From Loxodes magnus (Eukaryota > Ciliophora > Karyorelictea > Loxodida > Loxodidae), in assembly GCA_946699065.1 (NCBI GenBank), contig CAMPDV010000151.1:186001-250000 (forward strand): a DNA stretch of 64,000 bases, given 5' to 3'. Made by a program: the position numbers and the translations under genes. Below, in pieces: positions 1 through 64,000 of the stretch (positions within the stretch are counted from its first letter, which is position 1; the number at the start of each line of letters is the position of its first letter). The notes under the pieces were generated by a model, which saw only the letters and a program-made list of their open reading frames with translations, ran no database searches and was not told the origin of the DNA.

Positions 1-350
1 TTATTACAAAAATGGATGGCAGCTCGGTTAGGAGAACTAGTAGGTGTAATTTAGTGCAGTACATACTGTATTGCGATTAATCTCTCACTAGATGCCTTCT
101 AATTAATTACTTAATAACTAATTCTTATTTAGATTTTACTCAAGAAAACTGGAGCATTTTATTCAAGATTCGAGAATAATCTTTAATAAGTAAATTCCTC
201 ATTTAGAGAAGCAGATGTGACTATTTAGACTTCTAGAATCTTAGCAAGAAGCACGAGAAATTTTTTAATTTTAAATATTAAAATAGAAAGATCTACGCAC
301 CAATGAGGAGGTACATGCTCTATAATAATCTGTATTTATTCAAGATAACT
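1..350 (+). mobile_element. SINE2-type structured module with hairpin tail, copy A
   Basis: Homologous to 23,451-23,865, but about 80 bases of the body are missing. It ends in a degenerate form of the shared 3' hairpin (about 290-325) and a T-rich ATTT-like tail. In copy B the same module directly follows a 241-aa ORF; here that ORF would lie left of the window. No protein is encoded. Confidence 0.6.
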
Positions 351-1250
351 TAATAATATAATATAATATAATTTAATAAGTAAGAAAAATTAAAGCATCT
401 AAACAGTAAATGTATTTAAATAATCTTTTAATTTTAAATAATTATTATAATATATGTTTGAAATTAAATTAACTTTTAAATACACTTATAATTTATATAT
501 AACATAATATTATTTTTCGAAAAAAAAAAGAGAAATAATCTTAACCATTAAATCTGCAAAGATGATTATTGAAAAAAATTACCTTTTTTAGTTTATTTTC
601 TATTTGTTATAATTATATATATTGTTGCATATTTAAATTTTATTCAAACTCAATCAACATTTTTCATCATATTTATAATTTTAACAGAGAAAATTTTATA
701 GCTTTTTCGTTTTAATTTCTAAATATTTTCACTTATTTAAATTTTTTATATCAATTTTAGCTCTTAAAATCTTATTTAATTCAAATGTAATATTTTAAAT
801 TATTTTTTTGGTATTTTTTGGTATTTTTAGATATTTAATAGATTAGAAGCTATTCTAAAAGATTCACATTAGTATTTAGGTATATTAAATTTCTATTTTA
901 GATCTATTTTTATTGGATATTTCCATGATTTATTTAATAATTTTTGAATAATCTCTTAAAAGTTAAATTTAACGATCGTCTTAATATCGTTTTATTTAGA
1001 TATTACAATTCACTCGTAGATTATTTAATTTTTGTTAAATCTTACAAAAATTAAAATATTTAATAGCGAAGATAATTAAATTATTATGTCAGATGATTTA
1101 ATATAAAAATTAATTATTTAAGATATATAAAAGAAATTTATATTTATTGTTTAACTTAGATTTAATTTTTCTTTGAGTGAAAAAAAAAACTAAATTATAA
1201 ATTATTATAGAATTTATTATTTTTAATATTAAAGCAAAATAAAAAAAATA
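351..1250. other. AT-rich upstream region of the TRIM-like gene, copy A
   Basis: About 0.9 kb of extremely AT-rich DNA, conserved with the regions upstream of the other TRIM-like copies (23,866-24,773; reverse of 45,767-46,670; 57,150-57,483 plus 58,893-59,059). The conservation suggests it moved with the gene and may hold its promoter. No specific promoter motif can be defended and no gene was recognised. Confidence 0.4.
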
Positions 1251-2888
1251 ATGTAGTCAGAATTTAACTGTCCTAAATGCAATATTTAGTTCAACTATAA
1301 GGCTAATGTACCTTAGATTCTTCAATGTAGACACAACTTATGTAAAAAATGTTGCTTTGAATTTTATTAAAAACAACAAAAAATAACTTGCCATGTGTAA
1401 AAATGCGGTTAGTAAACTTTAGATGATCTTTTAGATCTTGAAGTTAATAAGGATTTAATAATTAGAATTAATTAAAACACATCAAGTAATTGCAAACATC
1501 ATTCTAGGTAAATCACTTTCTATTGTTTTGATGATTTATAGCTTTTATGTTAGAAATGTATTGAAACTAATTATCATACAAATCATAAAGTTAAAGAAAT
1601 ATTTGAAACTTAATAAGAACTTAAAACTTAAATTCCTTAATATATCTAAAATATAAAAGAGAAGTAAAATATAATATAGAGTAACTGCTAATAAATTTAG
1701 TAAATAAGATAATAAATCATAATAAAAGATTAGGAATTTAAATAGTTTATTTAATAAAAAGCAGAATAAGCTATTGAGTTAATAAACAATAAAAGAAACT
1801 TTTATTACTAGGAACATTAAGAATTAACTGATGAGTTACTAAAAGAGATAGATAAAAGATGTTAGAATTGATAAGAAATTTAAAATAAATTAAGAGAATA
1901 AAATATTCAAGTTTCAAATAATCCTATAGAAGTAATTGAGTTTTAGTAAAAACTATAAGATATTTTAAAATGAGGAGAAGATTAAATATAAGAAAAAGAG
2001 ATATAATAGATAAACTAAATAAAGTTTAATTAATATAATAAAATATAAATAAATTTCTAGATAGATGTTTAGCAGTTTCACAAAGATTTGCAAACTATAA
2101 TTTAAAAAGGAAACTTAAACGAGTTTAAAATTCTTTTATTTGCAGTTAATAATACAAATAGTATAGTGAAATATAACGTTGAAAAAGGAAATTCTGAAAA
2201 AATATAAGTAAATACTTAAATTTTTTCAACTTATTATAGAGCATTATAAATAGCTGAAGATACTTTAGCAGTTACAGGTGGATATGTAAGTAGCACATAT
2301 AGTAATAGAATATCAATAATAAAAGATTCTTAAGTTAAAGAATATTAAATGATTACTTAGAGATATGGTCACAGTTTAGCATTTGATAAACAAAGAAATT
2401 AATTATTTATTGTTTCTGGTTATAATGGTTAATTCTTAAAGGAAAGTGAAGTGTTTAATTTGATTAATTAAAAATCTTAAAAAATAGCTGATATACCAGA
2501 AACTTATTACTTTGGTAGTGCAGTAATATTTAATGATATTTTATATAATTTTGGAGGATCTAATGGTTAAAATTATTTATAAAGTATATAGCAATATGAA
2601 ATAAATAATGATAGATGATCTAAACTATAAATTTAATTACCTCAAGCTTCTTACACTCTTTCAGTCGTTGTTAATAAGTAAATTTATATTTTTGATAATG
2701 CAAGTAGTTTAACGCAAGTAAACATTTTAGAAAATGGAAAATTAACTTAAGTAGGATAAAAATACTAAAAAAATTATGTATCTACAATTCCACTTTGTAA
2801 AAACAACTAAATTTATTTTTACGATGATGGTTTAAAATTATCATTATTCGATGTAAAGAGTTTAAAGTGGGAAAATAAAAATATTTGA
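1251..2888 (+). CDS. TRIM-like RING/B-box/coiled-coil/Kelch protein, copy A
   Basis: 545 aa when TAA and TAG are Gln and internal TGA is Trp. A RING-like zinc finger uses Cys7, Cys10, Cys26, His28, Cys31, Cys34, Cys47 and Cys52; the last pair is spaced by four rather than two. A B-box type 2 finger with exact spacing follows (Cys81, His84, Cys92, Cys100, Cys103, His109, His112). A coiled coil fills about residues 115-280, and the last ~250 residues contain Kelch-like beta-propeller repeats with Gly-Gly pairs and spaced Tyr/Trp. Known proteins of this layout are E3 ubiquitin ligases; that activity is inferred. In-frame TGA occurs at 1,869, 1,971 and 2,616 (Trp 207, 241, 456) and at the presumed stop 2,886. 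The ATG precedes the first RING cysteine by six residues and is shared by all four copies. Confidence 0.85.
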
Positions 2889-3059
2889 AAATAAAATAAA
2901 CGGTCTTAATATAATATTAATCTTAATATTTTTTACATTAATTTACTCATTATATGTATATATTTATATTTTTTTAAATAAAAGTATTTTAATATTATAT
3001 ATATATGTAGATATTTTTAACTTTCAAAAAATTTTAATTTTTCTTAGACTAAAAATTAA

Positions 3060-3720
3060 ATTTATAATTAAGTATAAAAGATAAATTTTCATTGATGCAT
3101 TCAGATACATTTCAAACTCTTCCATCAACCTACAAAGTTTTTCGGAGATTATTTAAAGATTTTATTTTTTTTATCAGATCTTGAATAATTCTCTTGCTTT
3201 ATTTTCTATTTTACAGTATTACTATGTTTTTTCCTAATAATTATACTAGTTTCATTCTAATTTCTCATGTTACTTCTTATATTTTTTCTTAAATTCTTAT
3301 TGTTTTTTCTTATCCTTTGAATAGTAATAACATTTGAATACTAGAAACTACTGAAATTTTGAAATTTTATGAATTGCAATAAAAGCAACTTTTCTTTCAT
3401 AGTTATGTTCTATTAAACTTTATTTTTTTATTTTCCTTCTTTCACTTCTAAAATCTTGCGTTTCATTTTTTTTGCTATTTTCGAACTATCTTCTCTATTC
3501 TTTCAACTTACTCACTGTTTCAAACTATAGTTGATATATTTATTATTTAGCTTTATAAAATTATCTGAGATTCTTTTAAATCTTGTTCCGTAGCATGATT
3601 CTGAATATATTTCTTCATGCTTAGTAAGATTTTCAATTATTTTTCGTTATTCTTCTTAAATCACTTGATCTTTTCTCGTAAGATTACGATATTATATAAA
3701 ATGGTGCCTTAAAACTAACA
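3060..3720 (-). other. Conserved, probably coding block downstream of TRIM copy A
   Basis: This less AT-extreme block is conserved at 26,590-27,240 and, inverted, at 43,350-43,960. On the minus strand, with reassigned stops, two frames give plausible basic, Lys/Gln-rich protein. One reads Met-Lys-Lys-Trp-Ile-Gln and continues open in copies B and C; another contains a conserved stretch Leu-Met-Glu-Glu-Phe-Glu. I could not decide the frame. It would converge on the TRIM-like gene. No family recognised. Confidence 0.35.
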
Positions 3721-3780
3721 AATCTCTCCAGCAAAACCTATTTTTAGTAGGATGAATCCAATTATCTCTACCTTCTTTAG

Positions 3781-4350
3781 ATGGAGAATCAAAATTTGAT
3801 AAAGGCAATTACTGAGTTTTATGAACGAATTTAATAACTAGCCAACACTATGAAAATTCTAAAATCTGAAAACTCAATTTTAAGATAAGAAATAGATCTA
3901 AACTATCCTGTAAATTTAAGGAAGAATCTCATAGAAAGAATATATCGTAAAGAAATTTAAAGCCCTAGAAACTCTAAACCAGAAAAACTATAAAAAATCA
4001 GCTATTCAATGGATATAGAACAAATACCATTAACATAAGAGATTCCATATCAGAAAGTAGTATAAGTTGGTACTGCAAGCAGTCAGAGCATAATGCTAAG
4101 AAATGCTTAAAAGTTTAATAAAAATAAAAGAAAATAATATAAAATAAATGGAAAGATATATTTTAAATATACTGTATAAGTTAAAGCTAGCTTTATCGGA
4201 AAAAAATGCTTTAACTGAACAAATAAGCTCATTATATCTAATAAGCAGTCAATTAAATAGAAAATGAATGGAATTTAACTATCAGAAAAAATTAAGAAGA
4301 ATAATCTTAAAATTTTGAAGATTCATGATAGTGAGACCAAGCAAATTTGA
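3781..4350 (+). CDS. ORF1-like coiled-coil protein with damaged CCHC knuckle, copy A
   Basis: The ATG opens a strong coiled coil (Met-Glu-Asn-Gln-Asn-Leu-Ile-Lys, then about 40 residues). From ATG to TGA at 4,348 the frame is 189 aa, and copies B and C give 190 and 191 aa with TGA at the equivalent place. In another frame near 4,065-4,110 a zinc knuckle is visible (Ser-x2-Cys-x4-His-x4-Cys; copy B keeps the first Cys), followed by a Leu-Tyr-Arg-Lys-Lys motif. Those two features identify the ORF1 family seen at 9.9, 11.3, 21.3 and 57.9 kb. The single-frame ORF may therefore be a frameshifted relic rather than the original protein. Confidence 0.5.
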
Positions 4351-4375
4351 TGTTAACACTTTTTTATAAATAAAT

Positions 4376-4691
4376 AATATTATAGAGAGCATAGCCCGAT
4401 AATGACATATAACTCTTTAATTAAAATCTATTCAATTTTAAAAAAGGTTCTACATTACAGTCTTATCCAGTGCTAGCATTCCTTGGAATATTTTGTCTTC
4501 ATCAGGATCAGTGTCGGAGTGCTGCCCTAAGAAACCTTAGTATCTGGCATCATTTAACAAAACGTTATTTGATGCCTCAGTCTTATCTCGCTTGTCTCCT
4601 GCCGAGATTCTTGCTCCGTTCTTCACATGGAGTATTTCCTGGTAACAGAGTTAAAATCAATCACATTGGAAGGATTTTCCTCTCTATTTAA
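4376..4691 (-). mobile_element. SINE1 element, copy A1
   Basis: About 315 bp, GC-richer than its surroundings, with no convincing protein. Read on the minus strand it starts near AGAGAGG and ends in the shared imperfect hairpin and ATAAT. Related copies lie at 6,027, 14,068, 27,906, 29,489, 42,368 and 63,529. No clear tRNA-like A or B box was found, so the RNA ancestry of the family is unknown. This copy is diverged from the 6,027-6,354 subfamily. Confidence 0.65.
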
Positions 4692-6026
4692 ATTATATAC
4701 AATAAATTAATTTGTTGTAAACTAAACAAAGATAAGATCATAATAATAAATTATGTTATTTTATGTTAGTGATATTTAAATTTTTTTGTCAAACATACCA
4801 ATAAGTTTTAGTACATTCAGAAACCTCTTAGTACAATCATTAATTAATCTATTTTATAGGTTTTAGTTTAGAGTTTGAGTTACAATTAATTTATAGCAGC
4901 CATCTGATTATTTCTAAGATTGTAAGATTTTCAAGTGCATCTACTTATTAGAAATTAATAAAAATCATTTTTATAATACTCGATATCATTTTTTTATTTG
5001 CTATAATAATAAGATAATCATTAATAATCGCTAATATAAAAAAGTTTATTCCAGATAGATAAATTATTTTAAATGATATATATTAAATATAGTAAACAAA
5101 AAATAGTTTATATAAGTTTGATTATTAGAATAATATCTTGCACATTATTTTCTCAGATATCAACTATCATCTTTAAAAAAGATACATTTAGATACTCTAT
5201 TTTATATCCATATATAATAATGGAAGTTATGCTAATTCAAATGTAATAAAAGGGGGATGGTGTTTGAAAAAATTTTCTTAGATTATTAATTTTTTACTAA
5301 CTAATAAATAAAATAATGTAAAATTATAAAGCAAGGAATGGTTGAAAAAGATTTACTATTTGCATAAATTCTTGAATGTTAAGAAAAGATTTCGAAATAA
5401 ATATGATTGCTAAGCATTAAAATATTATTAGTTTAAAAAGGAAATTATTATGTTTTAATGATAACCTCAAGTTTATGCTTTTTTTTACAAGAGAAATTGT
5501 TTCTGCTTATTGAAATTAAAAGAAAAATGTATTTTAAGCTTAAAAAATCTCGAAAAGAAAATTTAAAATATATGTCACTTTAATTTAGCAACGCAAATGG
5601 AATTATACTTTAAAATAATAATGAATAAGTGTATTTTTAAGGCTTTTACGATTAATTTCTATAATTTAAAATAAAATTAACTAATTCAAATTAAAAGCAT
5701 TTTTGGAAAATATAATGTTAAAAATTAATCACTATCAGCGAGCAGATACTCAGATTCCATTGTTTAAAAAAGTTCACTTTCTAAATTAATCATTTTATAT
5801 GCGAGATTCTTCTTTCTTAACTTCTCATTATATGTTAGATAAAAAGTAGTAATAATTCTCCAAATCTTCTTAAAGATTATCGTGTTTTGTCTACAGATTT
5901 TCTTGAAGTTCTACTACAGATATAGTTTTTTTCTTTGGTGCTTGTAAGCTAATTTACATTATTACTTTTCTAATGGAATTTTACATGTATTTTGAGAGCT
6001 GCTTTTATATTTGTTGCAAAATTGAT
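4692..6026. other. AT-rich region between SINE1 copies, copy A
   Basis: Conserved with 28,217-29,488; its first ~320 bases are also inverted at 41,923-42,367. Most of it is very AT-rich. At 5,790-5,990 the minus strand shows a possible coiled coil (Val-Glu-Leu-Gln-Glu-Asn-Leu), but copy B carries frame changes there. Otherwise nothing was recognised. Confidence 0.3.
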
Positions 6027-6354
6027 AAATAAATAATTTCGATTATAGAGTGTGTAGCACTCTTGATGATGTGCAGCTCATTAAATTAATTTTATTTAAA
6101 ATCAATAAAATTTCTCCTTGGAAGTTTCCTCCAGTGCTTCACTCCTTTGGAAATTCTGTCTTCTATTAGGTATGGCCGGAGTGATATCCCAAGTGACCTA
6201 ATTGTCTGGCATCTTTCAACAACCGTTACTCAATGTCTCCAGTTATTTTCTCTTGGCTCTTACCAAGATTCTTGGTCAGTTTTTCGCTTCCGAAGTACTT
6301 CTTGGTACTATACATTAAGTTAATCTCGGTTGGAGGATTGCTTCTCCCTATCCA
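6027..6354 (-). mobile_element. SINE1 element, copy A2
   Basis: On the minus strand it begins with AGGGAGAAGCAAT, runs about 280 bp, and ends in the hairpin GAGCTGCACAT.../...GTGCTACACACTC followed by an ATTT-rich tail. It is present at the orthologous place in copy B (29,489), so it predates that duplication. Confidence 0.7.
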
Positions 6355-6360
6355 AAATAT

Positions 6361-6880
6361 ATAAATAAATAAATAAATTTGATTATAGAGCGCGTAGCAC
6401 TCTCGTTGGTGCGCAGCTCTTTAAAAAAAAATGTTTAATACTGACAAGAATGTTTGTTACTGATAAAATTATCAGATACTGGTGGACCTTGTTCAATACT
6501 GGTATAATTATTCAGTACTGATAAAAATGTTCAATACTGATATAATTTTAGAATACTCGTAATCTTTAATACTTGCTGGAGGTCCAAGGACATGGCAGGA
6601 TTGTGTCTCATTACATCACCAAAGCAGAGGACGACATGTGTCAATTATGGGTACTTAAATTCCCCACCTCTGATGAAGCTCGCAATATTATTTCTTTTTC
6701 GTTCCAGTATTAAAAATAAACGAAACCAAGTCAAGCCAACTTCGAAGGCCTAAGAATCTTATGTCTCGAGGTCAAACCAAAGCAAAGAAGACATAAAGTC
6801 GATTATGGGTACTTAACTTCCCCAACCTCTGATGAAGACGACCTTGTTGTTCACCTTCCAACAACTATGGCGGTTTTAAA
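6361..6880 (-). mobile_element. SINE3 element with internal duplication, copy A
   Basis: On the minus strand it begins AAAACCGCCATAGTTGTT and ends with a near-perfect copy of the shared hairpin (GAGCTGCGCACC...GTGCTACGCGCTC) and an ATTTATTTATTT tail. Several short units ending in CAGTAC/ATTGAA form the 3' third. An internal segment around GGGTACTTAA and CATCAGAGG is present twice. Copy B has an empty site here; AAAATAT flanks both ends as a likely target-site duplication. Confidence 0.75.
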
Positions 6881-7734
6881 ATATTATATATAATAATATA
6901 TAAATGAACTGAAGTCATTCTACCTTTCAATCAGATTCATCACTTTAAAGTTTATTAGTTTCGTGAAATATTCCATTTCCAGTCTTCTTCAGGACCATCT
7001 TCTTTTCTACATATCTATCGGTAATGAATAAATCCATTTTTATTAAAAGTAACTTACTTCAGTCAAGCCACATTCCAAATATATTATAATTTCTTCTTTA
7101 CTGAACATGAGCAAAGTCCATCAAGATTTAACTCTCACTGTCATTTTTTCTTGTTAAAATAAGACATACTTTGAGCAATTTAAGCAACCGAACGAAAATT
7201 ATACTTTTAATTTTCTTGAAAAGCTTTCGTTTGAATCATCAGCAATATATTTATTATGTCCAAATCTTATGTAATAAGAATTGCTTTTTTCCACTCATGT
7301 AAGAAAATGTATTCTGATATATTATTAGGCTTTAAGCAAAAAGGATCAATAATAGACATATTTTAAAGGAAAATGCTTACTGTCAGTTCTACGAAATGAT
7401 TGAATTTTCTTTATATCTGGTCAATTCTGATCTTTACTGATTAAACATTTCAGTTTTCAGCTTAAGAAAGAAAAAAAAGGCATACAATTTTTCCTTTAAG
7501 ATCTTAACGTTATCAAAAGTCTAAAAATCTCTTATTGAATAAATTTGAGTTCTAAAGCATTATTACTTAACGAAACAGATTAAGATGGATACTGTTTAGA
7601 AATAACTTTTTGTAAGAAATATAACATTTTATTTTTTTAATAAGGATTTGCTTTACCCTTTATTCTTAATCTTTATTACTTTCTCTAAATAACTATCTTT
7701 TATAAGCATTAATCTGCCATTAAAAGAATTTCTA
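6881..7734. other. Region upstream of the truncated reverse transcriptase, copy A
   Basis: Matches 29,817-29,977 plus 30,333-30,986 in copy B. It includes a mixed-composition stretch (6,900-7,080) and then AT-rich DNA. No ORF with recognisable motifs in either strand. Confidence 0.25.
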
Positions 7735-9300
7735 TTAGAAAAAACGTTTGATACCATTATCAGAATTTTCTATTTGGACATTTACGTAGAATTAAGCTCC
7801 CTCTTGCTCTAATAAATTGTCTTGATTCATTTTATTCTTATCTAGACGTTAGATTTCTTTTGGATGGAACATTATCGAGAAATTTGAATTATACCAATGA
7901 GGGTTTACAAGGAAGTTCTCATGGTCCAGTTCTCGCCATTATCTTCTCTGGCATCATAATTAGATATTTGCAAACTTTTTAAAAACAACTTGGTTTTAAA
8001 ATTTGTGGACGTTTATTTGTTTCCAAAGCTTGGGCAGATGACTTATTATTGCTATCTAATGAAGATAATATGAATTAATTAATTTAGGCCACATGTGAAG
8101 TATTTGGTTTAGTTAAATTGACAATAAACGCTGAAAAATGTGAATATATCTGCTTTAAAAATATTTAACAAATTTAAATATCACAATTAGTCACCTATCT
8201 AGGATATGTTATTAATGAAAATTAAAACTATAAAGCTCATTATTAAGAAGTTTCAATGAAGTACAAAAAATGTGTGAGTGGGTCTATTTAAAAGTTATCT
8301 AAATATAAATTATTACTCCTTAGAACTTTAAATAGATTTTTCGAACATTTATACTACCAAAGGTAAAGTATGGGTAAGATGTAATTCCTTGGGCTATTCT
8401 TCGGGGTATAAAAAAATAAAACATAATATAACCACTAGCTAAAGAAAAGTAGCAAAATGTACTTTACAAAGCCCTAATTCAACTTTTATGGAATCTAGCT
8501 TTATTGATTTGAATAGGCTACCTTTTGAATATTACATTGCAATGAGGTTCTTCAAATTCTATATAAAACTTTTTCGCTGAATCTTAAACGGATTCCAACT
8601 CTGATGAAGCGTTTCTTTTTAACAAAGCAAAGAACAATAACCTTAAATATTTAAGAATCTAAATTAAATGACTTAACATTTTCAAATAGACCTTTAAGAT
8701 ACTAGTAGCAGCAAATAATATTTAAACAAAATTTGAAATAAATTAGAATAAAAGCTTTATTAAGATGCAATAGGAAGGATGAGTGCGATTCCTACTACAT
8801 GCATTTATTTTGATTAATAAGATAATAACATTAATTAACAGAATTTTCCAACTATACTTACACGATATTAAACAAGGCAATGATTCGAGAAATAGTATCA
8901 ATTTACAAATTTTGGATTTTTAGATACAATTTTTTGTATGATTTGAAATAAAGACACTATTAAATAAAACATTCTGAAATTTACATTTGCGGAGAATAAG
9001 ATACCTATTAACATATTTCTTAATGTGAAGCTCTGCAAGATTTAATAGAAGAATTTAAAGATTTCAGGAATTACAATTTACTTAAACTTATAACTTACAA
9101 CCAATATTACATTAATCTAAACTTCCCTACTCGAAGATAACTTTAATAAATTGACTAAAGGATTAAATACTTTCATTCAAAGTTGCTTCGCTGAAGAAAT
9201 TAAATTTTAGATCAAAATGATGAACAAGTGTAAGAGATATTGGAAAAATTTTGTAAGTGAGCAAGTGAAAAAAAAAATTATAGAAAATTGAATCAAGATT
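7735..9300 (+). pseudogene. 5'-truncated non-LTR reverse transcriptase, copy A
   Basis: The coding match starts abruptly inside the RT domain at the Glu-Lys-Thr-Phe-Asp motif, as expected for a 5'-truncated LINE. Then follow the Gly-Leu-Gln-Gly-Ser-Ser motif (domain with the conserved QG), Ala-Trp-Ala-Asp-Asp (8,028-8,042; catalytic pair intact, Trp in the usual Tyr/Phe place), the thumb-region Tyr-Leu-Gly-Tyr, and Ile-Asp-Leu-Asn-x-Leu-Pro. A C-terminal zinc-finger-like segment lies at 8,985-9,030 (Cys-Gly-Glu, then His-x4-Cys); the first Cys of the usual pair is missing. Several frame changes, for example near 7,775. APE endonuclease is absent. Confidence 0.8.
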
Positions 9301-9861
9301 GCTTAAATGGAAGATGCAAAACATTTTTTATTACCTATATAAAATATGGTAAAAACATGTTAAACTTTAATTAATTAAGAATTTCTATCAAGTTTTCATT
9401 AAGAGTTATTATTTTTTAATTAGAAGAAATGTGTGCTATTGCAATAAAAAACGAGAAAAATAATGTGAAAAAACAAAATTCATAATAATTCGTAGAATGT
9501 TAATAAATAGTAAAAAGAAGAAAAAACAAATAAATAAAAAATAGAATATAAATAAAAATAGTTAATTAAAAGCAAAAATAAATAAAATAAATTTTCAAGA
9601 AAGTATCTTATTAAAAAATTTAAATAAAGATCATAAAAACTTTATATATATAATTTTAATTAAACCCTCTAAACGTAAGAATAAACACTAAAACGATTTT
9701 AAAACCTCATGATAAACTACTTTTTATATTCTTTAGTTATAATTTTTAGATAAGAACTTGTAAGCAGCTTTTCTTGAAAAAGATTTAAAATCGATAATTT
9801 GTTCTACAAAATATTTAAAAGCTTAATTCTGTAGATTAAATTAAATTAAAGTGTTAAAAAA
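9301..9861. other. AT-rich flank and partial satellite unit, copy A
   Basis: Contains the first part of a satellite unit (from 9,628) that recurs at 12,231, 13,021, 33,747 and 34,492. The unit is interrupted near 9,845 by the ORF1-only elements that follow. No gene. Confidence 0.5.
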
Positions 9862-10753
9862 GGATCGTCTACTTAAGAGCTTCCTACTTCCCTATCCAAC
9901 CAATAGGAACTTGATCTCTAGGTGGTCTTCTCCTCCCTTCACTGTCAAGTTTTCGGAATGGTTGTCTCTTCATATAGCTTGCTTTCTTCTTATAAATTTC
10001 TCCACTCCTGGTTGGGTAAAATTAGGTTAGGTCATTCCATATTTTCTATTAAATCTTCTTTCTCTTCCAGCATCGTCTCCATAGGTGGTCTGTTCTCCTG
10101 CAGATGTAACATTTTTTCCTAAAATATTTCTCTTTAGTTTGTTCAATTGGCTTATTATTCTCTTATTCGATCTCCATTGGGGTCAATTGCATAGCCAATT
10201 ATTTTACACTTGTCTCTAATTTTTCCAATTTGATATGAATATTTTCATTCGATTCGTATAATTGTTCTAGCTGCCTATCGAATTCGTCAATTCTGATATT
10301 CATTGCAGCCTGGTTTAAGTTTCTAGGAGCATGGGTTTCCTCATCTTCTAAATGCTCTTGCTGTTCTTAAGCTAGATCTTCAATCTGTTTTTCCAGGTCT
10401 TTATTTTTTCCTATTAATGCTAAGATAAGCTTAGCCATTTCCTCCTTCGTCATTCCTAAGATTTGTTCTTTATTGAGATCTCCGAGGTCCATGTAGGGGT
10501 TGAATGTCCTAATCTAGGCCTGAAAGTTACTAATCTTTTGCTTCTTGGGAAGGTCCTCAGTCGATATTGTTGCATGTTAGTGTTTCTAGGGTTGTCTGGG
10601 GTGTTGTTTAGAGTTGCTCCTATATGGTTTAAGAAGAAGGTTAGGTTTTGGAAGTTGAAGTGTGATGTTTAGAAATTTAGGTTTCCTGCTTCCTCTCTTC
10701 CTTTTTAGCTTAGAAAGAGGTGGTATAGAAGCCTTTTTGAAACCTTCTACCAT
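9862..10753 (-). CDS. ORF1 zinc-knuckle protein of an ORF1-only retroelement (best-preserved copy)
   Basis: Reads about 295 aa in one frame from ATG at 10,753, with Gln for TAA/TAG and no TGA. Order: a basic Pro-rich N-terminus (Lys-Arg-Lys-Arg and similar), a coiled coil (about 95-215), a CCHC knuckle Cys-Tyr-Ile-Cys-x4-His-Leu-Trp-Arg-Arg-Cys (TGG at 10,079), then Tyr-Pro-Thr-Arg-Ser-Gly-Glu-Ile-Tyr-Lys-Lys-Lys and a basic Arg/Pro tail. This layout is that of a nucleic-acid-binding ORF1 protein of non-LTR elements. No TGA stop follows closely, so the C-terminal end is uncertain. No reverse transcriptase is attached. It is less AT-rich than its surroundings. Confidence 0.7.
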
Positions 10754-11282
10754 ATTTTTTTTAATATTCTTTGAAAAACTATAATATAAAAGATTAAATC
10801 AGTCTTTAAAAGAATTTCATCGAGTTTTTTTTAAGAGTCTTGATTTTTTTACAAAAAAATGTGTGATATTTTAAAAAAATAAATAAGAAAACAATATTGA
10901 AAATAATATTTTAAGAATAGATAAAAAAGAAATATTTAAAGAAAGTATTTAAAATACCTTAAAAATTATAAATAACTGGAAAATGCGAAAAAGTACAAAG
11001 TAAATTTTTATAAAATTTAATATATGCTTATTAATATAAATTCCGCAATAATTAAAAATTAAAGGAACATTTCTTTTTTGAAAAAAATAAGAAATTGAAT
11101 TTTTAAAACAAAATAAATAAAAGAAAAAAATATAGCAAGTAAAAAAATATTCAAAATAGAAAGCAAAAAAAGGTGAAATAAACAAAAAAATAAAAAATGA
11201 AAAAAAAGCAAGCTAAATTTATTTGAAAAAAAATCATACATAAAAAATGCCCAAGATCTAAGATCATATAAAAAATTAACAA
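10754..11282. other. AT-rich spacer between two divergent ORF1-only elements
   Basis: Extremely AT-rich, lies between the 5' ends of the divergent elements at 9,862 and 11,283. It may contain both 5' UTRs. Nothing recognisable; standard-code ORFs here are poly-Phe/Lys composition artefacts. Confidence 0.3.
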
Positions 11283-12224
11283 ATGGAGGCTTCAAAAAAA
11301 GTTTCTACACCACCTCCAAGAAGGAGAGGAAACCAGAAGCCATTCTCAGCCAGTCTTCTTTTACTTAACCCTAACCTTTTTCTTAATAATCCGGAACATA
11401 GGTTCAAGAAGAACAGAAGTAATCTAAGAAAATCACCCATGCAATCATCCCAACGTCTCAGGAGAAATCCAGAAAGCACAAGTCTGCTTTGCACCAGGAG
11501 GTATCAGAATTTAATCCTTCTGGCCAGATGAGCATGGAATAGCTCATCAAAGTAGTACTAAATCTCCAGGAAGAGATCAAGAAGATAAAGAAGGACAATG
11601 AGAAGCTAATGCAACAGTTTAACCTAGTAGAAGGAATAGAATCAAGACTCATGTCCATAGAGAACTAAGCGCTTTTTGGAACATATCAAAAGATCAGAGT
11701 AGCTAATCCCAAAATTAGCTTCAGAAACAGACAGAACTGGACAATAGACTTGAAAAAATAGAAGAGAAATTTGCAACGACAAATAGAGTAAAATGAGCAA
11801 AGAAGCGACCCAATGGTGATTGAGAAGGAAGAAACAAGAAAACCTAAAAGAATTCAAAAAAGAATTCAAAAAAGATGTTATTATTGTAATTCGGGAGAAC
11901 ATTTATGAAGAAGATGCAAGAAATTCCTAAGTTTCAAGAATTAATACTGAACAAAGCAAAGAAAACTACAAGCGCAATAAAGGAAAAACATCAACTGCAA
12001 TAGAGAAGAGATAGAGAAAGACTTTATATGAATGAGCTTGGCAAGATCTACAGAAAGAAATCAGAATAGAATGAAAGATGAAACCGAAGACAATATAATC
12101 AAGTGAGAGAGGGGATATAAAATTTTTAAACATTTTTATATAATCCCGGAGCAACCCGGCGATCGGCAGGAAGAGGTGAAATTCCTCCAAGATTGCCAAA
12201 CTTAATTTTATTATTATTATTATT
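11283..12224 (+). mobile_element. ORF1-only retroelement with CCHC knuckle and (TTA)n tail
   Basis: The ATG at 11,283 opens a basic, Pro-rich N-terminus. A frame change between about 11,400 and 11,450 leads to the main frame: Asn-Pro-Ser-Gly-Gln-Met-Ser-Met-Glu-Gln-Leu-Ile-Lys, a coiled coil, and the knuckle Cys-Tyr-Tyr-Cys-x4-His-Leu-[TGA]-Arg-Arg-Cys (11,876-11,917). The TGA at 11,906 aligns with TGG in the sister element at 10,079. After another frame change comes Gly-Lys-Ile-Tyr-Arg-Lys-Lys (12,040). The 3' UTR (12,140-12,205) has short hairpins such as GAGG...CCTC, followed by a TTA repeat at 12,207-12,224. No RT. Decayed by at least two indels. Confidence 0.72.
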
Positions 12225-13314
12225 GATATAAGATCATAAAAATTTTTTAAACATAATTTTAATTAAACCGCATTAAACATAAATGATAAACACTAAAACG
12301 ATTTCAAAACATTTAAAAAATCATCAAAAACGTCTTTTTATATTATTAAGTTATAATTAGGAGATAAATATAAAAAAATAGTTAAAACTCACAAAGATAA
12401 AAAGAAGAAATTAAATGTTATATTCTTCAATTTTTAAATGAACGTAAACAGCTCTTCTTGAAAAAGATGAAAATTTTAATTTTGTTCTACAAAACATTAT
12501 TTATAAAGTTTAATGATAACTGTAGTAAAAAGTAATTTTCAAATAAAACTTAAATTTTTTCAATTTGATATTGAAATAAAAAAATAATAATAAATTTTAC
12601 TTATAAATAGAAAAAATTTTATGATGGAAATAAAGTAAAAAATTTTATCAAGATAAATGTTCAATTTAAAAATATTTTATTTATAATTTTTTATTTCGAA
12701 TAAAAAGTCATTAGATGTAAAATCAAAAAATTTTTTAAATCATCATAAATATTAAAAATTTTTCCAAAAACTTTTACATCTAAATATTTTTTAAGATTTA
12801 TACTAAAATACATATATTATCATTTTATAAAAGATCTTATTGATTTTAATAAAACTAAAGGATTATAAAGCATGTTAACAATTCTAAAATTTTATATATA
12901 ATAGAAAATAATGATTCAAGTTTTGAATACTTATTATGCATTATATAACTCAATCAAAGTTTTTAATTCTCTTTTAAACAAAAAAATAAGTTTTTTTCTT
13001 TTCAAGTCTTTTAAATTTTAAGATCATAAAAATTTTTTAAATATAATTTTAATTAAACCACATTAAACGTAAATGATAAACGCTAAAACGATTTTAAAAC
13101 CTCATCATAAACTACTTTTTATATTATTTAGTTATTATTTCGAGATAAATATAAACAATTAGCTAAAACTTATAAAGATAAAAAAATAAATTCAATATAA
13201 AGTATGTTCTTTCATTTAAATGAAAGTGTAAACAGCTTTTCTTGAAAAAGATTAAAAATCTAAATTTTGTTCTACAAAATATTTATTTAAGCTTTAAACT
13301 AAAAGAGATTTTGT
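12225..13314. repeat. Satellite-like tandem units, left array
   Basis: Units begin with AAGATCATAAAAA at 12,231 and 13,021, a period of about 790 bases; the second is cut by LINE-L. Each unit contains landmarks such as CACTAAAACGATTT, TTATATT..TTAGTTATAA, GCTCTTCTTGAAAAAG and GTTCTACAAAA. The same unit appears at 9,628 and at 33,747-34,970. No protein is suggested. Confidence 0.72.
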
Positions 13315-13423
13315 ATTTTATAACTGTAAGATTCATTCCCTTCAGATATAGACATTAGTAAGTCTTTTTAATTTTTTAATTTATTCTTGATCTCATCAAT
13401 TTTTACTTACTCTTATAATAATC

Positions 13424-16400
13424 TCATCCTTTATTTCTTTTTCTTTTTCTATTAATTATTTTCTTCTTGACATAAGTTTCTAATGAAGAATTTTTATTTA
13501 TAAAGCTAAGGATTTCAAATAAGACTTCTGAAAGGAGTATATAAATTCTTTAACATAATATAAAAAATGTCTTAAATCATAATTCTCAATCTTTTATATC
13601 AGAATAGTATATAGGTTTAAAAATGTGCTCGAACGTATCATACTCTCCACACATACAGTAAGGATTATAAATATAATGGTGACAATCTTAAAGATCTTTT
13701 AGAAATCAATAGTATTGGGTTCTAAGTTTATATATACTGATAATTTCTTGTCTAGTTCTTTGTTCAATTTATCGTAAGTAATTACTGGAAATTTGGTTAA
13801 GATTACTAAACTACTCAGTATATGTTTTAGCTATTTTCATCCTCTTATACTTTTGAGTATCTGTATTATAGAAATACTGTCATATTTTGTCTCTTATATA
13901 TTTAGTAAAATTTTTTTAATTTGTACTAATCTTAGAATTCTACAGGTTGATACTATAGAGGTCTGATAATTGCTGAATTTGATTATAGCATTGAAATTCC
14001 TTTTTCCAGTTGGTATTGAAAAGAGAGCCTATTGTCGATCTTTGAAAATAAATGGCTTCTTATAAATAGGGAGGAGCAATACTTCAACAGACATTGACTT
14101 AAGGTATAGTATCAGGAAATACCCAAGGGAGAAGAACCGAACAAGAATCTTGGTAGGAGCCAAGAGAAAAACAAAGACTAAAAAGACATCAAGTGGCATT
14201 ATTGATGAAAGATGACAGATACTAAGGTCTCTTAGGGAGCATTCCAGTCACGCCCTATAGAAAATGAGACTCACAAAGTATGTTAGCACTGTGGAAGACT
14301 TCAGATTAAAAAGAATTTTGATTTTAAAAATCTTATTAAAGAGCTGCGCACCATTGAGGGGCTACGCGCTCTCTAATCTTGTTTATTTATTTCATTTTAT
14401 AGTAGAATCTGAAGAAACTTATAACCATAATGTGCTTAAAAAATAATAAATTCAGGCCTATATAGCATGATTCATTTAATGTTAAATTGCTACTTAAAAA
14501 GCTTTTCTTGAAATCAATCTCATACTTGATTCAATTCTGTTCAGAACTCCATTTACTCCTTTTTGAATACTTCTAAGTTTCCTCCATATTCTAATGTAAA
14601 AAGCCTTTATAAAGGTTTAAATGCCAAGAAGTTATATTCTTATATCTCATCAGTTAAAAAAACATCTTTCTTCATTGCAGCTATATATTTGAATGCGACT
14701 TCTTTGTAATAGGGATTAAAATTCTTCTTCTGATGTAGAATAACTCCTAAATATGTTACTTGTTCTTTTTAAACAATCGACTAATTTCCAAATCATAAAT
14801 TTAAGATTTATTGCTTCTGTTTTTCTTTAGGAATTAGATACTTTCAGATTTGGTAACATTAATCTTTAAATGAGTTCATGCAAAAACTTTAATTGTTTCA
14901 TTTATTAGATTATACATATACTTTGCAGTTCTGGAAAGAAGAATCAAATCAAATGTCCGTCCTCTGCAAGCAAAAATAACATTCAAGCCTTGGCATTTGA
15001 ATCTTGATTGGGTACTTTTACTTTCCAAATATCTAATTACAATTTCATAATACAACAAGGCTAAAATTGGTCTATGTGGACTTCCTTACATAACCATTGT
15101 TGTACTATAATGTTCTAGTTTTCATTTCATCTATTAGAAATGAAGAGTTTAGGTTTTAATAAAATGATTCCAAGGCTTTTATTAGTCCAAGTGGTAGTTT
15201 TACTCTCTTAAGCTAATCAAATAAAAATCTTCTTTCTATTGAGTCAAACATTTTTTCAATATCTATCAATGTTGCAATCAATTTAGTTTTCCCTTTTGCC
15301 TATTTCCGATAGTTATCAATTATCTATTATATCACTCAAATCTATTAAGTAGTTTATCTATTTTCATGAATCCCATTTGAGAAGGGTGAATCAAATTTCT
15401 CTAATAAATTAGATTGTAAAGTCTTTTTGCACAAGCTTTATCATATAGCTTTAGAATAGTATTAATAAGAGAAATAGGTCTTCAGTTTTTCCAATCATCT
15501 TTGTTTCCTTTTTAAATATTGAAATTATTACTGAAGTATTTAATTCTTAAGGAATTCTTCCCAGTCTTAACATATTATTTAGAAATGAGTGAACAATTAT
15601 AGCAAATATCATCCACCATATTTCAAAATTTCACTTTTTATTCCATCTGAAACAGCTGCTTTTCCATTAAGAATTTACTTTTGATTTCTTAATAAAAGTT
15701 CATATTATTTCTCTCCATAGGATTTAGAATTTTCTTAGCTTGTTAAAAGATTTCCTTAGAATCTTCATTAAGAAGTAGAAATCTATTTTTTGCTTTTTAA
15801 TTTTCACAGATCACACTTGAAGTGTTTCGAAAGTAGTTTCACTGTCTCATGAAGATTAGATAGTTGTTAGTTTATTCTTGGAAATTTAATGTGAGCTTGC
15901 TTATATTCTGAATTAGCTCTTTTTGCCTATATATATTTGTTTGTGAGTCTGGAATAAACGAAGCTAATGTTTAATATTGTCTTGTTACTTTTGATGGATT
16001 CATATTAATCTTCAAGATTATCTTAATCTATCTAACAGAATTCTAGATAAGTTTGTAGATTCTTAATATTTTTGCCTATCTATTGCATCTTATAACCTAT
16101 TAATTTTATATTTTCTCATAGTTATCTTTTCCCAATAGACTATAGAATTATTGATAAAGTCGACAGTGATTGGAATATGATCAGAAAATAAACTATTATT
16201 ATGAGCAGTTTATTTGCAAACTAATTAAGTTCAAATGGTTGTTTATAATGATATAATCATTACAATACATTTTTCCTGTTCCTTTGTGTATACATGTATT
16301 AATGTTACTATCATTCACTATCTCAAGATCATTTTATAATCAAAATTCTTATAGCCTATTGGTATTATCATAAGTATTTTCAGGATTGTCTCCGAAACCT

Positions 16401-16911
16401 TATAAAAGAGCATTGAAATCTCCCATCAGTATATGTATCATTATATTAATTCAGCAATGTATTTAGTTGTTCATACGCTAAATCTTTAACATCTTAACTT
16501 TTTCCGCTATCAGGCATGTAACAAGATGTGATTAAAATATTATCCAGTTTAATTGTTATGAATCATTTCTTTTTCAACTTATGTATTTCTGTACTATTAA
16601 GTTCATCTCCTACAATTAGGCATACACCTCCTCCTTTTCCTGAGTTCTTAAAATATGTTTTAAATCCATTTATCAATATTGGAGGAAAGTCTTCTTTTTA
16701 TCAGGTTTATTGATAAAATATCTATACTATTATCTCTGATAAATTCTTCAATATTCACGCTAGCTATTCCATTAATATTTATATGTCCCATCTTTATTTT
16801 TTAAATTTATTAGTCCTTTCTAATCTTTTCCTGCAGGTAGTCCACTTTCGTAAATGCAGATACTCTTTTATCCTTATTGGTTAATCTAAATGTGTACTAA
16901 TCTTTTTCCAT
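13424..16911 (-). pseudogene. LINE-L ORF2: APE endonuclease and reverse transcriptase (inactive)
   Basis: The ATG at 16,911 or 16,792 begins the APE domain (Met-Gly-His-Ile-Asn-Ile-Asn-Gly-Ile-Ala-Ser); the four bases missing in LINE-R near 53,728 are present here. APE landmarks Ser-Cys-Tyr-Met-Pro and Ser-Asp-His-x-Pro are visible. The RT catalytic box is destroyed: the Gly-Trp-Ala-Asp-Asp of LINE-R reads Gly-Arg-Thr-Phe-Asp here (near 14,955). A SINE1 interrupts the C-terminal region. The Cys-x-Cys-Gly segment is present near 13,650. Probably non-functional. Confidence 0.78.
14068..14393 (+). mobile_element. SINE1 inserted in LINE-L
   Basis: Begins AGGGAGGAGCAAT, ends with hairpin GAGCTGCGCACC...GCTACGCGCTC and tail TTTATTTATTTC. 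LINE-R has no insert at the matching place (near 56,330), so this copy arrived after the inverted duplication, or was lost cleanly from the right arm. Opposite in orientation to its host LINE. Confidence 0.78.
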
Positions 16912-16929
16912 GTTCAGGATGTTAATGAA

Positions 16930-19592
16930 AATATTGTATCAAAATATATATTACTTACGCTTTCTATCTATATCAATTTTACTTTTCACACTATCACATG
17001 TACCTTATTCTAAATCTTAAGTAACTGTGACATATCTACCTTATATACATTTCATACTATGGACGTCTTCAAGTTTCTGATTTAATAAATGTTTAAAGTT
17101 ATAGACCAGTTAGATTGACATATTATTTAATCACGCTCTTTTTTATTATTATGTTTACTCATACGTTTTGCTGGTGGAATTATTTTATCTTCTTCTCCAT
17201 GTTTCCTTTTAAGAATATTAAGATTAATATTGTAAGGTTTAATTCTGATAAATAACATCAATCAAATCTGTTTAGTTTTATTAATCCTTTTTTCAGCTTT
17301 TAGTAGAATAATTAAATATATCTTTTTTCAAATTAGAATTAAGTTTTTAAAACTCCTCTATTTTTATCTCAAGTGTCTACATATTTTGGGTACTTTAAAT
17401 TTAAGTTGAGTTAGTGATATTAATGCTATAGTAAAACAAAATCTTCATCTAGCAATTTAACTTGACATTATTAGTTATTATATTATGTTATAATAGTATT
17501 AGTTGATGCTTCCTATTAATTATTTTAAGTTTAAATTAGCTTGTTTGATTATATTTGTTTGAGTAAATTTTGGACACAGAAGAACTGTTTATTATTGATT
17601 TATCTGTTTAGATAATACTATCTTTTGTTTAAATATTTCCATATAATGTTTAAGTTTATGCATTTACATATTACTTCTTCTAAAATTACTATTAATTACT
17701 AATTTCTTTTGTATGTTAGATTTAATAATAATTCTTTAATCATTTGAATTTCCTTATTTTTTAATAGAATTTAATTTTGAAAAGTATATTTATTTCATAC
17801 TTATCTTTACTTATCTAATTCAATATTCAAAGTTAAAATTTCCATTTAAGCTTTCTATTCTTAATCTATAAATTACTTATTTTATCATTTTTAATATTAA
17901 GAATATAACTGTTGGAGCTTATTAAATTCTAGGTAATTTGTTCAAGTAAATATTAGTTCTATTCTAATATAATCTATTATTATCACTGCTAAGTTTCATT
18001 ATCAATTATTTCCTCCTATCATTTAAGCTTAAATCAACCTTAGCATTGGCTTCAATTAATTAGATTATAGTTCATCTATTTCATTTACTTAATTCTCATA
18101 CTCTATTACATCTCTTAAACTATACTAATTATTTCATCTCTTTAAACCATTTAGCTACTGTAATAAGTGGAGAACTTAAGTCATTTCATGAACTAGTTTT
18201 TTGTGATATTACTATATATCAGATTTGAGTGACTAAAAGTTATTCTATAATAGTTTATATTTCTAATAAATTTTATATAACTTTTATAATCTACTTTTGA
18301 TATTTCTTAGTTACTTATCAAAGTTTAAATATCTCAAACATATTTTCCTTTTATATTACCATTATTGCTATCTATTAGTATAAGTCAATCACTTTTCATT
18401 ACACTAATTCATTATTTTATATCTTAAGTCACCACTTCTTTTAAACATAAATCATTACTAATCTTCCTTTAAAAAAGATGCACCAAAACATCCGCCTTTC
18501 TAAAAATTAAATAAGATAAGCTAAAAAAAGGCAGCGCAGGAGTTACGCAAATAGGAAAGATAGAAATCAGATTCAAGCTCATCTTCGCAAGGCAAAATTA
18601 TGACAGGTGTAATTGAATCTAACAAGCATAAAATACAGATCCAGGAAGATCTACAAATCAAGATTGAGGCAATGCAAGCGCGAATAATTAAATACGAAGA
18701 AACAATTTACAATTAAAATCTTTAAATAAGGGAGTTAACAAACTTTATAGAAGACTAAAGCAATGAACATGTAATATTAAAAAACTAACTTATTGAAAAC
18801 AACCTAGTAACGGAAGAGCAACTCTGAAAATAATCTTAACAAAACTTTAAATATTCTTAAAAGATGAAAGTAGAAAAATAGCCACTTCGTGCGAAAAACA
18901 ATCTAAACCATAAAAAGAATTTGAAAATTACGATAATAACATAATTAAAAGACTTGAAAAAATAGAAAATTTTTTTAATATAAGTACAATTTAACAATAA
19001 TTAAAAAAAATTGCAGATACTGTCAATCAAGCTATCATCTACTAAGAAACTGCTAATAATGAAAAAGATTAAACGAAAAAGAACAATAAAAAACATATAT
19101 CGACTTAACAAATTATGGATAACAAAAACTGGAATATATAGATAAAAACTCCTTGCAAGACCTACTTAAATTTATTAGTGGTAACCTGCCACTTATCAAA
19201 AAAGGTCATTGTCTACATCCATGTTAAAAAAATGACAGAGTAAAACTGGTTGGAACTCCAGCAAGCTCGAAAACTCTTAACATTTAGTTAATTTTATTAA
19301 TTTTAATTTACTAATATTGCTTTCTTTCTCACTAGTTCCTTATTTTACATTTAATACTATTATTAGCATTCTTCTAAATCTCATCTTAACTTCATCTTCT
19401 ACACTACCATAATACGCCATTATTAATGCCCACCTTGAAGAGAGTTTCTAAGCAGTTCTAATGGAACGCTTATGAATTTGTTTACCGGTTTTTGACTACA
19501 ATTTGTAAGCAATTACCTTAATAACCTCGTTATTAGGTTTACTTATTTAATTTGTAGCGACTCCAAATCTTTTGTTTGGAGGTTTATTGCAC
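16930..19592 (-). pseudogene. LINE-L ORF1 (coiled coil; start codon lost, interrupted)
   Basis: Counterpart of the ORF1 of LINE-R. The position equal to the ATG of LINE-R (50,895) is GTG here (19,590-19,592), and an A is missing three codons later. The body, a Gln/Asn/Lys-rich coiled coil, is split by the ORF1-only element at 18,478-19,310. Function in related LINEs: RNA-binding coat protein. Confidence 0.55.
18478..19310 (+). mobile_element. ORF1-only retroelement, second family, left arm
   Basis: Encodes a decayed protein with an acidic Ser-rich stretch (Ser-Ser-Ser-Ser-x-Gly-Lys), a coiled coil with Tyr-Glu-Glu-Thr and Ile-Glu-Asp-Gln motifs, then Gln-Leu-[TGA]-x-Gln-Ser-Gln-Gln-Asn-Phe-Lys-Tyr. 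In another frame lies the knuckle Cys-Arg-Tyr-Cys-x4-His-x4-Cys (19,012-19,053). The 3' UTR has three stem-loops (19,178-19,276): GTGG...CCAC, CAT.G...C.ATG and CTGG...CCAG. Inserted antisense in LINE-L; present in both arms, so older than the inverted duplication. Confidence 0.72.
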
Positions 19593-19800
19593 CTGTCTGT
19601 GCTTTTCCTATGAATTTGTAGCTTCTTTGGAATTAATTAAAGAAGAATCACTATTAAAAACTAGTGAATTCTATATTTCGTCCATTTGTCCATATTATTC
19701 TATCATTTTTCTAGTTCATCATTTCATTCTAGATTTAAATTCTTCTTCTAATAGTTTCTAGTGAGAGCTTTTTATTCTAAATCCTATTTCTTATTTTAAC

Positions 19801-20251
19801 TTTAATTGTTAATGTTTAGCATTTATTAATTAATAAATATATTTATTTAAAATAATTATTATCAAGAAATAATAGTCAATTATAATCTATTAAGCAAGCT
19901 AGTTTATTTTACCCTTAATAATAATAAAAAATAATGCTCTCTTTTATATTTTGATTTATTTATTTTATTACTTTTAGAGAATAAGTAACAAATCTTCTAG
20001 TATATAGATTTAGCACTTTATATTTCTAGAGCACTGCAATTAAATGTATTAAAATAGTTCTATGCTTATTTCTATTTTAGCTGCTTATTTATACTTAGGG
20101 ATATTCTTTAATGTTTATAGCAGAAAGTAAAAATATAATATCTATTAATTATCATATTTAAACTAATATTCTATCTAAAAAGGTAGAGATGCTTAGTTAG
20201 CTTAAAATATAAAAGATTTATAAAGTTATTATTTTTAGTTTAATGATCAAC
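19801..20251. other. AT-rich region, left arm
   Basis: Low-complexity AT-rich DNA between LINE-L and the 300-bp module; mirrored at 50,236-50,714. No gene seen. Confidence 0.25.
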
Positions 20252-20550
20252 TTAAAAAGCTTCTCTTTCGAAGAACTGGAAACTCCTTTCGACACAGGCA
20301 CTCTCTTGATGTACAATAACGTGAATATCCTGTTGCTTAATTTAATAAGTTTCGACTAGGGAATTCAATAACTATTGGCTGGTAGGCTTCAAACCACTAG
20401 CAAGAGTGGATAACCAGAAAGATTTTTCTCACTCGTTGAAATTGACTCTAATCAGGGACCTTCTCAGCGACAAGATAAGAACTTGATCTTATCCATAATA
20501 TTAGAAGATTTTATCAGAAAATCAACCTCAGTTCCCTCCATCTTTTTTAT
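20252..20550 (+). mobile_element. Unclassified 300-bp repeat module (family 4), left arm
   Basis: Starts with an inverted repeat around TTCTCTTTCGAAGAA and ends near TCCATCTTTTTTAT. GC-richer than its surroundings. Matches 49,941-50,235 (inverted) and, more diverged, 61,149-61,453. It has neither the SINE hairpin tail nor a protein motif. Could be a SINE or a LINE untranslated region. Confidence 0.55.
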
Positions 20551-21256
20551 TATATAAAGTTATTATATTCAACATATATTTAATAATTAAATTGGAACTA
20601 AAAAGAAAAGTATAAATTTCATTCTTAAGCACTAAATTATTAACTATATAGCTTATAAAAATTTTTAATTAGCTATTGAATCTTCCTTCAATTATTTTCT
20701 ATCTACTGTAGGATTTTTATCTAAACAGATAGAATTAAAAATAAACATTTTGATGATAAAAATAACTTTAAAAAAGGAAAATTTTATAATTTTATTTATT
20801 TTAGTAATCTTAAAAGATAAATATGCTCTTTAGCTATATCTAAAATTCTAAGTGAAAGGCTTATTTTAAATGATTAATTTTTATTTTTCTTCTTAACTTA
20901 TTATTTCCCAAAGTGTAACTTAATGATTTATAGTTATTAAATTTATTATACTTTAAAATACTATATCATATTAGAAACATTTCAAACCTAACATTTTAAT
21001 AATTAACTAAACTTTTAACTCCTTTCTCTTTAAAATAGGCATTAAAGTTAGTTTTCCTATACTTTAGATAAAAATAGTAAACTAGATATCATAAACTTAT
21101 TTACTTTATGTAGGCTGCTAATTTTTAAGATTATTAAACATTATTTAGATTACAAGTTTCTTCTGTAGTTTAGTATTATTAACAATAGTTTATTTAATTG
21201 AAAATAAATATAAAAATTATATAGCAATTTAGAAAGAAAATTTTAGCTGCTTCAAG
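20551..21256. other. AT-rich region, left arm
   Basis: Very AT-rich, mirrored at 49,231-49,940. No gene or motif recognised. Confidence 0.25.
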
Positions 21257-22015
21257 AAAGTAGGAACATGAATGTAGCAGAATGAAGAGGAGATTAAAAA
21301 GTTGCAGAAAATTACTTATTATGTAATGATTTCTACAGAGGAAGAGAAACTGAGGAAATAAATGAAGTCCATTTTAAGCCAGGAGGTCTCAAAATTAAAT
21401 CCTTCTGGACAGATGAGCATGGAACAGCTCATCAAAGTAGTGTGACCTTCTGGTAGAGGTTAAGAAGCTCTACAAGGAAAATATTAAGTTACGATGTATA
21501 TCAATCTTGGAATTAAAGATAAGCTTGATTTAAGAATAACGAATCAGGAGAGGGAGATTGATATCATATGTACTTACCAGCGAGAATTAGTAGCTCAGCC
21601 AAGCAAACTCCTAAGTATAGAGGATTAAATACTAAAACAAGAAGATTTATAGAATCATATAGAGTTAGATGAGCCACTAAAAGTTGCAAAACCTTCTAGA
21701 CCACAATATGGACTCTGAAGTGCAAGGATCATAAAAGATTAGGCAACGAGAAAAAGAGTTTGAAAATAATGCTATTTTTGTAATTGCATTTGATACTTGT
21801 ACAGGAACTCCCCGAAGATTCAAAACTTTAAAAAAAAATTGCATCCAAGAGAATAACTTCTTTGCAATAAGAATGGAGAAATCTATAGAAGAAAATGGAA
21901 TAACAAATACAAGGAGGCAAGAAATATATGAACAAAATAAAACTTTCCAGATTTGAGGGTTTATAGATTTACAAATATATTTTAAGCGGCGGTAATATTC
22001 TCTGCTAAACAATTT
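21257..22015 (+). pseudogene. ORF1-only element relic, first family, left arm
   Basis: Reads Ser-Gln-Glu-Val-Ser-Lys-Leu-Asn-Pro-Ser-Gly-Gln-Met-Ser-Met-Glu-Gln-Leu-Ile-Lys at 21,377-21,442, nearly identical in the second half to the element at 11.5 kb. Then come a broken coiled coil, a knuckle remnant Cys-Tyr-Phe-Cys-Asn (about 21,768) with the rest lost, and Gly-Glu-Ile-Tyr-Arg-Arg-Lys (about 21,873). Heavily frameshifted. Confidence 0.62.
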
Positions 22016-22664
22016 TAATCTTAAGAAATAAAAATAAATAATTTTAGATACTTAATAAAAAAACTATATTTATCTAAATTTTTTATTCTATATTCTGGGG
22101 TATTTTATATCAAGATGCTATTTTTTTAATATTTATAAGATTCGAAGATAAGAATCACTCAGTTAAGAGGAACCTATACACTACAAGATAGATTCGACAA
22201 TTTGAAATTTAAGAATTCTAACATGAAGCGACTACAGACCAAAAGAAGATGTTCCAGAAGGAGACTGAAAAAAACCCTGACGATAGGTAACTAGGGAGAA
22301 AATAGCTCAATAGTAAACTGAATTGCTTTTCCTTTCATAAGATAATTAATTAAATATTTATAAGATTTTAATTTTTGTCTTTTTCCTTCAAATTTTAGTT
22401 TTGATAGTTAGATTTTTATTTATAAATTTATTAATATAAACCATATTAAAAATTAGTCTTTGATGGTTGTAATTAAAATATCTAAAATTTTAAAACTTAG
22501 TTTAAATTAATTTAATGCCTTATAAAATAAAATTATGCAAAACTTCAAGAAATTTCAGTAACAATTCAAAGGAGGAAAAATTATAAGCTGCTCTTCTTAA
22601 GGTCTCTTCTTTGTTTTTGTTATCTCAATCTTTTTAGAATCTTTAACTGACTGCAAGGAAAAAA
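22016..22664. other. AT-rich region with a short mixed-composition stretch, left arm
   Basis: Contains a mixed-composition stretch at about 22,140-22,330 and AT-rich DNA, mirrored at 47,875-48,484. No motif recognised. Confidence 0.25.
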
Positions 22665-23390
22665 ATGGAGAACAGTTCATATAGTAATTAATTGCATAAG
22701 TTCCTTCATAAAAGGTAAAAAAGTTCCAACGTAGTTCTACAACAGAAAAATAGTGCCAAGCATGGAAAAATAATGGCTTAAGGGAAAATCAGTAAGTTAA
22801 ATACAAATGATTCTCTATAGGGCTTTACATAAGAAAAACATTTGGAATGAACTTAAAACCAAAAAATTAAACGTTTTTGAGACTAATAAAACTTGTTATT
22901 AACTTAGAATCCAACGGAAATAATTCAATAAAGGTATCGAAACTCATTTTATTGACGAAGATTAAACATACGCTGCTTTAACTCTTTTGAAATATAGAAT
23001 AAAAAGATAGAAGTGATATGTTACAATTTATGATTAATGAATCATAAGAAAAAAAGGTTTTATACAGATATAAAGAAATCAAGATGAAAAAGAACTTTTA
23101 AAGAAATAGATACAATTCTGTATTAATAAACTCAACAATACCAACTCTAAAAGGTCAATTAAAATATTCCAGTTGAGGCTAAAATATGAAACTAAAAAAG
23201 CAGGTAATAATCAAGAACCAAGAAGAAAGGCAATTTTTATAATTTGGAAAAGTACCTAGCGAAACTTTTACAACTTTTGTGAATATAAGAAAATACAAGA
23301 TATCTTACTTGGAAGAAATTGGCGAGATTCTTACTAATGTATTGCAACTATGGCTTGCAGACAAAGGAATCTATATAAAGAATATACTGA
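22665..23390 (+). CDS. Basic 241-aa protein of the GLQTK family
   Basis: Open from ATG (22,665) to TGA (23,388) in one frame with seven internal TGA codons read as Trp. Basic and rich in Gln, Asn and Lys. The C-terminal part has Ile-Gln-Glu-Asn-Thr-Arg and Gly-Leu-Gln-Thr-Lys, both also present at 62.5 kb, where the surrounding residues differ; that argues for coding. The structured UTR module starts 60 bases downstream, so this may be the ORF of another small retroelement. No known family recognised. No start alternative is better supported. Confidence 0.5.
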
Positions 23391-23450
23391 GCTAAACTAA
23401 TTGTAAATCTTTTTATGATAGAGCTATTTATTAAATATTATTAATAAAAT

Positions 23451-23865
23451 GGATGTTGCCTGTGGTCAGGAGAACTAGTAGGCAATCTGGTGCAATTTAT
23501 ATTGCATTGCTAGTAATCATGCACTAGATGCCATCACAGGACAAGCTCGGAAAAGACAAGTCTAACTTGCCCGAGGATTCTCTCTAGTAGTATGAAAGTT
23601 TGACTGATGAGTCTTCTAATTAATGACTTAATAACTAATTATTATTTAGATTTTATTCAAGAAGAATGGAGCATTTGATTCAAGATTCGAGAATAATATT
23701 TAATAAGTAGATTCCCTATTTGGAGAAGCAGATGTTATTAATTATATACTAGAATTTTAGCAAGAAGCTTGAGAACATTTTTTTAATTTTAAATATTAAT
23801 ATTGAAAGAGCTGCGCGCCAATGAGGTACTACGCGCTCTATAATCATTTTTATTTATTCAAGAGA
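23451..23865 (+). mobile_element. SINE2/structured UTR module with hairpin tail, copy B
   Basis: Begins GCCTGTGGTCAGG, contains conserved blocks (GGCAATCTGGTGCA, AGTAATC, TAGATGCCATCACA) and stems CTCGG/CCGAG and CAAG/CTTG, and ends with the shared hairpin (23,808-23,846) and T-rich tail. It follows the GLQTK ORF, so it may be that element's 3' UTR rather than an independent SINE. Confidence 0.62.
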
Positions 23866-24773
23866 ATTTAATAAATTAGAATATAGTTTAACATAATTTA
23901 ATAAATAAGAAAAATTAAATCCTCTAAAACGGTAAATGTAATTAAATAATCTTTAAATTTTAAATAATTATTACAATACAAATTTGAAATTAAATTAACT
24001 TTTAAAATACACTTATAATTTATATATAACTTAATCTTATTTAAAAATAATTTTTGGAAGAAAAATTATAACCATTAAATCTGAAGCAAAGATTATTATT
24101 TGAAAAATAATTTACCTTTTATAGTTGATTTTCTATTTATTATAATTATATATATTGTTGAAAAATTTAAATTTTATTCAAACTCAATCAACATTTTTCC
24201 TCATATTTATAATTTTAACAGTGTAATTTTAATAACTTTTTTTCGTTTTAATTTCTAAATATTTTCATATATTTAATTTTAATAACAATTTTAGCTCTTA
24301 AAACCTCATATAATTCAAATGTGATATTTATAAATTATTTTTTGATACTTTTAGTGATTTTATAGATTAGAAATCAATCTAAAAGATTTATTTTTAGCAT
24401 TTAGGTATATTAATTTTTTATTTTAGATCTATTTTTATTGGATATTTCCATTATTTATTTAATAATTATTGAATAATCTCTCAAAAATTAAATTTAACGA
24501 TCATCTTAATATCATTTGATTTAAATTCTATAATTACATCATAGATTATTTAATTTTTATTAAATCTTACTAAATTTAAATATTTAATAGCGAAGATAAT
24601 TAAGTTATTATGTCAGATAATTTAATATAAAAATTTATTATTTAAGATATATAAAACAAATTTATATTTATGGTTTAACTTAGATTTACCTTTTCTTTGA
24701 GCGAAAATAAAACTAAATTATAAATTATTATAGAATTTATTATTTTTAATATTAAAACAAAATTAAAAATATA
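23866..24773. other. AT-rich upstream region of TRIM copy B
   Basis: Homologous to 351-1,250. Very AT-rich, no gene. Likely contains whatever promoter the TRIM-like gene uses. Confidence 0.35.
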
Positions 24774-26410
24774 ATGTAGTCAGAATTTAACTGTCCTAAA
24801 TGCAACATTTAGTTCAATTTAAAGGCTAACTAACCTTAGATTCTTCAATGTAGACATAACTTGTGTAAAAAATGTTGCTTTTAGTTGTTTTAAAAATAAC
24901 AAAAAATAACTTGCCATGTATAAAACTGCGGTCAGTAAACTTTAGATGATCCTTTTGATCTTGAAGTTAATTATGATTTATTATCTAGAATTAAATAAAA
25001 TGCAACAAGTAATTGCAAACATCATTCAAGGTAAATTACTTGCTACTGTTTTGATGATTTATAACTTTTATGTTAGAAATGTATTGAAACTAATCCTCAT
25101 ACAAATCATAAAGTTAAAGAAATATTTGAAGCTTAATAAGAACTTAAAACTTAAATTCCTTAATATATCTAAAATATAAAAGAGAAGTAAAATATAATAT
25201 AGAGTAACTGTTAATAAATTTAGTAAATAAGATAATAAATCATAATAAAAGATTAGGAATTTAAATAGTTTATTTAATAAGAAGCAGAATAAGCTATTGA
25301 GTTAATAAACAATAAAAGAAACTTTTACTACTAGGAACATTAAGAACTAACTGATGAGTTATTAAAATAGATAGATAAAAGATGTTAGAATTGATAAGAA
25401 ATTTAAAATAAATTAAGAGAATAAAATGTATAACTTTCAAATAATCCTATAGAAGTAATTGAGTTTTAGTAAAAACTATAAGATATTTTAAAATGAGGAG
25501 AAGATTAAATATAAGAAAAAGAGATATAATAGATAAACTAAATAAAGTTTAATGAATATAATAAAATATAAATAAATTTCTAGATAGATGTTCAACAATT
25601 TCACAAAGATTTACAAACTATAATTGTAAAAAGAAACTTAAATGAGTTTAAAACTCTTTTATTTGCAGTTATTAATACAAATAGCATAGTGAAATATAAC
25701 GTTGAAAAAGGAACTACTGAAAAAATATAAGTAAATGCTTAAAGTTTTTCAAATTATTATAGAGCATTATAAATAGCTGAAGATACTTTAGTAGTTACAG
25801 GAGGATATATAAATAGTTAAGTTTGTAATAGAATATCGATAATAAAAGATACTAAAGTTTAAGAATATGAAATGATTATTTTAAGAAGAGGTCACAGTTT
25901 AGCATTTAATAAATAAAGAAATTAACTATTTATTATTTCTGGTTATAATAATTAATACATAAAGGAAAGTGAAATGTTTAATTTGAAAACTTTAAAATCT
26001 TAAAAAATAGCTGATATACCAGAATCTTCTTACTTTGGTAGTGCAGTAATATTTAGTGATATTTTATATAATTTTGGAGGATATAATGCGTCAGGTTACC
26101 TACAGAGTATATAGCAATATGAAATAAATAATGATAGATGAACTAAACTATAAGTTTAATTACCTTAAGCTTCTTACACTCTTTCAGTTGTTGCTAATAA
26201 GTAAATTTATATTTTTGATAACGTAAGTAGTTTAACGCAAGTAAACATTTTAGAAAATGGAAAATTAACTTAAGTAGGATAAAAATACTTAAGTAATTAT
26301 GTATCTACAATTCCACTTTGTATAAAAGAAAAAATTTATTTTCACGATGATAGTTCCAAATTATCATTATTCAATGTGAAGAGTTTATAGTGGAGAGTAA
26401 AAGCATTTGA
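24774..26410 (+). CDS. TRIM-like RING/B-box/coiled-coil/Kelch protein, copy B (late frameshift)
   Basis: Second copy of the gene at 1,251, aligned end to end. RING, B-box, coiled coil and Kelch region are all present, and the three internal TGA codons are conserved (second at 25,494, third at 26,139). One base is missing near 26,394 in the last ten codons, where copies A, C and D read Trp followed by the terminal TGA. The final residues are therefore out of frame and the normal TGA (26,408) is bypassed. The loss is so late that the propeller may be nearly intact. It lies in both the direct repeat and the left inverted arm. Confidence 0.82.
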
Positions 26411-26589
26411 AAAACTAAAATAAACAATCTTAATATAATTTTAATCTTCAGTTTTTTTGTATTAATTTACTCATTATATGTATATATATTATTTTATTTT
26501 ATTTTTTATAAAAGTATTTAAATATTATATATATGTAGATACTTTTATCTTTCAAAAAATTTCAATTTTTCTTAGACTAAAAATTAATT

Positions 26590-27240
26590 TTATAATTAAA
26601 TATAAAAGATAAATTTTAATTGATGCATTCAGATACATTTCAAACTCTTCCATCAACCTACAAAGTTTTTCGGAGATTATGTAAAAATTTTAATTTTTTT
26701 TAATCAATCCTTGACTAATTCTCTTGCTTTATGTTCTATTTTACAGTATTACTATGTTTTTTCCTAATAATTATACTAGTTTCATTCTAATTTCTCATGT
26801 TACTTCTTATATTTTTTCTTTAATATTTATTGCTTTTTCTTATCCTTTTATTAGTAATTATATTTGAACACTAGAAACTTCTGATAATTTTTTATTTTTA
26901 TGAATTGAAATAAAAGCAACTTTTTTCTCATAGTTTTGCTTTTTCAAACTTAATTTTTTTATTTTCCTTCTATCACTTCTAAAATCTTGTGTTTCGTCTT
27001 TTTTGCTATTTCCGAACTATCTTCTCTATTCTTTCAACTTACCATCTGTTTCAAACTTTAGTTGACATATTCACTATTTAGCTTTATAACATTATATGCC
27101 TTTAAATCTTCTTCCTTGAAATGATTCTGAATCCATTTCTTCATGCTTAGTAAGATTTTCAATTATTTTTCGTTATTCTTCTTAAATCTTTTGATATTTT
27201 CTTGTAAAAGTAAGATATTATATAAACAGTGCCTTGATAT
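26590..27240 (-). other. Conserved, probably coding block downstream of TRIM copy B
   Basis: Copy of the block at 3,060-3,720. The frame beginning at an internal ATG (near 27,150, minus) reads a basic protein with one in-frame TGA as Trp in the motif Ser-Trp-Lys-Asn. Substitutions relative to copy C are mostly conservative in that frame, which is weak evidence for coding. No function assigned. Confidence 0.35.
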
Positions 27241-27304
27241 TAGCAGATCTCTTCTTCAAAACCTATTTTTAGTAGGATGAATCCAATAATCTCTACCTTC
27301 TTAG

Positions 27305-27877
27305 ATGGAGAATTAAAATTTGACAAAGGCAATCACTGAGCTTTATGAACGAATTTAAGAAGGGACCAACACTATGGAAATTCTAAAATCTGAAAACTCA
27401 ATTTTAAGATAGGAAATAGACTTAAACCTGTCCCTGTAAATTTAAGGAAGAATCTCATAAAAAGAATAGATCGTAAAGGAAATTTAAAGCTCTAGAAATT
27501 CTAAGCCAGAAAAACTATAATAACTCAGCTATCTAATGGATATAGAACAACAACCAATAGCATAAGGGGTTCCATATCAGAAAGTAGTATATGTTGGTAT
27601 TGCAAATAGTCAGAGCATAGTGCTAAGAAATTCTTAAAAATTTAATAAAAATAAAAGAAAATAATATAAAATAAATGGAAAGATATATTTAAAATATACT
27701 GTATAAGTTAGAGCTAATTTTATCGGAAAAAAATGCTTTAGCTGGACGAATAAGCTCATTATATCAAATAAGCAGTCAATTAAATAGAAATTAATAAGAT
27801 TTAACATATCGGAAAAAATTAAGAAGAGAAGTCTTTAAATTTTCAAGATTCATGAGAGTGCGACCAAAGAAATTTGA
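27305..27877 (+). CDS. ORF1-like coiled-coil protein, copy B
   Basis: Copy of the gene at 3,781; 190 aa from ATG to TGA. The coiled coil is retained. The knuckle is visible in an alternative frame as Cys-Trp-Tyr-Cys-x4-His-x4, with the final Cys replaced by Phe. Phe-Tyr-Arg-Lys-Lys follows. As in copy A, knuckle and N-terminal coil are now in different frames, which points to decay of an older ORF1. Confidence 0.5.
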
Positions 27878-27905
27878 GGTTAACATTTTTTTAAAAACAA
27901 CTAAT

Positions 27906-28216
27906 ATTATAGAGAGCATAGTTCCACAAAAGTGTGCAGTCCTTTAATTAAATATTTTTAAATTTTAAAAAGGTTCTACATTACAGTCTTATCCAGTGCT
28001 AGCATTCCTTGGAATATCCTGACTTCTATTGGTCAGTGTCGGAGTGCTGCCCTAAGAAACCATAGTATCTGGTATCATTCAGCAAAACGTTACTTGATGC
28101 CTCAGTCTTATTTTACTTTTCTCCTGCCAAGATTCATATTCCGTTCTTCACACTGATTATTTCCTTGCACCAGAGTTAAAATCAATCACATTGGAAGGAT
28201 TTCTCCTTTCTATTTA
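27906..28216 (-). mobile_element. SINE1 element, copy B1
   Basis: Orthologue of 4,376-4,691 in the direct repeat and of 42,368-42,682 in the inverted repeat. The hairpin tail is degenerate (AGGACTGCACAC...CTATGCTCTC on the minus strand). Confidence 0.65.
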
Positions 28217-29488
28217 AATTATATACAATAAATTATTTGTAGCAAGCCAAATAAAGATGACATCACATTAATAAATTATGTTATATTGTTTTAATGATAT
28301 TTAAAATGTTCGTCAAAACTTACCAATAAGTTTTAGTACATTCAGAAACCTCTTAATACAATCATTAATTAATCTATTTTATAGATTTTAATTTAGAGTT
28401 TGAGTTATAATTAATACATAGCAACCATCTGATTATTTTACATTTCTAAGATTATAAAATTTTCATGTGAATCTACTTCTTAGAAATTTATAAAAATCCT
28501 TTTTATAATCCTCGATATCATTTTTTTATTTGCTATAATAATAAGATAATCATTAGTAATCGCTAATATAAAAAAGTTTATTCCAGATAGATAAATTATT
28601 TTAAATGATACATTCTAAATATAGTAAATAAAAAATCATTTTATATAAGTTTGATTATTAGAATAATATCTTGCACATTATTTTGCAGATATCAACTATC
28701 ATCTTTAAAAAAGATATATTTAGATACTTTATTTTATATCCATATATCATATTAGAAGTTATGTTAATTCAAATGTAATAAAAGGGAGATGGTGTTTGAA
28801 AAAAATTTCTTAGATTATTAATTTTTTATTAACTGATAAATAAAATAATGTAAAATTATAAAGCAAGGAATGGCTGAAAAATATTTACTATTTGCATAAA
28901 TTCTTGATTGTTAAGAAAAATTTCGAAATAAGTATGATTGTTATGCATTAAAAAATTATTAGTTTAAAAAGGAAATTATTATGCTTTTATGATATCATAC
29001 GTTTATCCTTTTTTGCAAGATAAATTATTTCTGCTTATTGAAATTAAAAGAACAATTTATTTAAAGCTTAAAAAACATCCCGAAAAGAGAATTTAAAATC
29101 CATATCAGTTTAATTTAGCAGAGCAATTGGGAATTATACTTTAAAATAATAATTAATAAGTGTATTTTTAAGGTTTTAACGATTAATTTCTATAATTTAA
29201 AATAAAATTAACTAATTCAAATTAAAAGCTTTTTTGGAAAATATAATGTTAAATTAATCACTACTAGCGAGATTCTTCTTTCTTAGTTTTCATTATATGT
29301 TGGATAAAAGGTAGTAAGAACTTTTCAAATCTTCTTAAGAATTATCATGTTTTGTCTACAGATGTTCTTGAAGTTCTACTACAGATGTAGTTTTTTCTTT
29401 GGTGCTTGCAAATTAATTTACACTATTTCTTTTCTAATGGGATTTTACATGTATTTATATAGTTGTTTTTATATTTATTGCAAAATTG
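28217..29488. other. AT-rich region, copy B
   Basis: Homologous to 4,692-6,026. The inner edge of the inverted repeat lies at about 28,640. No supported gene. Confidence 0.25.
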
Positions 29489-29816
29489 ATAAATAATTAA
29501 TGAGATTATAGGGTGCGTAGCACTCTCCATGGTGCGCAGCTCTTTAAATTAATTTTATTTAAAGTTAATAAAATTTCAACTTGGAAGTTTCCTCCAGTAC
29601 TTCATTCTTTTGGAAATTCTGTCTTCTATTAGGACATGGTCGGAGTGTGCTCCAAGAGACCTAATTGACATGCATCTTTCAACAACCGTTACTCAATGCC
29701 TCAAGTTTTTTCCTCTTGTCTCCTACCTAGATTCTTGCTCAGTTTGTCGCTCCTGAATTACTTCCTGGTACTATATATTAAGTTAATCTCAGTTGGAGGA
29801 TTGCTTCTCCCTATCC
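29489..29816 (-). mobile_element. SINE1 element, copy B2
   Basis: Orthologue of 6,027-6,354. On the minus strand it starts AGGGAGAAGCAATCC and ends with the hairpin GAGCTGCGCACC...GTGCTACGCACCC. Confidence 0.7.
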
Positions 29817-29977
29817 AAAATATATAATAATATATAAATGAACTGAAGTTATTCTACTTCTCAATCAGATCATCACTGTAAAGTTTATTAGTTTCGTGAA
29901 ATATTCCATTTCCAGTCTTCTTCAGGACCATCTTCTTTTCTACATATCTAGCGGTAATGCGTTAATCTTTTTTTTTT

Positions 29978-30332
29978 AAAACCGCCATAGTTGTTCGAAG
30001 GTGAACAACAAGGTCATTTTCATCAGAGGTTGGGGAAGTTAAGTACCCATAATTGACACATGTCGTCCTCTGCTTTGGTGATGCAATGAGACACAATCCT
30101 GCCATGACCTTGGACCTCCAGCAAGTATTAAAGATTACGAGTATTCTAAAATTATATCAGTATTGAACATTTTATCAGTACTGAATAATTATACCAGTAT
30201 TGAACAAGGTTTATCACTATCTGATAATTTTATCAGTAAGAAACATTCTTGTCAGTATGAAACATTTTTTTTAAAGAGCTGCGCACCAACGAGAGTGCTA
30301 CGCGCTCTATAATCAAATTTATTTATTTAAAA
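29978..30332 (+). mobile_element. SINE3 element, copy B
   Basis: Begins AAAACCGCCATAGTTGTT and ends with the shared hairpin (30,280-30,313) and an ATTTATTT tail. Copy A has no insertion at this place (near 7,030). Without the internal duplication of the copy at 6,361, so this looks like the basic 355-bp form. Confidence 0.75.
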
Positions 30333-30987
30333 GAATCTTGCTTCAGTCAAGCCACATTCCAAATATATTATAATTTCTTCTTTGCTGAGCATACTCTCAC
30401 TTTATTAATTTCCTGTTAAAATAAGTCATGCTTTAAGCAATATAAATAAATAAACAAACAAAAATTATAATTATAAATTTTATTGATATGGCTTTCGTTT
30501 GATGCATCAGCAATATATTTATTATTTCCAAATCTTTTGTAATCAGAATTGTTTTTTCACTCATGTAAGAAAAAAATTTTCTGATACATTCTTAGGCTTT
30601 AAGCAAAAAGGATCAATAATAGACATATTTTAAAGGAAATATTTACTGTCAGTTCTACAAAATGATTGAATTTTCTTTATATCTGGTCAATTCTGATCTT
30701 TACTGAGTAAATATTTCAGATTTCATTCTTATGAAAGAGAAAAAAGGCAAGCAATTTTTCCTTTAAAGTCTTAACGTTATCAAAAGCAAAAAAATATCCT
30801 ATTGAATAAATTTTAGTTCTAAAGCAATACTACTTAACGAAATAGATTAAGATGGATACTGCTTATAAAAAACTTTTTGTAAGAAGCATAACATTTTATT
30901 TTTTTAAGGATTTTGTTTACTCTTTATTTTTGATCTTTATTACTTTCTCTAAATAACTATCTTTTATAAGCATTAATCTGTCATTAA
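30333..30987. other. Region upstream of the truncated reverse transcriptase, copy B
   Basis: Homologous to 7,060-7,730 in copy A. AT-rich, no recognised gene. Confidence 0.25.
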
Positions 30988-30999
30988 AAGAATTTCTAT

Positions 31000-31843
31000 G
31001 AAGAAAAAGAAATGGATTAATCTCTTCGACTCTCAAAAAATTAACTTAGAAACCTAAAGAGAAAAGCGGCAAAAGAAATTTAGAAAAAATAATAACAATA
31101 GGAGGAGTCAAGCTCTTCTTCAGAAGGTAAAGTTATGGTAGGATAAATAGAGATAAGTTAACCTAAAAACGAAACTAATCAAAAACTTTAAATTTAATTA
31201 GACCAAATGTAAAAAGTAATCTCAAATTATGAAGAAACAACTTACAACTTAGGCGAAAAAATACGGGAACTAATGAGTAACATAGAAGATTAGAACAACG
31301 AATTACTAATACTTAGAAGATAACTTATTTGTAGCAAATTAATAACGGAAAAATAACTCTGAACTTAATCATAATAAAATTTTAAATACGACACAAAAAT
31401 GGAAATAGAAAAAATACTAATAGAATTAAAAACAGAATTGAATCCAGAAAAAGAAATGATTGCTACAAGTTTCATTAAAAGATTAGAAAATATAGAAAAT
31501 AAATTATCATAAAAAAGAACGAAATAAAGACAATAATACAAACTTTGTTGATGTTGCAAATCAAATCAACATATTTTAAAAAACTGTTGATAATGAAAGA
31601 AAATAAACGAATAAGAGCAGAAAAGAACATGGAGACAACTCAATAAACTATGAATAACTCCAACATGGATCTACAAATAAAAGCTTTTTGCAAGACCACT
31701 TGAACGGTTACAGTGGTAACCTTCCACTTAATAAAAAGGTCGTGGATCACACCCACGTTAAAAAAACTGTCCGCAGGAACTGGTTGCAATTCCAGAGAAT
31801 GCAAAACTCTACTAACTTTAAGTATATTATTATTATTATTATT
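31000..31843 (+). mobile_element. ORF1-only retroelement, second family, with 12-bp target-site duplication
   Basis: AAGAATTTCTAT occurs at 30,988-30,999 and again at 31,844-31,855, flanking the insert; copy A has the single, empty site near 7,733. One open frame from ATG 31,012 runs through a Ser-rich stretch, a coiled coil and the knuckle Cys-[TGA]-Cys-Cys-x4-His-x4-Cys (31,546-31,587), then a basic Gln-Trp-Lys-Lys tail. Three 3' stem-loops follow at about 31,700-31,790 (GTGG/CCAC, CGTGG/CCACG, CTGG/CCAG), then an ATT repeat of about seven units. No RT or endonuclease is encoded. This is the youngest-looking element in the window. Confidence 0.85.
31012..31590 (+). CDS. ORF1 protein of the 31-kb element (coiled coil and CCHC knuckle)
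   Basis: About 192 aa to the end of the knuckle in one frame. Residues 1-45 are basic and Gln/Ser-rich, 55-165 are coiled coil, and 179-192 are the knuckle, with TGA as the Trp after the first Cys. Reading may continue beyond 31,590, because the left-arm copy conserves Gln-Trp-Lys followed by Asn-Glu in that frame. By analogy it would bind its own RNA. Whether TGA at 31,588 stops translation or codes Trp is open. Confidence 0.65.
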
Positions 31844-31856
31844 AAGAATTTCTATT

Positions 31857-33430
31857 AGAAATAACGTTCGATACCATTAATAGGGATTTGCTATTTGGAC
31901 ATTTACGTAGAATTAAGTTCCCTCTTGCTCTAATAAATTGTCTTGATTCATTTTATTCACATCTAAACGTTAGATTTCTTTTGGATGGAACATTATCGAG
32001 AAATTTGAATTATACCAATGATGGTTTACAAGGAAGTTCTCATGTTCAGTTCTCGTCATTATCTTCTCTGGCATCATAATTAGATATTTGGAAAATTTTT
32101 AAAAGCAACTTGGTTTTAAAATTTGTGGACGTTTATTTGTTTCCAAAGCTTGGGCAGAGGACTTATTATTGCTATCTAATGAAGATAATATGAATTCATT
32201 AATTTAGGCCACATGTGAAGCATTTGGTTGGGTTGAATTGACAATAAACGCTGAAAAATGTGAATATATCTGCTTTAAAAGTATTTAACAAATTTAAATA
32301 TCACAATTTGTCTCCTTCTAGGATATGTTATTAATGAAAATTAAAACTATAAAGCTCATTGTTAAGAAGTTTCAATGAAGTACAAAAAATTTGCGAGTGG
32401 GTCTATTTAAAAGTTATCTAAATATCAAATTATTACTCCTTAGAACTTTAAATTAATTTTTCGAACATTTATACTACCGAAAGTAAAGTATGGGTCAGAA
32501 ATAATTCCTTGGGCTATTCTTCGGGGTATAAAAAAATAACATGATATAACCACTAGCTAAAGAAAAGTAGCAAGATGTGTTTTACAAAGCCCTAATTCAA
32601 CTTTTATGGAATCTAGCTTTATTGACTTGAATTGATTACCTTTTGAATATTACATTACAATGAGGTTCTTCAAATTCTATATAAAATCTTACACTGAATC
32701 TAAAACGGATCCCAACTCTGATGTAGCATTTCTTTTTAACAAAGGAAAGAACAATAACCTTAAATATTTCAAGAATCTAAAATATATGACTTAACATTTT
32801 CAAATAAACCTTTAAGATGCTAGTAGCATCAAATAATATTTAAACAAAATTAGAAATAAATTAGAATAAAAGCTTTATTAAGATGCAATAGAAAGGATGA
32901 GTACGATGCCTACTACATGCATTTATTTTGATTAATAAGATAATACCATTGATTAACAGAATTTTCCAATTATACTTACACGATATTAAACAAGACAATG
33001 ATTCGAGAAATAGTATCAATTTACAAATTAAGGACTTTTAGTTACAATTTTTTGTATGATTTGAAATAAAGACACTATTAAATAAAACACTCTGAAATTT
33101 ACATTTGCGGAGAATAAGATAACTATTAACATATTTCTTAATGTGAAGTTCTGCAAGATTTAATAGAAGAATTTAAAGATTTCAGGAATTACGATTCACT
33201 TAAACTTATAACTTAAAACCAATATTACATTAATCTAAACTTCCCTACTCGAAAATAACTTTAATAAATTGACTAAAGGATTAAATACTTTCATTCAAAG
33301 TTGTTTCGCTGAAGAAATTAAATTGTAGATCAAAATGATGAACAAGTGTAAGAGATATTGGAACAATTTGGTTAGTGAGCAAGCGAAAAAAAAGATTATA
33401 GAAAATTGAATCAAGATTGCTTAAATGGAA
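31857..33430 (+). pseudogene. 5'-truncated non-LTR reverse transcriptase, copy B
   Basis: Counterpart of 7,735-9,300. An ORF1-only element is inserted exactly at its 5' end, splitting it from its flank. The catalytic box reads Trp-Ala-Glu-Asp (32,151-32,162): the first catalytic Asp is Glu, so the enzyme is probably dead. At 32,633 a TGA stands for the Trp of Ile-Asp-Leu-Asn-Trp-Leu-Pro, written TGG in LINE-3. The C-terminal zinc-finger-like segment is present near 33,105. Confidence 0.8.
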
Positions 33431-33746
33431 GTTTCAAAACATTTTTTATTACCTATATGAAATATGGTAAAAGCATATTAAATTTAATTAATTAAGAACT
33501 TCTATCAAATTTTCATTAAGAGTTATTATTTTTTTAATTAGAAAAAATGTGTGCTATTTGTAATAAAAAACGAGAAAAATGATGTGAAAAAACAAAATTC
33601 ATTATAGTTCGTAGAATGTTAATAAAAAGTAAAAAGAAGAAAAAGCAAATAAATAAAAAATAGAATATAAATAAAAATAGTTAACTAAAAGCAAAAATAA
33701 ATAAAATAAATTTTCAAGAAAATATCTTATTAAAAAATTTAAATAA

Positions 33747-34970
33747 AGATCATAAAAATTTTTTATATATAATTTTAATTAAACCCTCTAAACGTAAGAA
33801 TAAACACTAAAACGATTTTAAAACCTCATGATAAACTACTTTTTATATTCTTTAGTTATAATTTTTAGATAAAAAATTGTTAAAATAAAGATAATAAATA
33901 AAAATTTCATATTTTATTCTTTCATTTTTAAGAAATTGTAAGCAGCTTTTCTTGAAAAAGATTTAAAATAGATAATTTGTTCTGCAAAATATTTAAAAGC
34001 TTAATACTGATTGTAAGATTTCAAATAAAAACTTTAGTAACTACATGTTGAGTTATTAAAAAATAAAAACAAAATTTTACTTATAAATTAAAAAAATTTA
34101 GGATGGAAATAAAATAGAAAATTTTATCAAGATTTTATCTTAAAAACATTTTATTTCTAATTTTTTATTTAAAAAGTCATAAGATATAAATTCAATCGTA
34201 TAAAAATATTAGCTCAACATATTCTGTAAAAATTAAAGTCATTATTTAAAAATTTTTCCAAAAACAATTACATCTAAATAGTTTTTAAGATTTATACTAC
34301 ATATAAATCTTAATTCAGAAAACTAAAAGATTACAAAGCATGCTAAAAATTATAAAATTGTATATATAATAGAAAATAATGCAATAAGTTTTGAATACTT
34401 ATTATGTATTAGATAACTCAATCAAAACTTATAAATTTTTTTAAATAAGAAAAATAATTTTTTTCTTTTCAAGTCTTTTAAATTTTGCATAAAGATCATA
34501 AAAAATTTTTATTTATAATTTTAATTAAACCGCTCTAAACGTAATGAATAAACGCTAAAACAGTTTTAAAACCTCATGATTAACTACTTTTTATATTCTT
34601 TAGTTATAATTTCGAGATAAATATAAACAAATAGTTAAAACTTACAAAGATAAGAAAGAAGAAATTCAATATTAAGAAAATTCTTTCATTTTTAATGAAT
34701 ATGTAAACAGCTCTTCTTGAAAAAGATTTAAAATCTAAATTTGTTCTGCAAAATATTTAAAAGCTTAATACTGAATGTAAGATTTCAAATAAAACTTTAG
34801 TAACTACATGTTGAGTTAAATTAAAAAATAATAATAAAATTTTACTTATAAATAAAAAAAATTTTGATGAAAATAAAGTAGAAAATTTTATAAAGATTTT
34901 ATCTTAAAAACATTTTATTTCTAATTTTTTATTTCATTTAAAAAGATTTTTAAAACAAATCTTTATTTAC
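33747..34970. repeat. Satellite-like tandem units, central array
   Basis: Two units starting at 33,747 and 34,492, a period of about 745 bases, homologous to the array at 12,231-13,314. The 3' halves match (GTAAGATTTCAAATAAA, AAAACATTTTATTTCTAA). This marks the right edge of copy B and mirrors the situation at the right edge of copy A. Confidence 0.72.
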
Positions 34971-35429
34971 ACACATACATAGATAAATTTTATCGCGATG
35001 AGATCGCTAATAAAAATTATATTAAAAATAGAAAATATCAGTTATCGACATGATTGAAATTATTTAATGACTATTTTCCTTGCTAAATTTAATATATTTA
35101 ATGAAATTTCTATCATTTCAATTTGTTCTTACAATAGTTGTTCTATTAGCATGTTTCTATAATGTTAATTTATTTCTTATAAAAATTTTGTTCTAAATAT
35201 TGTCTTTTGAATGTTTATTTATGGAAAATAAATTTTCATTCATTAGTAATCGTCTTTCTTTAGTCCATAGAACTTAAACATCTTTATTTCTTGCTAGAAA
35301 TATAATATTTTTAATTCCAATTCTATGCATATGGTTTTTCTAAATCAAGTTCTCGATATTTCATTGCTACTTTCAGAAATATAAAGTAAAAACATAAAAG
35401 TGTTTTACCATATTATGTTAGAAAGAAAG
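34971..35429. other. AT-rich spacer sequence
   Basis: No recognised gene or repeat; may include the far end of the antisense LINE relic that follows. Confidence 0.2.
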
Positions 35430-36480
35430 CTAATTGAAGTTTATATAGCAGGGTTCATTAAAAATAAAAATAAGCGAATGTAAAGTTTTTCTTTTCAATG
35501 TAAGAATACTTTTGTAAATTTTATCCTTCACCCTAAATGACCCTCTCAATACTAGTCAAGGTACAATCTCACTTCTAAATTTAGCCTTTTTAAATTTAAG
35601 CATGCGTCAAAGCATTTAAAAGTGACAGGGAGTATCATTCTTAAAGTAATTTAGAGTAAATTATATTTTTTCATCAATTTCAAATAGATTTGATTCCTCT
35701 AATAGCAGTGAAAAGTCTATTTACCTTTTTCATATAAGTTAACTCCAATATATATTCCTTGGTTCATTTTATTTGATCTATTATCCTTCTATTTTCAGAT
35801 TCTTATTTTTTAAGAAATTGGATAGATTTACACTTACTAGTGCTTATTTGCAGAAAAATCTATTGTAAAACTCTATTGCATTAGTCAACTAGCAATTATA
35901 TTCTCAAGTAAAACATGAAAAATATTTAAAGTCATATGCCTAAGTCATACATGTAAAATTTATACTTTATAAGTTAATACCTAGTATAATATTTCTTCCT
36001 GCAAAAACCTTATTACTATATAAATATAAAAAGGTGAGAGTAAAGGATCATGAGAACTCTCTAACATAACTTCATTACTTTAATGATGTTTACGAGTCTT
36101 TTATCCATCAAGAAAAAAATAAAGTTCAGATTTTTGTAGAAAGACTCAAGTGTTAGAATAAATCCAAGCTTAAATTTTAATCTCCTAATATGTTGAAAAA
36201 GTAACTTCTCTCAATACTATCAAACATCTTCTCTACATCAATAAGAGTTGCAAGCATCTTTATTTATCCTTTTACTTCAGTTTAATAAAGATCAATTATC
36301 CATTAAATTACTCAGATTTATCACATCATTTGCTTCTCACTGAGAAACCATTTATGTTTAAATGATAAAGTTACACTCTTGCAGAATTTTGTAATTTTAT
36401 TTGCTAAATTCTTGTCATTAATTTTTAGTATAGTGTTAATAAGTGAAATTAAACTTCAATTTGCTATGAAATCGAAAAAA
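35430..36480 (-). pseudogene. Decayed antisense reverse-transcriptase fragment
   Basis: On the minus strand one can read Ser-Leu-Ile-Asn-Thr-Ile-Leu-Lys (about 36,430), then Thr-Leu-Ile-Asp-Val-Glu-Lys-Met-Phe-Asp-Ser-Ile-Glu-Arg (about 36,240) and, after poorly readable sequence, a segment near 35,480-35,600 like the RT C-terminal region of LINE-3 (Leu-Lys-Arg-Lys-Thr and Asn-Glu-x-Cys-Tyr-Ile). The catalytic box was not found. An old LINE copy in the spacer. Confidence 0.6.
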
Positions 36481-36577
36481 AATGGAAACTAATTAAAAAT
36501 CGCTAATTTAAACTCTTAGCGACTCTTCTTTATCTAACAATAAAGAAGCTGTGATCTTATAAAAAAAGCATAGGCAG

Positions 36578-38880
36578 ATGTTTACACCTTCATAAATCTA
36601 GAATTTGGAGACGCTGCAACTGAAGTAAATAAAATGAATAGCCAATTTAATAAGATAAATACTAAAACAATGTAGCTAATAGACAATAAATACTTTTCTT
36701 AGGGTTCCACTAAGATAACTTAAATATTCCTTGGAGCGATGTCACCAGTTGAAGCGCATTTTAAAAGTTGAGAAATATACTTATCAAAAGAAAGCAAATT
36801 TTGCCGCCACAATTTAATAAAAGATATGAAAAATATCTTCAGGAAATTTAAATAATAGGGGGATTAATAAAGATATTTAAGATACAGAAAATACTTTAAA
36901 TAATCAAAATGAAAATAATAAAGGAATTATAAAATGATCCATATTTACTTAAAACTTAGAGTATAATCATGTATAGTACTCAAATTATAAATTCAACAAT
37001 CTTTTAAACCAAAAGAATTAAGAAAATTAAAATATAAAAAATCTAAATAATCTTGAAATCAAAAACATATAACTTTAAGCCTAACTTACTGAAGTAAAGA
37101 TTCAAATGTAATCCTAGGAATAAGAGTTTGAAACTAGTAAAAAATAGTTCTTAAATTAGATTAAAGAACTTGAATAATAAATATAAAATCTATAAAATAA
37201 TCTAATTATTTTTAATTAAAAATTTCTATAAGCTTAAGAAAATCAGGATCAAACTAATTAAAGGATTTTAAGTAAGTATGAAGCAGTAATAGAATAGTAC
37301 AAAATGTATGTAAATAAAGCTTTCAAGAAATTAAAGAAAATTTAAAATTAAAATTAAATACTAAAATCTAAATACTAAAAGTAATAACTATAGTTGAAAT
37401 GTAATTAATTAATTTTTGGAAAAAAGCAAAATAAATCTAAAGAGATAGGAATTTAAACAGATTGTATTTCTCAATATAATAGTTAAACTGCATAAACTGA
37501 TGAAATTAATTAAATCTATTAAATAGATAAATTTTAAGAGTAGATAAGAAGTCATTCATTAGTTCCTTAAAAATCCAATTAATCTTCAATAATCATTTAA
37601 AATTCTTCGACATAAACTAGCTCGTATGAATTCTTGTATATGTCTTAATCTAGTTTATAGGATGTTTTAGAAGAACTTGAGCTATATAAAAAATAATTAT
37701 CTAAATTTGATTACATTTAGTAATTATATTACGAAATCTCTTAGTAAAAGAAGACTATTGGGTTTGAATTATCGGAAACTAAAGCCCAAAACCAATAGTT
37801 GATCATTTAAAATTAATGACTTATAAATAAAGAAAAATAACTATAAAACAGCTAATAACTTTAAATAATCAGCTAAAAATATAAAATTAGTAGAATTTGA
37901 AATAAAACATGGAGTTTCAAGAAGAATTATAATAGAAAGATATGGAATTCCAAATATTGCTATCTTAAAAGCATAATGAAATTTAACACTTAAAAAGTTG
38001 TAATATATAATAACTACTAACCATAGAAAAATGTAATATAGACATATAAAAACAATATTATCTCAAACTTAATAAACAGCAGAAAATTCTACTTAAACAG
38101 AATTACTAAGCTAAAATAAATAAATTTAGACAGATTAAAACCTTTAAATAAAATGTAATGTAGAAAATAAAATTATCTAAACAATTAATTTATAATAAGA
38201 TTAGGAAATTTAAGTTTAATGATAACATTAAGAAGTTGAAGCTAACACTGAAAAATTGGAATAAAGTTAAAAATTTTGTCAAACAAACTTTATAGATATA
38301 AATCACTAAAAACTACAATAAACATATCATTAACTTAATATGGAATTTATTTTAAATACCTAGAATAACTTAGAAAACTAGAAGAAATTATATTAAGAAA
38401 ATAAGAAATTAGCATCTAGTACAAAAAAAATTGAATAATAAAATCAATTTTGCTAGACAAGTTTGCTTGATGAGAATTATATAAAACTCCAGTAATTCTT
38501 TCATTAGCTAAATATGAACTTCATTTGTAACAATTAAAAGTTTGAGTAAAACTTAAGAAAATAGTAAGAAATTAATGAATAATTAATGAAATAATTATTT
38601 GTTCTAAAAACCAAACCTTGATAAAAGATTAAATGAGCTAAACAAACATTAATTATATTGAAAACTAGAATCGCACTGTTATCAAATAATCAAATCCTTT
38701 CAAAAGAAAACATGAAGAAGATGGAATTTAAATTCCTCCAGCTAAACGCACTATTAAATGAAAAAATGAAAGAGAAAGTGAAAAGATAATACGTTAATAA
38801 AATTTTCAATCTCCTCAACTCTAAAACTTTATCAGACAAGGTTCGTGAAGGAGGAATTAATATTAAATGAGCAATGTTCA
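36578..38880 (+). pseudogene. LINE-3 ORF1: long coiled-coil protein
   Basis: The ATG at 36,578 gives a frame that stays clean to about 37,860 (over 400 codons), with very many Gln codons as TAA/TAG. It is a long coiled coil. Near 37,448 it has Gly-Ile-Gln-Thr-Asp and near 37,607 Ser-Thr-Gln-Thr-Ser; TQT-type motifs of this kind bind dynein light chain LC8 in other proteins. Frame changes near 37,860 and again near 38,230 restore coiled coil in other frames (repeated His-Gln-Leu-Asn-Met). The basic Pro-Pro-Ala-Lys-Arg motif near 38,740 is shared with LINE-R. It is unusually long for a LINE ORF1, so capture of a host coiled-coil gene is an alternative. Confidence 0.6.
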
Positions 38881-38999
38881 AGGAAGGTATATAACAATTA
38901 ATAAAGAATTAACTCAAGGCACTGTAGATAGTACCTAAAATGTTATTAAAACAGACAATAAACTACTAGAATCTTATTCGATTAAGTATTTTACATTTT

Positions 39000-41923
39000 A
39001 ATCTAATATTTCCACCAGCACCCTGAGTATAAAAAAGAACTTGTACATATTTAAAGAGATTCATAAGGGACTAAAATATATTTGCATATATTAGGGAGGG
39101 CTCCTGGTGGAGCCCAAGAATCTAAGAAAATAAAAATAGGACATGTAAATATAAGTTCAATAGCTAGTAAACAGGTGGCATTATAATAATTCATCCTTGA
39201 TAATTAATTTGACATTTTTCAATAAACGAAATATGAACGTAATAAACATATTGCTCAATTGTTATAGAATAATATCGTACCTATTACTAAAACACAAATA
39301 ATCGTGCAGGCGGAGTATGTCTATTAGTAAAAAAGTAGCTTGATTCTTGTTAAAATGAATTAGATTTCTCAAATCTTCCTGGACATTTTATAAGCGTGAG
39401 AGTTGGAAATTTAATAATAGCATCATGTTATTTGCCTACAAATGAAAAGTCAAATATTTGTAAGGACATTGCATATGAATACCTTAATAATATCATAAAT
39501 AATAGCGACTAGAATCCTACTATCCTTTGTGGCAACTTTAATGCCTTACTTCTTAACTACGGTAATAACTCATGACAAAATAAATAATAATACTTAAATA
39601 TTACTAGACTTTATAGAAGCAAATGAATTAATAATTTTAAATGATAATGAGTTCAACACACTTATTCATAGAGCGAATAATTAAGGCTATTGTAATGACT
39701 ACTTCTTGGCAACTTAACATTTAAATTCTGATGATTTCGTTGATTATAAAGTTATCCAAGATTCGGGTTTGTATACTGATCATTTTCCATTAAGTGTTAC
39801 ATTAAATTATAATTTAAAAAGAAGTGAATAAGATTAGCAATAACGATTACTCTTTAAAATTTCTAAACTATAGGATTTGGAAACGAGAAACTATTATTAA
39901 AATCTATTTTTGGGATAATTTTATCAATTCTAGTAACTTAATTAAAACGATGTTGAAAATTAGTACTAATTCATCTGCGATCTTATTAGTTATAATGCTG
40001 AGATTGCACTTGGATCTTAAAATAAAAGAAAAAACTATTATCAATTGCCAAGTTACTTAGCTACGTTATTTGCTCAAGCAAAAAAGGATAATATTACATA
40101 TTAGGACGCATTAGCTTTGTATGAACGTTATAATTAAGAAGTTTCCAAACTTAACTAGCTTAAAATTTAATCTTATAAGAGTTATCTTCACAAATTTTGG
40201 AAATGAAAAAAATAAAAAGCTAAGGAAAAACATAAAGATCTTAACAAAAATGCTTAAATAATGTTTGAACAAGTTAAAAACCTGATAAACCCTAAAATGC
40301 GTAATTAGATGAATTTTAATTTTAACTAACAACAGCAATTTATTGAAAATTGGGAAACTAACGTTTTTGATAAACATTCGAAAATAAGTAAGATAGATTT
40401 TGACTTCTCAAATAGAAAAATAGAGGGAATATTTAGAAATAAATCTTTTACCTTAAATTAGAAATTAAGTCATTTATAAAATATGCCTCTTTTTACGTGA
40501 TTTGAAATTAAAAAAATTATATCTTAGCTTGCAAATAATAAAGCTACATGTAATGATGGTCTAAAAGCTGAACTTATTAAATATGGAAGTTAAGATTTGC
40601 ATCAAATTATTACAAGTTTCATTAATAACATGCTTAGAACATTTAAAATACCTAATGCAATGAAAAAAATAAACATTCTTCCGATTTTCAAAAAAGGAAG
40701 CAAAAGTAATTGATGTAATTGACGAACTATAGCTTTATTGAACTGTCTACTTAAAATTTATGATAAAGCACTAACATAACGACTTTATAATTATATTTAT
40801 GAACAAAACATTTTACGTCCATCCTAATTTGGATTTATTCGTAAACGCTCCACTACTTATTAAATTTGAACAATTTAGTAAATTATAGACTTACATCGTA
40901 GATGGTCCCATAAAAAGTAATTAATTGCTACTTTAATAGATGTAGAAAAAATGTTTGATAGCATATCTAGGAAATTACTTTTTGATCATATTAGAAGACT
41001 TAGGCTACCTTTGGACCTAATATTGGCACTAGAATCTTTTTACGATAATGTTGATACTAAGTTTATAATTGATGGATATATTACAAGAATAATTAAATAT
41101 AACAATGGAGTATTATAAGGAAGTAGCCATGCACCTGTACTTGCAATTTTATACTATGATATTGTTATCAGATATTTAGAAGATAATCAGAAGAAATTAG
41201 GATTTCAAATATTATCTAAAACTTTCGTAGTACGAGCCTTCGCTGACGACTTAATCCAAGTGTCTTCTTCCTAGAAAAATGCCTACAAATTATTACAAGC
41301 TACATCTACATTTTTGATTGAGTAAAATTTACAATTAATGTAGCCAAATGTGAAGTAATAGAATTCTTGAAAAAAAATAAATAAAAAGAAAGCTAACCTT
41401 CTATTAATATAAAGCTCAATGGGATTCCAATTGCTTAAAAAGATGAAGTTACCTATTTAGGATATTAGTTAGGAATAAAATAAAATTACAAATTACATTG
41501 TACAGCAGTAGCTACCAAATACAGAGTAGCTATTTAAAAAGCTACTGTAATACTTTCTAAATATGGATTAGTATCCCCTCTCAACTTCAAAACTCTTTTT
41601 AGAACTTTTATTTTGCCTAAGGTTGAATATGGAAGTGATATTACTCCGTGAGCTACTATTTCTGGAATTAAAGGAATAAAAAACAAGATAACAAAATCGT
41701 AAAGACTTATCTTAAGATAGGCGTTTAGATCTTAAGAATTCACATTCAATGAGTCATGCTTTATTGACCTAAACTGGCTTCCTTTTACACATATAGCAAC
41801 TAAAAATTTAATGCACTTTTATTAAAAATTAATGTAGTATATCAAAGAAAATCCTAACTCAGATACTGCTTTCCTATTAGAAAAGTGCACTAAATTTAAT
41901 TTACCATACTAGAAACATATTAA
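39000..41923 (+). pseudogene. LINE-3 ORF2: APE endonuclease and reverse transcriptase, C-terminus missing
   Basis: APE motifs: Gly-His-Val-Asn-Ile-Ser (39,137), Gly-Gly-Val-Cys-Leu-Leu (39,309), Ser-Cys-Tyr-Leu-Pro, Gly-Asn-Phe-Asn-Ala (39,533; the usual catalytic Asp of GDFNA is Asn), Thr-Asp-His-Phe-Pro (39,778). RT: Asn-[TGA]-Arg-Thr-Ile-Ala-Leu-Leu-Asn (40,717), Asp-Val-Glu-Lys-Met-Phe-Asp, Leu-Gln-Gly-Ser-Ser-His-Ala-Pro, Phe-Ala-Asp-Asp (41,239-41,250, intact), Ile-Asp-Leu-Asn-Trp(TGG)-Leu-Pro (41,775). APE is frameshifted near 39,290. The end is cut by the arm junction. The start codon is not determined. Confidence 0.78.
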
Positions 41924-42367
41924 TAATCAAACTTATATAAAATGATTTTTTATTTACTATATTTAAAATGTATCATTTAAAATAATTTATCTATCTGGAA
42001 TAAACTTTTTTATATTAGCGATTATTAATGATTATCTTATTATTATAGCAAATAAAAAAATGATATCGAGGATTATAAAAATGCTTTTTATGAATTTCTA
42101 AGAAGTAGATTTACATGAAAATTTTATAATCTTAGAAATGTAAAATAATCAGATGGCTGCTATGTATTAATTGTAACTCAAACTATAAGTTAAAATCTAT
42201 AAAATAGATTAATTAATGATATTATTAAGAGGTTCCTGAATGTATTAAAACTTATCGGTAAGTTTTGACGAACATTTTAAATATCATTAAAACAATATAA
42301 CATAATTTATTATTGTGATGTCATCTTTATTTGGTTTGCCACAAATTAATATATTGTATATAATTTA

Positions 42368-42682
42368 AATAGAGAGGAGAAATCCTTCCAATATGATTGA
42401 TTTTGACTCTGGTACCAGGAAACACTCCATGTGAAGAATGGAAAAAGAATCTCGGCAGGAGACAAGCGAGATAAGACTAGGGGATCATGTAACGTTTTGC
42501 TGAATGATGCCAGATACTAAGGTTTCTTAGGCAGCACTCCGACACTGACCCTATAGAAGTCAGGATATTCCAAGGAATGCTAGCACTGGATAAAACTGTA
42601 ATGTAAAACCTTTTTAAAATTTAAAAATATTTAATTAAAGGACTGCACGCTATTGTGGAGCTATGCTCTCTATAATATCAGC
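42368..42682 (+). mobile_element. SINE1 element, copy C
   Basis: Inverted counterpart of 27,906-28,216, starting AGAGAGGAGAAATCC and ending with hairpin and CTCTATAATA. It lies next to the C copy of the ORF1-like gene. Confidence 0.65.
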
Positions 42683-42700
42683 TTTTTTTTAAATAAGTGC

Positions 42701-43276
42701 TCAACTCAATTTACTTGTATCTTCACTCTCATGAATCTTGAAAATTTTAAGATTATTCATCTTAATTTTTTCTGATAGTTAAATTCCATTCATTTTCTAC
42801 TTAATTGACTGCTTATTAGATATAATGAGCTTATTTGTTCAGTTAAAGCATTTTTTTCCGATAAAGCTAGCTTTAACTTATACAGTATATTTAAAATATA
42901 TCTTTCCATTTATTTTATATTATTTTCTTTTATTTTATTAAATTTGCAGCAGTTCCATCTTTATATTCTGACTGTTTGCAATACCAACATATACTACTTT
43001 CTGATATGGAACCCCTTATGCTATCGGTTGTTGTTCTATATCCATTGGATAGCTGAGCTATTATAGTTTTTCTGGTTTAGAGTTTCTAGAGCTTTAAATT
43101 TCCTTTACGATCTATTTTTTCTATGAGATTCTTCCTTAAATTTACAGGGACAGGTTTAAGTCTTTTTTCTAACTTAAAATTGAGTTTTCAGATTTTAGAA
43201 TTTCCATAGTGTTGGTCAGTTCTTAAATTCGTTCATTAAGTCCAATGATTGCCTTTGTCAAATTTTAATTCTCCAT
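42701..43276 (-). CDS. ORF1-like coiled-coil protein, copy C
   Basis: Inverted copy of the genes at 3,781 and 27,305; 191 aa from ATG to an in-frame TGA. The first half of the knuckle (Cys-Trp-Tyr-Cys-Lys-Gln-Ser-Glu) is visible in the alternative frame, but the His is Tyr and the last Cys is lost. Lies next to SINE1 copy C. Confidence 0.45.
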
Positions 43277-43349
43277 CTAAGAAAGTAGAGATTATTGGAT
43301 TCATCCTACTAGGAATAGGTTTTGAAGAAGAGATCTGCTAATATTAAGG

Positions 43350-43960
43350 CACTATTTTACATAATATCGTAATCTTACAAGAAAATATCAAAAGATTTAA
43401 GAAGAATAACGCTAAATAATTGAAAATCTTAATAAGCATGAAGAAATGGATTCAGAATCATTTCAAGGAAGAAGATTTAAAAGCATATAATGTTATAAAG
43501 CTAAATAGTGAATATATCAACTAAATTTTGAAACAGATAGTAAGTTGAAAGAATAGAGAAGATAGTTCGGAAATAGCAAAAAAGACAAAACGCAAGATTT
43601 TAGAAGTGATAGAAGGAAAATAAAAAAATAAAGTTTGAAAAAGTAAAACTATGAGAGAAAAGTTGCTTCTATTGCAATTCATAAAACTACAAAAATATCA
43701 GAAGTTTCAAATATTAGCTATAATTACTAATAAAAGGATAAGAAGTAACATGAGAAATTAGAATGAAACTAGTATAATTATTGGGAAAAAACATAGTAAT
43801 ACTGTAAAATAGAACATAAAAAAAGAGAATTAGTCAAGATCTGATAAAAAAAATTAAAATCTTTACATAACCTCCGAAAAACTTTTCTAGGTTGATGGAA
43901 GAGTTTGAAATATATCTGAATGCATCAATTAAAATTTATCTTTTATATTCAATTATAAAA
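43350..43960 (+). other. Conserved, probably coding block downstream of TRIM copy C
   Basis: Inverted copy of the block at 3,060-3,720. The plus strand reads a Lys/Gln/Ile-rich basic protein in the same frame as copy B, including the Ser-Trp(TGA)-Lys-Asn motif. No family recognised. Confidence 0.35.
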
Positions 43961-44128
43961 TTAATTTTTAGTCTAAGAAAAATAAAAAATTTTTGAAAGT
44001 TAAAAATATCTACATATATATAATATTAAAATACTTTTATTTAAAAAAAAATATATATACATATAATGAGTAAATTAATGTAAAAAATATTAAGATTAAT
44101 ATTATATTAAAATCGTTTATTTTAGTTT

Positions 44129-45766
44129 TCAAATATTTTTATTTTCCCACTTTAAACTCTACACATCAAATAATGATAATTTTAAACCATCATCGTAAAA
44201 ATAAATTTAGTTGTTTTTACAAAGTGGAATTGTTGATACATAATTATTTAAGTATTTTTATCCTACTTAAGTTAATTTTCCATTTTCTAAAATTTTGACT
44301 TAAGTTAAGTTATTATTATTATCAAAAATATAAATTTATTTATTAACAAAAACTGAAAGAGTGTAAGAACCTTGAGGTAGTTAAATTTATAGTTTAGATC
44401 ATCTATCATTATTTATTTCATATTGTTATATACTCTACGAATATTTTGAACCATTATATCCTCCAAAATTATATAAAATATCATTAAATATTACTGCACT
44501 ACCCATATTAGAAGCTTCTGGTATATCAGCTATTTTTGAAGATTTTAAAGTTTTCAAATTAAACACTTCGCTTTCCTTTAAATATTAACCATTATAGCCA
44601 GATATTATAAGTAGTTAATTTCTATGTTTATCAAATGCTAAACTGTGACCTCTTCTTAAAATAATCATTTGATATTCTTAAACTTTAGTATCTTTTATTA
44701 TTGATATTCTATTACTATGTGTGCTATTTACACATCCACCTGTAACTACTAAAGTATCTTCTGCTATTTATAATGCTCTATAATGGATTGAAAAAATCTA
44801 AGTATTTACTTGATTTTTTTCAGAAGTTCCCTTTTCAACGTTATATTTCACTATAATATTTGTATCATTAACTGCAAATAAAAGAATCTTAAACTCGTTT
44901 AAGTTTCCTTTTTTAATTATAGTTTGCAAATCTTTGTGAAACTGCTAAACATCTATCTAGAAATTTATTTATACTTTATTATATTCATTAAACTTTATTT
45001 AGTTTATCTATTATATCTCTTTTTGCTATATTTAATCTTCTCCTCATTTTAAAATATCTTATAGTTTTTACTAAAGTTCAATTACTTCTATAGGATTATT
45101 TGAAACTTGAATATTTTATTCTCTTAATTTATTTTAAATTTCTTATCAATTCTAACATCTTTTATCTATCTCTTTTAATAACTCATCAGTTAGTTCTTAA
45201 TGTTCTTAGTAATAAAAGTTTCTTTTATTGTTTATTAGCTCAATAGCTTATTCTGCTTCTTATTAAATAAACTATTTAAATTCCTAATCTTTTATTATGA
45301 TTTATTATCTTATTTACTAAATTTATTAACAGTTACTCTATATTATATTTTACTTCTCTTTTATATTTTAGATATATTAAGGAATTTAAGTTTTAAGTTC
45401 TTATTAAGTTTCGAAGATTTCTTTAACTTTATGATTTGTATGAGGATTAGTTTCAATACATTTCTAACATAAAAATTATAAATCATCAAAACAGTAGCAA
45501 GTAATTTACCTTTAATGAGTTTTGCAATTATTCGATGCGTTTTATTTCATTCTATTTATTAAATCATTATTAACTTCAAGATCTAATGGATCATCTAAAG
45601 TTTACTAGCCACAATTTTGAACATGGCAAGTTATTTTTTGTTATTTTTAAAACAACTCAAAGCAACATTTTTTACACAAGTTATGTCTACATTGAAGAAT
45701 TTAAGGTACATTAGCCTTATAGTTGAACTAGATATTGCATTTAGGACAGTTAAATTCTGACTACAT
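44129..45766 (-). CDS. TRIM-like RING/B-box/coiled-coil/Kelch protein, copy C
   Basis: Inverted copy in the right arm, exactly 1,638 bases from ATG to terminal TGA, the same length as copies A and D. RING cysteines, the complete B-box 2 pattern (Cys, His, Cys, Cys, Cys, His, His), the coiled coil and the Kelch-like repeats are present. The three internal TGA codons read as Trp and the terminal TGA are in the same places. Equal length among three diverged copies suggests that indels were selected against. Confidence 0.83.
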
Positions 45767-46669
45767 TATTTTTTTAATTTTGCTTTAATATAAAAATAAT
45801 AAATTCTATAATAATTTATTATTTAGATATTTTCGCTCAAAGAAAAATTAATTTTAAGTTAAACCATAAATATAAATTTGTTTTATATATCTTAAATAAT
45901 AAATTTTTATATTAAATCATCTGACATAATAACTATCATATTCGCTATTAAATAATATTTTTTTTAAATTTAATCAAAAAATTAAAAATCTAGGACGAAA
46001 TTGCAATATCTAAATAAAACGATATTAAGATTATCGTTAAATTTAATTTTTGAGAGATTATTCAAAAATTATTAAATAAATTATGAAAATATTTAATAAA
46101 ACTAGATATAAAATAGAAAATTAATATACCTAAATACTAATGTGAATCTTTTAGGATAACTCCTAATCTATAAAATATCTAAAAATGCCAAAAAATAGTT
46201 TATAAATATTACATTTGAATCATTAGAGATTTTAAGAGTTAAAATTGTTATAAAAAATTTAAATATGTGAAAATATTTAGAAATTAAAAAGAATAAAAGT
46301 TATTAAAATTTACTCTGTTAAAATTATAAATATGATGAAAAATGTTGATTGAGTTTGAATAAAATTTAAATATGCAATAATATATATAATTATAATAAAT
46401 AGAAAATTAGCTAAAAAAGATAAATTATTTTTCAAACAATCATCTTTGCTTCAGATTTAATGGTTAATATTATTTCTCCAAATTTTTTTTGAAAATAAGA
46501 TTATGTTATATATAAATTATAAGTTTATTTTAAAAGTTAATTTCAAATATATATTGTAATAATTATTTAAAATTTAAAGATTATTTAATACATTTATCTT
46601 TTTAGAGGCTTTAATTTTTCTTACTTATTAAATTAAGTTATACTATATTCAAATTTATTAAGTTATCTT
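45767..46669. other. AT-rich upstream region of TRIM copy C
   Basis: Inverted homologue of 351-1,250 and 23,866-24,773. No gene. Confidence 0.35.
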
Positions 46670-47095
46670 AAATAAATAATGATGATTATAGAGCGCGAAG
46701 CATCTTGTTACGCGCAGATCTTTCAATATTAATATTTAATATTAAAAAAATGTTCTCATACTTCTTGCTAAAATTCTAAAAGGCCAATTAGTCACATCAG
46801 CTTCTTCAAATTAAAATCTACTTATTAAAGATTATTCTCGAATCTTGAATCAAATGCTCCAGTCTTTTTGAATAAGATTCAAATAAGAATTAGTTATTAA
46901 GTCATTAATTAGAAGGTTCATCAGTCAAACTTTCATACTGCTAGAGAGAATCCTCGGGCAAGTTAGGCTTGTCTTTTCCGAGCTTGTTCACTCTTCCCGT
47001 GGTAGCATTTAGTTCGTGATTACTCGTAATGTCATATAAACTGCCCCAGATTATCCACTAGCTCTCCTGGACGTTGCTAACATCCATTTTATTAT
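46670..47095 (-). mobile_element. SINE2/structured UTR module with hairpin tail, copy C
   Basis: Inverted counterpart of 23,451-23,865. Hairpin tail at about 46,684-46,725 with substitutions in both strands of the stem. Same position relative to the GLQTK ORF. Confidence 0.6.
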
Positions 47096-47121
47096 ATAAT
47101 ATTTAATAAAATAGCTCTATC

Positions 47122-47874
47122 ATAAAAAGGTGGACAATTATTTTAGTTCAATATTTTTTTATATAAATTTCTTTGTCTACAAGCCATAGTTGCAATACAT
47201 TAGTCAGAATCTCGCCAACTCCTTCCAAGTATATTATCTTGCATTTTCTTATATTCACAAAAGTTGTAAAAGTTTCGCTAGGTACTTTTCCAAATTATAA
47301 GAATTGCCTTTCTTCTTGGTTCTTGATTATTACCTGGTTTTTGAGTTTTATAATTCAACCTAAACTGGAATATTTTAATTGACCTTTTAGAGTTGGTATT
47401 GTTGAGTTTATTAATACAGAATTGTATCTATTTCTTTAAAAGTTCTTTTTCATTTTGATTTCTTTATATCTGTATAAAAGCTTTTTTTCTTACGAGTCAT
47501 TAATCATAAATTGTAACATAGCACTTCTATCTTTTTATTCTATATTTCAAAAGAGTTAAAGCAGCATATGTTTAATCTTCGTCAATAAATTAGTTTCGAT
47601 GCTTTTATTTATATATTTCCGTTGCATTTTAAGTTAATAACAAGTTTTATTAGTCTCAAAAAGGTTTAATTTTTTGGCTTTAAGTTCATTCCAAATGTTT
47701 TTCTTATGTAAAGTCCTATAGAGAATCATTTGTATTTAACTTATTCATGATGCTCCCTTAAGCCATTATTTTTCCTTGCTTGGCACTATTTTTCTGTTGT
47801 AGAACTACGTTGGAACTTTTTTATCTTTTATAAAGGAACTTATGCAATTAATTACTATATAAACTGTTTTCCAT
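47122..47874 (-). pseudogene. GLQTK-family ORF, right-arm copy (frameshifted)
   Basis: Inverted counterpart of 22,665-23,390, with the same start (Met-Glu-Asn-Ser). The distance from ATG to the Gly-Leu-Gln-Thr-Lys motif is out of frame by two bases, and the terminal TGA of the left copy is lost; the next candidate TGA is at 47,120-47,122. Confidence 0.5.
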
Positions 47875-48484
47875 TTTTTTTCCTTGTAGTCAGTTAATGA
47901 TTCTAAAAAGGTTGAAATAACAAAAACAAAGAAGAGACCTTAAGAAGAGCAGCTTATAATTTTTTTCTTGCTTTTAGTTGATACGAAAATTTCTTTAAGT
48001 CTTGTATAATTTTATTTTATAAGACATTAAATTAATTTAAACTAAATTTTAAAATTTTAGATATTTTTAAATAGGACCATCAAAGATTAATTTTTAATAT
48101 GGCTTATATTAATAAATTTATAAATAAAAATATAACTATCAAAACTAAAATTTTAAGGAAAAAGGCAAAAATTAAAATCTTATAAATATTTAATTAATTT
48201 TCTTATGAAATGAAAGGTAATTCAGTTTGCTATTGAATTATTTTCTCCCTAGTTACCTATCAACAAGCATTTTTTTCAGTCTCCTTCTGGAACAACCTCT
48301 TTAGGTCTGTTGTTGCTTCATGTTAGAATTCTTAAATTTCAATTTGTCGGATCTGACTTGTTCTGTATATTAAAAAATAGTATCTTGGTATAGAATAACC
48401 CCAGAATATAGTATATAAAAATTTAGATAAATATAGTTTTTTATTAAGTATTTAAAATTATTTATTTTTATTTCTTAAGATTAA
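47875..48484. other. AT-rich region, right arm
   Basis: Inverted counterpart of 22,016-22,664. Nothing recognised. Confidence 0.2.
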
Positions 48485-49230
48485 AATTGTTTAGCAGAGA
48501 ATATTACCGCCGTTTAAAATATATTTGTAAATTTATAAACCCTCGATCTGGAAAGTTTTATTTTGCTCATATATTTCTTGCCTCCTTGTATTTGTTATTC
48601 CATTTTCTTCTATAGATTTCTCCATTCTTATTGCAAAGAAGTTATTCTCTTGGATGCAATTTTTTTTTTGAAAGTTTTGAAACTTCGGACAATTCATGTA
48701 CAAGTATCAAATGCTATTACAAAAATAGCATTATTTTCAAACTCTTTTTCTCGTTGCCTAATCTTTTATGATCCTTGCACTTCAGAGTCCATATTGTGAT
48801 CTAGAAGGTTTTGCAACTTTTAGTGGCTCGTCTAACTCTATAAGATTCTTTAATCTTCTTGTTTTAGTCTTTAATCTTCTATACTTAGGAGTTTGCTTGG
48901 CTGAGCAACTCTCGCTGGTAAACCCATAAGCTGTCAATCTCCCTCTCCTGATTCGTTATTCTTAAATCAAGCTTATCTTTAATTCCGAGATTGATCTACT
49001 TTGTTAGCTGTATATTTTCCTTGTAGAACTTCTTAACCTCTACCAGAAGTTTCACACTACTTTGATGAGCTGTTCCATGCTCATCTTTCCAGAAGGATTT
49101 AATTCTGAGACCTCCTGGTATAAAATAACCTTCGTTTATTTTCTCAGTTTCTCCTCCTCTGTAGAAATCATTACATAATAAGTAGTTTCTGCAGCTTTTT
49201 AATCTCCTCTTCATTCTACTACATCCATGC
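48485..49230 (-). pseudogene. ORF1-only element relic, first family, right arm
   Basis: Inverted counterpart of 21,257-22,015 with the same conserved block (Ser-Gly-x-Met-Ser-Met-Glu-Gln) and the same lost knuckle. No additional function visible. Confidence 0.58.
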
Positions 49231-49940
49231 TCCTACTTTCTTGAAGCAGCTAAAAATTCCTTTCTAAATTACTATATAATTTTTATATTTATTTTCAATT
49301 AAATAATCTATTGCTAGTAATACTAAATAACAGAAGAAACTTGTAAATTTAATAATGTTTAATAATCTTAAAAATTAGCAGCCTACATAAAGTAAATAAG
49401 TTTATGATATCTAGTTTACTATTTTTATCTAAAGTATAGGAAAACTAACTTTAATGCCTATTTTAAAGAGAAAGGAGTTAAAAGTTTAGTTAATTATTAA
49501 AATGTTAGGTTTGAAATGTTTCTAATATGATATAGTATTTTAAAGTATAATAAATTTAATAATTATAAATCATTAAGTTACACTTTGGGAAATAATAAGT
49601 TAAGAAGAAAAATAAAAATTAATCATTTAAAATAAGTCTTTCACTTAGAATTTTAGATATAGCTAAAGAGCATATTTATCTTTTAAGATTACTAAAATAA
49701 ATAAAATTATAAAATTTTCCTTTTTTAAAGTTATTTTTATCATCAAAATGCTTATTTTTTATTTTATCTGTTTAATTTTACTGTAGATAGAAAATAATTG
49801 AAAGAAGTTCAATAGCTTATTAAAAATTTTTATAAGCTATAAAGTTAATATTTTAGTACTTAAGAAAGTAATTTATATTTTTCTTTTTAGTTCTAATTTA
49901 ATTATTAAATATATGTTGAATATAATCACTTTATATAATT
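49231..49940. other. AT-rich region, right arm
   Basis: Inverted counterpart of 20,551-21,256. Nothing recognised. Confidence 0.2.
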
Positions 49941-50235
49941 AAAAAATGAAAGGAGATGAGGTTGATTTTCTGATAAAGTATTCTAGAATTATGAATAAGA
50001 TAAAGTTCCTATCCTGTCACTGAGAAGGTCCCTGATTAGAGTTAATCTCAGCAAGTGAACAAAATCTTTCTGGCTATCCACTCTTGCTAGTGGTTTTAAA
50101 CTTTCCTGCCTATAGTTATGGAACTCCCTAGCGGAAGTTTATTCAATTAAGCAACATGATATCCGCGTTATGTGCAACAAGAGAGTGCCCTGGGTCGAAA
50201 GGAATTTCCAGTTCTTCGAAAGAGAAGCTTTTTAA
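49941..50235 (-). mobile_element. Unclassified 300-bp repeat module (family 4), right arm
   Basis: Inverted counterpart of 20,252-20,550, with the palindromic TTCTTCGAAAGAGAAGC at its end. Non-coding. Confidence 0.55.
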
Positions 50236-50894
50236 CTTTATCATTAAACTAAAAATAATAACTTTATAAATCTTTTATATCTTAAGCTAATTAAGTATCT
50301 CTACCTCTTTAGATAGAACTTTAGTTTAAATATGATAATTAATAGATATTATATTTTTACTTTCTGCTATAAACATTAAAGAATATCCCCTAAGTATAAA
50401 TAAGCAGCTAAATAGAAATAAACATAGAACTATTTTAATACATTTAATTACAGTGCTCTAGAAATATAAAGTGCAAATCTATATACTAGAAGATATGTTA
50501 CTTATTCCCTAAAAGTAATAAAATAAATAAATCAAAATATAAAAGAGAACATTATTTTTTATTATTATTAAGGGTAAAATAAACTAGCTTGCTTAATAGA
50601 TTATAATTGACTATTATTTCATGATAATAATTATTTTAAATAATTATATTTATTAATTAATAAATGCTAAACATTAACAATTAAAGTTAAAATAAGAAAT
50701 AGAGTTTAGAATAAAAAGCTTTCACTAGAAACTACTAGAAGAAGTATTTAAATCTAGAATGAAATGATGAACTATAAAAATGATAGAATAATATGGACAA
50801 ATGGACGAAATATAGAATTCACTAGTTTTTAATAGTGATTCTTCTTTAATTAATTTCAAAGAAGCTACAAATTTAATAGAAAAGCACAGGCAGA

Positions 50895-53300
50895 TGCAAT
50901 AAAACCTCCAAACGAAAGATTTGGAGTCGCTACAAATTAAATAAGTAAACCTAATAATGAGGTTATTAAAGTAACTACTTACAAATTTTAGTAAAAAACC
51001 GGTAAGCAAATTCATAAGCGTTCCACTAGAACTGCTTAGAAACTCTCTTCAAGGTGGGCATTAATAATGGCGTATTATAATAGTGTAGAAGATGAAGTTA
51101 AGATGAGATTTAGAAGAATACTAATAATAGTATTAAATGTAAAATAAGGAAACTAGTGAGAAAGAAAGCAATATTAGTAAATTAAAATTAACTAAATGTT
51201 AAGAGTTTTCGAGCTTGCTGGAGTTACAACCAGTTTCACTCTGCCATTTTTTTTACATGGATGTAGACCATGACCTTTTTTGATAAGTGGCAGGTTACCA
51301 CTAATAAATTTAAGTAGGTCTTGCAAGGAGTTTTTTTCTATATATTCCAGTTTTTGTTATCCATAATTTGTTAAGTCGATATATGTTTTTTATTGTTCTT
51401 TTTCGTTTAATCTTTTTCATTATTAGCAGTTTCTTAGTAGATGATAGCTTGATTGACAGTATCTGCAATTTTTTTTATTATTGTTAAATTGAACTTTTAT
51501 TAAAAAATGTTTCTATTTTTTCAAGTCTTTTAATTATGTTATTATCGTAATTTTCAAATTCTTTTTATAGGTTATATTTTTTTTCGTACGAAGTGGCTAT
51601 TTTTCTACTTCCATCTTTTAAGAATATTTAAAGTTTTGCTAAGATTATTTTCAGAGTTGCTCTTCCGTTACTAGGTTGTTTTCAATAAGTTAGTTTTTTA
51701 ATATTACATGTTCATTGCTTTAGTCTTCTATAAAGTTTGTTAACTCCCTCGATTAAAGATTTTAATTGTAAATTGTTTCTTCGTATTTAATTATTTGCGC
51801 TTACATTGCCTCAATCTTGATTTGTAGATCTTCCTGGATCTGTATTTTATGCTTGTTAGATTCAATTACACCTGTCATAATTTTGCCTTGTGAAGATGAG
51901 CTTGAATCTGATTTCTATCTTTCCTATTTGCGTAACTCCTGCGCTGCCTTTTTTTAGCTTATCTTATTTAATTTTTAGAAAGGCGGATGTTTTGGTGCAT
52001 CTTTTTTAAAGGAAGATTAGTAATGATTTATGTTTAAAAGAAGTGGTGACTTAAGATATAAAATAATGAATTAGTGTAATGAAAAGTGATTGACTTATAC
52101 TAATAGATAGCAATAATGGTAATATAAAAGGAAAATATGTTTGAGATATTTAAACTTTGATAAGTAACTAAGAAATATCAAAAGTAGATTATAAAAGTTA
52201 TATAAAATTTATTAGAAATATAAACTATTATAGAATAACTTTTAGTCACTCAAATCTGATATATAGTAATATCACAAAAAACTAGTTCATGAAATGACTT
52301 AAGTTCTCCACTTATTACAGTAGCTAAATGGTTTAAAGAGATGAAATAATTAGTATAGTTTAAGAGATGTAATAGAGTATGAGAATTAAGTAAATGAAAT
52401 AGATGAACTATAATCTAATTAATTGAAGCCAATGCTAAGGTTGATTTAAGCTTAAATGATAGGAGGAAATAATTGATAATGAAACTTAGCAGTGATAATA
52501 ATAGATTATATTAGAATAGAACTAATATTTACTTGAACAAATTACCTAGAATTTAATAAGCTCCAACAGTTATATTCTTAATATTAAAAATGATAAAATA
52601 AGTAATTTATAGATTAAGAATAGAAAGCTTAAATGGAAATTTTAACTTTGAATATTGAATTAGATAAGTAAAGATAAGTATGAAATAAATATACTTTTCA
52701 AAATTAAATTCTATTAAAAAATAAGGAAATTCAAATGATTAAAGAATTATTATTAAATCTAACATACAAAAGAAATTAGTAATTAATAGTAATTTTAGAA
52801 GAAGTAATATGTAAATGCATAAACTTAAACATTATATGGAAATATTTAAACAAAAGATAGTATTATCTAAACAGATAAATCAATAATAAACAGTTCTTCT
52901 GTGTCCAAAATTTACTCAAACAAATATAATCAAACAAGCTAATTTAAACTTAAAATAATTAATAGGAAGCATCAACTAATACTATTATAACATAATATAA
53001 TAACTAATAATGTCAAGTTAAATTGCTAGATGAAGATTTTGTTTTACTATAGCATTAATATCACTAACTCAACTTAAATTTAAAGTACCCAAAATATGTA
53101 GACACTTGAGATAAAAATAGAGGAGTTTTAAAAACTTAATTCTAATTTGAAAAAAGATATATTTAATTATTCTACTAAAAGCTGAAAAAAGGATTAATAA
53201 AACTAAACAGATTTGATTGATGTTATTTATCAGAATTAAACCTTACAATATTAATCTTAATATTCTTAAAAGGAAACATGGAGAAGAAGATAAAATAATT
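50895..53300 (+). pseudogene. LINE-R ORF1 (coiled coil, interrupted)
   Basis: The N-terminus (Met-Gln-Gln-Asn-Leu-Gln-Thr, then Leu-Glu-Ser-Leu-Gln-Ile-Lys-Gln) aligns over about 60 residues with the ORF1 of LINE-3 at 36,578, which fixes the start. An ORF1-only element splits it at 51,190-52,010. The remainder is Asn/Gln/Ile-rich coiled coil with frame changes. Near 53,270 a basic motif Lys-Arg-Lys-His-Gly-Glu-Glu and Pro-Pro-Ala-Lys-Arg is shared with LINE-3 (38,700). It could be a nuclear localisation signal at the ORF1/ORF2 boundary. Confidence 0.55.
51190..52010 (-). mobile_element. ORF1-only retroelement, second family, right arm
   Basis: Inverted counterpart of 18,478-19,310, lying antisense inside the ORF1 of LINE-R. 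The middle 3' stem-loop is perfect here (CATGG/CCATG near 51,260), compared with CGTGG/CCACG in the 31-kb element: a compensatory pair change. Protein region frameshifted as in the left arm. Confidence 0.7.
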
Positions 53301-53576
53301 CCACCAGCAAAACGTATGAGTAAACATAATAATAAAAAAGAGCGTGATTAAATAATATGTCAATCTAACTGGTCTATAACTTTAAACATTTATTAAATCA
53401 GAAACTTGAAGACGTCCATAGTATGAAATGTATATAAGGTAGATATGTCACAGTTACTTAAGATTTAGAATAAGGTACATGTGATAGTGTGAAAAGTAAA
53501 ATTGATATAGATAGAAAGCGTAAGTAATATATATTTTGATACAATATTTTCATTAACATCCTGAACATGGAAAAAG

Positions 53577-56500
53577 ATTAGTACACATTTAGATTAACCA
53601 ATAAGGATAAAAGAGTATCTGCATTTACGAAAGTGGACTACCTGCAGGAAAAAATTAGAAAGGACTAATAAATTTAAAAAATAAAGATGGGACATATAAA
53701 TATTAATGGAATAGCGTGAATATTGAAGAATTTATCAGAGATAATAGTATAGATATTTTATCAATAAACCTGATAAAAAGAAGACTTTCCTCCAATATTG
53801 ATAAATGGATTTAAAACATATTTTAAGAACTCAGGAAAAGGAGGAGGTGTATGCCTAATTGTAGGAGATGAACTTAATAGTACAGAAATACATAAGTTGA
53901 AAAAGAAATGATTCATAACAATTAAACTGGATAATATTTTAATCACATCTTGTTACATGCCTGATAGCGGAAAAAGTTAAGATGTTAAAGATTTAGCGTA
54001 TGAACAACTAAATACATTGCTGAATTAATATAATGATACATATACTGATGGGAGATTTCAATGCTCTTTTATAAGGTTTCGGAGACAATCCTGAAAATAC
54101 TTATGATAATACCAATAGGCTATAAGAATTTTGATTATAAAATGATCTTGAGATAGTGAATGATAGTAACATTAATACATGTATACACAAAGGAACAGGA
54201 AAAATGTATTGTAATGATTATATCATTATAAACAACCATTTGAACTTAATTAGTTTGCAAATAAACTGCTCATAATAATACTTTATTTTCTGATCATATT
54301 CCAATCACTGTCGACTTTATCTATAATTCTATAGTCTATTGGGAAAAGATAACTCAGAGAAAATATAAAATTAATAGATTATAAGATGCAATAGATAGGC
54401 AAAAATATTAAGAATCTACAAACTTATCTAGAATTCTGTTAGATAGATTAAGATAATCTTGAAGATTAATATGAATCCATCAAAAGTAACAAGACAATAT
54501 TAAATATTAGCTTCGTTTATTCCAGACTCAAATTATAACAAACTTCCTCGAGCTCTCACAAAGAAATATATAGAGGCAAAAAGAGTTAACTCAGAATATA
54601 AGGAAGCTCACATAAAATTTGGAAGAATAAACTAGCAAGTAACTAATCTTCATGAGGCAGCAAAACGACTTTGGAAAGACTTCAAGTATAATCTATGAAA
54701 ATTTAAAAAAACCAAGCAAAAAAGAAGTTTCTACTTCTTAGTGGAGATTCTAAGGAAATTTTTTCACAAGTTAAGAAAATTCTAAATCCTTTGAAGAGAA
54801 ATACTATGAACTTTAATTAAGAAATCAAAAATAAATTAATTGAATCATGAGAAAATTGTGTTTTTAACGAGCATTCTAATCTAACTCAAGAATAGATAAA
54901 TCTTAGTAATTAAAAAATAGATAAAATATACGATAATATTTAAGAAATTAAAGATTATCCACTCTCGTATTTGTAAGGAGTTGATCTTTTTACCATAAAA
55001 GAAATATAAGAAATTATAAAATAAATTCCGAATGGAAAAGCAGCTGATCCAGATGGAATAAAAGTCGAACTTCTGAAATATGGTTGATAATATTTATTAA
55101 TAATTCTTCATTCTTTTCTGAATAATATGCTAAGACTTGGAAGAATCCCTTAGGAATTAAATATATCGGTGATAATTCCAATATTTAAAAAAGGAAATAA
55201 AGATGATTGGAAAAACTGACTACCTATTTCTCTTATTAATACTATTCTAAAACTATATGATAAAGCTTTAACAAAAAGACTATACAATCTGATTTATTAG
55301 AGAAATTTGATTCACCCTTCATAAATGGGATTTATGAAAAACAGATAAACAACTTAATAAATTTGAATAATATAACAAATAATTGATAACTATCGGAAAT
55401 GTGCTAAAGGTAAGACTAAATTGATAGCAACATTGATAGACATTGAAAAAATATTTGACTCAATAGAAAGAAGACTCTTGTTTGACTAACTTAAGAGAGT
55501 TAAATTACCACTTGGAATAATAATAGCCTTAGAATCGTTTTATAAAAACCTAAATTTCTTTTATCATAGATGGTAAGAGCACCAGAACTTTATAATTCAA
55601 CAATGGAGTTATGTAAGGAAGTTCTCATGGACCAGTTTTAGCATTATTGTATTATGACATAGTAATTAGATATCTGGAAAGTAAAAGTAACTAATTGGGA
55701 TTTAAATGCCATGATTCAAGTATTAGCTTCGCTTGTAGAGGATGGGCAGATGATCTTATTCTTCTTTCCAAATCTGCAAAGTAGATGTAGAATTTAATAA
55801 ATGAAGCAAATAAAGTTTTTGCATGAACACATTTAAAGATTAATGTTACCAAATCCGAATTCATCTAATTTCTAAAGAAGAATCAGAAATAATAAATTTT
55901 AAATTTATAATTAGGAAATTAACCAATTGCTTAAAAAGAACAAGTAACATATTTAGGAGTTATTCTACATTAGAAGAAGAACTTAAATCCCCATTGCAAA
56001 GAAGTTGCATTTAAATATATAGCTGCAATGAAGAAAGCTGTTTTTTAACTGATGAGATATAAGAATGTAACTCCTTGACATTTTAAAACTTTATGTAGAC
56101 TTTTTACATTACCTAAAGCAGAATATGGAGGAGACTTAGTACCATGAAGTATTCAAAAAGGAGTAACTGGAATTTTGAACAGAAAAGAATCAAGCATGAG
56201 ATTAATTTCAAGAAAAGCTTTTTAAGTAGCAACTTCAACATTTAATGAATCATGTTATATAGCCTGAATTGATTACCCTTTAAGCACATTATGGCTATAA
56301 AATTCTTCAGATTCTACCATAAAATTAAATAAGAAAGTACTGATTTTCCAAGATCAACAATAGGCTCTCTTTTCATTAATATATGGAAAAAAGGATTTCA
56401 ATACTACGATTAAGAGTAGCAATTATCAGGCCTTTATAATATCGATCTGCAGAATTAATAGAATAATAGCAATCTTAAAACTTTTACTAAACATGTAAGA

Positions 56501-57031
56501 GAAAAAATACAACAATATTTCTACAAAGTAGCTACTAAAAAATTTATGAGAATGAAAACAGCTAAAGTATATACTGAATAATTTGGTAATCTTTAACAAT
56601 TTCCACAAATTACTTATACTAAATTAAACAAATAGTATAGACGAGAAATTATCAGTATATATAAACTTAGAACCTAAACTTATAATTTCCGTAAGGATCT
56701 TTAAGATCGTCATTACCCCATTGATAATCCCTATTGTATGTGTGGAGAGTATGAAACTTTCGAGCATATCTTTAAATGTGTGTACTATTCTAATATAATG
56801 AATTGATTATCGGAAAATATCGGAAATTATGACTTAAGGCGCCTTATACTATACGATCAAGAATATCTAAACTCATTTTCAAGGTCTAAATTGGAGTATT
56901 TAGACTTATAGATCAAAATATTTCATAAGAAGCTAATGACAAGGAGACTTGAGATTCTAGAAATGGAGAAAGCAAAAAAGGAAGAAGCTAAAGATGAATA
57001 GAAAGAAGAACTAATTAAAGAAAAATGATGA
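53577..57031 (+). pseudogene. LINE-R ORF2: APE endonuclease, reverse transcriptase, Cys/His segment
   Basis: APE motifs in order: Asn-Ile-Asn-Gly (53,706), Gly-Gly-Val-Cys-Leu, Ser-Cys-Tyr-Met-Pro, Met-Gly-Asp-Phe-Asn-Ala (54,040), Asn-Asp-Tyr-Ile, Ser-Asp-His-Ile-Pro (54,290). RT motifs: Asn-[TGA]-Leu-Pro-Ile-Ser-Leu-Ile-Asn (55,214), Asp-Ile-Glu-Lys-x-Phe-Asp, Gln-Gly-Ser-Ser-His-Gly-Pro, Gly-Trp-Ala-Asp-Asp (55,740-55,754), Tyr-Leu-Gly. The C-terminus has Cys-Met-Cys-Gly-x7-His-x3-Cys-like spacing (56,735). A 4-bp deletion near 53,728 and other indels break the APE frame, so it is probably inactive, although the RT region is well preserved. Tandem TGA TGA at 57,026-57,031 is the likely stop. 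Confidence 0.8.
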
Positions 57032-57149
57032 AATGTAAACAAGATTAAAAAACAATTTAAAAACATTTACTAACGTCTATAATTGAAAGAAGCAATTCTT
57101 GCAATTAAAGACGTCAAAAAACTCTTTTAGTTAAAATAAATAAATAAAT

Positions 57150-57483
57150 TTTTTATAACAATTTTAGCTCTTAAAATCTCTAATAATTCAAATGTAATAT
57201 TTATAAACTATTTTTTGGTATTTTTAGATATTTTATAGATTAGGAGTTATTCTAAAAGATTCACATTAGTATTTAGGTATATTAATTTTCTATTTTAGAT
57301 CTAGTTTTATTGGATATTTTCATGATTTATTTAATAATTTTTTAATAATCTCTCAAAAATTAAATTTAACCATTATCTTATTGTCGTTTGATTTAGATAT
57401 TGCAATTCCGTCCTAGATTTTTAATTTTTAATTAAATCTTATTAAAATTATTATTTAATAGTGTAGATATTAAAGTTATTATA
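57150..57483 (+). repeat. Upstream part of TRIM copy D, left fragment
   Basis: Matches 745-1,090 in copy A. The match continues at 58,893 after the inserted ORF1-only element. Directly abuts the end of the right inverted arm. Confidence 0.7.
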
Positions 57484-58892
57484 TTCATTTTTAAAATAGA
57501 TTCTGTTTTCTAGTCGACCGAATAGGTAATCCGGTGCAGTCATTTCTTCATTGCAAGTAATCTTGCAATAGATGCCACCACAAACAAGTAAGGACAGGAC
57601 ATTGTGTGATAAGCCTTACTTGTTTGAGGGTTCTCTCTATCGGTACGAGAGGCCGACTAGAGGGAATTGAAATCCAGATCTCAGAGTTATCCTAATATTA
57701 CATGTCGCTATTCTGATAAAATAGAAAACAACAAAGTCATGACTGAGATAAAAAACAGATATTACTTAGATTAATTAACCTAATTGGGCCATTTGACACA
57801 AATATTGGAATGTTCTATAACTCCAGCCTTTGGAAGAATTACGAGAATTTAAAGAGTGAAGGCAATCAATTTTGATTATTAAAATGGAGAGAAGAAGACA
57901 AGAAGCAAAGAGATCAGATGAAGCTAGAAACAAATCTAGCCTATTATTAGAATATATAAAAATGGCTTCTAAGAAATAACAGAACTTTGAACAAAATATT
58001 TAAACAGGAAAATTCTCTAAAAAATAAAAAAGCGAAATCATTACAATGAGTGAAAGTGAGAAATATGATTGATATGAAGAAAATTAACCACTTGGAAATC
58101 CAGAATTAAAAAAACTTCTGACACATACTCAAATAGAAATATTATCTAAGTCATTAAAAGAGTTTATGTTCAAAAATAGATACCTCACTGATAAAGTAGA
58201 AAAATTAGAAAAACTAATAACGTCTTTACTTGAGAAACAATATTAATCATCATAAGAAATAGAAAACAAACTGGAACAAAGAATTCTTTAAATTTAATAA
58301 TAAATTCAGGTAACGCCATTTTCGTTTTAGCAGAATTAATCAGATGCTATGGAAATAGAAAATGAAGCCTCAAATTAAAATAAACAGTAAACGTTTATTT
58401 AAAAAACTAGTAAATTTAGATTAAGTAAATATTACAGGAATAATAGTTTAAAAGAAGAATAAAATGCTACGTGTGCAATAAATAACACAATGAAAATACT
58501 GCTACTAACTAAGCGAAATTAAAGAAAGAATAAATAAGATAGTTTTAGAAAACTATTTAGGATATATCCAACATAAAGCGGAAAAATTTATAGAAAAAAA
58601 TTCTTTAATTCAAATCTTAATCCTTGGATAAATAATTAGTAACGCTACGTGCAAGATCAAAATTATTCAGAATATTAAAGGATGGTGCATTAATGAAGTG
58701 CTACACCGCCTAACTAAGCCTAGTAGAAATTCAAGACAAACTAATGGAGACAAGCTAATAGAATAGGTCAGATGGCCGACTACTAAGGCTTTAATTAAGC
58801 TTTTAACTTTAACTTTAATAATTAAATTTGGTTTATTAATTTTTTCGTGGTGAACCAAACAATGGTGGTACCACACTTATTTAATTAATTAA
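57484..58892 (+). mobile_element. ORF1-only retroelement with structured 5' UTR, inserted upstream of TRIM copy D
   Basis: The flanks rejoin to the uninterrupted sequence of copy A, so the insertion is clear. The 5' UTR (57,500-57,670) has an outer stem CTAGTCG/CGACTAG, a stem TTGCAAG/CTTGCAA and a 12-bp stem starting AAACAAGTAAGG; it resembles the SINE2 module at 23,451. ORF1 begins at 57,884. The 3' UTR has TTTGGTT/AACCAAA and GTGGTACCAC and ends in a TTAA-rich tail. No RT. Confidence 0.78.
57884..58800 (+). CDS. ORF1 protein of the 57.5-kb element
   Basis: Open from ATG 57,884 in one frame: basic N-terminus (Met-Glu-Arg-Arg-Arg), a coiled coil (about residues 75-150) and Tyr-Pro-Thr-Gln-Ser-Gly-Lys-Ile-Tyr-Arg-Lys-Lys (about 58,570). 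The knuckle is visible only in another frame (Cys-Tyr-Val-Cys-Asn-Lys-Gln-His near 58,465) and has lost its last Cys and spacing, so two nearby indels have damaged it. One TGA (58,068) is read as Trp. C-terminal end not determined. Confidence 0.6.
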
Positions 58893-59059
58893 ATAATGTC
58901 AGATGATTTAATATAAAAATTTATTATTTATGATATATAAAAGAAATTTATATTTATGGTTTAACTTCTATTTACCTTTTCTTTGAGTGAAAAAAAAAAC
59001 TAAATTATAAGTTATTATAGAATTTATTATTTTTATATTAAAGTAAAATAAAAAAAATA

Positions 59060-60697
59060 ATGTAGTCAGAATTTAACTGTCCTAAATGCAATATCTAGTT
59101 CAACTCAAAGGCTAATGTACCTTAAATTCTTCAATGTAGACATAACTTGTGTAAAAAATGTTGCTTTGAATTGTTTTAAAAATAACAAAAAATTACTTGT
59201 CATGTATAAAACTGTGGCCAGTAAACTTTGGATGATCTTTTAGATCTTGAAGTTAATAATGATTTAATAAATAGAATGAAATAAAATACAACAAGTAATT
59301 GTAAAATTCATTCAAGGTAAATCACTTGCTACTGTTTTGATGATTCATAGCTTTTATGTTAGAAATGTATTGAAACTAATCCTCATACAAATCATAAAGT
59401 TAAAGAAATATTTGAAGCTTAATAAGAACTTAAAACTTAAATTCCTTAATATATCTAAAATATAAAAGAGAAGTAAAATATAATATAGAGTAACTGTTAA
59501 TAAATTTAGTAAATAAGATAATAAATCATAATAAAAGATTAGGAATTTAAATAGTTTATTTAATAAGAAGCAGAATAAGCTATTGAGTTAATAAACAATA
59601 AAAGAAACTTTTACTACTAGGAACATTAAGAATTAACTGATGAGTTATTAAAAGAGATAGATAAAAGATGTTAGAATTGATAAGAAATTTAAAATAAATT
59701 AAGAGAATAAAATATTCAAGTTTCAAATAATCCTATAGAAGTAATTGAGCTTTAGTAAAAACTATAAGATATTTTAAAATGAGGAGAAGATTAAATATAA
59801 TAAAAAGAGATATAATAGATAAACTAAATAAAGTTTAATGAATATAATAAAATATAAATAAACTTCTAGATAGATGTTCAACAATTTCACAAAGATTTGC
59901 AAAGTATAATTTAAAGTAGAAACTTAAGTGAGTTTAAAACTCTTTTATTTGCAGTTGATAATACAAATAATATAGTGAAATATAACGTTGAAAAAGGAAC
60001 TTCTGAAAAAATATAAGTAAATACTTAAATTTTTTCAACTTATTATAGAGCATTATAAATAGCAGAAGATATTTTAGTAGTTACAGGAGGATATGTAAAT
60101 AACACATTTAGTAATAGAGTATCACTTATTAAAGATACTTAAGTTTAAGAATATCAAATGATTTCTTACAGATATGGTCACAGTTTAGCATTTGATAAAC
60201 AAAGAAATTAACTATTTATTATTTCTGGTTATAATGTTCAACATCTAAAGTAAAGTGAAATGTTTAATTTGAAAACTTTAAAATCTTAAAAAATAGCTGA
60301 TAATCCAGAATCTTCTTACTTTGGTAGTGCAGTAATATTTAATGATATTTTATATAATTTTGTAGGAAATAATGATTCAGGATATTCGTAGAGTATAATG
60401 CAATATGAAATAAATAATGATAGATGATCTAAACTATAAATTTAATTACCTCAAGCTTCTTATACTCTTTCAGTTGTTGTTAATAAATAAATTTATATTT
60501 TTGATAATGCAAGCTAGTTAACACAAGTAAACATTTTAGAAAATGGAAAATTAACTTAAGTAGGATAAAAATACTAAAAAGGCTATGTTTATACAATTCC
60601 ACTTTTTATAAAAGATAAAATATATTTTTACGATGTAAGTTCAAAATTATCAGTATTCGATGTGAAGAGTTTATAGTGGGAGAGTAAAAGCATTTGA
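59060..60697 (+). CDS. TRIM-like RING/B-box/coiled-coil/Kelch protein, copy D
   Basis: Fourth copy, again exactly 1,638 bases. The RING and B-box ligands are intact and the B-box spacing matches copy A. Internal TGA codons sit at the conserved positions. Sequence similarity to the other copies stops soon after the terminal TGA, unlike A, B and C, which stay alike for several kilobases downstream. That makes 60,695-60,697 the best-supported stop. Its upstream region is split by an ORF1-only retroelement at 57,484-58,892, so its promoter may be displaced. Confidence 0.84.
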
Positions 60698-61148
60698 AAA
60701 ACTAAAATAAATAATATAAAAATAAATTTTATTTAGAAATATTTTTAAATTACTTAATCAATTATATGAAAAAACAATCCATTTATATTTTTATTTTTGG
60801 ATTCTTTTCAATGAATAATACTTTAAAATATTTAATAATTTTTAAATTTTTAAAATTTGCAAATATAAATCAAGTAAGCAAAATAATTTACTAAATTATA
60901 TAATAAAATTTATCTATAATCTAAATTTAACTATTTATATACTATTAAATTTTAATTAATTAATAAAATTAAGACCATTAATTATCTAGCAGTCTTTTAT
61001 ATTCAGAAATGTTTATTATTTAGAAATTATCTTAGATATCCTAACAAAAAATAATTAGCTAAAGAAAGATAAGTTAGTAATTATCATTAATGATAATAAA
61101 GAAATTAGTATTTATATTTAGAGTAATAAATGTATTAATGACAAAATA
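60698..61148. other. AT-rich region after TRIM copy D
   Basis: Not shared with the downstream parts of copies A-C. No gene recognised. Confidence 0.25.
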
Positions 61149-61453
61149 AAAAGTTTCTCTTTAAAGAGATTGGAAATTTCTTTCCAGCTATACCACCCAG
61201 AGCACTCTCTTGAAGCATATAACTTGGATATCCTGGTGCTTAGTTCAATAAACTTCTGCAAGGGAGATCCATAACTATGGATTTACAGGTTTAAAAGCTG
61301 CTAGCAAGATTTGATAACAAGAAAGATTTTATTCACTTGCTGAGATTGATTCTAGCTTGAGACCTTCTAAGTGCAGGATAGGAATTTGGCCTTATCCATA
61401 AGACTAGAAGCCTTGATAAGAGAAGCAACCTCAACTACTTCCATCTTTTTAAT
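61149..61453 (+). mobile_element. Unclassified 300-bp repeat module (family 4), third copy
   Basis: Diverged copy outside the inverted repeat, sharing GCACTCTCTTGA, GATATCCTG, AAGAAAGATTT and the end TTCCATCTTTTT. Its occurrence in unrelated flanks shows that the module moves on its own. Confidence 0.55.
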
Positions 61454-61608
61454 GATATCAAATTTTTATTTAAAGTTTTCCAAAGTAAGCATATTATACA
61501 TATTTGGATTAATTTTTAGTTCTTTTTAAAATATTAATAGAATTTAAATAAAAATACTTCTTTTAAATAAAACGATAGAAGGGATATAATAAAAAGAATC
61601 CGGAAAAA

Positions 61609-62650
61609 ATGAAAACAACAGAGCATTAAAAAACTTAGCAAAAAAAAACTAGGAAATTAGCCAGACTAGAAGATATAAAGTAGTAGTCACCTTAATCTTA
61701 AGTCATCGTATCAAGGCAAACTACAATAAGAGACTAGGAAGTTCTTCAATAATATAAGCAAAAAAATTAAATTGTATTTAAACAATATGACATAATGAAA
61801 AAAACTCTCAGCAAAAAAGATACGTAGTTTACATTCTTTTAAGATAGAATAAGATAACTGTTGAAAAAAATTAGACGGATGTTCTTAGAAACGACATACT
61901 TACAGAAGTAAATTATCAAAATAAAATCCTAGTAATTAACATTTATGGCATTAATCCTAAACATACTAAATAGAAGAAATTCTAATGATTACAGAAGAAA
62001 GAATGATAGCATTATTAATCAATTAAATTTTAAATATAATTTATTGTGTTCTTCCATACATTTAGTAAAACATTGCTCTAGTAATAAAAAACTTAAATGA
62101 CAAGTAGATTAAAGAATTTGAAAAGAACTAACATTAATTTTTATAAATAGTAATAGAGTATACAATAAAAAATCAGAATCTAGAATAAACCTTAGTCTGA
62201 GGTAGGGTATTTGGTACCAGCACATAAAAATGGCTGAGGAATCTAGTCTCGATAAAAAGAGGATAGCTTGATTTGGTAAAATCCAAGAAATACCAAATAT
62301 ATTTTAAAATTTTATTCGATAACAATGGTTAGGGCAGTAACATCAGCTCTAATAGGTGTACTAAAAGATTCCAATGGTAATTTAATGTAAGGAACAAAAA
62401 ATAAGTAAAAAAATCAAGAAAGATATCAATAAGTAATTCAGAAAACGTTTAATGAGAAATTTATATAGCTTTAAAGAATATAAGAAAATACAAGACAATA
62501 TACTTTGACTGAATTTAATAAGAATCTAATCGAGGATGGTTTACAGACAAAAAATTTTACATTCTATCTAAAGAAAATAATGTGCTTTTACAATGGTAGC
62601 CTTTTATAATAGATCTACTACTTTAAAGTAAATTTTATAAATAAGAATTT
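61609..62650 (+). other. Putative ORF region, diverged GLQTK family member
   Basis: From ATG 61,609 a basic, Gln/Lys-rich coiled-coil-like frame is open for more than 100 codons. Near 62,475-62,560, in a different frame, Ile-Gln-Glu-Asn-Thr-Arg and Gly-Leu-Gln-Thr-Lys match the 22.7-kb ORF. The end also resembles it (TTTTATAATAGA versus TTTTATGATAGA). Frame changes are therefore likely. No known domain. Confidence 0.4.
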
Positions 62651-63528
62651 AATTAAAAAAGTAAGAAAATTTAAATTCTTAAAAACTATATTTATTTTAT
62701 ATCATAATTTGGAAAATAAAAAAGGATAACTACTAATTATACTTATAAAGTAAAAAATTTTGTTAAACCAAATTAAAGATATAAATAGCGTAGATTCTTA
62801 AAATTTTGAAAATTAAAATTTTAAGAAATAACCTTAATCTTATATATTATATTGGAAATAAAGATTATTTTTGAGAAAATTTCATCTTTTTTATACATTT
62901 TTCTAATTAATTTAATTAATATATTTATTATTTTATATTTAATTTTATTCAAAATATTTTAGTATTTTTTATCTTTCATATAATTTTAGAGTAGTAAATT
63001 TTCATTAATAAACTTTTTTATTCATTTATTTTTAAAAATGTTTATGCGTAAAAAAGTAAAATTAATATTATATTTTAGAAGAGAACCTTGAAAGACACCG
63101 AATCATGTACTTGTATTCTCTTAAACTAAAGGATTGCTAGGACTTTGTTGTCCACTATAATTTTTTTTAAACTTTAGTTAATTAAGTGTAATCCAGGTGC
63201 TTGAATAAACTATATTTTGTTAATTAATCTTGAATTGTAGACTTCTTTTTATAGATTTTACGGGTCTTTGTTGGTCAAATTAAAAAAAATAATTCAATTC
63301 AGTTTATTTATTTTAGCTGTAAATTTCTTAGTTTTTTAGTATTTGCTGTATGATGTTGCTTTTAACATATATAGCAACGTATTTTTCTTCTTATGTTTTA
63401 TAAAAATCTATTTGTTCTATATCCTTAGATGTACATCCCTATTATTCATAAAATCTTTAAATAATTTCAATAATAATGTCTCCTTTTCCTTCAGTTCTTT
63501 TATTTAATATTAGAAATTTATTTTAAAT
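62651..63528. other. AT-rich region, right end
   Basis: AT-rich with one mixed stretch at about 63,080-63,300. No motif recognised in six frames under the altered code. Confidence 0.2.
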
Positions 63529-63840
63529 AGGGAGGAGCAATTCTTCAACTGAGATCGTCAAAACTTAGGACCTAGGAAACATTGGACGCGAAGAATAACT
63601 CAAGAGACTTAGCAGGAGACAAAAAGGATAGGACGAAAGTCATTTTGGTAACGCTATAGATGAAATATGCCAGACGATTAGATTGGGGCATCACTCCAAC
63701 CATAACCACATTGAAGACAAGATTTACAAGGGAGTAATAGCGAAAGTGTAATCTTGATTGTGAGATTTTTAAGACTTTAAAAACTTGACTTAAAGAACTG
63801 CGAGTTATTGAGTTGCTATGTACTCTATAATATAAATTTA
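63529..63840 (+). mobile_element. SINE1 element, copy D
   Basis: Starts AGGGAGGAGCAAT and ends with a worn hairpin and CTCTATAATATAAATTT. Located outside the duplicated blocks, so an independent insertion. Confidence 0.65.
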
Positions 63841-64000
63841 AAAAATTAGAATTAAGAAAATTAAAATATTTGAGGATTTGACTGAATTAATTATCAATTT
63901 CTTTCTTTATTCGCCCCATTTGAGATGAGATCTTAGTAATAATCTCCTCTATAAATCAAAATTTAAGGTTAAGTTTTTCACTTATTTTCTTTAGTATCTA

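Follow-up and report, generated by a model that had tools for sequence, protein, structure and literature searches.

The window (the whole stretch of 64,000 nucleotides analysed here) is AT-rich DNA, very probably from the nucleus of a protist (a ciliate being the likeliest) in which UAA and UAG would encode glutamine and UGA tryptophan, with UGA near the 3' end of the mRNA still serving as a stop codon (NCBI table 27 type). The sense meanings of these codons, and the closing of a constrained open reading frame by TGA, can be read from the DNA sequence. The same assignments had been proposed in an initial annotation of this DNA and are supported both by a gene family and by LINE elements. This code agrees with the context-dependent UGA code published for karyorelicts or with similar ciliate codes, and is of a type already described for several ciliates, established rather than new.

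The RING/B-box/Kelch gene family

Four copies of a gene encoding a RING/B-box/Kelch ('TRIM') protein are present in the window:

1251..2888, + strand: copy A; in-frame TGA (Trp) at 1869, 1971 and 2616; terminal TGA at 2886
24774..26410, + strand: copy B; in-frame TGA at 25392, 25494 and 26139; the end coordinate is that of an out-of-frame TGA
44129..45766, - strand: copy C; in-frame TGA at 45148, 45046 and 44401; terminal TGA at 44131
59060..60697, + strand: copy D; in-frame TGA at 59678, 59780 and 60425; terminal TGA at 60695

As the initial annotation had noted, three TGA codons (207, 241 and 456) are conserved in all four copies, and copies A, C and D end with a TGA at the same codon (546). 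The terminal TGA trinucleotide of copy B is out of frame because of a 1-nt deletion 5-6 codons upstream of it. The copies have diverged by about 8-9%, and indels between them occur about 3 nt past the TGA of codon 546. Because the four copies have a common ancestry, their shared TGAs are weak evidence taken alone and count as three sites, not twelve. Codons 1-538 of the four copies contain 192 TAA, 66 TAG, 38 CAA, 5 CAG, 12 TGA and no TGG; the remaining invariant tryptophan is a TGG at codon 540, and three of the four tryptophan codons of the gene are TGA (12 TGA in 4 x 545 codons). Neither TAA nor TGA occurs in frame in codons 521-545, where TAG is found in three of the four copies. The GC content of the gene is 21-22%, below the published 33.5% for coding sequence of L. 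magnus. No homologue of the protein was found at E<=1e-5 among 6642 candidates. An exact 36-nt pattern had no match in genome_contigs or viral_contigs, and scans for related loci gave 45 and 10 pattern matches, none of them confirmed, the window's own genome possibly being left out of both kinds of search.

The frame of the RING/B-box/Kelch gene is under purifying selection both before and after the TGAs. Copies A and C differ by no indel within the open reading frame, where 16.9 would be expected, and copies A and B by one (16.0 expected); past codon 207, 11.3 (A-C) and 11.0 (A-B) indels would be expected, and the open reading frame is the longest indel-free block within the duplications. The dN/dS ratio of codons 208-538 is 0.57 (0.42-0.73) in frame, the two alternative frames giving 1.10 and 1.43, and that of codons 457-538, beyond the last internal TGA, is 0.56 (0.34-0.95).

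Residues assigned to TGA, TAA and TAG

Ten of the twenty residues were tried at TGA, by their scores against RVT_1 and Kelch profiles. Tryptophan was the top residue in five of the six discriminating Kelch profiles compared (PF24681, Kelch_1, Kelch_3, Kelch_4 and Kelch_6): PF24681 scored 57.4 bits, versus at most 52.1 for the nine other residues, and Kelch_1 31.6 bits, versus 27.1 for the next. Tryptophan and tyrosine tied in PF24981 (35.0 bits each), and tryptophan led narrowly in RVT_1 (85.0 bits, versus 84.1 for tyrosine). The TGA of codon 456 occupies a tryptophan position of the Kelch repeat, and a poor model of the C-terminal half (mean pLDDT 42) matched solved Kelch propellers in Foldseek (E 3.5e-11). 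By its sequence, internal UGA is read as tryptophan; that UGA also terminates is indicated by the TGA at codon 546 in three of the four copies, with indels between copies just past it, and by the tandem TGA at 57026.

UAA and UAG are read as glutamine, with mixed Kelch scores. With glutamine at TAA and TAG, RVT_1 scored 85.0 bits, a lead of at least 6.1 over six other residues (<=78.9; glutamate 77.1). In PF24681, lysine (57.6) and glutamine (57.4) were about equal and glutamate scored 51.4; Kelch_4, Kelch_6 and PF24981 favoured glutamate or lysine and Kelch_1 slightly favoured glutamate, whose lead over glutamine in these four profiles was 0.5 to 3.2 bits. The dN/dS ratio was lowest for glutamine among eight readings of TAA and TAG (0.46, versus 0.49 for glutamate and serine), a measure that separates the readings weakly. 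The Blastocrithidia code, with UAA and UAG as glutamate and UGA as tryptophan, was rejected on the preference of RVT_1 and PF24681 for glutamine, not unanimously, as four Kelch profiles disagree.

LINE-like and CCHC elements

TGA also stands at tryptophan positions of the retroelements in the window:

39979..41380, + strand: LINE3 reverse transcriptase; RVT_1 E 7.7e-24 with TGA as tryptophan; TGA at 40720 in the N-W motif
54665..57031, + strand: LINER ORF2, frameshifted, with RVT_1 in two frames; TGA at 55217; tandem TGA TGA end at 57026
14387..15691, - strand: second, decayed LINER copy, 85% identical
32537..32791, + strand: L4b ORF2 segment; FIDLN-TGA-LPF at 32633, with the paralogous FIDLN-TGG-LPF in LINE3 at 41775
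9860..10800, - strand: CCHC-type ORF1; TGG in the knuckle at 10079-10081, CYICRRTDHLWRRC
11279..12150, + strand: relative of the CCHC-type ORF1; TGA in the knuckle at 11906, CYYCNSGEHL-TGA-RRC

The six tryptophan-motif codons named in the initial annotation (10,079; 11,906; 55,217; 40,720; 32,633; 41,775) proved exact. The TGG at 10079-10081 and the TGA at 11906 both lie inside a CX2CX4HX4C knuckle, and the reverse transcriptase TGAs occur in the contexts KN-TGA-LPISL (55217) and CN-TGA-RTIALL (40720). Among the decayed LINE-like elements, TGA is paired with TGG or TGA in 23 of 42 codon pairs, which are not independent of each other; this count omits alignments with no third-position excess, as well as LINER1-LINER2 and L4a-L4b, which are close pairs. 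By lineage, the chosen tryptophan columns of the LINEs have a TGA:TAG ratio of 16:2 (P = 0.007 against the repeat-wide ratio for TGG change), and TGA makes up 16 of the 25 TGA and TGG codons, in a selection that somewhat favours TGA and TGG over TAG. The columns, entered by hand, are ten with tryptophan in at least two lineages, the tryptophan codon being taken where the two copies of a lineage differ; a mixed column (TGA, TAG, TAG, TGT, CTC), a glutamine-like column (CAA, TGG, TAG) and columns with tryptophan in one lineage were omitted.

At the end of LINER, UGA and UAA are depleted in the roughly 20 codons before the stop. Homologues of the reverse transcriptase comprised 13 proteins, two of them named (one from Anolis, one a hypothetical protein) and none naming a ciliate, and a codon-usage scan trained on the reverse transcriptase returned its own two seed segments and nothing else. 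Pfam searches of frames of 4,400-5,000 residues, which covered part of the six-frame translation of the window, are unreliable as negatives, one of them having missed an RVT_1 domain that was detected in a short piece. No rRNA or tRNA gene was found within the 64-kb window.

Alternative explanations

The initial annotation had itself raised a counter-reading, decay mutations in a TGA-stop ciliate. On this reading the DNA would belong to a ciliate of the Tetrahymena type (table 6, UAA and UAG as glutamine, UGA as stop) and all in-frame TGAs would be decay in dead germline repeats. A GC content near 24% would suit Tetrahymena, the LINE copies are frameshifted and recent duplicates have little codon-phase bias, and change from TGG to TGA is common in the repeats of the window (37 TGA and 23 TAG stand opposite TGG, with 310 TGG retained). 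For the RING/B-box/Kelch gene this reading fails: the dN/dS and indel tests contradict it, the frame being selected and almost indel-free past three common TGAs. For the LINEs, decayed though the copies themselves are, it is disfavoured by the 16:2 ratio at tryptophan columns, versus 67:46 in repeats at large (all repeat pairs in the window, in all registers and with coding stretches included). Retrotransposons are infrequent in the germline genome of T. thermophila, according to an excerpt of its description (PMC5182062), which also speaks against decay. These TGAs are not simply decay, because indels are avoided, selection acts in frame, tryptophan is the best-scoring residue and LINE TGAs pair with TGG or TGA; decay in a table 6 ciliate is accordingly judged very unlikely. 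Removal of the internal TGAs by short in-frame introns is likewise judged very unlikely. Codon 207 lies within a 15-nt GT...AG stretch, GTTAGAATTGATAAG, that is conserved in the four copies, and 36-nt and 60-nt intervals are also possible there; heterotrich introns are 15-16 nt long (PMC11441545, in excerpt). Codon 207 may lie in a tiny intron, but a search for conserved GT-AG intervals of 15-60 nt found none with a length divisible by three at codon 241 and none at all at codon 456; introns of this size were rejected at both of these codons, and TGG and TGA alternate at the tryptophan positions of the LINE and CCHC elements.

That UGA specifies another residue (Cys, Arg or Sec) is extremely improbable. 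Such meanings of UGA are known elsewhere, as cysteine in Euplotes and in selenoproteins, but tryptophan outscored the nine other residues tried in RVT_1 and in the majority of Kelch profiles, with tyrosine close or tied as described above, and homologous sites alternate between TGA and TGG. A code of the Condylostoma type (table 28), in which TAA and TAG could, like TGA, also terminate near the end of the mRNA, is improbable. In its favour, its sense meanings are identical, the window offers only a few gene ends, and towards the apparent end of one CCHC ORF1 there are TAG codons but no early TGA. The two best-defined ends, codon 546 in copies A, C and D and LINER at 57026, are nevertheless TGA, as is a weaker candidate in L4a at 9258.

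Comparison with known codes

In the karyorelict code (Loxodes, Parduczia), as in the window, UAA and UAG are glutamine and UGA is tryptophan or stop. UGA and UAA, but not UAG, are depleted in the roughly 20 codons before the stop in L. magnus, the same pattern (TAA and TGA absent, TAG present) as in codons 521-545 of the RING/B-box/Kelch gene, and the LINE-rich karyorelict genome with RVT_1 resembles the window (PMC11441545, from the portion available). Unlike the karyorelict description, the window has a lower gene GC content, TGA as the majority tryptophan codon in the sampled open reading frames, and no depletion in L4a, where TGA occurs 22 codons and TAA 9 codons upstream of the candidate final TGA. 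There is some small chance of an undescribed lineage with an ambiguous code, in which UGA would be the majority tryptophan codon and yet a terminator, and LINEs too would write tryptophan as UGA.

All three stop codons are also sense codons in Condylostoma magnum, for the same residues as in the window, and sense UGA is rare there and in Parduczia (0.042% and 0.120% of codons, respectively; PMC4967479, in part), compared with the 12 TGA in 4 x 545 codons of the RING/B-box/Kelch gene; C. magnum, in the same partial account, terminates at UAA and UAG too, whereas the best-defined ends of the window are TGA. In Plagiopyla frontata, as here, glutamine is encoded by UAA and UAG, and UGA is predicted to be tryptophan and stop, but its internal UGA is rare (3/240 proteins), unlike that of the window (PMC10553269, in excerpt). 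In Tetrahymena and Paramecium, too, UAA and UAG encode glutamine and UGA is a stop codon, but it is not a sense codon there.

Judging from the literature, glutamine suppressor tRNAs would read UAA and UAG, a near-cognate or altered tRNA-Trp(CCA) may read internal UGA, and eRF1 would terminate at a UGA close to a short 3'UTR and the poly(A) tail. Raw genomic DNA, with no transcripts, here reveals a stop codon that has a sense meaning within a gene under selection and also terminates that gene, and the duplicated genes make a clean test, by indels and dN/dS across the codon. Standard gene callers would truncate these genes at their internal TGAs. The resident retroelements seem to use the ambiguous code of their host.

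Internal TGA codons of the RING/B-box/Kelch genes

The RING/B-box/Kelch ('TRIM') family is present in the window as four copies:

1251-2888, plus strand, copy A
24774-26410, plus strand, copy B
45766-44129, minus strand, copy C
59060-60697, plus strand, copy D

Copy A encodes B-box (4.3e-8) and Kelch (1.6e-15) domains according to Pfam, with an N-terminal RING-like match (0.033) below the Pfam cut-off. The internal TGA codons that the initial annotation described as common to all copies are found at codons 207, 241 and 456 in 4/4, and the TGA that it took to end copies A, C and D is indeed terminal, at codon 546; in copy B this TGA is out of frame because of a 1-nt deletion 5-6 codons earlier. 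A 15-nt GT-AG stretch, GTTAGAATTGATAAG (1861-1875), the size of heterotrich introns, surrounds the first TGA of copy A. The gene centre (1500-2000 and its equivalents in B-D) differs from copy A by ~2-5%, neighbouring 250-nt bins by ~6-14%, which may reflect stronger constraint or gene conversion.

If codon 207 were a stop, the last 1 kb would be untranslated and expected to drift like the flanks, which is not observed. The A-C alignment has 0 indels and 124 substitutions in the ORF (46 and 337 in the flanks), against an expectation, scaled by substitutions, of 16.9 indels, 11.3 of them past codon 207; the A-B alignment has 1 indel and 136 substitutions (flanks, 47 and 400), against 16.0 and 11.0. 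The longest blocks without indels, 1227-2891 (A-C) and 1190-2869 (A-B), have their limits near those of the ORF; that of A-D in a blastn alignment is shorter (1227-2704), whereas MAFFT aligns codons 1-538 of all four copies without gaps. With the substitution spectrum of the flanks, dN/dS is 0.27 (0.15-0.43) before codon 207, 0.57 (0.42-0.73) for codons 208-538 and 0.56 (0.34-0.95) for codons 457-538, versus 1.06-1.43 in the two other frames of the latter two segments. Being common to all copies, the internal TGA codons are most simply older than the divergence over which this selection was measured.

Residues assigned to TGA, TAA and TAG

Among ten residues tried at TGA in profile scoring, tryptophan scores highest in PF24681 (57.4 bits, versus at most 52.1 for the others), Kelch_1, Kelch_3, Kelch_4, Kelch_6 and the reverse transcriptase domain RVT_1 (85.0, tyrosine second at 84.1); PF24981 does not discriminate between tryptophan and tyrosine (35.0 each). 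Codon 456 corresponds to position 39 of Kelch_1, presumably the conserved tryptophan of the Pfam consensus. The structure model, for which all four copies served as input, is of poor quality (mean pLDDT 42, best block of ten 78), with strands at about residues 330-543 and Kelch propellers as best PDB matches (Foldseek E 3.5e-11, TM 0.59 by target); for this predicted strand region the first two TGA codons would have to be read through, and the third lies inside it.

Codons 1-538 of the four copies contain 192 TAA, 66 TAG, 38 CAA and 5 CAG. The 37 variable columns with TAA/TAG, two of them counted twice, also contain CAA/CAG in 13, GAA/GAG in 6 and AAA/AAG in 5. Glutamine at TAA/TAG gives the best RVT_1 score (85.0, six other residues at most 78.9) and the lowest dN/dS of eight residues (0.46 vs 0.49-0.56). 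The Kelch profiles are mixed: PF24681 scores 57.6 with lysine, 57.4 with glutamine, 51.4 with glutamate and 43.8 with tyrosine; glutamate or lysine outscores glutamine in Kelch_4, Kelch_6 and PF24981, and glutamate is slightly above it in Kelch_1.

Duplications and LINE-like elements

The window (64 kb, 24% GC) is a patchwork of segmental duplications, between and within which sit decayed non-LTR retroelements and the four gene copies; no tRNA was found in it by ARAGORN, and no rRNA or other RNA family at Rfam gathering scores. The main features are:

95-5742, 23613-29271 and 46916-41921 (third copy minus), duplication of 5.0-5.7 kb
15672-28660 and 54837-41921, inverted copy of 13 kb, 92% identity
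39.7-41.5 kb, RVT_1, E 2.7e-23
54.5-55.9 kb, RVT_1, split over two frames

Blocks of 99% identity within the 13-kb inverted duplication (16763-19009 / 51469-53715) suggest later gene conversion or, in part, a recent event. The two regions of the L4 type of LINE-like element share, in inverted orientation and at 96% identity, a segment of ~312 nt (6366-6677 and 30019-30329) containing short tandem arrays with units of 18-19 and 38-39 nt. A short repeat (~160-480 nt) occurs several times at 12230-13311 and 33738-34945, downstream of L4-type regions; it may be SINE-like or represent the 3' end of an element.

The six codons at which the initial annotation read tryptophan motifs are exactly as it gave them: TGG at 10079-10081 and TGA at 11906 (CCHC knuckle), TGA at 55217 and 40720 (reverse transcriptase), and TGA at 32633 and TGG at 41775 (FIDLN-W-LPF). 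Across six element copies of four lineages, without close pairs, the 42 codon pairs with TGA comprise TGG 12, TGA 11, TAG 3 and others 16. Ten chosen tryptophan columns, typed by hand from this alignment and collapsed by lineage, contain 16 TGA, 9 TGG and 2 TAG. Since TGG changes in the window's repeats at large give TGA:TAG = 67:46, TGA at 16/18 of the TGA or TAG sites has P = 0.007. Live elements probably wrote tryptophan as TGA; the LINE copies alone are weaker evidence because frameshifts break the present copies.

Termination and the genetic code

Indels distinguish the gene copies ~3 nt past codon 546, and GC of the next 120 nt is 9-11%. Codons 521-545 lack TAA and TGA and include TAG in B, C and D, which matches, as weak evidence from one gene family, the depletion of UGA and UAA, but not UAG, in L. 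magnus described in PMC11441545. ORF2 of the element LINER ends in TGA TGA at 57026, with TAG the only such codon in the preceding 70; element L4a, with TAA 9 and TGA 22 codons ahead of its candidate end, does not fit the depletion. Under the mechanism proposed in PMC4967479, termination versus read-through would be set by poly(A) proximity and by eRF1 versus tRNA; the tRNA-Trp(CCA) with a 4-bp anticodon stem described in PMC13092985 may be the UGA reader.

According to PMC11687900 and PMC10553269, all three stop codons are sense codons with dual meaning in karyorelicts, Condylostoma and Plagiopyla. The abundance of RVT_1 LINEs in L. magnus also fits the window, whereas GC of the gene is below the published coding GC of this species. 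The sole unusual quantity is the large TGA share among tryptophan codons; UGA as a sense codon constitutes 0.042% of codons in C. magnum and 0.120% in Parduczia, by the figures in PMC4967479. On the sequence evidence, the code of the window is best fitted by NCBI table 27, the karyorelict code, with UAA/UAG as glutamine and UGA as tryptophan or stop.
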